Source of the DNA: Moniliella sp. 'wahieum'
Taxonomy: Eukaryota; Basidiomycota; Moniliellomycetes; Moniliellales; Moniliellaceae
DNA: 64,000 nucleotides
Direction: 5' to 3'
Assembly: GCA_003971905.1 (NCBI GenBank)
Contig: RSEE01000063.1
Coordinates: forward strand, 248,001 to 312,000
Below the pieces are notes generated by a model that was not told the origin of the DNA, ran no database searches, and was given only the letters and a program-made list of their open reading frames with translations. The number at the start of each line of letters is the position of its first letter. The stretch's first letter is position 1. This document shows, piece by piece, positions 1-64,000 of the stretch. The translations under genes were made by a program, and so were the position numbers.

Positions 1-322
1 GCTGCAGAGTGGGGCAGGAAATGAAAGCGTGCAATGGAATGGGGAGAGAGGGCTCATATACATAGGTCGTGCATGAGCCTGTTCGTCAGCAAGGGAACGC
101 TGTTTTCTTCTACTTGTTAAGGCCGCGCCCTGCACCCTCCACCTTATCCATCTCTTCAAACATGGGTATTATCTTAAGACATCAGGTAGCGCGACATGCT
201 CGGGGGCAAATATGCCCTACAGACCAGGAGGCCGTCGATTCATTTTTCCAGTGTCAAGCGGTGAGCCTTTTAGCGCATCAGGCCTCAGGCCGCTCCGCCA
301 TTCGTTGGGGTGGTGACCCATC
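1..322. other. Intergenic, 3' of IDH2
   Basis: No gene is supported here. It is the downstream flank of the minus-strand IDH2. It holds one copy of the 7-bp repeat family described below: two perfect TCAGGCC units at 278-291. Confidence 0.5.
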
Positions 323-1453
323 TCAGAGCCGCTTGATGATCTCCGTAAATGCACGAGTGCCCAGCGAGCGCCCAGGTCCCCTGTGCGTTGGCTTGAGCAA
401 TTGCCTTGAAGACAGCCGCCTCGATCTTGTCGGCCTTGTCAACAGGCTCATGTGGCGCAGCATCATGATCGACGACAGCAGCAGTGCGGTGGGTTGGCCT
501 TGTCCATCCCCGCAATGTCCGGGCTGAACCATGCACGGCCTCGAAGATGCTGGCGTCATAGCCAATGTTACCCGACGGGGTCAGGCCCAGGCCACGATCA
601 GACCGGCGCACATGTCGGACAAGATGTACCATACAAGTTGGGCATCACCATCACCCGGTCCGAGTAGGGTGCCGGGTCCTGCACGATCCGCAAGCAGGCG
701 CGGTCCAGCAGATCCTCGTCGTACGCAATGTCTGGGTACTCCTTGGCGACGGCGCGGCAGGCGTGCAGGAACATGCCGTCCGACATGCGCATAATGTTGG
801 CCTTGTGCACCGCCGTCACGCGCTTGCGCCCGCTCTGCTGCGCGTGGTGGAACGCGTACCGAGCAACCCGCTCGGACGCCTCGAGAGTGATCAGCTTGAT
901 CGACTGGACCACCCCATCGACAATCTCGTGCTCAATGCCCGAGTACTCGCCCTCGGTGTTCTCGCGGATGAGGACAGTGTTGACATTGTCGTAGGCCGTC
1001 TTGAAGCCCTCGATCGAGCGACAGGGACGCACGTTGGCGTACAGCTTGAACGTCGACGCAGCGTCAGGTTGAGAGAAACGTGGCCCTTGCCCACTGGGTG
1101 GCAAGGGGACCCTTGAGGGCAACCGTGTTCTGACGAATGCTCTTGACCGCATCAGCAGGGATGGTGACTTGCCCTGCTCGTTGATGTAAGGGGTAACCTC
1201 AACCTCCTCCCACTTGATGGGCACGCCGGCAGCGTGGTAAATGTTCTTGACGGCGTCAGCGACCGGGGCCAATGCCGTCACCAGGGATGAGGGTGACGAG
1301 GTACTTGCCGTCGGCCTCGGGCTTCTTGGCGTACGCGGTGATGCCGCCGGCGGGGGTCTGGAGGCCGCGGCTGAGGGCAGGGATGGCGGCGCGAGCCACG
1401 GGACGGAGGGAGGCGGCACGCACGCCGGCGCGAAGGGTGGGGAGGGCAAGCAT
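323..1453 (-). CDS. IDH2: NAD-dependent isocitrate dehydrogenase, catalytic (IDH2-type) subunit
   Basis: Mitochondrial NAD-IDH oxidises isocitrate to 2-oxoglutarate in the TCA cycle as an IDH1/IDH2 heteromer. The chosen ATG at 1453 opens an Arg/Ala-rich presequence (MLALPTLRAGVRAASLRP...) followed by VTLIPGDGIGP. Later come the catalytic-subunit signatures [51 protein letters not shown] and the C-terminal end GTRAFTEIIKRL. The span of about 377 codons fits the family. The protein signal jumps between reading frames at least six times, each jump explained by one missing or extra base (for example near 1,260, 1,100, 630 and 560). That suggests assembly error or decay; the even conservation favours error. 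It is divergent from IDH1, 575 bp away. Identity is firm, integrity is not. Confidence 0.9.
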
Positions 1454-2028
1454 GGGCAACGAGATGGAGCGGTGGTGGAGCGGCGCGGGAACCGACGGGA
1501 GGAAAAATGGCAGCAATCCTTAGGCCTTGGGCCTTAGTCTGCTGCGCTCGATCGAACCGCGTGCGGCAGCAGCAGGCAGTGCGGATGCAGCACTGGCGCC
1601 GTGCCGGGCGCGGGGGAGCCACACTCGCCATGCGCCTGTGTCGTCACATTTCATTTCAATTCACTTCATGCTTCCTTCGCGTTGTCCTTTGCGTTCCATG
1701 GGCCCCGTGTCATTCGGCCTGACGAGCCACCCACACGCTGACGAAGCATCCCCACCGGGTGGTCCCGCGCCTAGCGTCCATCCCCCGGTTTGGCGGGCGC
1801 ATGGCGGATGGCCCGCGGCCGCCCCACCCGGTCATGCCCGTAGCTGACGTAGCAGCAGAAGGGAGAAGCAAAGAATGCCAGAATGTCCAAAACAAAAAGA
1901 AACAAAAAGAAAACTCGAAATCGCAAGAAAACTCACTCAACCAGAACGAAAACAGCGTCGAGCTAAGCAGACTTCGCGTCGCCCTACCCTCTCTGATCCC
2001 ATCTCCTTCCACCCACCACTCATTTCCC
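1454..2028. promoter_or_regulatory. Shared divergent promoter of IDH2 and IDH1
   Basis: The 575 bp between the two start codons has no other supported gene and must hold both promoters. A pyrimidine-rich stretch precedes the IDH1 ATG (about 1,978-2,028), as often seen in fungal promoters. I see no clear CCAAT or TATA box. Confidence 0.6.
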
Positions 2029-3261
2029 ATGGCCCTCCCTCGCAGCCTTGGTCTTGCCCACACGCTCCGTGCCGCGGCTGTGCCGCGTCTCGCCACGCGT
2101 GCCATGTCTACCCTGAGCATGGAAGGCGCCCCTCCCCTCCCCAAGAAGTACGGCGGTGTATCCGTCGTCACCCTGCCCTGGTGATGGCATTGGGAAGGAG
2201 GTGACCCATCGGTCAAACAGGTCTTCGAGTCGATCAGCGTTCCCGTCGAGTGGGAAGAGTTTGATGTCTCCGGCGAGACGCGCGGCAGCGAGGCCCTGTT
2301 CCAGGACGCAATGCAGTCTCTCCAGCAGCGCAACAAGGTCGGCCTGAAGGGTACGTCACCCCCCCCCCCCTCTCCCTTTCTCCTTGTATCCCCCTCCCCC
2401 CCTGCTTCCCCCGCTCTCTGCCAGCGCGAAAACGATCTGACATTACTCGTACCCAGGTATCTTCTACACCCCCATCGAGGCTGGCAGTCACAACTCGTGG
2501 AACGTGGCCATGCGCCAACAGCTCGACATTTACGCCTCAATGGTCCTTTGCAAGACCCTTCCGGGCCACGCTACGCGTCACCCCAACGTGGACTTTGTCA
2601 TCATTCGTGAAACACTGAGGGCGAATACTCGGGTCTGGAGCACCAGTCCTACCCTGGAGTGGTCGAGTCGCTCAAGGTATCGACTCGGGCCAAGGCCGAG
2701 CGGATTGCGCGGTTTGCGTTTGACTTTGCCGTGCGCAACGGGCGCAAAAGGTGACGTGTGTGCACAAGGCCAACATTATGAAGCTGGGTGACGGTCTCTT
2801 CCTCCGCACGTTTAACGAGGTGGCGAAGGAGTACTCTCACGCCGGGATCGAGCACAACGCGATGATTGTCGACAACACCTCCATGCAGCTGGTCAGCAAC
2901 CCGCAGCAGTTCGACGTGGTGGTCACGCCCAACTTGTACGGCAACATTGTGTCCAACATTGGTGCTGCGCTGGTGGGTGGGCCGGGTGTGATCCCCGGCG
3001 CGAACATTGGTCGGGAGTATGCGCTGTACGAGCCTGGCTGCCGCCATGTGGCCAAGGACATTGAGGGACGGGCAAGGCGAACCCGACGCGATGCTGCTTT
3101 CGTCGACGATGATGCTGCGGCACCTGGGGCTCAACGAGCACGCCAACGCGATTGCCAACTCGCTGTACAACGTCATCGCGGAGAAGCGGATTGGCACGCC
3201 GGACATTGGCGGCACGGCGACGACGCAGGAGTTCACCGACGCGGTGATCAAGAACTTGTGA
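2029..3261 (+). CDS. IDH1: NAD-dependent isocitrate dehydrogenase, regulatory (IDH1-type) subunit
   Basis: This is the partner subunit of the IDH2 product; it binds isocitrate/AMP and acts in the mitochondrial matrix. The ATG at 2029 opens a presequence ([20 protein letters not shown]) leading into [11 protein letters not shown] and a GDGIG motif. Further on are [37 protein letters not shown] and the C-terminal [16 protein letters not shown]. One intron is clear: GTACGT at 2351 to CAG at 2456, splitting GLKG from IFYTP. About four single-base deletions break the frame (near 2,175, 2,205, 2,612 and 2,750, plus one near 3,070), several beside homopolymers. Outside these the sequence is fully conserved, so I annotate a gene with probable sequencing errors. 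Divergent to IDH2. Confidence 0.9.
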
Positions 3262-3449
3262 GTATGCGGGAGAACATAAAGCCAAAGATGTGGTGCCCCT
3301 GTGCTGGGCGAGCGGAAGAGGGCTGGGTTGGGGATTCGATCTTAGATGTGGATAGCCGGAGTGTGGGCGGCGCAGCCGTGCTGAGCTGAGGCGCTGCGGC
3401 GGCCAGGAACAGAGAGAGAGAGAGCGAGGGCAGGGGCTGGATTGAAACA

Positions 3450-5986
3450 TTGGCGCTGATCGGTGATCGATGCAGGGAGCCAAGCAGCTCTTACTCGCGC
3501 CCACACTGGCGCCGTGGCAGGCCGCCGCCGGGCGGGCCGGCGAGCCTGCGCTTGGCAGCCGCAACTGCCACCAACACCCACCTGCGCTTGCCACCCCCAC
3601 CCCCACCACCTCAACGCCCTCCGCCCCCTGCCCCCTGCCCCCGGGCGCCCCCAGCCCCCCCCCTCCCCCCCAATGCGTCCTTTCGGCGCACCCGCCCGCC
3701 GGCTCGCCCGCCGACGACGACGACGCGTGCCGCTGCTGCCTCTCGGCACCCCCCTCCCCCCGCTGCGCCGGCTCCCGACCCGCGCTTCACGCTCGACGAC
3801 GACGACGTCTTTGGGCCGGACTCAAGCCCACATAACAACAGCCATGCCATTCACGACTACGATGTCGAGGCACATGCCGACGCCATGCCCTTGCTCGGCG
3901 ACACCCATGCTTCCGCCTCTGTCGCCACCCCCTCGGGATCGCAGCACGCTTATCCGCCTCTTCGCCACGAGCAAGGAGGCGAAGAGCCATCGAAGCTGTT
4001 CCCGCCCCTACCTCCTTCCTACTACGACGCGATGCGTCCTGTCGAAAAGAAGGGCTTTGCTGCGTCCTTTGCCGAGTTCCGCCGCCGCCGCGAGTTTCGA
4101 GAACATATGAGCGGCATGCCCCAGTACGTGCCCGACTGGATCCGAGACGCCGGGGCCGCCGTCAAGCTCAAGACGTACCGCCTCTACCACCTCCTTACCC
4201 CGCACTCGCGCATCGCCCACATGAGCTACCTCGTAGCCGGCCTTTGGCTGCTTGTCGTCTTCACTGGCCCTGTGTTCGAGGCCACGTCGGACCCCCGCAT
4301 GTCGGACGACCCGTGGGCTGGGCAGGATCGCCCGTCAATCGTCGCCCGCCCACTCCCTTCATGGGAGACGGCCTGGTCCAGAAGAACGCCAGCTGGGCTC
4401 ATAAGGGATGCGTAACCGAAGCCGATGCTTCCTCTTGGGCTTGGTTCACCTGGTGCCACGCCCTCACCGAGTTCTACCTTCCCCTCACTGGCGATGACGT
4501 CACGGGGCACGTCTACTTCCTCCCGACCCACCACCGCCTTTGCCCCCCCTCCCGGGCTCGCATGCCCGGCGTGATGAGGAGTCCGAGCGGATGCGCCGCC
4601 GCCCTCTTCGTCGCCTCCATCCGCTTCGCCTCCAGCGGCCTCCGAACGCGACGACCGTGGCTCCTGCATGGCACTCTGCGCATCGTCGAGTACGTTCCGG
4701 ACCCTAGTTACCCAGAGCACAAATCGGCAGCCCGGGTCAGTGTGAAAGCCAAGTACCTGATGGCCGCTGAGAGTACTTTCTACGTCCACCGTCGTGCACC
4801 TGGCCCGGAATGGCGACCAAGGAATTGGGATCTACACCCGTCCCCCACCCTGTTAGTCCAGCAAGACCGCCCGCGGACAAGGTCACCGCTCTCCCCTCAT
4901 GTTCGATGTGACGGTGCGTGTGCCCAAGGCTTCCGCCATGCGCGGAATCAACGTCACCACCTCCAGCATGGATTATCCTGTTTGATACGCTCACCAGTGT
5001 TTCTCCCTCTTGGCGACGGTCCGAGCTCACACCCGCCGTGCGTGCCAACGAACCGATACTCCGACTGACCCGTATGTCGACAAGCTCACGATCAGCACAG
5101 GTGCTGGCTTTGTTGGCATCGGGAGCAAGTTGGGGCGGCCTTTAGTCGTGTCGGACCGGGTCGACCTGTCCTCCGACCAAAACACGGTTGCCCTCGCCGG
5201 CGTGGTCGAAGCAAAGAATGGGTTCACACTTTCTGCCAACCAGGGAGATTCCGTTTCCTCCCTGGTGCCCAAGCTTCCTCTTCAACCCAGGGAAAACTCC
5301 TGACCCAAACTGAGATTATCCTCATGCCCGAAGCCAAGGTTGTCGCGCCTACCATTGTGGCCGAGGCTCGAGCGTTCCAAGTCCACCATCATGGCAAGGA
5401 ACCGGGTAGTTGGAACCCATCCAAGTCCCTCTCGCTCCAGGCGAAGAGCAACCTCGAGGCGCACATTCGTATTCCCTCTTCTTCGGGGGTGGACATCTCT
5501 GCCTCGACGCACGCTGGCATATGGATTTCCTACTGGAGGACGTGGCGTTTGGCACGCCCGTTCGGCCAACGTTTCCTGCGACAAGGCATGCGGGGTTTCC
5601 CTTGGTCCGACCTACGTCGGTTCGGTGTTCCTCCGCGGTCCTTCCGGAGGCGGCGAGGGCAGCGCACCTACGTATTTCGATCCCCTTCCCAGCGCAACCA
5701 AATCCAAGGGCAAAGGCAAACCGTTCTTGAACTTCCTCGCCCAGCTACCGAGAGGAAGATCGACCCGGCCCCGTTGCCGGCCCGTCCCCACCATGGGCCC
5801 CCACGCCCGCTTTGAGTGGCGCAGTGGATCGTCTCCTATGGCGCCCAGCCGGGAACGGGGACGCTGGCCAGCTCCAAGCTCAGACCAATGGGTCGTCGAT
5901 TTTCGTCGCGGGACGGTCGGAGGCGCGTGCGGTCCTGCTCTGATTGCCTTTTGGCGCCCCAGGCTAAGGCTTCAACTTGAAGCTTG
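3450..5986 (+). CDS. Probable single-pass membrane protein, unknown function
   Basis: I do not recognise a named family. The first clear coding block (about 3,780-4,280) is an acidic/His-rich cytosolic-type region, then a basic stretch (FAEFRRRREFREH, about 4,060-4,110) and one hydrophobic segment (MSYLVAGLWLLVVFTGPVF, about 4,220-4,280), consistent with a type II membrane anchor. Beyond it, shifting frames give a beta-strand-rich outer part with Gly/Val repeats (KLTISTGAGFVGIGSKLG, VSDRVDLSSDQNTVALAG, LEAHIRIPSSSGVDISAST), a pattern seen in bacterial-type adhesin/DUF4097-like and fungal DUF7330-like domains; that link is inference. The N-terminus is uncertain because the first 110 codons are Pro-rich low complexity in every frame. 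Several single-base frame jumps occur. The end is taken near 5,986. Confidence 0.5.
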
Positions 5987-7076
5987 AGGCGCGGACGTTG
6001 TTTCGTTCGTTTTATCATGGCGGAATAGGAGGTGCCTCCCACTCGACTCGGATCGGGTGCATCGTCATTCCTATCTGTCCAACATTGTATTCTCATCTGC
6101 TTTCTCTTCTTCTCATGGATCGCTGTGCATGTAGGACGGTGACGTGTGCGATCGGGAGGCTCGGACGCTCAGGGCTGGTATGATATATGACGACGGCAAT
6201 AGTTTGTAACTGAGACCTGCGGAGCCTGAGCTTGTATGCGCTTCTCAATGTGATGATGGCCACTGAAGGGGTGGGGGGTAGTATGTATAATGACATGGAT
6301 GCCATGGCGTATAGCATGTCGATGACCATGTGTCCCCTTCACGTCGTCGGGTGCTGGCACGCATTTTATTGTCTGTTCTGGATCTGCCTTTTCAGATCTC
6401 ACCACCACACCCCTATGTATGTTCTTTTCCTTTCACTCGAATTTCGCTTGATGACTATTTGGATTCTGGTCTGAAAGGCTGGATTCCTACCGTATTCCTA
6501 CTAGGTACTCCAGCGTAGACATTCGGGTATCTCGACGACCAAGTCGGTCTGCGTTGCTCCCGTTCGCTGCGAGAACCAAAGTGGACAAATGAGCACAAGC
6601 GTGGCTCCATCTCCCCTATGGGTAAGATCGTTGAGGTCGTTGCGGGCAGCGACAACAAAGCAGATAGCGCCGGCTGCACTACATCTAACCAGTAACACTA
6701 TGTACCTGGATAGGGATATAGCAATCAAGATCACAACGAGCTGGCCAACTGTGGACACGAGCAAGCTGGAGCCCCCAGCAAGAGGGCGCGTAACTGGGTA
6801 CGCACAGTAGTGTAGTGTATACAACTCGCAACTCACATACCAGACAAAGACTGTTGACAAAGCAGGAGCACAGTAGTGGGATGCCCGCGATAGGGGAGAG
6901 GGGGATGGGGAGGGGGGGCGGGGGGCATCTGTGCCCCTCTTCAGGAGCAAGGTTCGGATCCAAAGCACCGGGTAGACCGGGTAACATCAAGAGTATAATA
7001 CGGAGTGGTGTGGTGAGCCTTCACCTGTTGTGGGAGGCGAAGAGAAACAGGGGAAGGGGAAGGCTGCGGAAGCAGG
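5987..7076. other. Intergenic spacer
   Basis: There is no supported gene. Short open frames exist on both strands, one with hydrophobic stretches at 6,501-6,968 (-), but none has family similarity or a gene-like start. A TGATATA/TGA fragment near 6,182 fits the 7-bp repeat rule only weakly. Confidence 0.4.
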
Positions 7077-7912
7077 TCAGCAGTTGCATCCCTGGGACCG
7101 GGTGCGAGAAGCATTAAGATCGACCTGATTTGCGTTGCCTTGTCCTGAATTGGACGCTGCCGCATTTTGGCGAGCACGCTGCGCCAGAATCTGGTCGATT
7201 GGGATCTTCTTGGCCAACTCGGTAAACACATCCTCCACACCCCCCGGTCTTGGCTGACGTCTCGAAAAAGAGAAGCCCCGCCTCCTTGGCGTACGCTTCG
7301 GCCTCCTCCCGTGGAACGGCACGCTTGACAACGGGTGTCTCCGTGTCGGCTGCCTCGGCATCTGGGGTACCCGACGAAGCTTCGGCAGTGCTGGCATCAG
7401 GAGTGAGGAGGTCAATCTTGTTGCCTACCAGGGCGATGATGATGTCGGGATTGGCTTGGCGCTGCAGTTCCTTGACCCACGACTTGGCCTTGTCGTATGA
7501 GGCGGCCTTGAGAACATCATAGACCACAATGCTGGCCTGGGCATTGCGGTAGTACATCGGTGCGAGGGAGTGGAAGCGCTCCTGGCCGGCAGTGTCCCAA
7601 ATCTCAAACTTGATGATCTTGTCTTCCAAGCGGCACTTTTGCTGCGATCCAGCACACAAACAAGAGGAGAGGGGGGGGAGGTTAGCCGATGCTCGCTCCA
7701 CATGTGAGGCCATGACAGGAAGAAACATACGGTCAAGAAGCGGCGCCAATGGTAGGCTCCTTGTTCTCTTGAAAGTCGTCCGACACAAAGCGAAGCACGA
7801 TGGAGGACTTGCCAACAGCGGCTTCGCCCAGGAGAACGAGCTTGGTCTGGAAGGGCTTTGCGGGGCTGGAGCCGGGCTGGGCAGAGGCAGGAGCGGGGGC
7901 TGCGGCAGACAT
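7077..7912 (-). CDS. VPS21: Rab5-family small GTPase
   Basis: Rab5/Vps21/Ypt5 GTPases control early endosome fusion. From the ATG at 7912, an Ala/Pro-rich N-tail leads to [14 protein letters not shown] (P-loop), EPTIGAA (switch I), [18 protein letters not shown] (G3/switch II, Rab5-type), [10 protein letters not shown] (G4) and ETSAKT (G5). It ends in GCNC, a CXC geranylgeranylation motif, with the stop at 7077. One intron (GTATGT at 7730 to CAG at 7642) splits switch I from KCRLEDK. Between G4 and G5 there is an extra Ala/Thr/Glu-rich insert of about 30 residues not usual for Rab5. Two single-base problems occur: one base missing at the end of exon 1 and one extra G in the run near 7,245, just after G5. 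Confidence 0.88.
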
Positions 7913-8671
7913 GGCAGGCGCAATGTCGAGAGCGGGGGGCGCGGGCAGCCGAGCGAAACAAGGTGGTGGTGGGTGGGTCGACGTTCGAGCCAGGCAGGCC
8001 GTGGGGCGGCCGAGACGCCGCAGATGCGCAGGCTTTTTGTGGCTGCGGCCTGCGCCGCACCAGCGCCTCGGCGGAGGGACACTGGTCCTGTGCGGGCGCT
8101 GTGACGTAACGCTAGGCTCACTAGTCATTAGCGCTTAGCCCCCGCCACTGACGACGGGCGGCCGCCGCACCTGTGCTGTCTTCTGCCAGCCCCTGCCCCC
8201 TGCAGGCCGTCACGTGCGCCTGTGCCTCCGCTGCCATCAGGCCACGGACGCTGAGGCGCTGAGCTATCAGACCTCAGGCTCCCAGCTGGACAAAAGGAGG
8301 GGGGCGTCCTGACCCCTCGATACCTCGCCTCACAACGACAAGTAGCGCATCGAGCGTCTTGTCAACTGTCATTCAGAGTGTCTAGTCCAAGCTGTATCGC
8401 ACCCCGGCTCAAGGGTAGTCGATAGTGACCGGTGACCCCCCCACTGTGTGCAGAAAACCCAGAGTTAAACTGACCTTGACTAGCTCGGGGTATCGAGGAG
8501 CCCTTAGAGGTAGAGCTCGACAGAGCACCGGGAAACAAGGCGAATCTACCATCCCTTCTGTCCCAGTTGTGGGTCGCAACCGCCAACGATCAAGCAGAGT
8601 GGGGGGGGCACAAATCAAGCAGCCATGTGGGGCGATAAAGGGGGTGGGGCGTAGGGAAGCAGGCAGAGGTC
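7913..8671. other. Intergenic spacer with Rab5 promoter
   Basis: This spans the Rab5 start to the stop of thioredoxin reductase, both on the minus strand. No gene is supported; it should contain the Rab5 promoter and the thioredoxin reductase 3' end. Confidence 0.45.
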
Positions 8672-9664
8672 TTATAGCGACTCTTCCTCGGCCAGTAATC
8701 GTTCCGCCTCCAACGCCGCGATGCAACCCGACCCGGCCGAGGTGATGGCCTGGCGGTACACCTTATCCTGCACGTCGCCAGCAGCGAATACACCCTTGAC
8801 CGACGTTTGAGCTGTGCCTGGCACCGTTTTGATGTACCCATCCTCGTCCAAGTCCAGCTGACCTTTGAAGAGCGCGGTAGCAGGAACGTGGCCGATGGCA
8901 TAAAATAGGCCATTGGCAGCCAACGACTTGCTCTCACTCGTCTTGTTGTTCCGGATAGTGACCGACTGGAGCAACTTGCCATCCCCACATGCCTCGGTAG
9001 CCGATGTATTGAAGAGGACGGTGACCTTGGGGTGCTTCAGCAGGCGATCTGCCATGATCCGCGATGCCCGTAGCTCGCCACGCCGGACCAAGACATAAAC
9101 GTGGGACGCATACTTGGTCAGGTAGGTAGCTTCCTCCGCTGCCGAGTCGCCGCCCCCAATGACGACCAACGGTTTGTTGCGGAAGATAGGCACAGCTCCA
9201 TCGCACACAGCACACGCTGAGATGCCCGACTGCCAATAGGTTTCCTCCCCGGGAAGGTTCATCCTCCGGGCCGATGCTCCCGTTGCAATAATAATTGAAT
9301 CGGCAGTCTCATGGGCATTCGCATCCGCTTCCCGCCCCTCGCGCCAGAGCTTGAAGGGCCGCACCGACAAATCTACCTTGGCAATCGTCTCCGTCACAAT
9401 CTCCGTCCCAAAACGCACGGATTGTGCACGTAACTTGTCCATCAGCGCTGAGCCGCCGACACCATCGGGAAAGCCTGGAAAATTCTCCACATCGGTGGTG
9501 GTGGTGAGCTGACCGCCAGCGGCAAAGCCATTGGCCAAGAAACCCTCAAACAGCGTAGGCTTCAGCTCGGCCCGGGCCAAGTAGATTGCAGCGGTGTGGC
9601 CGGCGGGTCCAGAGCCAATGACGACCACCTTGTGGTGTGTACGTTGGGTGGGGGCTGGAGGCAT
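8672..9664 (-). CDS. TRR1: Thioredoxin reductase (NADPH)
   Basis: A low-molecular-weight flavoprotein that passes electrons from NADPH to thioredoxin. It is an intact 330-residue frame, the normal length for this class. In order: FAD-binding [20 protein letters not shown] (residues about 13-32), [17 protein letters not shown], the redox-active CAVC disulfide in [10 protein letters not shown] (about 150), the NADPH-binding [10 protein letters not shown] (about 170), and the second FAD motif [10 protein letters not shown] followed by [10 protein letters not shown] near the C-terminus. The ATG at 9664 gives a cytosolic form. An out-of-frame presequence-like stretch lies just upstream (9,665-9,873), so a mitochondrial form is possible. 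A thioredoxin gene lies 13 kb away at 22,782. Confidence 0.95.
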
Positions 9665-9873
9665 GGTGGAGGGGGAGTAGGGGCATCAGTAGGGGTAAAG
9701 GTGGGAACGTTGGCATTGAAAGAACCCAGGCCGAGGGCGGCAGCGAGCGGGGCTGGTGGCACAGGGCGCGAGGCAGGCCGGCGGTAGGAGGAAGAAAAGG
9801 AGCGGTGGGACGGTGCACGCAGAGGGATCAGGCGGCGGATGGAGTTGGCAGGCGGAGGGCTGCGAAGGAGGAG
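9665..9873 (-). other. Presequence-like reading frame upstream of thioredoxin reductase
   Basis: From an ATG at 9873, an open frame encodes MLLLRSPPPANSIRRLIPLR and more Arg/Ser-rich, acid-poor sequence, typical of a mitochondrial targeting peptide. It runs into the TRR1 start region but is out of frame with TRR1 by one base. Either it is the leader of a dual-targeted isoform hidden by one indel or unseen splicing, or it is chance coding in GC-rich 5' sequence. Confidence 0.4.
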
Positions 9874-12640
9874 CATGGCCAAGGGGAGGCACGATGGAAA
9901 TAGACAGCGGCTGCAAAAGTGCTTGCAAACCGAAGCTCCGACGGCTGAAGGCACGACGGCTGGAGGGAAGGCCATTAGGTAATACACCGGGGTTAAGCGG
10001 CTGGACGCTAAGCCAACGTTTGATCAGTTAAAGTGGCTCCAACTTGTTTGCCGTGGGATATTGGCGGGACAGACGTAAAAACCGAACCCATTGCCATGCA
10101 CACCTCGACCGGCTAGTCCACATCTGCCCCACCATCTGCTCGCGTCCTCATTGTATCCGCTGCAGTTGGTTCAGATGGGAAGCGGCGAAGGTAGGTACGG
10201 GAAACTTGTCGAGCCGCCCACCGCCTCCATATCACTGACTCCATCTCTCGATCATCCCATTATGGCAGCTCCCACACAATTTCTTGTCTGACTACCATTC
10301 CCGTTATTCTCTCTGTCATTAGCCTCTACAGATGCACACCCAATATCGAAGCTCGGAAGACAGGTCATATTGAACGCGCGGATGGAGACCCCGAAAAAGA
10401 CCAAGGGGAAGAGAAAAAGGAGGTAGTGCCAAACGCTTAAGCAGTAGGGCCCACGTGTTTAGCGTTCGAGTCGCCCCCATTCACGTTCCAATTGCGAGCA
10501 GGGGGCCGCAGCACACCAAGGTTGTTGTTGCGCGTGTGAATGGAAAGCTGCTCGAGAGACATCTCGAGCTGCTGGAGCTTGTGTTGTAAGGTGGGCATGG
10601 TAGCCGATCCCACTGGGATGGGATCGGCGCGCGGGAAACCACGAGGAAGCTTGCGGTTGTGCCGGACCAGCACATTATTCAGGCGGGCCACACAGCACCC
10701 TGGCGGGCCACCACGTCCGGGCGGCGAGCCAGAGCAGCAAAAAGAGGTTTGGCATCCGTTTCGTACGCCATCTGTCGCTCCTGGTTCCTTTGCGCCTCAA
10801 TACGCTCTTGCTTTTTTTTCCGCTCCATCATATCCTTGATCGTGGCGCGACGCTCGTTCAACGTGCGAGAACGAATGTGATTCTTCTTCTTCTCCATATA
10901 AAGCGCATGCAGAATCGCCTGCCGGTGGTCCTTCGAGTCGAACTTGCCCCACGGAAGAGCCACCGCACGCTCCCGCGGCTCCTGACCTGGCACCCTCGTC
11001 GGCTCGCTGTCGTACGACGCGTGGCGATGCAGGCCTCCGTCCTGGTAGTTGGACATAATGTGTTCCTAAGAGCTGATATGACAACTGTTAGCAGCAGCCC
11101 AGACGGAGATGCTGGTGATCAACCCCAGGGACCTCACAGGCGCAGAGAACGTACGTGGGGAGAGGAGGGCTGGGGCGTGTATGCAGCAGCAGGCTGGAGT
11201 GTAGGAAGTTCGCCAAGCAAGGCAATCGGCTTGGAGGAGGGGATGTGGGGGTAGAAAAAAGGAAGGAGGGAGGAGCTCCCGGCGCGCTATTTATCCTTTT
11301 CGGGCGCACATGCCGGCTGTTAGGTTGGACTGGGTATACAGAATGAGACCGCGCGGTGGGAATTGTGAGACGGGACGCGTCCAGAGCTGGCACAGCACGG
11401 CGTCGCTGTACTCTGGAGCGGGTCGTTGGAGCTACGCGAGGCTGTTTTGTCCTGCGGGGTCGGGCGGGTGGTGAGCGCCGGGGCCAGAGGCAGTTGTGCT
11501 CTCGGTTGCGCTGTTGTAGGTGAGTATACGCTGCAGTTTTTTGTCAGACTGGGCGTAGCAACGGTGACCAGGCAGAGGGAGAGGGTGGCGATGGCTGGGG
11601 GATCAGGCTTAGTACACAGTGGAGCAAATATCGCTGGAGTGTCCCCGTGGGTGCGGGCAGCTGCGCGCTGTTGTGGCCGTCACGAAACGGGACGAGGAAA
11701 GCCAGTATTAATGACTAGCAGCTGGGGCCCCGCACCCACGCTTTCTTTTGTTGGCACAGGCGGGGGGACAGTGTACCATGTACCCGCACACCATGCATGA
11801 TCTCTTTCATCCCGAGACGCAACAGACAGCACCCCTCACTGTGGCTACTAGTAGGATATGGTGCGGGCATCATACATCCCTTTGGGCCACTTGATGTCGA
11901 TGAGGTGAAGGGCGTGTATACACATGACTGGGTATCTGGCTTCAACTTCAAGCTCCAGCGCCAGTCTCCCGCTTGCCCCCATTTGCGCATCACAGCTATA
12001 CCATAGCTGAATTGACCACACCTTGACCACAAAAAACAGGCAGTCTAGGTCGAACAGTGTAGGTTCCAAACAGAGATCAGAGGCAGGGTCTCTATACTCA
12101 TATAGAGAAGACACTTGCACCGTGCAGGGACGGATGGACGCGGTTCAATACGCATTTTGGCATATAGTGAGTTGGTGAACAACATGAACAGTGTAGTGCC
12201 TCCAGGTGGGAGCCATCGATCATCTTCGATAGATGATTCCACAGGAACATGTGATTGACTGCGCCAACAGCTACAATCCCCCGCCCATCATGGCCACAGC
12301 TACTAATCCATCAGCGCAGCATCTCCATCCGTTTCAGCTATGAGGGCCTCTATTACCCTATAATCCTGTGCGTTCTATATATATGTCGTGTTTCATCCAG
12401 GGGTTGTATATTGCGCAATTGACTGTTGTGCACAACTACAGGATCTGTGGTAGAGCACACCTGCTTCGTCCTGGTGCTACATGCTCTCTACGTGACCATT
12501 GCGGATCCGTCCTGGCAGGGTCCTGACGGGGCCGTCCCGTTGCCAAAATAGAAGGCTCTGTTGACTACTGCGTACTGGTACTGATCGAGCTGATCCGAGT
12601 ACACTCGATCATAATATGGCGCTTGTGATCTCCGGAGCGG
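9860..12640 (+). repeat. Left arm of large inverted duplication
   Basis: This segment recurs in reverse complement at about 19,530-22,285. Sample stretches (for example 12,045-12,242 against 19,912-20,109) differ by only a few bases, by eye about 95-98% identity. Matching stops inside the first codons of the TRR1 presequence frame on the outer side and just past the short match around 12,600-12,640 on the inner side. It carries the basic-protein gene at 10,437-11,056 plus its promoter. Confidence 0.9.
10437..11056 (-). CDS. Unrecognised small basic protein, left copy
   Basis: I do not recognise the family. From the ATG at 11056 the product starts MSNYQDGG, then LPWGKFDSKDHRQAIL, a strongly charged helical stretch (MEKKKNHIRSRTLNERR, KDMMERKKKQERIEAQR; about residues 50-90) that could form a coiled coil or bind RNA, then PRADPIPVGSATMP and a last helical segment (LQHKLQQLEMSLEQLSIH), ending in KHVGPTA at 10,437. 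Total length is about 206 residues. One base is missing near 10,690 compared with the right copy, shifting the frame between ARQGAV and ARLNNVLV. A 5'UTR intron with GTACGT donor is likely at 11,074-11,154. The TATA-like motif (GATAAATA on the gene strand) lies near 11,290. Confidence 0.7.
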
Positions 12641-13826
12641 GCATAACAAAAGGATCATCGATCTGCTCGGTCATGGAGATCAAGATGGCCACAATCGAAT
12701 TACCCGGATCGGTGCTGGAGCAAGGGGGGGCAAAGCATCGGCTTGGTGATCCCATCTGCAGAGTCATATATAGCGGTGCCGGGAATGTGTTCTCGAGTGG
12801 CACGACTGCAGCTAGAGGGCATGGTACCAGTAATCGAGATGAATCATCTGCAGGCAGCCTATGATGCCGACGCGGACCGCGTCAATGCAGGCGGTTTGGT
12901 TGTGGCTGCAGATGCGCATAGGATAATCGGTCCATAATATGCCAAACTCGACAAGCACTTATTTCGTATAGGTATTTGGCCTGTGCTGTAGACCCTCCCC
13001 GTCCCTCACATCTGCTGCCGCCGTGAAAGAGAAGGAACAATTGGTCTGACGGGGCGACTGTTTCCCATAAGCCTGTGGCACTCACCGTAGGAAAGAGACG
13101 ATACCACTGATGTTGCGACCGTCGCAAGCGTCAAAGTTGAGGCCAACGTGCAGAAGGAGCGGGTTCCAGATCTGGTTGGGGGCCAGGCTCATCACCGAGT
13201 AGCCGTGCATGTTCCAAGCCGCCTGCTGATGTTATTGCTTTTGGATGATAGTGAGCCGATGAACCGACACAGAAGGCGAACCGCGTAGCACATGTCAGGG
13301 CAGGTGCCGGTGATGCGAACCAACCAAAAGGAACCCGAAGACGACACGAGGTATGCTCTGCTGGGGAATTTTCAAGGTCTCCTCGTCGGCTGATCGGGGG
13401 CACGAGAATAAAAAGAGGTCGGGGGGTGGATCAGGACACGATGCAGGTGGGACTTGGGTACACCGAGAACTTGCGCACGATCGAATCGATGAAGGAACTG
13501 CAGCTCATACTGTGGATCATAGTGTACCCTCCGTTGGGTGTGGGGGTGTAGAGGGCGCTCCGAAAAGTCTCACTAAGCGTCCCAAGGCAACAGGCAATGG
13601 TCCGCGCCACAATGGTTAAACTGGAATTCACCTAACACTGAGGGAGGACTGAACGTTCAAGTTGAACGTTTACAAACTGTCGGCTGGCTTGCCTCGCAAT
13701 CACGTGACGTGTTCTGGCTGTCCTGGCCTGCTCGTGGTTGGTAATACGTAAGCCGCAGTTCGATCCCGCCTGCTCCGGCGCAAGAAACCAAGCGCCAGCG
13801 CTGAACCACCCACCACCACTGTCGAC
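12641..13826. other. Intergenic spacer inside the inverted duplication
   Basis: No complete gene is seen. A minus-strand exon-like block lies at 13,086-13,225 (separate entry), and a second minus-strand coding-like stretch (PTPNGGYTMIHSMSCSSFID) at about 13,431-13,600. A TGAACGT/TCAAGT 7-bp repeat cluster lies at 13,650-13,671. Confidence 0.4.
13086..13225 (-). other. Exon-like coding block of unknown gene
   Basis: Between a candidate acceptor (ATCAG ending at 13226) and a candidate donor (GTGAG at 13085) lies a 140-nt open stretch. It encodes QAAWNMHGYSVMSLAPNQIW and NPLLLHVGLNFDACDG, a protein-like composition unlike the flanking DNA. I could not link it to a full gene or a family. It may be an exon of a minus-strand gene that also uses 13,431-13,631, or a gene relic. 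Confidence 0.35.
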
Positions 13827-14657
13827 ATGCGTCCGCTCCTGGCCCTCGTGTCCCTGGCCTGCGCTCTGCCTGCTCTCGCTAGCGGTGCCATTCTTGCCTA
13901 TCCCGGGACACGCCGCGGCCTTCCCTCCCCACCCACTGCGCTTCAAGTGGAGGCGCGGGAAATGGCCCAGAGCCTGGCAAGCATGTCCGGCGCATGCACC
14001 GACGCGTTCTTGCTACTTGAGTTTGACGAGGTATGCTTCTCTCCCTTTTTGCTACTTCAATAGTGAAGTGCGCACCGTGGCTGATAGTTTCCCAGTTTAC
14101 TGCACACACGCTTGCTGCCCGCCCGGCGAGCGACCCTGTAAGCAACAGGTCCTTGCTGCCCCTGAGGGTGGGCCGCATACACTACCGGCACCAGTCCGCT
14201 AAGCGATGAGCTGGCTCGCGCTCTGGACCTCAAGTGCGGTTCGATTTCGTGGGCTTCCGTTGACGTGGCCGATGTCCAGGCCATGGGGGGTCTCGGGGCT
14301 CTGGCTCCCACCAAGCACATTCGTCTGCAAGCCGACTTGACGCAAGATTCGCCAGCACTGGCCCAGATCATGGAGGAGTTTACCAACCTTTACGACGATG
14401 GAACTGTGCTTTTGTCTGAGCGCCAGCCCGTGGCGCGGATGTCCAAGCGCTCCATCCCAACAGCTGCCAAGGCGCCAGGAACGTTCATTTCGCAGTACCA
14501 GTTCTTCACTTCGGACCTGCTCTTGGCTGTGGGCGTGGTATTGACGCTTTTCGTGCCTCTGGTTTGGGTCTTTATCAAACTGCTCTCTGATATCCAGACG
14601 CCCGATCGTCTGGGGGAGAAGTCAGCTTTGACCCAAATGGCTAAGAAGGCACAGTAA
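13827..14657 (+). CDS. Voa1/Ac45/Big1-like secretory-pathway membrane protein
   Basis: Proteins of this fold help assemble the V-ATPase or act in ER/vacuole acidification. The ATG at 13827 opens a clear signal peptide (MRPLLALVSLACALPALASG), then a lumenal domain. A C-terminal membrane span (FFTSDLLLAVGVVLTLFVPL, VWVFIKLL) is followed by the short tail SDIQTPDRLG, resembling the VOA1/Ac45 transmembrane domain where a hydrophobic span is followed by a LQTPDRF-like tail. An intron starts with GTATGC at 14,031 and probably ends near 14,096. One frame jump lies near 14,200. The assignment rests on architecture and the tail motif, so it is tentative. It sits inside the inverted duplication, 0.8 kb before the phosphatase homologue. 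Confidence 0.55.
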
Positions 14658-15460
14658 AGACATAAACCCGTACGTGCGGGGGATTGGATGCGGTTGAGTC
14701 CATATCTCCTGGGGTGCTGGTTTCCCAGCTATGGAGCTGGCAGCATTTGAAACGAGGGAGAGGGGGTACATGCCGTTGCAACGCAGGTACTGGGGGGAGA
14801 CGTGATTACAGTGCAGCTCGTATAGGGGACTGCAGGAACTGCAGGAGATGATGCTATGATTTAACCCCACTTGTCACTTTCGTCCCCACTCGACGGGAGC
14901 AGTATTAGTAGCATCTTCGATGCATTTGCTGGACCAACGAATCAGAGAAGTGGCCATGGCGCCTGTAGCCGGTAGGCCGGAGGAGAGGCTGGGGATGTGA
15001 TGCTTGGGTTGGGCGTAGTAGCGACATTAGGGGCAGCTGCCCGATGCGTTTGCGGCTTGGGCGGACACGCTTGTGTGGTGCCGACGGGGCCAGCGGAGAT
15101 GGGCGGGGGACGGGTGGCGGCTGGGGCAGAGTAATGCCAGTGACGGCCACTTGTCAGGCCAGGCGGCATGTGGCGTGGAGCGGCTGACAGGCGCTGGGCG
15201 CTGACATAAGAATGTGGCTTGGGGCTACGTAACGCGGGAGGCGCCCCTTGCGGCCGTCGCAGACCAGCAGACCCTGGCAGCCGGTCAGGCGGTACGAGTA
15301 AGGCCAGTTAGGCCAGGTTGCGCCACCAGCCCCCCGCGCCTTCTCTCCTGCCCGCCTGGCCTGATGCGCCCCGCCTCCCCCCGCCGCTTCTCTCCCCGCA
15401 TCCACCACCACCTCCGCCTGCGCCCGCCCCCCCTGCTCGCCCCAGCAGCGTGGGAGGCAT
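14658..15460. other. Intergenic spacer
   Basis: This runs from the end of the Voa1-like gene to the start of the phosphatase homologue. Open frames are present on both strands because the DNA is GC-rich, but nothing gene-like is supported. It should contain the promoter of the downstream gene. Confidence 0.4.
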
Positions 15461-16654
15461 CATGTCGCTCGACGGGCCGCTGGCCTCCGCCTCTCCCGTG
15501 GCTGCCCTGCCCTTCCATCCCCTCCGCTCCCTCCTCGTCACCCTCGTCCGCAACGCCCAGGCTGTCACCACCGACCCCGCTACCTGGACGGGCGTCACCG
15601 ACTCCCCCCTCTCCCACAGGGCAAGGACCAGGCTGCGGCCCTTGCCTCCTACTTCTCCGCCACCCCGATTGCTGCCATCTACTCATCCGACCTCGCGCGC
15701 GCCTCCCATGTCGTAGATGCCATCACCGCACACGCGGCACACGCCACCCCGTGCCCATCGTCCTTACCGCCACCTTGCGCGAGCAGAACTTTGGTGCTGC
15801 TGAGGGCAAGGCCTGGTCCCTGGACGACGCGCCCGGTGGACAGGGACACTCCCCCAGCTGCACATCGCTTGGCCAAGTTTCCTCGAGGCGAGTCGCTGGA
15901 GGAAGTCAACGCTCGCATGGCCACTGCCGTCCGGCGTTACATTTTGCCCCGAGTCGAGTCGTTGCGCAAAGAGCCACCATCAGCGCACTATGCCAGTGCT
16001 CAGTCCCTGTCCGGAAACCACATCCCGCGCGACGTGGTCCACATTGTCATCGTTTCTCATGGCATTGCCCTGGCTGAGCTAATGCGCGTCTTGCTCAGCC
16101 TTCATGATGCTGCGCCTCCAGGTATGGCTTCCCCCTGGCCAGACCCTCGTCTGAGCTACACACAGAATGCCACCCATCACACCGGCTGGGCCCGCGTTGA
16201 GATTGCAGTCCCGGCCCGAATGCCCCAGGCGTTCCCACCCCCCCCATCGCAAGAGGCTCTGCAGGACATGGCCGCTGCTGCCGCCCAAACGGCCCAGATG
16301 AACGCCCAAGGCGCGATCTTTGGACGGACTGATATGGCCAACCCATCAGCTGGGCGCCACATTTTTGTCCGCGTTCTGGAGCAGGACAATACCGACCACC
16401 TCGCTGGGTTAGAGTTGCCCCACATGGGCGATCATCCTCTGACGACGATATTAGGCGGCGGGCTTCCCCAGTTCCCTTCGGGGGATGGTTGCTCTTACGG
16501 ATACCAGTCAGCTTCCATCAGGCTACAATGGCATCGTCCCCTTTCCGCCTCATTCACAACCCAGTGCAGTTTTGCCCTCTCGCCTTTCCCTCCAAAACAA
16601 TCCCACATTGATGGGACTGAACAGTTACCGCACTGCTGGGAACAATGCCTATGA
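15461..16654 (+). CDS. Histidine-phosphatase (phosphoglycerate mutase-like) homologue
   Basis: From the ATG at 15461 (MSLDGPLASAS...), residues about 22-32 read LLVTLVRNAQA where the superfamily has LVRHG/LVRHA. The rest of the fold is present: YSSDLARASHVVDAI, LREQNFGAAEGKAWS (catalytic Glu region), FPRGESLEEVNARM and VHIVIVSHGIALAELMRVLL (second catalytic His). Later segments include HTGWARVEIAVP and GRHIFVRVLEQDNTDHLAGL. The first His of the RHG motif is replaced by Asn, so the protein may be inactive or a sensor, unless the base is an error. Frame jumps occur near 15,615 and 15,745. The end is unclear: the frame is open to 16,654 but conservation fades near 16,410, and the next gene may start at 16,485. 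Confidence 0.7.
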   Translation, partial: HVARRAAGLRLSRGCPALPSPPLPPRHPRPQRPGCHHRPRYLDGRHRLPPLPQGKDQAAALASYFSATPIAAIYSSDLARASHVVDAITAHAAHATPCPSSLPPPCASRTLVLLRARPGPWTTRPVDRDTPPAAHRLAKFPRGESLEEVNARMATAVRRYILPRVESLRKEPPSAHYASAQSLSGNHIPRDVVHIVIVSHGIALAELMRVLLSLHDAAPPGMASPWPDPRLSYTQNATHHTGWARVEIAVPARMPQAFPPPPSQEALQDMAAAAAQTAQMNAQGAIFGRTDMANPSAGRHIFVRVLEQDNTDHLAGLELPHMGDHPLTTILGGGLPQFPSGDGCSYGYQSASIRLQWHRPLSASFTTQCSFALSPFPPKQSHIDGTEQLPHCWEQCL

Positions 16655-18736
16655 TGTACGCCTCCTCGCTCGCGAATTGGGAGATGTCTCATCAACTGTG
16701 GGTGATGGGAGTGTTTTGGTGGCGACACTTTGAGCAGCAGTTATGGCGGCCGCCCCAGCTTCAGCCCGGATACGCCGTCACGGATTGCATCTCCTTCCCT
16801 CGTAAACAGCTCGATATCCCGAGGAATGACCCCTTTACCCAGCCTTGCATCTCCTCGGACCGGACCGCGCAGTTCAACCTCGACTCCTCTTCCGTCGCTT
16901 GTTTCTCCATCATCAACCGGGTACGCCTCTAACAGCTGGAGAGCGGTGAGCTCCAAAGTGCTCCCGCTTTTTGCAGGGAATGGGACTCGGATGGTGTTGG
17001 ACGAGGTGAACAACCAAGTCTGCCTTCATTTTCGCCGCCTTGCCGAACGAAGGCCTGCCCGGGCTTTGGAAACCTTTATCGGTGAGGTGACGGCCTTGGT
17101 AACCGAGGGCGTCGGGATGCTGAATGCGCGCCTAACGGCACTTCAGGGTTTGGCTCTTCTTACTGCCATGGCCCAAGTCTGGACGGAGTACTGGCAGCAA
17201 GTTGTGCCCTATGTCGAGGCAGTCTTTGTGTCGATTTATTCCGAGCCCGCCTTTGCCCGACTCGTGGCGAACAGCAAAACCAATATTCTGCGCGTACATG
17301 GGGGAGCTGACGTTCTCACTGAACGTACCCAGCGCGAGAATATGGAGGGAGACACCCCCCATACCCTCCCCCCCCTTCGGTGCGATCCAGCCCAAGCTAG
17401 AGTTGAATGTGCGCCATTTGTGTCTCCAAGCGTTTCGGGACGAAGTGGTGTTGCCACGGGCTGAGCAGTTTGATGTGCCTTTTTGCGTACATGCGAGAGT
17501 CTTTCGCTAGTGCTACTGTGGCAACACAGGCGAACCCATTTCGTTTGGACCGCGGGAAAAATCCATCGACGCCGCGCGCTTCGACGCCTCGCCCTGACGA
17601 TTCAGCAGCGCAGAGACGAGCGCAGCTTCTGCAGATGATTGGACTCTGCTCCTCTCTTCTCACTGCCGATGCGCACCAAAAGGCGATCCGGGCGTTGCGC
17701 TCCGTTCTGCTCCAGGGTGCACATCCTTCCACTATGGCCGTCACGAGAACTGTGCCAGCAGGAAACGGCTCCAGTCAACCGCACTGCTCGGTAGATCTAC
17801 CGCGTCTCCTTCGCCCCGTCCCCCCGATCTGCTGGGACGCCTACTCTGGCAGGTCTAGGTTTCAGCAACCCTTCAGGCGAATTGGCGCCAGCCTCAACGA
17901 GGCCAAGAGTACGGTAGATTCCCGTGCCCGCTCGACCTCCAATTCTACGGCTGCTACTGGGTGGAGCACGGGATCCAAGCCCCCGATTTCCGTACCACCA
18001 ACACAGGAACCACAGTGGACACCTCGCCAATTCCCTCGCTGATGACTTGGACTGGGCCTGGGTTGATGTCGGGGACGAGCGTCAAGTTACAAACAGCAGC
18101 GGACGCCGCAGCTACAGCCACTGCAGCCCTCTCGTCTGGGACTGGGTGCCAGACGCCAACACCCACCCACACTCTTCTTCCTCCCTCCCCTGCCCTCTCG
18201 CGGGGCATGATGGGTTCTGGTTCGGTGCGGGGTTCTGGGCGAAAGAGCTTAGGACCCTCGACTACAACGAGTAGCAGCAGGCATGTGTCGCAAGGCTCGG
18301 ACCTGACCCCGGTCCAGTCTGGTCTGCCCCGCTGCCTGGCCTGGCCTGCAAGACCGTGCCTACTCGCTCGCCGCCGCTGCGCCGGCCCCATTTGTCGACT
18401 GCGTTGCACCACTCCATTTCGCATGCACTTGCGCATCCTGCCGGCACTCTTGGGCACCCTCATTCCCCTTCCCTCTCGCACTCGCATGATTCCCCCTCGC
18501 ATTCCCTCTCCCATTCCCATTCCCAGTCGCACTCGCATTCGCACTCGCACTCGCATTCTCATTCGTCCTCTCACTCCCCCATTCCCATTCTCACTCGCGT
18601 TCCCTCTCCCACCTTGTCCATATCCCCCTGCCCCTCTCTGGGCGGCACGCGGACCCGGATCGAGGTGTGGACGGCACAGACACTACCCGCTAAGAAGAGC
18701 GGGGGGACGCTGGGCTCTCGATCTTCTGGACGCTGA
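16485..18736 (+). CDS. BIT61: TORC2 subunit, HbrB/Bit61/PRR5 family
   Basis: Bit61/HbrB proteins are TOR complex 2 subunits at the plasma membrane. The N-terminal part (from about 16,485) is Ser/Pro-rich low complexity. The HbrB domain starts near 16,930 with SSKVLPLFAGNGTRMVLDEV and continues through EVTALVTEGVGMLNARL and TEYWQQVVPYVEAVF. After a frame change come LCLQAFRDEVVLPRAEQF and LLQMIGLCSSLLTAD, matching the family's conserved end (length-control helix and FRD-VVLPR motif). A long disordered tail follows, including a Ser-His repeat encoded at about 18,460-18,600, with a stop at 18,736. About three single-base frame jumps (near 16,730, 17,225 and 17,460). The start is not settled; it could overlap the gene before it. 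Confidence 0.75.
18460..18600 (+). repeat. CACTCG/CATTCN microsatellite coding Ser-His repeats
   Basis: A hexanucleotide-type array made of CACTCG, CATTCG and CATTCC units. In the frame ending at 18,736 it encodes an alternating Ser-His run within the tail of the HbrB-family protein. It is likely to vary in length between strains. Confidence 0.7.
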
Positions 18737-19529
18737 TGATGGCTTGCATGCCCAGCCGTGTTGCCTTGCATCGATGTACATTACTTACGACCATGCTACC
18801 TACCTTGCCTACGTTTGCCTTGCCCCGCATATGTATTAGCGCCCCCTCTGGGATCTGAATCTGGATAGTGCTTGGTTCCTTTCTGGAGGCAGCACTCAAG
18901 TACCTCACCTGGATTCTTCACTGGTGGAGTCTGATCGTGACCGACTGTGTGCGAGCACGGACCACGTGCTGCTAGGGATTAATGATCGATTAATGGTTAA
19001 TCGGGGTAATTAGCTCATGGCCATCTTAACCAATGAGCGATAACCGAGATGACGAGGAGACCACAGGGCCGTAGGCCCGGTCAGCTGGGGCTTTTCGTCC
19101 CAGATTGGTGCTGCGTCGCCACCGTCGCCACCGTTCCGCCGGTCCACACGCGCTACCTCGGGTATGGGAACGGATGGCGGGCACCAGAGGGTCCTGATCT
19201 CCTGGCGATTCCCCTGGTTCCTTAAGCGGGGCTGGCGCTACCAAGCAGCACATGCAAGCTGAACGGGGGTCGGTTTAGGCGTAGCTGTCAGCGCCATCAT
19301 GCATGCAGCTGATCACGCATCACGCATCGCGCTGTTCTATCCGACTCTCTCTCTATGTTCTGCCCCTAACGGGCTCCTCTCTTGGAATAGATCCATCACC
19401 TCCCTCTGTCTTCTTCTTTCCGTAGGCTTTTGTCCTCGCATTTAACAGTAGCGTTTTAATTCTTTGTCCCAGGCTTAAGCCCTCTCAATGATGTGGATGC
19501 AGTATAGATATCCCTTGAAGACAAACTCC
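18737..19529. other. Intergenic spacer between BIT61 and the right arm
   Basis: No gene is supported. It contains an ATTAAT/ATCGAT patch at about 18,975-19,000 and the first copy of a dispersed repeat at about 19,120-19,290 (listed separately). Confidence 0.45.
19120..19290 (+). repeat. Dispersed repeat, copy 1
   Basis: This stretch matches 53,717-53,880 in the same orientation. Shared blocks include GGGAACGGATGGCG, GAGGGTCCTGAT, CCTGGCGA and CCCCTGGTTCCTT, with scattered differences (by eye about 75-85% identity). A short match around GTCCCAG-CTTAAGC follows in both (19,467 and 53,883) but at different spacing. No coding potential or terminal structure is visible, so its class is unknown. 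Confidence 0.6.
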
Positions 19530-21003
19530 GTTTAGGCTCGCCCAGGCGATCACAAGCTCCATATTATGATCGAGTGTACTCGCATCAGGTCGATCAGTAC
19601 CAGTACGCAGTACTGAACAGAGCATTTTCTTCGCAACGGGACGCGGCTCCAGCAGGACCCTGCCTGGACGGATCCGGAATGGTCACGTAGCGTGCATGAA
19701 GCACCAGAACGAATGTCGTTGTGCACAACAGTCAATTGCGCAATATACAACCCCTGGATGAAACACGACATATATATAGAACGCACAGGATTATAGGGTA
19801 ATAGAGGCCCTCATAGCTGAAACGGATGGAGATGCTGCGCTGATGGATTAGTAGCTGTGGCCATGATGGGCGGGGGATTGTAGCTGTTGGCGCAGTCAAT
19901 CACATGTTCCTGTGGAATCATCTATCGAAGATGATCGATGGCTCCCACCTGGAGGCACTACACTGTTCATGTTGTTCACCAACTCACTATATGCCAAAAT
20001 GCGTATTGAACCGCGTCCATCCGTCCCTGCACGGTGCAAGTGTCTTCTCTATATGATTATAGAGACCCTGCCTCTGATCTCTGTTTGGAACCTACACTGT
20101 TCGACCTAGACTGCCTGTTTTTTGTGGTCAAGGTGTGGTCAATTCAGCTATGGTATAGCTGTGATGCGCAAATGGGGGCCAGCGGGGACTGGCGCTGGAG
20201 CTTGAGTTGAAGCCTGATACGCAGTCATGTGTATATACGCCCTTCGCCTCATCGACATCAAGTGGCCCAAAGGGATGTATGGTGCCCGCACCATATCCTA
20301 CTAGTAGCCATGAGTGGTGCTGTCTGTTGCGTCTCGGGATAAAAGAGATCATGCATGGTGTGCGGGTGCATGGTACAGTGCGGGTGCATGGTACAGTGCC
20401 CCCCCGCCTGCCAACATAAAAGAAAGCGTGGGTGCGGGGCCCCAGCTGCTAGTCATTACTGGCTTTCCTCGTCCCGTTTCGTGACGGCCACAACAGCGCG
20501 CAGCTGCCACCGCCCCACGGGGACACTCCACCGATATTTGCTCCACTGTGTACTAAGCCTGATCCCCAGCCATCGCCACCCTCCCCCTCTGCCTGGCCAC
20601 CGTTGCTACGCCCAGTCTCACAAAAGCGTATACTATTCACCTACAACGGCGCAACCACAAGAGCACAACTGCCTCTGGCCCCGGCGCTCACCACCCGCCG
20701 GACCCCGCAGGACAACAGCCTCGGGTAGTTCCAACAACCGGCCCCAGAACACAGCGACACCGTGCTGTGCCAGCACTGGACGCGTCCCGTCTCACAATTC
20801 CCAGCGCGGTCTCATTCTGTGTCCAGTCTCCAACCCAACAGCCGGCACGCGCCCGAAAAGGATAAATAGCGCGCCGAGAGCTCCTCCCTCCTTCCTTTTT
20901 TCTACCCCCACATCCCTCCTCCTCCAAGCCGATTGCCTTGCTTGGCGAACTTCCTACACTCCAGCCTGCTGCTGCATACACGCCCCAGCCCTCCTCTCCC
21001 CAC

Positions 21004-21085
21004 GTACGTTCTCTGCGCCTGTGAGGTCCCTGGGGTTGATCACCAGCATCTTCGTCTGGACTGCTGCTAACAGTTGTCATATCAG
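21004..21085 (+). other. Probable 5'UTR intron of the duplicated basic-protein gene (right copy)
   Basis: GTACGT donor at 21004, TGCTAAC branch-like motif near 21,065 and ATATCAG acceptor at 21085, just upstream of the ATG at 21102. The same signals occur in the left arm on the minus strand (11,074-11,154). TATA-like GATAAATA at about 20,860 marks the promoter. Confidence 0.5.
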
Positions 21086-21101
21086 CTCTTAGGAACACAT
21101 T

Positions 21102-21723
21102 ATGTCCAACTACCATCAGGACGGAGGCCTGCATCGCCACGCGTCGTACGACAGCGAGCCGACGATGGTGCCAGATCAAGAGCCGCGGGAGCGTGCGGCG
21201 GCTCTTCCGTGGGGCAAGTTCGACTCGAAGGACCACCGGCAGGCGATTCTGCATGCGCTTTATATGGAGAAGAAGAAGAATCACATTCGTTCCCGCACGT
21301 TGAACGAGCGTCGCGCCACGATCAAGGATATGATGGAGCGGAAAAAAAGCAAGAGCGTATTGAGGCGCAAAGGAACCAGGAGCGACAGATGGCGTACGAA
21401 ACGGATGCCAAACCTCTTTTTGCTGCTCTGGCTCGCCGCCCGGACGTGGAGGCCCGACAGGGTGCTGTGGTGGCCCGCTTGAACAATGCGCTGGTCCGGC
21501 ACAACCGCAAGTTGCCTCGTGGTTTCCTGCGCGCCGATCCCATCCCAGTGGGATCGGCTACCATGCCCACCTTACAAAACAAGCTCCAGCAGCTTGAGAT
21601 GTCCTCAAGCAGCTTTCCATTCACACGCGCAACAACAACCTTGGTGTGCTACCGCCCCCTGCTCGCAATTGGAACGCCAATGGGGGCGACTCGAATGCTA
21701 AGCACTTGGGCCCTACTGCTTAA
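21102..21723 (+). CDS. Unrecognised small basic protein, right copy
   Basis: Duplicate of the gene at 10,437-11,056. It starts MSNYHQDGG at 21102 and is collinear with the left copy through LPWGKFDSKDHRQAIL to the end at the TAA at 21721. It has one A fewer than the left copy in the run near 21,345 (seven against eight), shifting the frame after KDMMERKK. A second missing base near 21,605 disturbs the last helical segment. Conversely it is in frame at ARQGAVVARLNN, where the left copy is broken. The two copies therefore carry different defects; each may be an assembly error, or one or both may be decaying. Function unknown. Confidence 0.65.
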
Positions 21724-22285
21724 GCGTTTGGCACTACTCTTTTTTTCTCCTCTCTTTTTGGTCTTTTTCGGGGTCTCTCCATCCGCGCGTTCAATATGAC
21801 TTGTCTTCCGAGCTTCGATATTGGGTGTGCATCTGTAGAGGCTAATGACAGAGAGAGGAACGGGAATGGTAGTCAGACAAGAAATTGTGTGTTGGGAGCT
21901 GCCATAATGGGATGATCGAGAGATGGAACCAGTGAAGATGAAGACGGTGGACGGTTCGACAGGTTTCCCGTACTTACCTCCGCCCCGCCTTCCACCTGAT
22001 AACTGCAGCGAAGGCATTGATAGCGTGAGTCAATGGTGGGGCCGATGTGGGTTAGCCGTTCGAGGTGTGCATGGCGATGGGTTGGGTTTTTACGTCTATG
22101 CCGTCAGTCATCCACGGCCATGTCGGAGCCACCTTTAACTGATCAAACGTTGGTTCAGCATCCAACCGCTTAACCCCTGTGTTAGTATTACCTCATGGCC
22201 TTTCCTCCTGCCATCATGTGTAGCCGCTGTCTAGTAGCTCCATATCGTGCCTCCTTTGCCCATGCTCCTCCTCCACCACAGTCAG

Positions 22286-22781
22286 ATGAAGAGACTTATC
22301 TGAACTCGATCTGAACCCGTCTCGAGGTTGGCAGGTGAGTCCGGGTCGGCGCTGTGGCTGATCCGCACGAAGACATCAAAATGTATTCTGCGTTTTGTGT
22401 ATCACGGCAGTCTCTCCCATCATCCACACTACTCTGAAGTCTGTGAACTCGACGAAAACTGCCCGGACGCAGTGAGCACAATTGTGACACCATGTCATGA
22501 CCACGCGCCGCAGGTTGGAATGACCTGATGGTCAAGGAGCCCCCCCCCCCAGGTACGAGAGCTGGGGGCGGGAGCGGGACCGACGTCCACGGGGGCTCAT
22601 CGAGGAGGACTTTCAAAGTTCACGCTGGGGCAGCACGCTGGCCACTGGTTTGCCCCATAGATAGAGGCGGAACCAAATTGGGGCGGAAGGCTTAATTAGT
22701 AGGCGCCCAGGCATTGCGGGCAGGCCACCTGTTCACGACGGTGGCGCCGACAAACAGCAACCCCACCAGCTCATCGCCACC
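22286..22781. other. Intergenic spacer before thioredoxin
   Basis: Unique sequence outside the right arm. No gene is supported; it should hold the thioredoxin promoter. The start context GCCACCATG at 22,776 is a good eukaryotic initiation site. Confidence 0.45.
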
Positions 22782-23355
22782 ATGCCAGCACCCGTCGATG
22801 TCACGTCGGCCCGCGAACTTGACAGCCTGCTTGCCTCGGCCGGGAACAAGCTGACAGTGATTGACTTCCATGCGTCGTGTATGTGCCCTGCTGCGATGTG
22901 GCCGACACCGACAGTGTACTGACAGGAACCCCCGTTGCGATCCTCGTCTCCTCCTCCCCAGGGTGCGGTCCCTGCCACGCCATTGCCCCTGTCTTTGCAC
23001 GTCTGGCGCAAGCCAACTCGGGCCTGTTCCTGCGTGTAGATACGGACCAGGTCCCGGATCTGGCTCAGCGCTACAGCGTCACCGCCATGCCCACCTTTGT
23101 CTTCATCAAGAACAAGGCTGTTGTGGACACGCTGCGCGGAGCGGACGCCGCTGGTCTGCAGAGGCTCATCGCCAAGCACGCCACGCCCACCTCTTTTTCT
23201 GGCAGTGGGCATACGCTTTCAGGTACTTCTTCTTCGGCTGCTGGAAGGGGGCGCGCGACACCCATCACCCCAGACTTTTCCTCCTGGTTGAGTTCCGTCC
23301 ATGCCTTCCCCTCTTCCTCTTGGTTGTGTACGGCCTGTACGTGATCAACATGTGA
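22782..23355 (+). CDS. Thioredoxin with a probable C-terminal membrane tail
   Basis: Thioredoxins reduce protein disulfides using electrons from thioredoxin reductase (here at 8,672-9,664). Exon 1 (22,782-22,878) encodes MPAPVDVTSARELDSLLASA and VIDFHAS. The intron (GTATGT at 22,879 to CCCAG at 22,961) splits the Trp codon of the WCGPC active site. Exon 2 gives CGPCHAIAPVFARLAQAN, VDTDQVPDLAQRYSVTAMPT (cis-Pro), FVFIKNKAVV and LQRLIAKHA, a complete thioredoxin fold. It then extends by about 60 residues: a Ser/Thr/Gly-rich linker and, in the frame reached by one base change near 23,310, FPLFLLVVYGLYVINM and a stop at 23,355. That would be a tail anchor. Without the frame change the protein ends at 23,344 without it. 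Confidence 0.85.
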
Positions 23356-24336
23356 CGATGGTGTGTGGCGCATTGTCTCCCGCAACTGTTTGCATTGTAT
23401 TCTCATTTGACTCTTTTCACGACCACTCTTTTGGCTTGCCTTGGTAGAACTGAGGACCACACCTCCATGGCCTCTACGCAGCCCGTCTGAGAATGTGAAT
23501 GCTGCCTAACCTCTCAGCGCCAGGGACTCGTCTTGTGGGTTCGATGGATACCTTGCAAATCCCAACATTCTCCTCCCAAACTCAGCTGCGTGCCACGTTG
23601 AAGCGATCTTTGCCAGTTTTGCGTTCTTGTTCCCATGATCTGCATGATCAACGCTCCGCCTCATCCTGGCTGCGGCTGAGTGCCATATCTCAGCATCCCA
23701 GATTCGAAAATATCTGCGTTTTGAATGCAGAGCCCACCATTACCACAAGTCAAGGAAGGTTCTGAGCTGCAGTCAACTCTCTTTAGTTAGTGGGGATGAC
23801 CCTATCCTCTCCCGCTTCCCCTGTGATTATGAATGCAGAGCCAGTCTGTCGCCGCAGGCCTTTCCGGGATAGTTCAGTACCAAAAGCTCTTCGATAGAAG
23901 TAAGCCGGAGAACTTCACTTCACCTCTCTCCGCTCCTCGCTGTCTCCCCCAACGAACAATCGACGAAGACGCCATTGAGCATAAGATATCTTCGCTGCTC
24001 GCTGTGCTGACTATGCCCTCAACGTTCAACAAACGTTGAACGTGTTGAACGCCGCCCGGCTATCTAGGTTTACTGGTTACCCACGAAGGGAGGGGAGCGG
24101 GAGAGCCGCGCTTGCCGTGCAGCAGAGCGAATGCCAACCCTTCAATCCTCCACTGAATGTGGGGCCATACCCCTGCACCGCCCTAAGTACTGCCACATCA
24201 CTCCGAAAGCCTCTTCCACCCTTACTGCCTCGTGAGTTCTCTTCCTAACCTGTGCTCTGACTCCGCTATGTTGTGGATGCAGTATCATGAGGTGCGAATT
24301 GACCAAAAATTATACAGGGTACAATGAAAAAGCGCC
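23356..24336. other. Intergenic spacer
   Basis: Between the thioredoxin and the 3' end of malate dehydrogenase. No gene is supported. A TCAACGT-type cluster sits at about 24,019-24,050 (TCAACGT TCAAC then TGAACGTG TTGAACG). Confidence 0.45.
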
Positions 24337-25545
24337 TCACAAGTTGGCCACAAACGACACACCCTTGGAGATGTTGCCGGCCAGATCAGTGACGGCCTGC
24401 TTAATCAGACCGCTCTCGTACTCCGACACCTTGCCCAACGAGTGGATCTTCTCCACACCGTTGGGGCCCAGGGATCGGAACACTAAAGAACTGAGTCTCG
24501 GTGCCAATGACCTCCTGCACCGCCTTGGCGCCCGTAGGCTCCGAAGCCAAGTCCACAAACGAGTACTCCACCTTGGTGGTCTTACCCGCCGCTGCGTCCA
24601 GCACAGCCAGAGCAAAGCGCGCCCCGGCGTAGGCCATCGACAGCGTTGCACTACCCCCACCGTTCTTGGCCTTGACCACTTCGTCACCGCCAAACTGGAT
24701 GCGGTTCGTCAGAGCCTCAATCTTGGCTTGGTCGACCGACTGGAAATGATGCGGCGTTAGCGTGCTGCAAGCAGAGGGAAAGGAAGAGGGGAACGTACAA
24801 TGCTGGGTGTCGTCTGGCTGAGGAGGGGGACGATGGTCAGGCCCGAGTGGCCACCAATGACCGGCACTGAGTAGCTGCTGGCCTCCTGAGGCTTCCCTGC
24901 CGCCTCCGAGACAAAGGTGCTGGCGCGCACCACGTCGAGAGTAGTGACACCAAAGAGGCGTTTGGGGTCGTACACGCCCTTCTTCTTGAGCGTCTCGGCA
25001 AACACGGGGACAGTCGAGTTGACCGGGTTGGAGATGACCAGGACAAACGCCTTGGGCGCCGCAGTGGCAATGCCCTCGGCAATGCCCGCGCAAATCTTGG
25101 CATTCACATTGAACAGATCGTCACGAGTCATGCCCGGCTTGCGCGGCACGCCGGCAGGAATCACGACGATGTCAGCCCCCTTGAGCGCGGCAAGCAGCCC
25201 ATCGTTCTCAGGCAAAAAGCCCTGCACAGTAGAGGCCGTGTCAATGTGCGACAAGTCGGCAGCGACGCCAGGTGCGTTAACCACGTCGTACAGCGACAAC
25301 TCGGTGATGGCGCTCGAGTTCTTCAGCAACAGCGAGAGCGGCTGACCTGCGCGTCCATCATGCCACGTCAGTATTCCATCTTGTTACCAGCAGGGAGGGA
25401 GGGGGGTTAGGCATGAGGCAGAGATGCCCGGCACGTACCGATTCCGCCAGCGGCACCACTAGATGGGAGGCGAAGACACAGTCAGGCTTGGGTCCAGGCA
25501 GTCGGGCGCAGGGGGGAGCACGTACATAACGACAGCCTTGACCAT
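24337..25545 (-). CDS. Malate dehydrogenase
   Basis: Interconverts malate and oxaloacetate with NAD. Four exons are seen: 25,526-25,545, 25,439-25,458, 24,799-25,346 and 24,337-24,739, all three introns starting GTACG and ending AG. Spliced, the start reads MVKAVVIGAAGGIGQPLSLL (NAD-binding GxxGxxG), then [75 protein letters not shown] (catalytic His) and [15 protein letters not shown] near the end. Length is about 330 residues. There is no N-terminal extension, so the product is predicted cytosolic. One indel near 24,475 shifts the frame between QFFSVPI and GPNGVEKI. Very small first exons are a notable feature. Confidence 0.92.
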
Positions 25546-27347
25546 GGTGGGAGAGTAGAGGTGTGGGGGAGGCGGGGACGGTGGTGGACGCGGGTGGGGG
25601 TGGGGGGGTGGGGGCGAAGAGACACCCTGCGGACGGGTGGGCGTTGTATTTATGCGCGTCGGCAGCTGGCTGGGCCTGAGCCACTGCTGGCCCCCATCCG
25701 GGCCGACCGGGTGGCTGGCGTGGACGGGGCCGAACCCTACTGCGTGCGCGGGATAACGGCGCTGGGCGGTGACGCGGCAAGGCGACGTGGGAGGCAGCGT
25801 GTGTGCCGCCCGAGGCCCGTGCACACCCACACCCGCAGCGCAGGCGCAGCACCGCGGGACTGTCCGCACCTGCGCCCAACGCACACGCCCCACGCCTCCC
25901 CGCCGGCACCGCGCGACGATGATGTGTGGCCGCTGATCAATCCGTCGTGGCTGCCATCCTTCCGCCCCAGCGAGCGGCTCCAGCCCCGTTGTCCCTCGGT
26001 TTAAGGCCGCAGCACCCCAGCCCTTTGCGGCTCCGCCCTGCCTCGCCCGCCCGCCTGCGCCTCGCCTCCGTCCCCCCTCAAGCTCCACACTACAAATCAT
26101 CACCTGCTCCTCCTAACCCCCTCCAACCCTTCCTAACCCCTACACCCACTGTCACTACCACCACCGTCCATCTTCGTGCCCCGGCCATCCGCATTCGTCT
26201 CCTGCGCTCGTTCCGCCGCCCCAGACCGGGCACGCACAACCTCGTCGGGCCCGTCCGGAACGGCATGGCGGGGCAACCCGGGATGCGGCGGCCCGGGCGG
26301 CCCGGGCCCAGCGGCCTGAGCTCCGCCCGCACTGGGCCACTCTTTGCTTTTCACATGTCACACCGCACCAATCTATGGCTGATGCATTGCTGACTACGCG
26401 GACGCTCGGGTCCAGTCTTGGCCTCCCCCGGAACCCATCTTCCTCTCCCCCCGCGACCCACAAAGCCTTGCCGATCCACTGCATCCCGCGTCCGCCCGCC
26501 CGTCGTGTCCGGTCGTGCGCGCTACCCGGGCGCGGCTGCACTCCAGCCCGGACCCCCGGCGCTCCCGGGACGCGACTGTCCGAGGCCTGGTGCTTTCACC
26601 AAAAAGTGGCACGTCACCGTCACATTTATATGTTGCCCACATGACTATCTGCATGACCCGCCTGAGTATAACGATGCCACTCCCCGCGTCATTCCATCTT
26701 ACTGCGTTGGTCACGATTGTGTCTTCTCGCTGCAGGTCCTGCATCTGCCGCACCAGTTCAAGCCACAGGCGGTTTACTTGTTGCGATGCGATAGGCTACA
26801 TGGGCGTCAGCACATTTGGCATTTGGAATAGGGAGTGCACGAGTGCACCTCAAACTGAGGCCTGCGGGCCTCAGAGCCTTAGGCGGCTCAGACCTCTTGT
26901 GGCTCGTGCAGTGCGGAAAGAATATATGCAGGGCGTGGTTCCGAGAAGAGAGGCACAGGAGAAAAGCCATGAGCGCGAGATCTGGCAAGGGACTGACCGG
27001 TGGATTGTGACACGTGTTGAGCGGCACGTGATTAATGATCAACTGAAGTTGAAATGATCTGGAATTGAAACGGAAGACGGAGAACCGATAACACGATAGC
27101 GCTATTGGTCGTTCTTAAAGCTTAATCCTTGTTCGGCTTGAACGTCTTGAACGTTCAACCATTCACATGCCACACGTCACGTGCGTTCCACTGATGACAT
27201 CATGCATGATCATGCCCACTCCGAGTCACGTATGCAGCCTTTACTTGGTCCAGCCACCTCGAGGCCCAGTCCTCGCCCGCGCGAATAAACGAGGAGCTGT
27301 CGCCGCCTGTTAGTGTACCCCTCGGTATCGCTCACCCCCCCTCGCCT
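25546..27347. other. Intergenic spacer
   Basis: About 1.8 kb between the divergently oriented malate dehydrogenase and phosphatase genes. The first kilobase is very GC-rich and open in several frames without any recognisable domain. A TGAACGT/TCAAC cluster lies at about 27,135-27,160, and a TGAGGCC/CAGGCC patch at about 26,855-26,875. Confidence 0.4.
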
Positions 27348-28332
27348 ATGCCCAAGACTGTGTATCTCTGCCGCCACGGCCAGGCTGAGCATGTACGTGT
27401 TTTGTCTCATCCCCCCCCATCTCACTGTTGCGGCGCTTTTTGTTTTTGACACCCCTATCCATCGGGCTTGGGTGGTGTGGCTGCGCTTCCTGCGCAACCC
27501 AGCTCGCCGCGCTCGTCTCCATCTATGTCATTTTCCCCAGAACGTAGCCAATGACTTGTCCATTTTCGACCCTCCTCTCACCAAACTCGGTGAGATGCAA
27601 TGTGATCGCGTAGCCAACGACCCGAAAGCCGACCGTGTGCGCCGTCACATCCAGCTCATCGCCAGCAGCCCGCTCAAGCGCACACTTCAAACCACCCTCC
27701 TCGCGTGGCCTCAGCCCATTGCGCGTCTTGGTGGCCCTCAATCCCTCTACGTCGTCCTCCCCCAGCTACAAGAATGTGGATCCCAGCCATGCGACACGGG
27801 CTCCTCCCGCTCCCTCCTCGACGCCGACCCGGACCTTCCGCCGCTCGACCTAAGTCACTTGACACCAGGGTGGAACGAGAAGGAGGGCCTGTACGCTGTG
27901 GACCGGTCGGCGTTCGAAGCTCGTGCGGCCTCGGTACGGGCATGGATCAAGACCCGCCCTGAGGACACCTTCCTCCTTGTCAGCCACTTCAACTTTCTCA
28001 ACATCCTCACCAACACCAAGACCGGCTGGGCCAATACCGAAGTCCAGGAATGGCAACTCGATCCGGCCTCCCCGCTCCCTGATCCGCCACTCACCTTTGT
28101 CAGCCGAATCACCAGAGATGGCTCGTTTGTCGGTACCGCTCGTGACCCTGCGCTTGTCGCGCCCCAGCCGCCACCCGCCCTGCCTTCCACGGCCCTGACG
28201 GACTTGGTGCCGCCCGTGGACTCGTTTGGCTTGGACAAGAAACACAACCTTGATTTGGTTCTAGAGGACTCGCTGGTCGCGGTAGAGGGGAGGATAAACG
28301 CGCCCACCATCGGAGTCGAGGTGCAGGAGTAG
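27348..28332 (+). CDS. Pmu1-like histidine phosphatase (phosphoglycerate mutase superfamily)
   Basis: Fungal Pmu1-type proteins are phosphoglycerate-mutase-fold phosphatases of poorly known substrate. Exon 1 (27,348-27,392) encodes MPKTVYLCRHGQAEH, with the catalytic RHG. The intron (GTACGT at 27,393 to CCCCAG at 27,540) is followed by exon 2 with NVANDLSIFDPPLTKLGEMQ, the typical Pmu1 NVA-DPPLTxLG motif, then IASSPLKRTLQTTLLA (second phosphate-binding Arg), DTFLLVSHFNFLNIL (second catalytic His, SHF in place of SHG) and the stop at 28,332. The total of 278 residues is intact with no frame problem. Unlike the homologue at 15,461 its RHG motif is complete. Confidence 0.85.
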
Positions 28333-28621
28333 ACTGCATGACGTTGATACTCACTCGGTGGTAGTGGAGAAGCACACGAAGAAAGTGCATCTCTCCCACT
28401 TTGGCTGATTCCACCCTTTTTCGCCCACCCTTCTGCCTCGGGTTGCCCTTAACATCCTCTGCCCCATCTGGGTGCCCTGGCTCTTGGGCCGCATCACTCG
28501 GGGTTGGAAACGACGGATTTCTCAATATCCGATTCAGCTGCTTCGCCTGTTGACCTCCTGGAGAAATGAGGGCAAGGCGCCAGTACTGTGAGTCAAGTGG
28601 ATCGTGTTGTCCGTAGGCGGT

Positions 28622-28655
28622 GGGCCTCCTGTCCTCCTGTCCTCCTGTCCTCCTT
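28622..28655 (+). repeat. 8-bp tandem repeat (GTCCTCCT-like), about four units
   Basis: Four consecutive copies of CCTCCTGT, the last imperfect. A simple tandem repeat in the 3' flank of the Pmu1-like gene. Confidence 0.75.
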
Positions 28656-28913
28656 TCTGGAGACTAGGATGCACGCGCCTCGCTACCCCATGTGCTCACC
28701 GTTGCACTTCAACTGAAAGTTCGCCTCGTGTGCATCGGCTTCCACACGGCCGAGATGTCCCACCCTTGTGTCCGGGCTGTGGCATTACCTTCATTTCACC
28801 AAGTGCCTCGTCACCAGCACTGGTGCAGTGCTTGGTTCTTCGGCTTCCTATAGGGTAGTCCCTGCTGCCACAATCTATTTGTGTCAATCGTGTCTTCATC
28901 TAATGGTCTGCTT

Positions 28914-28934
28914 TGAAGCTTGAAGCTTGAAGCT
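28914..28934 (+). repeat. Heptad array (TGAAGCT)3
   Basis: Three perfect copies of TGA plus palindromic AGCT, followed by TCA. First clear perfect triplet of the heptad family in this window. Confidence 0.9.
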
Positions 28935-29218
28935 TCATAGAGATCTTTTTGATTCAGTCACCAGTCACCAGAGAGGACGGAACCCCCTGCGAGCTCGTGA
29001 TGCATAACGTCATGTCTCCTAGAAATTCTATCGGACAGCAAAGCTGTGAATGCGGTGGTGGTTCAACGACAGGTGGGACTAGGCCCAGGAGAGAAAAGAA
29101 CGAGAGAGAGGGATCGTGAAGTCGGGCACAAGACCAGTCTGGGGCCCGATCGAGCTTCAACGTTCAACAGCTGGTTCGGCGCATCCATATGCTTCCACCG
29201 AAACATGTATCCTCCGAG

Positions 29219-29265
29219 CATCGATCATCGATCATCACATGCACCACATGTCACATGTCACATGC
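29219..29265 (+). repeat. Heptad cluster: ATCGATC units then (TCACATG)2
   Basis: Two TCGATCA units at 29,221-29,234, then CACATG and two perfect TCACATG units at 29,245-29,264. Another perfect (TCACATG)2 is at 29,482-29,495. Confidence 0.85.
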
Positions 29266-29799
29266 GTCACCCCAACCGTCGTCTCTCCGGCCCGGGCCAC
29301 ACCAGTGCCACACCAGCCTGCCACACACTCGCCACTCAGAAGCGCTCAGAACTCGGAACTACCCACTCGGCACAGCCATGGTGAATTGTCACCACGTCAC
29401 CCTGTCACCACGCTGACACCACATCCCACATGTCCAACTGGTCACGCGGTCACGTGCCACCTGTCACAGGTGTCCTGTGCGTCACATGTCACATGTCTCG
29501 GTCTCTTACGCTTACTGAGTAATAACCACCTACTGAAGAGACTGGAGGTACTAGGTACTAGGCACTGAGGACACTGGCGATACTGCGTACTGACTAGGGA
29601 ATAGTGACTGCCCTCAGGAGTTAGTCACTACTGTCACGAGCCGTGCTGCTCAGCCTGAGCGCTGCTCACGCTGCACGACGTCCAATGTGCTACAGCACCC
29701 ACACCGACAGGGGACCCATGGCGCGTGACGTGACGGAGGAAAGGTACAATTTCGGATAAGGTCCCGAGACCGGGCCCCGGGTACATGGTACATGGCGCA

Positions 29800-29835
29800 T
29801 GATGCATGAGATCATGAGATCTGAGATCTGAGATC
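29800..29835 (+). repeat. Composite heptad array: TGATGCA, TGAGATC, then (TGAGATC)3
   Basis: TGA+TGCA at 29,800-29,806, TGA+GATC at 29,807-29,813, one extra A, then three perfect TGA+GATC units at 29,815-29,835. The tetramer changes while TGA stays in register. Confidence 0.88.
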
Positions 29836-30604
29836 GTAGATCGAGAGACGAATGAGATTCATGATGCATGGATGCATGAAAGGAGAGACGGGACCACGCA
29901 GGGATGTGGTGTTGCATAGCCTGTGTGTGGGAGAAGCCAACGTTGAACGTCGATCAATTTGATCGAACTAGGTCAAGTTGAATATTGAATCAAGTTCCAA
30001 GCTCTCCCAGGCTCTCCCAAGTATCCCATTCCCACCCTGAGCACCCAGGAACAAGACATGGGCGGAAAGGGGGGGGAGACAGCGAGCAACGAGGCGCAGG
30101 GCTGCCAGTGGGAAGTCAAGGAGGGCGACATCTGAGAGAGGAAACAAGAAGGTCGTGGGACGGGAACGAGAATATGAAATGGGAACAGGAACCAAGGAAG
30201 GAATCAAAGCAGGAATCGAATGAGCTCAAAGGGAGCGATATGAGTAGGGGTTCTGAGGATCCACTCAGAGGCCATCTTGGTTGCGCTGCTCAGGTTAGGA
30301 GTAGAGCGCGGGACGAGGATTTCAAGGGCCAGGAGGGCAGAACTGGTGTGCTGAAAGAGAGAGAAAGAAAACAAGAGGTGGCGCCAGGACGGTGGCGAGG
30401 GAAAGGGGTCACCCAACAATTTCTCGTTGTGTTGGGCGCCGGAAGGTCAAAGCGGACAATCAATATAGGACGAGAAGAAGAAAGGTCGGAACCCACTGGT
30501 ACAAGAAACAGAGTGAATACCAGTGGAATGCGACGGCATCGTAAAACTGTAGGCCGGCCCTGTGCTGGCGCAGGTCCGATTGGGATAGAAAAGGGTAGGC
30601 CCTA

Positions 30605-32032
30605 TTACCCGCTCCGGGTCGAGTGGGACGGATTGGCCGAGTCGAGGAAGGCTGGGTGGTGCAGGCCGCCACGGCGGGATGCACGTCGCGGGGCTCGGGA
30701 AATGGTACGGATCGGCACTGTTCCCGATCCCGAGGAGCTGGACGTTCCAGAGGACTGGGAAGCTTTTCCTGCAGCAAGCTGATGGCCAGAGATGCGTTTA
30801 CGATGCACCGACGATTGGCACGTTGCGCCAATACCAAGGCGAACGCACCGTGCACATGGTCGTGCATCGTCACAGCCTTTGGAAGAGCGTTGGCAAGATA
30901 AGCAGGCGTTACGCACTTGCTTGCGTTTCTTGCGCACCTGCGGCTTGGCACCGTCGCGATTCCCTTCCACGGGGAGGAGGAGGAGCCGATGGGATCGTTG
31001 GGATGACTGGGAACAGGCTGGGTGGACGGTACGAGAGCAGAAGGGGAAGGGGGCGGCGGCTCAGTAGTTCCTTCTTTTCCGCTGCGCTTCTCTGACATCT
31101 CTCCAGCTCCTCCGGCTTGCCAGTACGGAAAAATAGACGAATCCTCCTTCAACCAGTGCAGCATCTTCTGGTTGCGGATCAGGCGCACCGAGCCCCCCAA
31201 AGGATGATGTTCCAATTCCCTTCGCGCATGGGGCTGCCGAGAAAAAGAATTAGAGCCCGTCAGCTCGGAAGGGTCCATGGGGCTGGTACAATCCAAGGGT
31301 GTGGACCCAGCGGCCGTGCCAGGGATGGAAGCACGGTAGGCGATCGAAGGTTGACTGAGGATTGGAGCAGAGGCCAGCGCCGGGGACGATAGCCGGCCCC
31401 GATTCTCCAGCCAGCGAGCTTGGCTTGGCTCCCACGGAATGGAACGATAAGGGGGAGCGGGAGGGTCGCCTGAGAAAGGGAGGGGATGGCCCGGCGGGCG
31501 GAGAGAGATGTGTTGAGGAAGTGTGCCGGGGAAAGGGGTCGTTGATGTGGATAGAAGGCTGGAAGAAACGGGAGCTGGTCGAATTGGCGCTCATGCCCGA
31601 ACACAAACTGAGACGGTAGGGCTCAACATGGATTTCCCATGCCGGGTCGAGTGAGGTGCGGGTCTGCAGAAACGGAGGGGCAAGGGGGAGACGGGGATGG
31701 GCCGGGGGACTGGAGGAGGGCAACGACGGTGGGGGCTTGGAAAAGGTTGCAAGGTGCCTGGGATACCCCTGAAGGTGGCCCGTTTGTCCACTACAGCCTG
31801 CTCTGTGCCGGGGGAGATGTGCATGGCAGGGCCCAGCCGGTAGAGGCGGCGTGTCGAGGTGCGGAGAGGGAGATGGTGATGACGGGGGTGGGGATGCTGC
31901 TGCGGCAGAGGCAGGTGGCGGTGGCGGGTGGGTGTGAAGCCTACCGACGTGCCGGAGGCGTGCGGAGGATGCGACCCAAGGAACGGGGACGGTGGATGGT
32001 GCGGAACACGCACGCCACAGGCGGCTGCTCAA
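30605..32032 (-). CDS. Zn(II)2Cys6 fungal transcription factor
   Basis: Near its C-terminal end (about 30,785-30,910) the minus strand encodes KKRKQVRNACLSCQRSSKGC followed by DDARPCARCVRLGIGATC: a complete C-x2-C-x6-C-x5-C-x2-C-x8-C zinc cluster with the CDxxRPCxRC core seen in Ert1/gluconeogenesis-type factors. Upstream is a Ser/Pro-rich region with MDPSELTGSNSF (ATG at 31,278) and further Pro-rich sequence to about 32,030; one frame jump lies near 30,960. After the cluster come a basic stretch, a Ser/Gly run and a stop at 30,605. The position of the start is unresolved. A zinc cluster close to the C-terminus is unusual for the family, which normally has it N-terminal. Confidence 0.65.
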
Positions 32033-32156
32033 CCGTGCAACCGAACGTTCAACCCAACCTCAGCCTCGGCCGCACCTCAGCCTGAGGCCTGAAGCTCAGG
32101 CGAGAGCTGCTGGGAGCGGTGCCGCAACTATGTACATCCTCGGCGCCATCTTCGCT

Positions 32157-32235
32157 GCCAGAGCCAGAAGCCTCCAGAGCCAGAAGCCTCCACAGCCAGA
32201 AGCCGCCAGAGCAGCCAGGGCAGCCAGAGCCTGCC
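32157..32235 (+). repeat. CCAGAGCCAGAAGCCT tandem repeat
   Basis: About four to five imperfect units of a CCAGAGCCAGAAGCCT-like sequence, degenerating into CAGCCAGAGC units. Non-coding as far as can be seen. Confidence 0.65.
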
Positions 32236-32517
32236 CACTGCGCCACCCGCCCTCTCCGATGCAGGCACACACCGGATGTCTCACAGCGCATAGCACCTGC
32301 GCCGATCGGAGACGACCCATTCAGAACCGGGGAGCCGCGCGGCACAGCGGCACTGCTGAGCATTAGGACGGTGCCTACGCCGTTGCCCTGTTGCATGCTG
32401 CAGTTACAGTGGTTGTCCCTTCGGCCTTAAGAGCCTAAGCTTAACGCGCGAACGCCGAACGTCACCCGTCATGCGTCACCCGTCAAGCTATCGTTACAAC
32501 TACGTACGTTCACCGTT

Positions 32518-32665
32518 AGAAAGTTTACCGCTTCAGAGCGGTAGCCGGTAATATAACCGGTAGCCAGTACAGTTGGTAGCCAGTAACCATAAGAAACTAG
32601 TTTCGGCCAGTATAAATAGAACCGGTAACTAGTAACTGGTAACCGGTAACCGGTAATCGACCGGT
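32518..32665 (+). repeat. GGTAACC/ACCGGTA heptad cluster
   Basis: A dense patch of ACCGGT, ACTAGT and CAGT-ACC motifs, ending with back-to-back GGTAACC units at about 32,637-32,655. It fits the heptad rule with A in place of C as the single spacer base. Confidence 0.7.
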
Positions 32666-32875
32666 TATGCCTTGCGCCTTATTGGGTAACTGGATGCTTG
32701 GCACTTGGACGTGCGCTGCCACCTTCGCATGAGCCGCTGCCTCATGCGGCCTGCGGGTGCTCGGGTGCGGATGGCCGATGATCTATCCATGATCAATGAT
32801 GTATGATGCAATGGCCTGCGATGCCAGGCGCACTCGGTCACTCTGTGGGTCGGTGATCATATATCACCATGTCCT

Positions 32876-32905
32876 TGTCACATGTCACCTTTCAGATCTC
32901 AGATC
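32876..32905 (+). repeat. Heptad cluster: TCACATG then (TCAGATC)2
   Basis: TCACATG followed by TCACC, then two perfect TCA+GATC units at 32,892-32,905. Confidence 0.8.
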
Positions 32906-34154
32906 TGAATCTCACATCTCCACAGGTCACAAGTCACAACCACATCACATGCATCATACGAGGTACTGAGGTTCTGAGTACTCTAACTCCGTGCTGACTA
33001 TACAACTGTCCATTATTAGGTCAACCACGTGCCGCTCTTGCGTTCCTGATTGGTCCGACCAGCCTGACGAAACTAGATCCTGACCGCCAGACTTTTGGCG
33101 TATATGTATGACCAATTTCTCTCGTTACGCCGTACGCGTTTTATTCTGCGGTATACGCGCTACGCACTGCGTTTGTGCTCCGAGGTAGCACAGACAGGCT
33201 GTATCATTATGACTGTGGCCAGTGTAACTATATAGCAAAGAGTATCCCCCCCTGAAAGCTTCAAGGTCGTGATTGTTGGTGTGGTGCGGCTAGGACATAC
33301 CCCGACGTGATGACCGGTGGTTAACGTTCAACGTTCTCGTGTGGATAATGCGCATCTGTATTTGATCGTGATCTTGCTACAGTTGTGTGCTTCCCATACG
33401 GCGTATGCTTCTGTGCCTGTGCCATTGAAGACAGATGCGCCTGGAAGTACGAAGGCCTGACACAGAAGAAAAGAGGCAAAAGCGTGTGTGTATTTTTGCT
33501 GTTTCGCCAGACGAGAGAGTGGGCACTTCCGTTCCCGGATCTATCCCTATTCTTTCCACAAAACCACACTCACATGTGACAATCGAGATCCCCGGTCCCT
33601 TTTCCCCCTGAGTGTGGCAATTGTGCGGGTACGCGGTAAAACAGCGGTATTCAGCACTGGTGGGTAACACACATACATATTTGACAGAGCTGTTGGTACT
33701 TTATCGGTTCTCCGTACTTCATTATACCAAAAGGTGTAAGCCGCGCGCCATAGACTCTCTTGGCCCGACTCAGGATCAGGAACGGATACATGCACACATT
33801 CCCACTGTGGCATCGCACAGGTTATACAATGTATAGTGTTGGTGCGCAGCTGTCATTATATGACGTGAGATGCACGACGCATGAGATGCATCCGTGTATC
33901 TGGCCTGGGTAGATCCCGAGAGAGTATAATATAGACTGTGTCCATGAGAAGCCCAGCGCAAGCTCGTTAGCGCGGTGTGCCTGAGCACAACGTGATAGAT
34001 ACGAAAAGTTCTTCTGATTCGGCGCGTGTCTCCGGTGGGTGCGGTCGGTACGCGCCAATAACATGCAAAAGGTTGAATAAACCCCACAGCCTATAGGACA
34101 GCAAGACGGACCGGGCGAGGTGGAATATCACACGTAACCGTCACGCGTCGCCTG

Positions 34155-34182
34155 TCACATGTCACATGCCACATGTCACAGT
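34155..34182 (+). repeat. Heptad array (TCACATG)2 CCACATG TCACA
   Basis: Two perfect TCA+CATG units, one with C for T, then the start of a fourth. TCACGCG precedes it at 34,141. Confidence 0.85.
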
Positions 34183-34546
34183 GATTGCTGATCAAAGACA
34201 ATATCTCTTGCTGCCTGCGACCGTCACACATGTGTGCATCCTGCGTACCACCACACGACGAACCAGCGAAGGGCAGCGATCGCAAGCCGAAATTTGATCC
34301 CTGATTGTACTTGAAGAGCTTGAAGCCGGTATATGCTACAGTGACCAGGAGTGCTATAGTGATTAGTGACAGTGACTAGCTTGACTAGCTGATTCGGAGA
34401 CCCAACAACTCGGTTCCGATAATCGGTGCTGGGCAGTGGCGCGGCAGTGGCGTGTGACGGTCAGGTGGCTGGGGAACAAACGGACGTGAGAAATATTGGC
34501 TCGTTGCACACCAATGGAAATACTGAGATGCCGTGGGGGCTTCCCA

Positions 34547-34757
34547 TGTTGACCACCAGTGGTCTAGAGCCCATCGGCCTTCAGTGACACGTGGCCCGAT
34601 CCACACAGTGCACCGGGGCAGTGAGTTCCGACCCTTCCACGGGTTTCCACTGGCCTCCAGGCCAGGAGCCTATCAAGGCCCATAGCTCTAGCTCTCCTTA
34701 GCTCTTGAATGCCATCTCCATCGACCATCGCCAGCATCGCTAGCTAGGCCTGTGACA
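34547..34757 (+). repeat. 5' LTR of copia element
   Basis: 211 bp, begins TGTTGACCACCAG and ends GGCCTGTGACA; identical by eye to the 3' LTR. Preceded by the TCCCA target duplication. Confidence 0.95.
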
Positions 34758-34903
34758 GAGTACAATCTGAAGCACCCCACTGGCGCAAAGGATCAATACT
34801 CAGCACCACCATCGGCGCCCACCGTCACCACCACCACCCCAACGCCACCATCGGCACCACACACCAACCAATTCAAAAAAAAACAAAGGAAAAATCAGCC
34901 ACC

Positions 34904-36136
34904 ATGCCCCCCGAACTGGAAGAAAACACCCCTCCTCCCGAAGTCTCTGTCATCGAAGAGGCGCAGGACATCGACGAACCGACCACCACCCCTGTCTCCG
35001 ACCCGACCTGGCAACAGGCCCTCACCGACGTCAGAGACAACCTCCTCGCAAGCACCCGCGCGTTCAAGCCCACCAGCGCTGACAATCTCCGCTCCACATG
35101 CCGCTCGTTCGCTACGGATGCACACACGGCGGCGTATGGACCGAAGAGCAAGAAAACACCGGGCGGAAAGGAAAATTGGATCTACACGCTCACCCTCGCG
35201 TTGGAGAAATATGTATTGGCCGTTGAATTCACGAAGCCGCAAAACACCCGTGAGGCCCTTGCATCCGCGAGTGAGGACATGGCCGAGCTTCGCCACGCTG
35301 AGAAACGCGCGTCAAAAGAGATCGAGCGTACCAACGCGACGCGCAAGGACGCCTTCCGCGACCCCACCGAATATGTGCTCTGGGAGCCCTCCATCCTCAA
35401 CATCCTGGACCGCATCCACCCCGCCGCGAAGGACATCGTTCGCTCCGGTCCATCGTCACCACACTACGACTCGTCCCTCGATCTACGCCTCCAGAACCTT
35501 CTGTGGTCCCACCTCCCGAACGACGTTCAATCTGCCATTATTGCACAGGACAACGTTGACACGTCAGCTGACTTGCTCCGTGCCCTGCGAAACAAATACG
35601 GTACGGTCGACTGCAAGACGTATCATGAATTGTCCAGTCGCTTTCACCACTGCTACCAAAACCGGCGCAGCGGGAGCGCGTTCCTATCTGAAATGGGGAC
35701 GCTCCGCAACCGGATCAGCGCAACCACACCGATGTCGGACGAGCAATTCCGCCGTATCCTCGTCGGGGCCCTCCGCGACCCTGGTGACCGTCGCCGCCTA
35801 GAGCACATGACTCTGGCGGAGACAATGCAAGACGTGGAGAGAATCCCAGCGGACCCAGAGTACAGAATTCCGTACCGGGGCCGTCACCCCCGGACCGCCA
35901 ACTCGGGCGCTGGCAAACACGACAGCGCGGGATCCCAGCAGCATAGCGGGGGTCCTCCTGCCGGTGCATCTCCCCGTAGCGGGGGTGCTCTTGCGAGAAA
36001 GCCGTCCGGCCACACCGGGGTTCCTTCGAACAACAAATGGCACCGCAACAGCTCCGCGCGAGCGCACATTGCCACCGAAGACGACGTCTCCGAAGGGGAG
36101 ACCCTGTCTGTGGACCTTGCCCTATCTGACAAATAG
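34904..36136 (+). CDS. copia gag-type region (fossil element part)
   Basis: Gag-like region of the retrotransposon: an acidic N-terminal part, then a helical domain of the kind annotated as copia-type gag (UBN2/Retrotran_gag), then a Gly/Ser/Arg-rich nucleic-acid-binding tail. It is the structural polyprotein of the element. Confidence 0.75.
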   Translation: MPPELEENTPPPEVSVIEEAQDIDEPTTTPVSDPTWQQALTDVRDNLLASTRAFKPTSADNLRSTCRSFATDAHTAAYGPKSKKTPGGKENWIYTLTLALEKYVLAVEFTKPQNTREALASASEDMAELRHAEKRASKEIERTNATRKDAFRDPTEYVLWEPSILNILDRIHPAAKDIVRSGPSSPHYDSSLDLRLQNLLWSHLPNDVQSAIIAQDNVDTSADLLRALRNKYGTVDCKTYHELSSRFHHCYQNRRSGSAFLSEMGTLRNRISATTPMSDEQFRRILVGALRDPGDRRRLEHMTLAETMQDVERIPADPEYRIPYRGRHPRTANSGAGKHDSAGSQQHSGGPPAGASPRSGGALARKPSGHTGVPSNNKWHRNSSARAHIATEDDVSEGETLSVDLALSDK

Positions 36137-36599
36137 GAACTCGCGGGCAACCAGGACATCCAGTCTCGTCACGACTCGGGCGCGGATCCTAGCATCTGGA
36201 AGGATCTCAGGGTATTCAAAACCCTCAAGCCCAGCAACCGCTCAATCGAAATCGCTGATGGAAAACATATTAAAGCCAGTGGACGCGGAACATGTAGCAT
36301 CGGTATCAAGTGTACCGACGGCAAATGTATCCATGTAGACCTACCCGGCAGTCTATACGTCCCCGGCATAGCAAGCAATCTCACGAGCGTAGCGCAAATA
36401 AGTGACGCAGGCCACGCATCCTGGTTCGCCCCCCACCGAAAAGGTATCTGGTTAAATGACAAGCATGGCAAATATCACCAAATCGCGGATTCCTCATACA
36501 AGCTGAACATCGTCCCGAAACCGACACCCACAAACGAACACGCGGCCAAAGCTGCCGTCGCCACCCAACACACACGCAGCCAACACCATCGAGCACGTC

Positions 36600-37791
36600 A
36601 TGTACGTTCACCAACAGTACAACCACGCCGCGCTAGACCTACTCCACGACACTAACCGCCAACGCGCGAGCGAGCCTCCGCGTCAGCCCTGCCCAAATCC
36701 GACGCATCCGCCCCTTCTGGCATTGTCCCACCTGCACAAAAGCTCTGGCCAAAGCGCCCAGCCACCCTTCGCGCCACGGCCGCCGCATTTCGGAACGTCC
36801 TTTCGAAGTACTGCACGCCGACGTAGTCGACCTCCCTCGCATCACTGGCATGGGACATGGATACGCCCTGGTCGCGGTTGATGACTGGAGCCGTTACACC
36901 TTCGCTGTTCCCCTAAAGACGAAAGGACAAGCCACGGCGGAGCTGAAAAAACTCATCACCCGCGAGCAACGCATCGGAAAGGACCGTCTGCTTCGCATCT
37001 TGAAGACAGACAATGCCCCCGAGCTCACCAGCGCACTCCGTCCGTTCCTTGAATCCGAAGGTATCACGACGGAAACCACCATACCAGGCCAAAGTCAATC
37101 AAATGGGGTGGCCGAGCGAGCCATCCAGGCAATCACCACACGCGCGCGCCAACTCATCATCGCCTCGGGCCTCCCGACATCAAACTGGTGGCAGGATGCC
37201 TTGCTGGCAGGGTGCTGGACGCACAACCTCATGCCACCGACATCTCCACGCCAGGGCACACAATCTCGGGCTGAGCTGTACAAGGGGTCACCCCCACCGC
37301 TGCCAATGCACGCCTTCGGATCCTTGGCGTACCTTCACCTGGCCCAGGACCAACGTGACCATAAGCTCAGTCCGCGGGCTGTCGAAGCCATGCTCGTCGG
37401 GTACGACGCAGGTCGAGGTACAAAGGGTTGGCGCTGGGCTGTGTACGACCCGTCCATGGGCACGTTCCGATCCCAATGGGCAAAACCATACAAGTGGACC
37501 CAGCGCCAATACCACGAGGTTTTCCCCGACCGCTTTCCGCCTGACGTATCTCGCTTCCCCGCTCAACCCCTGCCTGACAGAACTATGACTGACACTGAAA
37601 CCAAAAAGGGAGAAGAAAAAATGAACAAAATTGAAGTTGCAAATCCCAACACACCACCGAGAATCAACACTGATACTGACGCGACCATCGCAAGACAAAA
37701 CGACACCCATCCAACCACCCCCACCACCAGACGGTACCCCCCCGGACCCACCAGCGCCGTTTTGACCTTGACTGGGCACAGCTCCCCGTAG
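36600..37791 (+). CDS. copia pre-integrase/integrase region (fossil element part)
   Basis: Integrase core recognised by VDDWSRYTFAVPLKTKG, TDNAPE and QSQSNGVAERAIQ. It lies between gag and the reverse transcriptase, the copia order. Protease-type sequence presumably lies between gag and this part. Confidence 0.8.
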
Positions 37792-38070
37792 CGGACGACC
37801 CTCATGATGGTGACTTCCACGCACACGCTGCCGCGCTGCCTCCGGTTCCCCTCCCTGACGGTAGTCGTAGTCCTGCGATCGGCCTACGCTTCCCACTGCC
37901 CGACACTGCCCTGCCCGCGTACAGCGACGGTCTCCATCCGCCTGAATACAAGGCGATGATCGCCCTTAGCGAGCCAGGGCCGCACGAGCGCATCCAGCTC
38001 ACCAAGGACGGAGTACCTGTTGCACCCAAGACAATGAAGGGCCTCCAATCACACCCCCTCATTCGAACCA

Positions 38071-39615
38071 GTGCTGGAGGCGATGCGCACGGAAATCGAC
38101 ACCCTAGCCCGCTACGGCACATTCGAAGTCGTCACGCCCCCTCCAGACGCGCAGCTGCTGATTGGTCTATGGCGCATCAACACCAAAACGGACGCGGACG
38201 GAAATTTCCTACGCTACCGAGCCCGTCTCGTTGCCGGGGGCCACCAGCAGGATGCTGACACATGGGGACAAACATTCGCCCCTGCCGTGCGCACTCCTGC
38301 CATCCTCAGCCTTATCGCCCTTGCTGGAAAGTTCGGCCTCCACCTCTTCACTGCTGATGTGCACTCTGCCTATTTGAACGCTCCCCTCACGGAAAAAGTG
38401 TACCTCCGCCCACCCCCATTCTTTCCCGAGGAAAAAGGCAAGGTCTGGCGTCTCCGGAAAAGCCTATATGGCCTCCACCAATCCGGCGCAAACTGGGCGG
38501 TATTCATCCGTGACTTGCTCCGCGGAGACATGGGTTTTGTACAATCTCTGGCTGAGCCGTGCTTGTTCATCCGACCCCGTAAAGGCGACACGGTCCTCCT
38601 TGCCGTGCACACCGACGATCTTCTCATCGCCTGCACGTCTCACGCACGCTACGATTCCTTCCTCACTGAGATCAACACCCATATCGAGGTGCGGGGAAAC
38701 GGCCCCCTACACTACCATCTTGGCTGCCAGTACGACACCATAAACGGGAAACTGTACCTTAGCCAGCCAAAATTCATTGAGGAATCCATTGCCAAACATG
38801 AGGTTCCGCCACCCCTGGTTATGGGCCTCCCCCACCCCAGCAAGATGATCCCCGCGCGCACCGACCCCGAACCGCCCGCACTGCCCGCCGAGAGACGCGA
38901 CTATCAAGCCAAAGTAGGATCTGGGCTGTGGGCTGCCCGCATGTGCCGCCCTGATGCGCTGTTCGGCATCTCAGCTCTAAGCCGAGCAACTGCCGATCCC
39001 TCCAAGGCCCACCGCGCTGCGGCAACAAACTTCCTCCGCTACCTCTACGGTACCAAGGGCTACGGTCTCCGACTAACACCCGAGCCTAACGCACCCGCTC
39101 TCGCGCTATACACGGATGCCGACCTGGCTGGAGACCCTGACCAATGGCGTTCCACGTCGGGATGCCTGCTTTTCGTCTACGGGGTTCCAGTGTCCTGGAG
39201 GAGCGTGCGTCAACCCAAGAGCGTCACCAACACTGCTGCGGCCGAATATACGGCGGGATATGAGGGCCTCATTGATGCGAACTACGTTAAAAACATCTTA
39301 CTGGAGCTCGGTGCCATCACCTCAGACGAGCCCATACACTGGTACTGCGACAACATGGCGGCACTTGCCTTGGCCGAAAAAGTGGGCAGCACGGGCAAAC
39401 TACGTGAGCTGAACATCCGGTACCACAACGTACGCCAGCATGTCGACTCGGGCGAAGTCAAAATCGCGCACATTGCTGGAAACGAGAACCCGGCCGACAT
39501 CCTCACCAAACCAGCCACTAAGGTCTCACTCCTGGCCAACTTGCCTCGCCTCAAGCTTGAGGACGTTACAACCTTCCATCGTACCACTGAGACCTCTGGC
39601 CAGCGGGGGTGTTGA
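38071..39615 (+). CDS. copia reverse transcriptase and RNase H region (fossil element part)
   Basis: RVT_2-type reverse transcriptase (RARLVAGGHQQ, TADVHSAYLNAPL, AVHTDDLLIAC) followed by copia RNase H (YTDADLAGDPDQWRSTSGCL, YCDNMAALALAE). It ends just inside the 3' LTR boundary. Confidence 0.88.
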   Translation: MLEAMRTEIDTLARYGTFEVVTPPPDAQLLIGLWRINTKTDADGNFLRYRARLVAGGHQQDADTWGQTFAPAVRTPAILSLIALAGKFGLHLFTADVHSAYLNAPLTEKVYLRPPPFFPEEKGKVWRLRKSLYGLHQSGANWAVFIRDLLRGDMGFVQSLAEPCLFIRPRKGDTVLLAVHTDDLLIACTSHARYDSFLTEINTHIEVRGNGPLHYHLGCQYDTINGKLYLSQPKFIEESIAKHEVPPPLVMGLPHPSKMIPARTDPEPPALPAERRDYQAKVGSGLWAARMCRPDALFGISALSRATADPSKAHRAAATNFLRYLYGTKGYGLRLTPEPNAPALALYTDADLAGDPDQWRSTSGCLLFVYGVPVSWRSVRQPKSVTNTAAAEYTAGYEGLIDANYVKNILLELGAITSDEPIHWYCDNMAALALAEKVGSTGKLRELNIRYHNVRQHVDSGEVKIAHIAGNENPADILTKPATKVSLLANLPRLKLEDVTTFHRTTETSGQRGC

Positions 39616-39820
39616 CCACCAGTGGTCTAGAGCCCATCGGCCTTCAGTGACACGTGGCCCGATCCACACAGTGCACCGGGGCAGTGAGTTCCGACCCTTC
39701 CACGGGTTTCCACTGGCCTCCAGGCCAGGAGCCTATCAAGGCCCATAGCTCTAGCTCTCCTTAGCTCTTGAATGCCATCTCCATCGACCATCGCCAGCAT
39801 CGCTAGCTAGGCCTGTGACA
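39610..39820 (+). repeat. 3' LTR of copia element
   Basis: 211 bp, identical by eye to 34,547-34,757. Preceded by a G-rich tract (GCGGGGG) that is a reasonable polypurine tract and followed by TCCCA. Confidence 0.95.
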
Positions 39821-40147
39821 TCCCATCTGTACCTTCGGTATGTTCCGTTTGTGGGGGCTATGCACAAGCATGCACGGGCCAGTCAGGCTAGTCAGGCTCC
39901 TGACAACGTTTTGGACCAGGCCCCGAGCGTCGTAACATCATCGCAGCCGTGTCATCATGTTATGCACGTGACGCCGTCACAAGAAACATACAACAGGGAC
40001 CAATGCTCTCACATGTGACACGTCCATTCGGGCGTGTAGCTGGGCGTATCCTGCTGTAGCAAGCGAACCACACAGTATAGCTCTGGGGGGGCGCCCTGAG
40101 GCGCCCCACTGGCGCCACCATGTGCCTCTCGCCTGTTAATCGAGCTT

Positions 40148-40168
40148 TCAACGTTCAACGTTCAACGT
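40148..40168 (+). repeat. Heptad array (TCAACGT)3
   Basis: Three perfect TCA+ACGT units in tandem, followed by TTCAAAC. Confidence 0.9.
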
Positions 40169-40265
40169 TTCAAACAGTTTGGTTCGACCGGGAACCACAG
40201 ATCGAGATCGCATATGGAGTCAGTCATATGTCACGTGCCACATGTCCAAAGCATGCACACCGCGC

Positions 40266-40412
40266 AACCCTATCCCAATTGTGCATTAGCTAAGGTGCTG
40301 GGGCAGCCAAACCCTAACAACAAAAATGCAGATCCAGCGGAGCGCTGTTTGGCATCGCTCATCAATCTCGCCATGCCACCTATTTTATTGCGCCAACCCT
40401 ATCGTAACCCTA
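40266..40412 (+). promoter_or_regulatory. Four AACCCTA boxes upstream of eS26
   Basis: AACCCTA occurs at 40,266-40,272, 40,310-40,316, 40,395-40,401 and 40,406-40,412, all in the same orientation within 150 bp and ending about 100 bp before the first exon. In many fungi ribosomal-protein promoters carry telomere-like AACCCTA (Tbf1-type or HomolE-like) boxes. The function here is inferred from that. Confidence 0.6.
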
Positions 40413-40514
40413 TAGCCCCTGCCCGCACCATCGGAAGCCGTGGCGCTGGCATGCCCGATCGCACTCGCTCTGCCTGCTAGCTTGCCAACCGCCACTCGAT
40501 TATCTTCGCCCAGA

Positions 40515-41052
40515 AGTGCGTATCCTTGCCTGTCTTCTCCGTGGGGGAAGGGGGGTGCCATCTCCTTCAATGTGTGAAGGGTTCCCCCCCTGCTTCTATG
40601 GCACCCGGAAGTCGGCTGCATTCTTTAAGGCGCCGGATTCTCCTACCCCTTCTGGTTCCCTTTCCAACGGGGTATGTACTGACTGTTTGGCAGTGACGAC
40701 CAAGCGTAGGAACGGTGGCCGCAACAAGCACGGCCGTGGCCATGTCAACTTTGTGCGCTGCTCGAACTGCTCGCGCGCCGTTCCCAAGGACAAGGCGATC
40801 AAGCGCTTCACTGTCCGGAACGTGGTGGAGGCCGCTGCTGTGCGTGACATGAGTGAGGCGTCGGTGTACGCTGAGTACACCCTTCCCAAGCTGTACAACA
40901 AGGTCCACTACTGCGTCTCTTGTGCCATCCACTCGAAGACGGTGCGCGTCCGTTCGCGTGTTGACCGCCGCAATCGTGCCCCTCCCGTTCGCGTGCGCTT
41001 CAACAAGGACGGCAAGAAGGTCAACCCTGCTGTGGCTCGCGCCTCGGCCTAA
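40515..41052 (+). CDS. RPS26: 40S ribosomal protein eS26
   Basis: Small-subunit protein near the mRNA exit site. The main exon (40,694-41,052) encodes [19 protein letters not shown], then [18 protein letters not shown] (zinc-binding CxxC), [36 protein letters not shown] (second CxxC) and [12 protein letters not shown], ending at 41,052. Its length of 119 residues is the same as the yeast protein. The start is best explained by an intron splitting the ATG: A at 40,515, donor GTGCGT at 40,516, branch CTGAC near 40,678, acceptor GGCAG at 40,693, then TG. Introns at or near the start codon are common in fungal ribosomal protein genes. The frame is intact. Upstream are four AACCCTA boxes. Confidence 0.9.
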
Positions 41053-41683
41053 GACTGTCTTACCCGATTGCGTCAGTTGATCTATGGCATGCCATGCATC
41101 CGTCCACTGGTCTGTTTCCAGTGGCTGAAAAGGGGCGGCTCGCATACGCTCGCCATTCGATGCCCCCTCCCCACCGATATTCCCACGCCGATTGGCTTGG
41201 GTGGTGTGCGATGCATTTTAAACCTATGACGTTTCCATGCCTACATAAAACGGATATTCTTTTGGTAGCGCGCCTGGATCAGACAGGGACGCATTCTAAC
41301 AAAACGACGAAGATGATAGATGAAGGGTTGATTGGTGCATTCCGAAGTCGGACGTTGGCAGATTAGAGCCATTCGCCATTCGCCCTAGACTAAGGAACTT
41401 CTGATCTGCCGGAATCGTGGTACGATGGTGTAATTGCCAAAATGCACCACGTCAGTTCTAACCCCCCCATATTCCCTCCCGTCACGTTCTCCTCTCTCCC
41501 CTCCCCTCATATCTGACTGGTACAGTGTAATGAGTCAAGGAAGAGGTCGACTGCCGCTCGCCTATAAGGACGAAAGAAATGGTCATCCCCGACGTCTGCT
41601 GTCCCGTATGTAGCCCGGACCAACAATGCAATGAGCGCGTCATCTGGCAAGTTCGAGTAGAAGTTTACACACTGAATTGGTCC
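41053..41683. other. Intergenic spacer
   Basis: 3' flank of eS26. No gene or repeat noticed; one poly-C/T patch near 41,460-41,510. Confidence 0.45.
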
Positions 41684-42114
41684 TCATCCCCGTTTGAGTC
41701 CTGAAGGTTCACTGAAACATGTCTTCTTTGCCGAGAGAGGGGCAGTTTTGGGGGTTGGGCGGGAGCGTCTAAGGGCTGCTGTATCGTAACAACGGCGAAA
41801 GGGGCAGATGGCTCCTGATACACGCCTCCTGTCCAACCGGGGGGAGCTTCCTCGGAAGGCAGTGGTGAGCGGAGGAAGAGACGGCAGGCTATCTCCTTTA
41901 TTTCTCAACTCTCGACTGTGTGTGCTCCTAACTGTGGAGACTGATGCGAACTCCAGCGCTAAGTCTTCGACTTCCACAGGCGAGAACAGGAGGAAGGTGC
42001 CCACCAGGGCGGGAACCGAGGAGTCAATTTGGATGACATAGCATGGATGGACCCGTAACTACCTTGTGATGTTGATGTTGGCGATTGCCAGGGGGGAAGA
42101 ATGGAGTTGGTCAT
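41684..42114 (-). CDS. Hypothetical small protein
   Basis: Not recognised. The minus strand reads open from about 42,040 to a stop at 41,684, with a hydrophobic-acidic stretch (QIDSSVPALVGTFLLFSPVE, then VEDLALEFASVSTV) that has protein-like composition, then a basic Ser/Pro-rich tail. An ATG at 42,114 (MTNSILPPWQSPTS) is 50 bp below the TATATAAT box but is in another frame, so an intron near 42,065 (candidate acceptor CACAAG) or a base error would be needed. It is divergent to the next gene. Weak call. Confidence 0.35.
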
Positions 42115-42237
42115 GGGAGCCGTAAGAGTTGGATACTAGAGGCTGTGGGGAGGCACGCGTCGCGTATATAATGGCCGGGATGAAATTTTCAATGTAACCC
42201 GCACCAAAAATGTGACGAAATCCATTGTGGTGTGTCC
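42115..42237. promoter_or_regulatory. Short divergent promoter with TATATAAT
   Basis: The near-symmetric TATATAAT at 42,165-42,172 lies between two oppositely oriented candidate genes (ATGs at 42,114 and 42,238) and could serve both. Confidence 0.4.
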
Positions 42238-42719
42238 ATGTTTTTTCCTCGGGCTCTCGCTCATCTCCACCGCCACTTCAACGCTAGCGATGTCCTGTAC
42301 GTCTCTAACCCGCTCAGTTGGCTCAGAGAGGACTGCTGACACTCTCCGTAGCAGCCTTTGCGAACGACGGGACTTTTCTCGAGCAATTCCTCAAGCGAAA
42401 AGCCCCCCTGCCTTCACCCCCACCAAAACCTGAGGCCAACGAAGCTCCGCACCAACCCCTAGCTGCGGCTTTGGAAGCTGCGTCATCGGGAGCTGCGGCG
42501 CTTGGGATTAAGGGGCCAGGGGTGAACCAGGATGGTCTTTCGCGTTGGGTTGCGACTCAACGCCGTGTGGAGCATCGCTCCGGCGGCGTCGTCCCAACAG
42601 GTGGTACAGTGTCCGAGCTTGAAGCCCGCGATGCCCGTGACCAATACCTTCTCCAGCTTCGCGCGGCTGAGCGGGGACAGCTCTCAGACGCTCACTCGAC
42701 CCATGCTCTGACCAAGTGA
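42238..42719 (+). CDS. Hypothetical small protein
   Basis: Not recognised. The ATG at 42,238 starts MFFPRALAHLHRHFNASDV. A short intron (GTACGT near 42,298 to CCGTAG/CAG near 42,352, with a CTGAC branch-like site) leads to AFANDGTFLEQFLKRKAPLP, then Ala/Pro-rich sequence, GLSRWVATQRRVEHRSGG, an acidic-basic helix (SELEARDARDQYLLQLR) and the end at 42,719. The exon phases do not join perfectly, so either the splice sites are slightly different or one base is wrong. The FLEQF-type motif after an acidic residue recalls small conserved nuclear proteins, but I would not assign it. Confidence 0.45.
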
Positions 42720-43303
42720 TTCCATTATGCCCAAATCCCGTCCGCACGAATCCAACCTCCCACTTTCTGATGAACCAATGGGCAGCGCAGTTGAGTACAT
42801 ACATGTAATGTCCCGCATGCATGTTTTAACACCCGCAACCGCCCTTCCCCCAAGATCCAGTCCCTTCGACCACCGATCATGATGACGTGTTGGTCATGGG
42901 CCTCGATCGTATTGAGGGCAGCTCGGCATACATGAGTCTCCCCCCTTCCGCCTCACTACGCTTTCTGTACAACCCGCGTTACTGATTAATGGTTGCCCAG
43001 CCGAAAGCACTCACTGCTCAGCTTGCTTGTTGGGCCTTGCTAAATCAATTGCGTTGGCGACCAACGCACCTCTCAGATATCAAATCTCACATCCCACGCC
43101 CGCGTTCCTCCCGCTTTGGTTTCCGCTCCTTCCGCATATCCAGGGTTGCCGGCCAGTTTTGGTTGGTTCTGCGTTCCATCTTGTCCTCCCTGGATCCTCT
43201 TCTCCTGTGGAGGGACGCCTCGTGGCGATCTAAAGCCAGAAAAACCCAAGTTATTGGGAGGGGAACCCATGGAGAAGTAAAGTACATGGAATGGCGATGG
43301 TGG

Positions 43304-43317
43304 TGAACGTTGAACGT
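43304..43317 (+). repeat. Heptad array (TGAACGT)2
   Basis: Two perfect TGA+ACGT units. Confidence 0.85.
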
Positions 43318-43748
43318 TAAGCCTTGAACACTTTGAGGCCGATGTCTAAGCTCTAAGCCGCATGTGGTCTCGAGCCCCAGGACACACCTGGAAGAGGCAG
43401 GGGTTAGAACAAGGGGTTGAATACACCACAAGTAGGCTTCGGAGGTCAATGAGGGATGAGAAAGAAATGTGCTGAGGTTCCCCTGTACGGTCCTCAAGTT
43501 GATCGATGGCGTTCGCAGGTTGCGAAACCCCTGCTTGCTCCACCTCCCTTTCCTGTCTCCTGTCTCCTTCCCTTCAGATCCTTCAACGGTTGCTTGAAGA
43601 CTTATAGCTTAGCGCTTTTTGTCTTCATGCCTTTTTGTCTGTCGAGCATCAACAGGCCAAGGAGAACCGGATAGCATGCCGAGGACTACTGGAACCATTT
43701 CTCAGGCCCTCACATGCTCACAGCGCTCAGTGAGCAGGCCCCTGAGCC

Positions 43749-43784
43749 TCAGGCCTCAGGCCGTGTCCTGTCACATGTCACATG
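43749..43784 (+). repeat. Heptad cluster (TCAGGCC)2 ... (TCACATG)2
   Basis: Two perfect TCA+GGCC units at 43,749-43,762, eight other bases, then two perfect TCA+CATG units at 43,771-43,784 followed by TCA. Further AAGGCCTCAGGGCCTCAGG lies just downstream. Confidence 0.88.
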
Positions 43785-44125
43785 TCAGTCCTCAAGGCCT
43801 CAGGGCCTCAGGCTTAGATAGGTAGGATGTAAGGCAGGATTCTGGTCGCTCTTGGAGAGCTCGAAGCTTGAGGTGCACCTTGGCAATTATCGTTTACAGT
43901 GGATCCACCGAGACCCTGTCGAACCAGACGAGTGTCCGATAGCTTTTCATACGCGGCGCTGTCTGTGATGGACGCAGGGTGCGGGTTGCACAGCAAGGAG
44001 GCGCTGGTGCTGTCGACGAACATTCGAGGAGTTCGGTGTAACGTGGCGAGCAAAGCGAGCGAGTCGCCCCAAGTGCTATTCCTTATCTATGCACAACGTC
44101 CTCAGCATATCATAGGCACCATGCA

Positions 44126-44230
44126 TCATGCACATCATGCATCATGCAACATCCAAGCCCACAAACTGGCTTGCCTCCTTATTGTGGACGCTCCAACGCC
44201 TTCCTCGGCCTCAGGCCTCACCGGTCAGCG
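44126..44230 (+). repeat. Heptad arrays (TCATGCA)n and TCAGGCC-TCACCGG-TCA
   Basis: TCATGCA at 44,126-44,132 and two perfect copies at 44,135-44,148. At 44,212-44,228 TCA+GGCC passes directly into TCA+CCGG and TCA without a change of register. Confidence 0.8.
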
Positions 44231-44418
44231 GAGGGGGGTCAAGCTTCAAGGGCTGGTCAAGGCCTATAACACAGTAGGGAGTGCCCCTGTGTATTGCAAA
44301 TCGTTGGAGGCATGTACGATTGAGACATATGACGATGAATCCGTTAGCGGTGGCGTCATGCATTGGCCAACTGAGTGGGTTCTTGCACAGATAGTAGTCT
44401 CCTATATGTGGCAGATTG

Positions 44419-44426
44419 TATAAAAG
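44419..44426 (+). promoter_or_regulatory. TATA box of the Gln-rich protein gene
   Basis: TATAAAAG, 69 bp upstream of the ATG at 44,495; the clearest TATA box in the window. Confidence 0.65.
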
Positions 44427-44494
44427 GGAGTCCTCTCTCAGTATGTTTATTCTCCATCGTTCCCCCCCCATCTTGATCCTACGGCATCGTCATC

Positions 44495-44831
44495 ATGTCC
44501 GAAGTACGTGCACTCTCTGACACCGTCCGTTCTAATGTGTAGTGAGCAATCTGCGGTCATTGCAGATATGCTCGAGAGCATTGTACAAAAGTGCTAACCA
44601 TTCCCTTGTTCTATATAGCAGCAGCAACAGCCTCAGGGCAACCAGCAGAGCCAGCAGGGCCAACAGGGTCAACAGGGTGGATTCACCAACAACTACGTTG
44701 ACAAGGCCGTCGAGTACGGCGAGCAGCAGGTCCTTGGTCACGACCTGAGCCAGAATCAGACCCAGGAGATCAGCAACGGCATCGAGACGGGCATCAAGTC
44801 CCTCACGGGCCAGAGCCTGCCTGGTCTCTAA
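44495..44831 (+). CDS. Small Gln-rich protein (73 aa)
   Basis: Function unknown. Exon 1 is only MSE (44,495-44,503). The intron runs from GTACGT at 44,504 to TATATAG at 44,618 with a perfect CTAAC branch site near 44,594. Exon 2 encodes a Gln-rich start (QQQQPQGNQQSQQGQQGQQ) and a conserved-looking end: NNYVDKAVEYGEQQVLGHDL, then QTQEISNGIETGIKSLTG and a TAA at 44,829. The second half looks like the short amphipathic tail of small fungal stress-type proteins that follow a VDKxVxxxEQ pattern, but that is inference. Intact frame, strong TATA box and tidy intron argue for a real, well-expressed gene. Confidence 0.75.
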
Positions 44832-47800
44832 TATATTGTTGGCATGGTGATTTGGAAACTCTTTTCTCTTGCGCGTGGCTTGTCCACTGTATCGCAATCA
44901 TGCTCAACTATACATCTTTTGTGCCTGCCTATAATGAAAGCACTGTGGGGAAGGGCCCTTTTGTATATAGTAGCTTGGGTTGATCCACCTGTGTATTCGC
45001 TGGTACATGTGTGATACTTGCTCATGTGGCGTACGGCCTTAACACCTCTGGACCATCGAAAGTAAGGGACACAATTCCACTGTGTTGGAGCAAGCGAAAT
45101 GCGGCAAGGCCGCCAAGTGCCATTCAAGAGCTGTTCTTCTCCCCTTTGTCATGACGATGAGCGGGTACTAAATGCCACCAACACGACCAATAACAGGTTT
45201 TTTAAGTACTGCAAACTAACCTTTACTCGGGATGAGTTTCATTGGAGAGGAACAAAGTTCCTTTTTGTCCCTGCTTTTGAGTTCTCTAAAGCTATGACTA
45301 ATTCAAACATATGGAGATCTGTTCTATACAAAAGACAACGTAGTGGAGATGAGATGAGATGCTTCATTTTTCATCCAACACCGTGAAGAACACCACAACC
45401 AATCGGTGTAAGTGTTTACTATAGCTAATAGCTCTCCATGAAGTTGGAAGACAGAATGGCTTCTCATTGTTCTCTGTGTTTAGCAAAAACAGGGGAGTAT
45501 GCATGTCCCACGGGCGCGGGCTGCGGCACATCGACTAGTTCTGGCCTAGGACAGCAGAACACCAACGGCGTCTATAAAGACATTGATGTTGTTCTTCCTG
45601 AGGGCTGAAAGTCAACCTTCTGGTCGGTTTTGGACTTTTGTTGACTGATCCGGTTCCTAGCGGAGCGTGGGAACTGTGTTCCCAGTTTTCCGTCTATATT
45701 CCTTGCTGCGGCCCATGAGCATGGTCGCTAAAAACCCCCCTTTCTCCGTTGCATTGTCTCTTCTTTATCTCGATCCATTGTGAATGGCCCTTGAACTCTA
45801 TTTTGTTCTCTTTCACCCTCCTGATAGTGGATGGTTATCTTTCGTCTACAATCTTCGTCCACACATTGCCGTATCAACAGTTTTTTGGTCCAAAACTACC
45901 CTTGACCCGAATGGTACAACTCCCTTAGCCCCTCCTACTTTATCGGTCCCAGACCAACAGCTTCCAGCGACCGACTTTCAGTGGTATTCCACAGTTTCCC
46001 CTCTCGGCCGGGCAGACAATGCTGCCGCACTCCGGCATCTTCTCTATCGCTTTTTCGCACGGATTAACTCTGTGATCCCAAGAGAGTTGAATTTTTTTGT
46101 CCGTGACCGGAGAACCTATCCAAAATTCTGCCCTTTTATACCTGCATCATCTTCCCATTCACGCAGCCTTTAATCATAGAACAACACAGACAAAATGCGC
46201 GCTAATCTTACCTCTGATGTGCACGTATTTTACGCGACAAGCACGCCGACGCCCTGAGGAGGCGGTCTCACCTGGCTGCTTTTGTTGATCGACGGGCTTG
46301 AGGGCCAATCTTCATCTCTACGCACGCCATGCGACTTGATGCTCTTTCCCGAGTTGACTGAAGTGACCCCAGACTCAAGGTTTTGGACGTGGTCGATCGG
46401 GCTCCAGACTGGTTTATTAGTGCATGACTCCATGATTCTTCTCCTTATTTTCCTTGCTGGATCTAGTTCCACTTCCTGTCTTTGAACCACCATCTCATTC
46501 AGCTCTTCAATAGCAGACCAGGGGAGAACATCTGCTCATCCGCGATCATGCGTCTGAGTGTGGTCCATTCTCTCGAAGGGAAATCGCTCGCATCAATATA
46601 TGGGCCGGGTACCAGTCCTAGTATGTCCGGCCATGACAAGGATGACCAATTTCATGGTCTATTCCTCGTCCCCACATATTGCGAGGTATTCAGTCGAGTT
46701 GCCAATCGCCCTCTCGAGAGGCAAAAAGTTGGCCCTTCTTTCCGAATCCATCGGTATTGTCGTCTGAGCACAGAGTGTGTGTTGAGAATTACACTGCGAA
46801 ACTATTCTGCTCAGCGCGAAGCAAACACTTGGCCTGATTTGGATACAGCTACACACTGTTGCCACTGCCACAATCGGGGGAGGATGAGGCGAAAAAAGAG
46901 GGAGGAAAGAGTTTTGAAACCAGATATGGTAGAGGGAATGTAGTAATCGTTCGTGGAGAAGAACGAAGAGGATGGGGCTTTTGGGGCAAAGCAAAAGAGA
47001 ACAAGGAAAGAGCGCAGAGACGCTCGATACAATTGATAGCATTACGCTTCCCACTTTTGTTTAAGCGTGAAGCTACATCAGCTGATCGAGAGTACCAAGT
47101 TAGCATAGTGGCCGGGTGCCGGTGAGCCGACGGGTTTTCCGCACAGCCACACGTTAGGACATGAGTGAGGCCTATAATATAAGGCTTTGGCCACTCGCCT
47201 TAGGTCTAAAGGCTTGGACCTTTAAGATCTCATTGAAGTACCCACAGGCACCTACTACACACAGATCCAGTCACGAGTGAAGATGGGTTGGCGGTCCCGG
47301 CTGAGCTTGCGCGCTCCTCTCGCCTTCCTCACTCTGACCCAAGCCTGGTCAAAGAATGAGCAATGACAATGCCGTCTCCTCCTTGTTGGAGAGTGGACAA
47401 TGAAGAACCCACCTAGCCCACAGAGTCCGTTCCTAGCCTTAACCACGCGGTGACCCACGCGACCATCCCCGCGGCCATCAGCCTTGCATGTCCACGCGGC
47501 AATAGTCGTCTTCTGCGCAAGTGGAACTGTGGCCACATTCGTGCCACGAATTGTCGGCATCGTTGCGACGATAGTTGTCCCGTGCCCGTTACCTTACCTT
47601 TGTAGGTTGCCTGTGCGACAAAACCGTCCCCTTTTGTTCTCTTCCCTGCCCCCGTTCTTCCTCCATTGCGTTGGTTCCCTTCTGGTCCGTTTTGTCTGTA
47701 AATAATGGTTCGTGGTTTCCCCCACGGCCGATTGTCTTCTTCCCTTCCTGTCATCAATTCACCTAGTACAGGCAACCTCGTCTCCCCTTAGCCGCCGCCT

Positions 47801-48445
47801 CTCTATCCGCCCTCTTCGTCTCTCAGCTCTTCAGCCAAGACCCAGTCAAGTCGCGTTGGTCCTCTTCTAGCCACGTCGAGGCGGCCCCAAGCAAAAGTCC
47901 GCGCTTTGACAGTGTTTGTCCTCCGGTGCCAATCCCCGTCCCTGAGCCCCGAAGGCTTCAGACACGTTACTATAATACTGCCCTAGTCGGTGTATACTTC
48001 CGCAGCCTTCATTGTTGCCACGCCTGCAGCCACCCCTGCTATACGCTGTGAGCTATACTCCTTTTGCCCCTATATATATACAGCTCCGCTCGGGCGTACC
48101 AGCCTGCCCAAGCACGAAATTACCGTGAGTCGCCCCCCTTTAATTGGACTTCTAAGGGATCGTACCCCCTAAGGCCTAAGGCCTAGTACAACGGGCGTGC
48201 CAGGCGGCCCCCCTGGCGGTTCCCGTCCCTGAAGAGGCCTCTGAGGCTCTCAGGCCTGACAACTCCCTACGGCCTCTATGGCCTTGGCCCCGTCACGTGT
48301 CACGCTTCACGCGTTCGGACTCTCCGGCTCCGACCCTGAGCACATGTATGTGCACCGCTAGTGTTGACAACTGTCAGCATGTCAGCCTCAGGTCCTCATC
48401 AAGGCTGCAGGCCTGAGGCCTCAGGGCCACAGGGCGGTAGACACG

Positions 48446-48465
48446 TGATGCATGATGCATGATGC
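48446..48465 (+). repeat. Heptad array (TGATGCA)2 TGATGC
   Basis: Nearly three TGA+TGCA units. Confidence 0.88.
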
Positions 48466-48510
48466 CTTTCCTGAGGTCTATGCCTGACGCCAATCGATTT
48501 TCGATACGGA

Positions 48511-48536
48511 TCGATGATCGATGATCATCGATCACG
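48511..48536 (+). repeat. Heptad array (TCGATGA)2 then TCATCGATCA
   Basis: Two perfect TGA+TCGA units, then the inverted version, making a larger palindrome. Confidence 0.8.
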
Positions 48537-48604
48537 TACACAGCGTCACGCGACGGGGATACTAAAAACGTATCCCTTGGTCTTCCGAAGTCACTAATGA
48601 GTAC

Positions 48605-48622
48605 GAGTACTGAGTACTGAGT
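48605..48622 (+). repeat. Heptad array GAGTAC TGAGTAC TGAGT
   Basis: About 2.6 units of TGA+GTAC. Confidence 0.8.
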
Positions 48623-49733
48623 CAGGTGCCACTTAAGTACTAAGCACTAAGCAAGCGCTAAGCCTTAACATGTAACAGGACCTAGAGACAAGACGCACAG
48701 CCCCGTCGGATTCGCACAGCGCCGAACTCGCCCCGTATCCACATAGTATTATTGTTTTTTTGTATCGGACCTCGAGTCCGCCGCGGCGGGGAATTTGACG
48801 ATCTTCAAGGGTCCCAATTAAATGAGGCCCAGAACAGGGCCCAACGCGACGCCCAAGTGGCCCACGGCTGCACTGGACTTGTACTTACCCCAGTCTGAGG
48901 CCCTGGCATACTGTGGCCGGCGGACAATGGGATAATTTGTACTTAGTCACCCCAAGCTCTGAAAAATCGGTGTTGCCGTCATTTAATATTTATGTGTGGT
49001 GCACGAGGGCTGAACCTCAGAGGGCGCGCTGAGGCGCTGAGAGCTCAGCTTGAGCTCTCAGCCTGAGCCAGCTACAATAAACTAGTCCATTTATTAGTCA
49101 ACATCATCGCCCACGCGAGCTCACGCTCGACCATATGGTTGCAGTTGGGAACGCCTATACCGCCCTTGTCAAGCAACAAGCAAACAGATAAATGTTATGG
49201 GTGCAGCATTTTCTTTGTCCCTGCAGTGCGTGTGTTGCAAGGCTCAGCGCTCACGAACGCTATGAATGCAACAATAGTAGTCAATATGTAGTGGTGGGCG
49301 CTGGCCGTGCGCTTCGCCAGCTTTTCACCCAACAGGCTTGAAGCTTGAGGTCCTTGGAGAGTGAGGGGCCCGAGGCCCTGAGGCCAGCTTAAGCTCAGTA
49401 AAGGGAAATGCAAACGGGGTGGGGTGGGGGATACCACATGACATTCCCCTAGCTCGTGAGTTGGATCGTGTAGGGACCATTCTCTTAGTACATGGGCGCG
49501 TGTTCGACAAGCACATGGAGCAGGATCAGATCGGGATCAGAAAGGCCGGGGCCGGGGTCAGCTAGACACGCGAACTGCTGCTAGCTCAGCGCGGAGTAGA
49601 GTGTTTTGGTCCCAGATCCCAGACCGCCAAGTGAAGTAGAGGGGAGTTAAGTTTTAAGATGTCGATTGATACTAATCCCCCACAGCACAGCTCCGAGGAA
49701 AAGTCTAAGGCGCGAAAGAAAGGATGGAGCGTG

Positions 49734-51571
49734 TCATTGAGTGTGCGAGATATCCAAGTGTGAATGAGGGGAAAACGCGGGCCATAGTGTAGTAGCAAGT
49801 GAGGTAGAAGGGGGAGCAGGGAAATAGATAGGATCCAAAGCGACTAGACTGACAACTGTGGGATTCCAAAGATCCAAACAGCCAAACGACGGATACAGTT
49901 GATCCCATCTCATAGAATATGCCCAGAAAAGCGCGTGTCCAGGTCGCTGGGCCAGGCCGCGCCTCGGGAACAAGAGGGACGAAGGCCGTAGGGGGGCTGC
50001 GAAGCTGGCCTCGCCAAAGGAGGCGTGAAGCGGTAGGACCAGCTCCGGCGTTGGCAGAGTGGGTGGCACAAGCGGGCTGCTGGCGGTGGAGGCAGGGGCA
50101 AACGGGGTGTAGGCCGGTTGGGATCCGGGCCAGGAGAACGTCGCCGACAACGCCTGCTCCGATGAACCAGGGCCGATCGGGGGTGGCGCAGTGAGCGCGG
50201 GGGAAGCGGCGAGAGCGCTACCAGAGCGGGGGACGCACGTGTCCCCCTCTTGACGGTGATGGCGATTCAGTGCATCGAGACGGGCAAACATTTTCCCACA
50301 GAACTCGCACGTATGGGGACGAATATGAGATGCTACAAAGGGGCATGTCAGTTATCTGCGAAAAAAAGATAGGCAAGGGAAAGGAAGGCGTACCAGTTTC
50401 TCATGCCGCCGTTTATCATGAGCTCGAGCAAATGACCGCTCACAGTATCGACAGGAGTACGGACGTTCGTCCGTGTGCGAACGAAGATGGCCACGCAAGT
50501 TGAGAGCCCGGGTGAAAGAGCTCTCACAACCGGGGACGGGGCACTTAAAAGGCGCCGCCCTTTCGGCGCGATACTGAGGCTGCCTTGGTCTTGGCCGTTG
50601 TCACTTGGAGATTGTGGATGGGCTGTCAGACAAGCTCAGTTCCGCCAATCCGGCCTCCGACGCGGACAGGTGCGAGACGAGGCTGGGTGCGGAGGCTCCA
50701 TGGGCGGACTGCGGGGGGACAAGACGCTCGGTGTGTGACTCGCGGGGGAGTCTGATTCACTTTCGGGTCGGGACTGCTCCGAGCCTGATGTCGTGCTTAC
50801 GGGGGAACGGGGAGCTGGGGCGGGCAGTGAAGTGGTAAGGCCATGAAGGGAGATGCCCTTGGACTTAGCCCAGACCGGTCCGAAGTGTGCTGGGGCTGCG
50901 GCGGTGGGCCCTGGTTTCCAAACGGTAGGGATGAGAGCGGCGGGAGCCAGTTGCATTCGAGGGGCGAGACAACACAGGGGAAACGGTATTTCCTTCAGGG
51001 CCAAACCGGACGAGAGCATCTACACTGCTGCGGTGGTGTTTGGCAATGTGGGAGGGAGGAGACGGCTGCGCGGAATGGGGGAGCGGCTGGGTGGTAAATA
51101 CAGGCGGGCCCCCAGCCAGGACGAGTGGAGGCATGCAGGCACCCGAGGGTCAAAGCTGAAGGTCAGGCGGTCGAGACCGAGAGAGGCGCAAGGCACAGAA
51201 GTTTTGTGTGGCCTTTGAACCGCGAAACCCGGCTGGAGGGCGAACGGGGGAAATATCGGATGGCGCAATAGCCACATCAGATGCCACAAGCGGGGTAGTG
51301 ACAGTCAGACCATTAGCGAAGGCGCTTGGGGCATTTGCGGGTGGGAACGGGGCGTTCTTGTCGAGGCCGAGAACTGTTTGAATTGCACATAAGAGTCTTG
51401 ACGGCGAGGGTCGAACGAAGCTAAGGCTTGAGGGCGCTCGAGCTCGACAGGGTCGAGCGCAGAGGGGAGAGAGGAGAGGATGGGGAGGCATAGCAAGGCT
51501 TCCAGGCTGTGCTGCGGCCGCTTCTGTAGAGTCACATCCAGCGGTGGGAAGGGCTGGGAAAGGGTGGTCAT
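49734..51571 (-). CDS. C2H2 zinc-finger transcription factor, Crz1/Azf1-like
   Basis: From the ATG at 51,571 (MTTLSQPFPPLDVTLQKRP) a long Ser/Pro-rich regulatory region leads to three zinc fingers: FKCPVPGCESSFTRALNLRG..HLRSH (about 50,490-50,560), TDERPYSCRYCERSFARAHD..KRRHEKL (about 50,400-50,490) and, after an intron starting GTACGC near 50,395 and ending TGTAG near 50,335, HTCEFCGKMFARLDALNRHH..RQEGDTC. The FTRA-NLR-HLR-HTDERP finger and a last finger ending FAR-DAL-RH plus Cys resemble calcineurin-regulated Crz1 factors. A Pro/Ser/Ala tail follows. Several frame jumps lie in the low-complexity parts, so the exact end (49,734-49,910) and parts of the middle are uncertain. The zinc fingers are intact. 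Confidence 0.75.
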
Positions 51572-51819
51572 AACGGTCCTGGAGCGTGGATCGTGATGAG
51601 ACCAGAGCAGCGGGCACAGCGGTGGTAGCGGTAGCGGCGGCGGCGGCGGCGGCGGCAGTGCGGTGGGAGCTGCCGCGCTGCTTGGCACACTGGAGGGCGG
51701 GTTGGGGAGCGTGGCGCGGGGAGCATGGGAGGGGAGGGGAGGGGAGGAGATGGAAGGAACTGGGAGGCGGGTGTGTTGGATTGAGTTAACGCGGACGCAG
51801 GGTGTCGATGGGGCCGACG

Positions 51820-51860
51820 GGCAATGGCGATGGCAATGGCGATGGCGATGGCGAGGCGAT
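51820..51860 (+). repeat. GGCGAT hexanucleotide repeat
   Basis: About six units of GGCGAT/GGCAAT in the 5' region of the zinc-finger gene. Confidence 0.75.
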
Positions 51861-52110
51861 GGGGGCCCTTCGTGCGGCCAGGGTTTGCGCTGGCGTGGGC
51901 ACTGTGCCGCATTCATTCGACTCGCATCGGCCCTGGCGTGGCCCCACGGGCCAGGGAGCACGGGGCAGTTTAAACCCGTGCTGCTGCTGCTGCCCCCGCG
52001 CCACACCACACTGCGTCCGGTGTGCGCTCCGTGCGCGGGTGCGGGACGAGTGGTGTGCTGCGCGCTGCTGCCAGCACGGGGCCTGCGCCCGCGCCGATGA
52101 GCACGGATAC

Positions 52111-52135
52111 TCAGATCTCAGACTCAGATCTCAGA
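52111..52135 (+). repeat. Heptad array TCAGATC TCAGAC TCAGATC TCAG
   Basis: Three TCA+GATC-type units, the middle one lacking a base. Confidence 0.8.
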
Positions 52136-52425
52136 CGAAGTGCTTCGGGGTACGCGGCCGGCAAGCTTTCGGAATGGCGGTGCCTTGTCGTCCGAAGCGA
52201 GTGCCCGTGCTGGCGAGGGGCGCTTCGCCTTGAAAAGACCCACGACGGGCAGTCTGTCTGCGTCCGCTCCGGCTGTGTCGGCTGGTGGCTGCGGCGGGTT
52301 GAGCGTTACGCGTTACGAGCGTTGCATATTGAATGTACATGGAACGTACGTTGAACGTGAAATTGTGACATGCACAGGTGACAAAAGGCACTTGCCCCAG
52401 AGGCTCAGGCTGAGCGCAGGTGCCC

Positions 52426-52439
52426 TGATCGATGATCGA
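52426..52439 (+). repeat. Heptad array (TGATCGA)2
   Basis: Two perfect TGA+TCGA units. Confidence 0.85.
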
Positions 52440-52575
52440 TAACCGAAAACCCCTACGAGGCGTCCGCGCCAGTGTGGCTCGCGCTCAGCGCTAAGGCTCA
52501 GCGCCCAACCAGCAGTCATGGGATCATGAGATCGATTAAGGAACCTAGCTTCGAAAGCACCACAACGACGACAAC

Positions 52576-52663
52576 TGAGTACACCTGAGTATACTGAGTA
52601 CACTGAGTACTTGGTGACTACCGGTAGTGATGCATGATGGATGATCGATGGTCAATATTCAAT
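52576..52663 (+). repeat. Composite heptad stretch (TGAGTAC-like, then TGATGCA, TGATGGA, TGATCGA, TCAATAT)
   Basis: TGAGTAC-like units at 52,576-52,612. Then from 52,628: TGA+TGCA, TGA+TGGA, TGA+TCGA, TGG, TCA+ATAT, TCAAT, with the 7-nt register kept for the first three units. Confidence 0.8.
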
Positions 52664-52984
52664 CAGCGTCAGCGCTGAGGCTTAGCCTGAGGGCCTGAGG
52701 CCTGAGGAGGGAAGTACAAAACCAACGGGGCAAATATGCACGTGGCCTGCAAGGCTGCAAGCCTAGCTGGGCTGAGCGCTGAGACGCCGCAACGTTAGGA
52801 TCTAGCTTTCACACGCATTTCACATCCATTCAATATTCATTGAGTTCCTAGCTACTCGTTACTAGCTTTACATTGAAATCTTACCAGTTCTCGATTATCC
52901 TGAGCGGCCTGAGCGCTGAGCCTGGGATTCTGAGATCTGAGATTGCATCACATTCACATGCTTAGCCAATGTCCAGTCGATCAC

Positions 52985-53023
52985 AGCCACTATCACATGC
53001 ATGTCACATGCATGCCACATGCA
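52985..53023 (+). repeat. CACATGCATG composite repeat
   Basis: Three copies of CACATGCAT with TG(T/C) spacers, combining the CATG and TGCA palindromes. Confidence 0.75.
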
Positions 53024-53255
53024 TCCAAAACACGTCCGTCAGCGCCTCAGACCTGTCGCCTAGCTGCAGGAGGCAAGATCGGAGATCTGATCTGAGAGGG
53101 GGTTGTATAGGGTTTTCTTGCTCGGACCGCAAGCTCTTAGATTCTCAAGCTTCAAGCCTCCAGTTGACCCGTTGACCGGTAACCGGTAACGGTAACAGGT
53201 AATTGTAACGGGTAACCAGATGGCCAGTCCTAGTCACCTAGTTACTAGTCACTCA

Positions 53256-53269
53256 TCATGCATCATGCA
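53256..53269 (+). repeat. Heptad array (TCATGCA)2
   Basis: Two perfect TCA+TGCA units plus TCATG. Confidence 0.85.
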
Positions 53270-53716
53270 TCATGGATCATGTGCTCCAGCATTTTCGGGT
53301 CGGGCGAATGTGTTGGTGAGTGTCACAGTCTTCATTGTAATCGAGTTATGACAATCATGTCCGCGCTTTCTTTCCTAGTTCGTCACGCGTCAGGCCTGAG
53401 CCTGAGCGCTGAGCCTCAGGCTCAGGGCACCTTCTTCTCTCTGCCAATTAACAAATTAATTGTCTCCCTAAGTATTTCTCTTTTGCTAACACCGTGGGCG
53501 TTCTTTTCTTACACCACACACACTTCAGCGATTAATTGGTATCGATGTTCTTATACGCAAATTTGTGGTCCGACGGTTGCATATATGGAAGCAGGTTTTT
53601 CCCCCTGGTTTTGACGACGCGAGGATACTACGGCACCAAGACGGCGAACAAGTTGTTTGCGCATTGGAAGGAGTGGCTACTAAGTCTCAGTGGAAATGGT
53701 TCCTCGTCGGATGTCA

Positions 53717-53880
53717 ACCACGTTCCTCCGTGACCACACGCGCTTCCTAGGGTACGGGAACGGATGGCGTGAGCCGGAGGGTCCTGATATCCTGGCGACC
53801 CCCCTGGTTCCTTGACCCTGCTGGTGGCGCCCCAAGTAACCCCCGCAAGATGAACGGTTAGGTTTAGACGTAGTGTTCCC
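53717..53880 (+). repeat. Dispersed repeat, copy 2
   Basis: Direct-oriented partner of 19,120-19,290 (see that entry). Followed by GTCCCAGCCTTAAGC, also found after copy 1. Confidence 0.6.
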
Positions 53881-54485
53881 CTGTCCCAGCCTTAAGCTCT
53901 GCCAATGAAATGGAAGCAGCGATGGAAGCACAGATGATTCCGAGAATCAAAATGTGTTGAAGAAATCGGGCCATACCAGCCCCACCACCTCAGGATCAGA
54001 TCTCAGACGGAGAATTAGTTGCAACAGAGCCGCCATCAGACATGGTGTCCAGGCGAAGTGGTGCCGGAGGGAGCCGCGAATGGTCAAGCTTCAAAAAATT
54101 GACATCTGAAGGAAGGAACTGGGGATACAACAAAGAAGGGAGGGGCTCACTGTGGGCAGGGGGTGCGCAGCTTCCGAGTCAAACCTGCGGCTGGATATAA
54201 GCGAGTGTCACCAATGAACTTAAGGGGCCGTGCTGGGGAATCCTATAGCGCTCCCCTCTCTCATCGTGCGATCTCATCAAAAGTATACTCTCCACGATAT
54301 ATACAGGCCCTGTCATCGACTTCATCACCTCGATCAACATCGTTCTGTTGGGGCCCGTAGTCCCGTACGTAGGCCAAAGTGCTTTATCACCATTTCTCCT
54401 ATTGTGACCTCCGAAGAGTCCGCGTGTATATTCGGCGTGTTCGAACCCTTGTCTCTCTTCCATCACCAGGTGTGGCAGAAGGCCC

Positions 54486-54510
54486 TCAACGTTCAACGTT
54501 CAACGTTCAA
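54486..54510 (+). repeat. Heptad array (TCAACGT)3 TCAAC
   Basis: Three perfect TCA+ACGT units and a partial fourth. Confidence 0.92.
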
Positions 54511-55886
54511 CCACCTTCGTATTAGCTCCACATGATGGGATTTCCAGCGGTTCTCCACCCAAAATCTGGGTTCCTCCGAATCTCGTGTTCAAAGGTTTAA
54601 CTTCAGACGTGAGTGGCTTTGGGAATGCACAACGTTGCTCTAGGGCATAGAAGACACAGCCCTGCTTTGTCTATAGAGACTTTTCTTCTTTAGCCGCGGT
54701 ACAACTGATGCACAGTAGCTAGTATGCATAATGCCGTATAGATCACTAGCCCTACCCTCTTGTGGCTCTGAGATCTGAGATTTGTGATGAGTGACCACAT
54801 TCTAACGCATGGAACACGTGGCGCTCTGCTGCTATACGGAAATCATGTAATCATTTCACAAAAATTGGGGGTAGAGATACAGTGACTGTTACAACAGCGT
54901 GTGATTCGTCCCATCGATTATACAAGAGGGCTCGGCATTGGTATACTACGGGTGACCGGTCACCATAAGGATGGACCAAGTGCTATGTGCTTGCTGGATT
55001 TTGGGGCCAGAGTAGAGCAGCGAGAAGTGGAAGGTGCGGGAAAGGGGAGCCGGAAAAAAACGAGACAAATACAACCAAATTGGCAAGAGACACAATAATC
55101 AGGGGTGTTTGTGGGACCAGCGCTTCGCGGGCTTTCGCCCCACGTTGCGCCCCTCGTCCGTGACATGTGACATGTAAGTCTGTGCCACTCGTTCTATAGC
55201 TATGCTGTGCTCAGCCTGGGACCGTGGGATCCACACTTCATAAGTTTAGAGCTTAGCTCTGGGACTCTATGTTTACACATTCACTGGTCACGGTTACAGG
55301 TACACAGCAACGCGTGCTCCTCTGTATACCGGCATATAATAATAGGAAAGGGTTATAATTAGGATTTTAGTGATTCATGCGTTACTAGTATAATTGCGAT
55401 TAAGTGAGAACGTTGAGCGAATGCGGTGCACGCAACGGAGACAGCCGCCCTTCTTTTAACGGTTAAACGTTTTAAACGCTAAAGCGGTACATTTATACGT
55501 GGGGGAGGGCGGGGTCGAGAAAACACCATGACATGTGGCAGCCTTTCATACCACGGAGGTCCATGGCCTCTCAGATCTCAACGACGATCGATATCCTCAG
55601 TGCGTCGCCGCGAAGGGAGACGCAATCGGTCTTAGTAGTGACGGGTGACGCGCAATGGTACATACAATACGCGTCCATGTTCAACGACGTTTTCTCAACC
55701 TTTTCTCAATCTCCTGAAGAAAACCTGGGAACCTGCGCATTAGGCCTGGGCCCCTAAGTGCCTGAGTCTCAGGCCCGAGGGCGTCTTCTTCAGCCCTTTC
55801 AGCCTTTATGCACTTTATGAGCTTCAGAGCGCTCAGCCCTTTCAAGCTTCAGGCTTATTCATTAATCATTCTTCAATCAAAAAGCT

Positions 55887-55925
55887 TCACTAGTCACTAC
55901 GTCACTAGTCACTATAGCCACTAGC
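55887..55925 (+). repeat. Heptad array of TCACTAG units
   Basis: TCACTAG, TCACTAC, one extra G, TCACTAG, TCACTAT, AGCCACTAG: four TCA+CTAG-type units, two of them perfect. Confidence 0.82.
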
Positions 55926-56728
55926 TTCAGTAGCATCAATATGCATCATCAATCAACGTAATAGCGGGTTATGCATGGTTATGCTTATAATTATGCACCA
56001 CGCGGTGCAGTCTGTGCACATGCAGCACATCCTCCTTCTCTGGAGTCCTCATGCACTCATGTATATACTCAGTAATACTCAGTCTGAGTGCTATTACTAA
56101 GTACTAATAATAATCGATCAATCAAAATGGGTCTCTATTCTCACTTAATTTTTGTTTTACCAATCTCTTCGTGTGCCTTAAAACGTTAAGTCATGATGTG
56201 CATGATGCATGAAGAAAAGACCGCGCGCTACCCCTGCTTCCCCTCGTCAAGGAGAGTCCGGCTCTTCCGGTTACTTCGTCACCAAAATACTCTTGACAAG
56301 TCAGTGACTAGTAACGGATGACCGGTGACCAGAGGACGCTAGTAAAGCTTCGCTGGAAGCTGGAAGCTCGAGGAGCTTGAAGCTTGAGGGCCTGAGGCTA
56401 GCTTGAACCTATAATAGCTTGAAGTTTGAAGTCGCTGGTACTATATTGTTCGCTTCAGCTGTCACATGTCACTCATGTCACATGCAATGTCACACGTCAC
56501 ATCACACCTAACAAGTACTAAATACTAATTATTGAGCTGAAGGCGCGGGCCTGCTTGGTGGGAATGCAGGGTCTAAGAAGACGGCCTAAGAATGACTTGC
56601 CCCGGGAGAATACCCTTGTGTCAGATTTATTTGTACGCATAGGCGCAGAGGCTCAGCCCTCGCGCTCATGCCCACGATCACGTCGATCACATCGATCACA
56701 TGCACATACCATGCAGATGTATCATGCA

Positions 56729-56835
56729 TCACGCGTCACGCGTCACGCCTCATACTGAGGTCTCAGATCCTCCTGAGGCTCCCGGTCACCGGTCACCGGT
56801 CACCGTGACCTGACCGCCTGACCGGTCAGATCTCA
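56729..56835 (+). repeat. Composite heptad block: (TCACGCG)2, (TCACCGG)3, TGACCGG-TCAGATC-TCA
   Basis: Two perfect TCA+CGCG units plus TCACGCC (56,729-56,749); TCA+CCGG units at 56,786-56,805; and at 56,819-56,835 TGA+CCGG, TCA+GATC, TCA in unbroken 7-nt register. The richest heptad block in the window. Confidence 0.88.
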
Positions 56836-57025
56836 GAACGCAGAACTCAGATCTCAGACTGAGTGGTTTCCTCGTGTTGAACGTTCGTTGAACGTTGAGG
56901 AGGTTGAACGTTGACGCGCTTACGAATGGGCTCCACTTGCTCCACTCCTTCCCCACAACATCGCTCCCTAAGGCCTTAGCCTAAGGCCTAATCCTTGCCT
57001 GGAGTCGCTTAGCGGTAAAAGTACC

Positions 57026-57046
57026 TCAAGCTTCAAGCTTCAAGCT
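57026..57046 (+). repeat. Heptad array (TCAAGCT)3
   Basis: Three perfect TCA+AGCT units, then TCATATAG; a further AAGCTTCAAGCTTCAAC lies near 57,080. Confidence 0.92.
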
Positions 57047-57385
57047 TCATATAGTTCAAACGTTCACACCTCAATAATAAGCTTCAAGCTTCAACCTCGT
57101 TCTAGAGGCTTCCGTTCCAAAACGTTGTCCTGTGTGTTGGGACACTAGCGCAGTAGTGTGTCAGCGGCATAGTCGGACTCTGGCGCTCACAACCACTTCC
57201 ACACGACAGCTAGCTCTCTTCTAGTTCCGCCCGGGCGGAAGTCTGGAAGTCCGACTTGCCTCCTTCTCGAAGCTTCGGTAGTCGTAGCTCAGTCTTCCCT
57301 CGCTTCCACTATCGCCTCCTCCTCTTCCTCTCCGCTATTCTCTCCGCTATTTTCTCTGCTATCGATCACCAGCAATCAATATTAT

Positions 57386-57411
57386 TCAACGTTCAACGTT
57401 CAACGTTCAAC
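57386..57411 (+). repeat. Heptad array (TCAACGT)3 TCAAC
   Basis: Three perfect TCA+ACGT units and a partial fourth; same form as at 40,148 and 54,486. Confidence 0.92.
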
Positions 57412-60400
57412 CCCTATCGCCTATTTGACCTCCAGTTCTTCTTGATTGCCGTTCCGCTTGGCATCAGGATCCCGTCACATCACTTGTTTTCTGTCTCATG
57501 CTGATACAGGTTAAGCTTCATGCAGCTTTTCAGGCTTCAAAAAGCTTCGAGCTTCAAGGAAATCATAAGAACTATAGAAGCCGGTAAGTGCTGAGCGCTG
57601 GGACAGAGTGAGCTTGGCCGCTGCTCAGCGCTCATTAACATTTCACATTGCTCTGTTGCTGAGGCTTAGGGCCCGTTCGCGAAGCATTTTCTTACGATTT
57701 TGGCAGCCAAGTTAGGGCTTAGTGCTCAGGATTAGCGCTCAAACAACCCGGCGAGCGGAAAAGAATGATTGAGGATCGAGATGATCGATCATACGCTGAG
57801 TTGTATACACGGCGGGTAAGATGCATAACGCATGACACGCATCATGTATGACGCATGGCGTGATCAAAAGACTCTCCAGAGAAGGTATGAAAGCGGGATA
57901 ATGGACGGGAACGAGAGAGGTGAACAAGTGTCATACCGGATTTTGTCATGACGGAGTAGAATACGGGAAGGGAGCACAACAAAAAAGGGGGGATTAGACA
58001 TATGGGGAAAGCGGCCATGAGCCAAAGTTGAGAAGGAAGTTGCGCCCAACAGGGGATGAAAATACCAGGAAAGAGTAGCACCACACGCCTTTTGTGTCAG
58101 AGGACAGACACAGCGAGAGGCATGTAAAAGGAAGAGACACCTGTTTAAGGACCACACAGTGAATGGAACCCAGAGAGCGAATTATCTTTCCTCGGTCGCA
58201 CCTCACAGCTAGTATAGGGTCCACCCATAACACAACAAGACTAGAGAAACGATCAACTTCTTTTGCTTCTGTCACTGTGGCTGTACAGGAAGGCGATGGA
58301 TGTATCCATAAATAGGGTCAGTGAAGAACAAGGCTCAGAATGTGGGGATTTGGGATCTGTTGGACGGCAGAAAAGTCGGCCCTGCTAAAAGTGAATAATG
58401 GTGGGGAGCCACGGAAAAGAGGAATGCTAGGGAAGTGTGATGATAAAAGGTGCGAATGCTTGTTTTCGTACTATGGTAATACGTAAGAGTGGGACGGAAA
58501 GGGGAGCAAGAAGGAGAGATATGTATATGACATGCCGTGTATCCGTGATAGTTGGAAAGCTTTTGCCACTTGTGGAGAAATTGCTTTATTGGCAGTGGGC
58601 AGTCAGTCTATATGACCTACAAGAAGGCCCGATATTCTTTCCGTGGTGATGGACACTAAAATACAGGACACTCTTATGACAAAAAGCTTTTACACAAGCA
58701 TATTAGGGAGAATAACGGTAGGCTTTTCCTGACGTAGACATTTTGTTGTTGGGGAGTATATAGCCAGGGCCCTACGAGTCTTCCAAGGAGGAGATGAGGC
58801 CGGAAAAAAGCCAGCAGACCAAAGGGCACAGAATGGACTGGAAGAATCAAGAGCGATAAGAGAAAAAGGGGCCTGGGAGAAGAGCTAAGAGCGTCGAGCA
58901 TGGTCCATCTATTTGTTTTATATCAGCCTCAGTGTCTAGTGCGAAACACAACATATTCACAGCCATAGAGCCCCAAACATGGGCCCATGAGAAATGAGAC
59001 GGTCCAGTAAGATCTTTCCAACAATGATGAACTTTTCCCAGTGGCCTTAATCGTGTAGCATCCTCTAACAAGCTGTCTTATTGGCAAAGAGGGGGGGAAA
59101 CGATTCTTGTGCATGCATTCGTGGTTTACTATAGTGGTGTCTTTGTCGCCATCCACCGCCGGCATGAGAAAATGATGATGCCTGTTCTGTAACAGTCCGG
59201 GCTAAACGAGGGAGACCAAGGTCCTGTCAGAGGTAGGGGGAAAGGCAAGATCGTTCGTGGGAGGAAACAGAAGGCATCAGGCAGAGAACAGAAGCAACAG
59301 GGAAGGGAAGAGCAAGAGACACAGGATGCAGAATTCGAAATTGGAGCGAGCTTAGTCATTCGGTGACAATGCCTGTTCTCTGCCCGTAATCAACAGATGT
59401 AGACGTCTCCTTCTGTGCACCACACCTTTCGGAACGCAAGAACATTTTGGTCCTTTTTCTCTCCCATCAGTCCCTCATGTTGTGATCCGTCTCGATCCCA
59501 GATCATCCAAACGCTTCTGTTCCCACCACAATTCCTAGTCCGAGAGGGTCATCTGTATATGTTTTCCTTTCCTTCCACGCCAGGATTCCTCGTCATCCCT
59601 CATAAACCCGGTTCAGTTGATGTGATTATCCTGGATAAAGCGTACACACTTTCGTGTACTCCCTTTTGTAGTGCTCCAAACTATGCGAGTGGCCGCGTGA
59701 GCAAGTACAACCCCCTAGGAAAGGGGAAAATGCTCAATATAAGTATAATTGGCGAGATATGATTGTCCTTCCTACCCCGTGGATGCACACCTCCCCCCGA
59801 TCTGTCAGAACTCAATCAATACGAAAGAAGGCGCCAATATCACCTCTTCAAAGAGCATCTCTTCCAACTCTCACCAACTATAACTACTATGACACTTGAA
59901 ACCCATGATCAGCAGAGACGGCGAAGCCTCTTGTCTGAGAACGATACTGCCACATCAGGAAGAGCCGCTGAAAAGAGAGGATGTGCCCCATCAAAGTTGG
60001 ACATATACTTCGCCCCAGATAGCGCGTCTTTTGTTCCGAGATCCACAACATCCCCCCACCATGCTCGTTCCCCACTCAGGTCTTCAGAGCCTGAAGTGTT
60101 TCCTCTTCTCGGGTCAAAAAGTCTTGTGATCCCACATCCTGCGGCCACTTTTCGTAGGCTTTTGCGGAAGAGAACCCGCGGCGCCTGGATTTCGGCCGTT
60201 GCGCGAGAGAGGGGTGATGCCCAACATCTCCTTTTCCCAGCAAGAATGATGATGTTGCCCAAGGACGGGGCCACCCCACTAAAGGTGCCCCGTTATCCAC
60301 CTCACCCACTAGACTCTGCTTGTCATGGACGGGCTCCGGACTGGAGTCCAACCTATCGTTCAGGGGTGCGTTTTCCCTGGGAGGAGGACAGGCCACTGAC

Positions 60401-61181
60401 GGTTGATCATCGAGCCCGAACACTACTGGCAGATCCGAACGGAGATAGAGACGAGGTGAGGCCTCCTAGTTGAGGCGTCGGCTCGAGTGGCAAAAGGTTG
60501 CGTATGCACCGGAACGAAAAGGACTATTCGCATGCCTGTAGTATATGGTCCTGAAAGTGTGGTTGTGGCCAAGGAAGGTTATTGACACAGGAAAAGACAG
60601 GGTAAGACAGGTCCGGTCTAACAGAACAGCTCACAACTCTTGGAGAATCGCCCCATGATCCGTACAGAGGAGACTGAAAGCAGGAGATCCACGGCAATGG
60701 ATGCCGGGTCGAAAAGATACGGAGAAAGATCAAGATGTGGTCGTTTTATCAACTGCCACATTGAAACCCTAAGAGTAACAAAGGCGTTGCCTGGGGGTCA
60801 CAACGATGGATTATCCAAAAATGTCGCACAAAGGACGAAAGACGAGAAGAGGAAAAGGCCAAGTGTGGATGAAAAAGACGAAGTAGACGAAAGAAAAGAC
60901 GAATAAGACTAAATGGTCCTCTAGGGGGAAAGGAACAAGGATCAAGGGTCACATGGGTCATATGCAGGCAGGATCTAATATAAGGAATACAATAGATAAC
61001 ACAACGAATAAAAGAGGGAAAGGAATTGGGATAAGTGCCTCCCGGAAGAATAACAGACCATCAGGAGGGAAATGTTCTCCCGCACTCAGCTGGCAGGAAC
61101 GGAAGAACAGTCAAAACTAGAAATGCTCAAGGTAAAGGGCAGGTTCTCCTCTCCTCATCAGCTATATAAATGCAAAAGGCA

Positions 61182-61195
61182 TGATGCATGATGCA
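61182..61195 (+). repeat. Heptad array (TGATGCA)2
   Basis: Two perfect TGA+TGCA units. Confidence 0.85.
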
Positions 61196-63048
61196 AGAGG
61201 CCCGTGAGGCCTGAGGGGAGAACTTCTCACGATGTAAAGGAGACGCTTAGATGAGGAACCTGACCTCCAGATCCGGAGGCTCAATTTCGAGCTCACTTGC
61301 GTCCAAGACCAAAGACCAAATAATTGAAGTAGGATAAAACTGGCAGGGACTCAGAAGCTATGCACTACGGACCACCTCTGCTCGGCCATCCGAAAGGGAG
61401 AGATCAAGCTGGTTGCATATAGATCCATGGGAACATGCTCCGTTAGCATAACCGAGTTCATATGTTGATGAGACCTGGAGTCCGGATGGTCCTCGAGGGT
61501 GATGCAATCGCACTGTTGGTGGTGGTGGTGTCTAAGCCAACCAGCAACGCCTACTGAGGAACATCATGCAGCGAGTCGCCACCAGGGGCTAAGCTGCGGA
61601 GAACAAGGAAAAACAGGAGAGAAAAACAACGGAACTCCTAGGCCTGAGGAGGAACTGAAAGGACATTGGCCAAAGCACGAGCCACCCGGTGGCTCAACAT
61701 ATGTTTGTTCAACGTTCAGACAAGCCAGCCTACTTTGCTGTCTTGGAAGCCTGGAGATGTAGACCTATAAAAACCCACATGCAAGGGAGACAAAAAAGGG
61801 GGAGGATGAGCTCGGTCAGCCCGCGTAACTTATTACACACCGGTACATATTAGTAGGCAGGCGTCAAGAATGAGGACTTCTGATGAACTTTTGCGGATGA
61901 ACTTTTGCGCATGTTGAGCCCCATAGAACCGACAAAAGATATACTAGCAATGCACTGTGGTTGTACTTAATCGATGCTCCGGTAGAAGTAGTTCTGGAGA
62001 TAGGTACAGAGCCTATGCGAAGGGTAGAGGGTCTTAAAGCACACTATCGCGACGTAGAGGAGCGACCGGGCGGATAAAAGACAGGTGATGCCTACCACGC
62101 AGGACGGTTATTGTTGCGACGGTGACTGCCTTCATCGATCGCGGAGCACTCCCGGCCTCATTAGCCCGATGCTCCGCGGACTCGGAGGACTGCTGATGCG
62201 CGCGTACCCGCGTAAGCCAACGACTAGTAGCCTTCTCCTGTAGCCTTGTCCTGCTTCCTACCATCAAGCCTATTATCTCTCGCCCGCAATCGATCGCCTA
62301 CGCTACTGACCTATAAACGCTTCAGCATCCATTGCGGTCTCCATAGTCGAGTTGACGAGGACGTCGCTACACGGTGCGGAGCGTCTCGCCCCAACACAAA
62401 GGCAATATGGCAGTCGTTTGAAGGCCTTAGACCTCAGACTAAGGCCTTAGGCCCCTTGGCCTTAAACCCGTTTTTATTACTGCTGCTGTTTTTCCGGGCA
62501 GGTTACCAGTTACTAGTTACCAGTTACCCCGGTCACCGGTCAGTCACCCCATTCCTATGTCGGCGAGTTAGTAGACCGATAGCACTCTTGGCACAAAAGT
62601 TTATTCAACGTCAGATTAATACACTAACCCAACTACCTTATGACGTCTTTCGATGATCTTGACGATCGATGATCGGGCATATAGGATTCCCTGCTCAGGC
62701 ACTCAGGCGCTCAGGCCTCCGGCCTGAAATCGGGAGTGGCTTGGATTAGCGCTTAGCTGATTTCAACTACGGAGGTAAGGCCAGCAATCCCCAGGTTAAT
62801 TCCTGATTATGCGCGTTGGCGTGTCTTTTACGCCCGTAGTTGGTGCATTGTTCCAACAGGCCCTCAGCAACATTCGAGATGCCGAGCCCGTCCGAGCGCA
62901 TTGAGCCGCTGAACCACTCGGCCCACGAATGCCTTGCTGTAGTTGCTGGTGATACTGGTGATACGTCTGGGTATAAAGCAAACGCACCCAGACTCTCGGG
63001 TAGGCGCAGTGATTCTGCCCACCGTCTCCTTTCGTTTCTTCCATCATC

Positions 63049-64000
63049 ATGGCTCCTCCGACTATTCCTGCTACGCGCAAGTCGTGGTACTTTGTCAAGT
63101 ACGCCGATGGCCCGCTCAACCCATCCGAGTCCTTTCAGCTACGGGAAGAGCCCATCCCAGAGTTGAAAGAGGATGACGTTCTGATCCAGGTCAACTACTT
63201 GGCTACCGAACCATCGATGCGAGGCTCGATGCGCTCTACCGAGTCCTACCGTCCTCCTGCCCCGCTCAATGAGGTCTTCGGGCACTGGGTACCGGAACGG
63301 TGATTGCTTCTCGCTTTGATGGCTTGCGGTTGGCACCAGTGTCTATGGCTTCTTGGGTCTTACTACCCACGTGGTCTTCAATGGACCAGCAGCTCTGGCA
63401 TCGGGGAAAACTGGGTTTGGGCTGCACAAGGTGCCGACCCATCCCACCAAGAACGGCAGTATCCTTGACCCTAGGGAGTTTATGACCGCTTTTGGACCCC
63501 CCGGTTGGGCTGCTACGTTGGCCTGCTCCACCCGTTGGTCGGAGCTCTCGGCCAGTTCCGCGACACCAAACTGGAGGACGAAGTGGTGCTCGTGACTGGC
63601 GCGGGCGGCGCAACGGGCAACTACGTGATCCAAATCGCCAAGGCCAAGGGTGTCAAGAAGGTGGTGGGATTGCCTCGAGCCGGAAGCGCGAGGCAGTGCT
63701 TGCTTCCGGTGCTGATGCCTTTGTCGCCTACGACGAGCCAGACTTCCAAAGCAAGCTCTTCGAAGCCACCGAGCGCAAGGGTACAGTGTACGTATCCCTC
63801 CATTCGCTTGGGTTTGCTTGTGAGTTTGGGTTAAGTACTAACTTTCAATGGGGGATAGGCTGTTTGAAAATGTCGGGGTAAGGTGTTCCAAACCGCGCTG
63901 TTGGCACTCGAGGAAAACCGGGGCCGTGTGGCCCTTTGTGGGCTGGTGAGCTCCTATGACGGCATTGGAGCTGATGATGGTGTCGCTGCCAGTCTTGCAT
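63049..64000 (+). CDS. Medium-chain NADP-dependent oxidoreductase (LTB4DH/curcumin-reductase type), partial
   Basis: These enzymes reduce alpha,beta-unsaturated carbonyls with NADPH. The ATG at 63,049 starts MAPPTIPATRKSWYFVKYAD, then REEPIPELKEDDVLIQVNYL, ATEPSMRGSMRS (family signature: D/EPxMRG) and a GTGTVIASRFD block in the next frame. The Rossmann core VVLVTGAGGATGNYVIQIAK lies at about 63,585-63,645, followed by SGADAFVAYDEPDF. An intron from GTACGT at 63,788 to GATAG at 63,858, with a TACTAAC branch site, leads to LFENVG and ENRGRVALCGLVSSYDG. The gene runs off the window end. At least four single-base indels interrupt it (near 63,290, 63,350, 63,510 and 63,870). No zinc-binding Cys residues are seen, as expected for this class. 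Confidence 0.82.

What the first reader, a model, noticed from the sequence alone, without database searches (positions are those of the whole stretch)
28900..62750. A rule-based family of 7-bp micro-repeats: TCA/TGA plus any palindromic tetramer
Seen directly: the spacers carry many short tandem arrays with period 7. Their units look unrelated (TCAACGT, TCAAGCT, TCACATG, TCATGCA, TCAGATC, TGAGTAC, TGATCGA, TCACGCG, TCACCGG, TCAGGCC, TCACTAG, TGAGCGC, TCAATAT), but all obey one formula: constant TCA (or TGA on the other strand) plus a 4-bp palindrome. About twelve of the sixteen possible palindromic tetramers occur clearly, and ATAT and TTAA occur in short form. Perfect triplets lie at 28,914, 29,815, 40,148, 54,486, 57,026 and 57,386. 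Ordinary microsatellite slippage would not select for this formula. I know of no described repeat class with this rule.
Basis: seen in the sequence. Interest (0 to 1): 0.88.

Follow-up and report, generated by a model that had tools for sequence, protein, structure and literature searches.

The report
Palindromic scars of jumping DNA
The spacers of this fungal genome are full of tiny seven-letter palindromic repeats that look like scars left when DNA was cut at a T-any-A site, capped by hairpins and rejoined, most simply by a mobile element that came and left, though that element itself was not found.

Summary
The window lies in a 69.5-Mb fungal (probably basidiomycete) genome. In 264 kb examined, 261 TNA-PAL4-TNA units (same N) occur against 8 expected (28 with a stricter control). 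All 98 symmetric perfect period-7 units have the T-N-A edge. One 12-mer occurs 2,638 times genome-wide against 6 for its reversed control.

The palindrome is not free. In 158 of 177 single units it is built from the dinucleotide beside the site: abTNAcd becomes abTNA-cdd'c'-TNAcd or abTNA-b'a'ab-TNAcd. Sister forms with periods 8 and 9, and plain 7-bp duplications centred on TNA, also exist. A second copy of the locus shows six clean empty/filled pairs that obey the rule.

This is the signature of a 7-bp target duplication whose flanking ends were hairpin-capped and nicked about 2 nt off the tip (P nucleotides), as in hAT excision footprints. Repeated hits, or slippage, then make arrays.

The duplication and P-nucleotide anatomy is shown. 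The mobile element is inferred: no transposase, and no element with such a duplication, was found. I call it a new, genome-scale variant of a known kind of scar.

The parts
28913..28935 (.). TGA+AGCT array, 2 palindromes
29219..29264 (.). TCA+TCGA unit next to TCA+CATG unit
29797..29835 (.). TGA+TGCA unit followed by TGA+GATC array
40147..40169 (.). TCA+ACGT array, 2 palindromes
44207..44227 (.). heterogeneous chain TCA-GGCC-TCA-CCGG-TCA; the second copy (C52) lacks one 7-bp unit
48335..48341 (.). empty site CC-TGA-GC; the second copy (C52) carries CC-TGA-GCGC-TGA-GC
48509..48526 (.). TGA+TCGA unit; empty in the second copy (C52)
52426..52440 (.). TGA+TCGA, 1 palindrome here, 3 in C52
52667..52673 (.). 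single CG-TCA-GC; C52 has the plain 7-bp tandem duplication of it
54486..54511 (.). TCA+ACGT, 3 palindromes; C52 has the empty site CC-TCA-AC
56192..56207 (.). period-9 form CATGATG-TG-CATGATG (7-bp duplication + 2 P nucleotides); C52 lacks 9 bp here
56460..56472 (.). TG-TCA-CATG-TCA-C; C52 has the empty site TG-TCA-CT
56722..56745 (.). heterogeneous chain TCA-TGCA-TCA-CGCG-TCA-CGCG-TCA
56782..56805 (.). TCA+CCGG array, 2 palindromes here, 1 in C52
56903..56914 (.). GT-TGA-ACGT-TGA; C52 has the empty site GT-TGA-CG
57026..57049 (.). TCA+AGCT array, 3 palindromes
57385..57411 (.). TCA+ACGT array, 3 palindromes; C52 is 17 bp shorter here
62508..62520 (.). AG-TTA-CTAG-TTA-C; C52 has the empty site AG-TTA-CC

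Best explanation
The micro-repeats are DNA-break scars. A site abTNAcd was cut with a 7-bp stagger, so each side of the break carried a full copy. Both flanking ends were sealed as hairpins, and a Pso2/Artemis-like nuclease nicked the hairpins, most often 2 nt from the tip. That leaves self-complementary 3' overhangs, cdd'c' on one side and b'a'ab on the other. Joining keeps one overhang and gives abTNA-cdd'c'-TNAcd or abTNA-b'a'ab-TNAcd. The simplest source is insertion and later excision of a cut-and-paste DNA transposon with a 7-bp target duplication, of the hAT type. Further events on the same TNA, or slippage, give arrays of equal units, or chains of different palindromes with the same N.

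Shown: the 7-bp TNA-centred duplication, P nucleotides derived from the flanks, heterogeneous chains, empty/filled sites and avoidance of long ORFs. Inferred: the hairpins, the nuclease, the transposon and the direction of change at each site.
For: Flank rule: in 158 of 177 single same-N units the palindrome equals cdd'c' (72), b'a'ab (53) or both (33), where chance is about 12%; 19 fit neither. For PAL4 between other equal trinucleotides it is 119 of 366, a control probably inflated by rotations of the same arrays.

Footprint table, TNA at the predicted place, observed / fifth-order Markov mean (k = bases trimmed, g = P nucleotides): k0g0 10/0.5, k0g1 7/0.25, k0g2 10/0.05, k1g1 32/1.55, k1g2 9/0.4, k2g2 53/2.0, k2g3 4/0.2, k1g3 1/0.15. 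In the first six cells ANT, GNC and CNG at the same places stay at 0-4. Cells with more trimming than P nucleotides are weak: k1g0 8/2.2, k2g0 9/4.95, k2g1 7/2.4; there GNC is commoner than TNA (13, 19, 17).

Plain non-palindromic 7-bp tandem duplications: 8 of 33 have TNA exactly centred, other phases 0-3.

Heterogeneous chains: 12 of 48 multi-palindrome chains, 9 of the 12 with the same N throughout. Read by eye from the listed sequences, 6 of those 9 fit the rule on both outer flanks and the other 3 on one.

Second copy (C52): six clean empty/filled pairs (at most 1 mismatch in 25 compared bases, 22 of them flanks). In all six the palindrome follows from a dinucleotide beside the empty site.

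Units are 11.7-fold sparser inside ORFs of 300 aa or more: 8 found, 70 expected.

A partial Pso2/SNM1-type DRMBL domain match is over its cut-off (E 1.3e-4, positions 3-61 of 108). [quoted passage not shown] PMC12730594 (passages; sections 12 and 19) reports basidiomycete transposons with 7-bp target duplications: hAT7 and Kyakuja.
Against: No transposase found: hAT (PF05699, PF14372, PF04937, PF02892), KDZ, Plavaka and MULE gave 0 hits. All but the MULE search were marked uninformative because no control genome rang.

No element with a 7-bp TNA-type duplication was seen. Nine large insertions/deletions between the two copies, inspected by eye, show 5-bp, 4-bp, about 10-bp, unclear or no duplications. 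Of 17 TNA-centred 7-bp pairs with at least 9 of 12 inverted-end matches, 15 are arrays by eye and 2 (L009, L022) are at the level chance gives.

Tens of thousands of scars for no visible element is a high ratio. m=6 runs (49) are more frequent relative to m=5 (60) than random flanks predict, and the k1g1 cell largely consists of full-palindrome 13-mers (35), so it is not independent of k2g2. Inverted forms TCA-PAL-TGA are also in excess and unexplained. 38 of 62 and 30 of 48 chains could not be matched to the other copy at all. Which allele is ancestral is not known at any site.
Confidence: 0.7

Rival explanations
1. Microsatellite slippage: heptamers whose units can fold into hairpins expand by replication slippage, and the palindrome is selected by hairpin stability.
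For: Copy number differs by whole units between the two copies (52426: 1 against 3; 56782: 2 against 1 palindromes). Some arrays reach 3 palindromes or more. Loss of units by slippage could also produce the empty sites.
Against: 0 of 98 symmetric units have G-N-C, C-N-G or A-N-T edges, although G-C edges would make stabler hairpins. Most single units are 12- or 13-mers, not 14-mers. Heterogeneous palindromes share one N in 9 of 12 chains. Period-8 and period-9 forms and TNA-centred plain duplications exist. Slippage may still lengthen arrays afterwards.
Confidence: 0.1
2. Element-free mutator: a domesticated transposase or other TNA-specific nuclease makes hairpin-capped staggered breaks in the host genome without inserting anything.
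For: Same anatomy as the best explanation. No mobile element with a 7-bp TNA duplication was found.
Against: A 7-bp duplication is most easily made by insertion. A single cut with fill-in has no known reason to give hairpins. The family searches that would show an enzyme were mostly uninformative.
Confidence: 0.14
3. Polymerase template switching (quasi-palindrome mutation): the growing strand turns back for 2-3 bases and returns.
For: It also produces palindromes copied from the flank.
Against: It would work equally at A-N-T, G-N-C and C-N-G, which are absent or near background. It does not explain plain TNA-centred 7-bp duplications.
Confidence: 0.04
4. Functional elements: protein-binding sites or three-frame stop signals kept by selection.
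For: Units lie outside long ORFs. TGA/TAA at period 7 gives stops in three frames.
Against: All 16 palindromes occur. Orientation is balanced (71 CC against 69 GG singles). Presence differs between the two copies. No motif beyond TNA is strong.
Confidence: 0.02

Closest known systems
hAT excision footprints (Ac/Ds in plants, S. cerevisiae and C. albicans; PMC5873905, passages read)
   Same: [quoted passage not shown] Pso2 implicated in S. cerevisiae.
   Different: Here the duplication is 7 bp with a T-N-A centre, P nucleotides are mostly 2, the palindromes are even-length, and the scars number tens of thousands by extrapolation and form arrays. No element was found.
hAT7 transposons of rust fungi (PMC12730594, section 12 read)
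   Same: 7-bp target duplication, Basidiomycota.
   Different: No hAT protein domain found here, in searches whose controls did not ring. The TNA centre is not mentioned in the sections I read.
Kyakuja (KDZ) transposons of Agaricomycotina (PMC12730594, section 19 read)
   Same: 7-bp target duplication and no terminal inverted repeats, which would escape my inverted-repeat scan.
   Different: KDZ domain search gave 0 hits (uninformative control). Hairpin formation is not discussed in the sections I read.
V(D)J coding-end P nucleotides (recalled, not looked up)
   Same: Hairpin ends nicked about 2 nt off the tip by Artemis, giving palindromic additions.
   Different: There the ends are unrelated gene segments; here both ends carry the same 7-bp duplication.
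Heptanucleotide repeats of bacteria (PMC4692102, search listing and start of abstract only)
   Same: Unit length 7.
   Different: From the listing the paper is about G-rich quadruplex-forming repeats, with no tie to palindromes or flanks mentioned there.

Membership tests
hAT-type excision footprint | Duplicated target site at the scar | tested here: met
   7-bp duplications centred on TNA, plain (8 of 33 non-palindromic) or modified
hAT-type excision footprint | P nucleotides from the flanking duplication | tested here: met
   158 of 177 single units
hAT-type excision footprint | Palindrome centred on the complement of the base next to the element | tested here: inconclusive
   The palindromes here are even-length, centred just beyond the last duplicated base; this resembles but is not identical to the Ac/Ds description
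hAT-type excision footprint | Element once present between the duplications | tested here: inconclusive
   No element with a 7-bp TNA duplication at any of nine large differences between the two copies; a scar alone cannot show a past element
hAT superfamily transposon | hAT transposase encoded in the genome | tested here: inconclusive
   PF05699, PF14372, PF04937 and PF02892 gave 0 hits, but no control genome rang
hAT superfamily transposon | Usual 8-bp duplication (5, 6 or 7 bp in hAT5, hAT6, hAT7) | tested here: inconclusive
   7-bp NNTNANN found; fits the hAT7 length, not the usual 8 bp
KDZ/Kyakuja transposon | KDZ transposase and 7-bp duplication | tested here: inconclusive
   Length met; PF18758 0 hits with an uninformative control
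MULE transposon | MULE transposase | tested here: not met
   PF10551 0 hits, control rang in 3 of 14 genomes
Microsatellite by slippage | Unit choice independent of flanking sequence | tested here: not met
   Palindrome predicted by the flank

The most novel reading that the evidence does not exclude
A TNA-specific, hairpin-forming DNA-cutting enzyme, either a nearly vanished transposon with 7-bp duplications or a domesticated nuclease that needs no element, has written tens of thousands of self-palindromic scars across one fungal genome. It remained active while the two copies compared here diverged, creating a rule-based repeat class that reads out both its target and the host's hairpin-nicking offset.
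Probability: 0.3. Interest if true: 0.88.

Novelty: new variant of a known kind. Interest (0 to 1): 0.76.

Why it matters
If right, a whole class of apparent microsatellites is explained as break-repair scars, and each scar records the target site, the stagger and the hairpin-nicking offset. Extrapolating from 152 units in 200 kb of sampled stretches gives about 53,000 in this assembly. That would be a natural experiment on end joining in a fungus, without any assay, and a way to detect past transposon activity when no copies are left. Nine searches of one open-access library, of which I saw only the best 10-20 rows each (none), listed no paper whose title or abstract start describes such a repeat class.

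Tried and rejected
Inverted-repeat elements next to TNA were sought in the 264 kb and in the window, and with 7-bp duplications in that sample plus L041 and L001-L008. Of 17 TNA-centred hits, 15 are the arrays themselves by eye. The other two (L009 4635-7157, L022 2540-3243) match what the non-TNA rate would give by chance; their ORFs, read by eye only, showed nothing I recognised as a transposase (no family search run on them).

Dispersed repeats in the held sequence turned out to look like retro-element pieces: a 5'-truncated non-LTR element (window 53595-53919), a 234-bp TG..CA repeat with a 5-bp duplication (window 61466-61699; solo-LTR-like) and others with 5-bp or unclear duplications. 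None explains the 7-bp scars. One search dropped matches among window, L041 and L042, between L039 and L040, and those under 60 bp. A near-identical duplicate pair (L039/L040, 99.6%) showed no difference in its arrays. A 5-bp duplication of the LTR type was considered for the 12-mers and dropped because plain 5-bp duplications starting with TNA are near background (9 against 4.95). Regulatory and stop-signal functions were considered and set aside (see rivals).

The protein search placed the genome among fungi: the best hit is an unnamed metagenome protein (88%), the top named ones are basidiomycetes (Naganishia, Tilletia, Cutaneotrichosporon and others, 70-80%), and Mucoromycota appear further down the 120 listed of 8,000. 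One protein only; the species is not known.
Full report
SETTING. The window is bases 248001-312000 of contig 63 of a 69.5-Mb, 223-contig genome. A thioredoxin reductase in it (window 8672-9685, minus strand) has an unnamed metagenome protein as best hit (88%); the top named relatives are basidiomycetes at 70-80%, with Mucoromycota further down. I take the host to be a basidiomycete of unknown name; this rests on one protein. I examined the window and 20 stretches of 10 kb at places I picked by hand on 19 contigs, 264 kb in all, plus pieces of a second copy of the locus.

The six triplets are present. Among perfect period-7 duplications in 264 kb, 98 of 184 are symmetric, and every one has the A....T edge, that is T-N-A plus a palindromic tetramer; none has the other three possible edges. 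The unit TNA-PAL4-TNA with equal N occurs 261 times (221 with C/G, 40 with A/T) against 6.8, 8.3 (first-order) or 28 (fifth-order) expected. The gap is 4; gaps 2, 3, 5 and 6 are at background or slightly above, and gap 11 is two units. Genome-wide, one 12-mer of the class occurs 2,638 times and its reversed control 6 times; a 21-mer 204 times against 2.

WHAT THE UNIT REALLY IS. The extent of each period-7 run was measured. Runs holding the unit peak at 5 and 6 matched bases (60 and 49 of 224 runs), with 8, 10 and 17 at 3, 4 and 7. Among single-palindrome runs the common forms are y'x'TNAxyy'x'TNA (37) and TNAxyy'x'TNAxy (20), then their 13-mers (23 and 12); exact symmetric 14-mers are only 2. 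So the typical unit is a 5-bp direct repeat that includes TNA, with a 2-base filler that is the reverse complement of two bases beside it. Rewriting the original site as abTNAcd, the product is abTNA-cdd'c'-TNAcd or abTNA-b'a'ab-TNAcd. In 158 of 177 single units the flanks agree (72 right, 53 left, 33 both); 19 do not.

THE FULL SPECTRUM. If the primary event duplicates seven bases abTNAcd, with g P nucleotides and k bases trimmed, then forms with periods other than 7 must exist. They do (observed / fifth-order Markov mean): plain duplication 10/0.5; one P nucleotide 7/0.25 (period 8); two P nucleotides 10/0.05 (period 9); k1g1 32/1.55; k1g2 9/0.4 (period 8); k2g2 53/2.0; k2g3 4/0.2; k1g3 1/0.15. 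The k1g1 cell is not independent: 35 single runs are 13-mers with the full palindrome, which k2g2 plus one chance match would also give. A k3g3 class is also visible (30 of 50 with A at the expected place). Forms with more trimming than P nucleotides are weak: 8/2.2, 9/4.95 and 7/2.4, and there G-N-C is commoner than T-N-A. Of 33 exact non-palindromic 7-bp duplications, 8 have TNA exactly in the middle; other phases have 0 to 3. A 7-bp duplication with a symmetric centre is what a dimeric transposase would leave.

HISTORY IN THE CHAINS. Of 48 chains with two or more palindromes, 12 mix different palindromes, and 9 of these keep the same N throughout. The model predicts ab-TNA-[b'a'ab]-TNA-[cdd'c']-TNA-cd. 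I read the listed sequences by eye: of the nine, six fit on both outer flanks and three on one. Each flank fits by chance in about 1 of 16. Slippage alone does not produce this.

TWO COPIES OF THE LOCUS. Contig 52 carries a second copy of the window's right part, 84-95% identical by segment, probably the other haplotype; paralogy is not excluded. Of 62 chains in window 43960-64000, 24 could be matched within 3 mismatches: 13 had the same number of palindromes, 5 another number, 6 were empty; 38 were not matched. Of 48 chains in contig 52, 18 could be matched: 10 same, 3 another number, 5 empty; 30 were not matched. Of the 11 empty calls, six are clean (at most one mismatch): window 48515, 54486, 56462, 56905, 62510, and one filled in contig 52 opposite window 48335. 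A seventh low-mismatch match (position 5082 in the contig 52 piece) still carries a unit in the window and is not counted, and four with 2-3 mismatches were not judged. In all six clean pairs the palindrome is one predicted from the empty site (48515 fits on both sides). Also seen were a plain CGTCAGC duplication in contig 52 (opposite window 52667) and a period-9 form at window 56192. Direction of change is not known at any of them.

WHERE THEY LIE. Only 8 of 261 units fall inside ORFs of 300 aa or more (70 expected from coverage), a density of 0.11 against 1.31 per kb. Since +7 shifts the frame, purifying selection is enough to explain it.

MECHANISM. Shown: a 7-bp TNA-centred duplication and P nucleotides from its edges. 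Inferred: hairpin-capped flanks nicked mostly 2 nt from the tip, so that two 4-nt self-complementary overhangs face each other and one is kept. That gives period 7, the palindrome, both orientations, and the rule that trimming rarely exceeds P nucleotides. Passages of PMC5873905 describe Ac/Ds footprints in C. albicans and S. cerevisiae with palindromic P-nucleotide insertions and short deletions, and cite work in which Pso2 mutants reduce and alter Ds excision in S. cerevisiae. This genome has one partial match to the DRMBL (SNM1/Pso2-type) domain, over its cut-off. PMC12730594 reports 7-bp target duplications for hAT7 in rusts and Kyakuja in Agaricomycotina.

WHAT IS MISSING. No element and no transposase. 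The hAT, zf-BED, KDZ and Plavaka domain searches gave nothing, but their controls did not ring, so absence is not shown; the MULE search was negative with ringing controls. Nine large differences between the two copies, inspected by eye, have no 7-bp TNA duplication. If the excision reading is right, the element is rare, extinct or without inverted ends. An element-free nuclease is the main rival.

SCALE. 152 units in the 200 kb of sampled stretches extrapolate to about 53,000 in the assembly; the places were picked by hand, not at random. Seventeen of the 20 stretches have at least one.

VERDICT. Real and strongly rule-bound; best read as a genome-wide collection of P-nucleotide scars. The kind (excision footprint) is known. 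The scale, the TNA-centred 7-bp target and the arrays built from it are what is new here, as far as the searches named in Why it matters can tell.

Noticed in passing
window 53595-53919: 3' end of what looks like a 5'-truncated non-LTR retro-element; about 40 copies listed at 92-96% identity (only 40 of 834 candidates were scored); absent at this place in contig 52, which has its own copy about 2 kb further on in the other orientation.
   Followed up: partly
window 61466-61699: 234-bp TG..CA repeat with a 5-bp duplication (TATGT), about 40 copies listed at 92-98% (40 of 654 candidates scored); absent from contig 52; looks like a solo LTR.
   Followed up: partly
window 34547-39686: Copia-type retrotransposon ORFs (integrase and reverse transcriptase, named by eye from the translations, no family search run) between two 77-bp direct repeats that are identical (77 of 77) and also match L016 at 80%.
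   Followed up: no
contig 52 at window 45045 (L043): About 850-bp insertion with perfect 10-bp inverted ends TGTCACGGGC and a 5-bp duplication CCTCT; repeats in L006, L018 and L025 share its right end by eye.
   Followed up: partly
264-kb sample: Inverted forms TCA-PAL-TGA / TGA-PAL-TCA are also in excess: 33 single chains with N pairs GC or CG, against about 6 by a rough hand estimate. The scar model does not explain them.
   Followed up: no
window 43960-64000 against contig 52: The two copies differ by many short tandem duplications and shifts of 1-15 bp besides the TNA units; the indel load in spacers looks high for this divergence.
   Followed up: no
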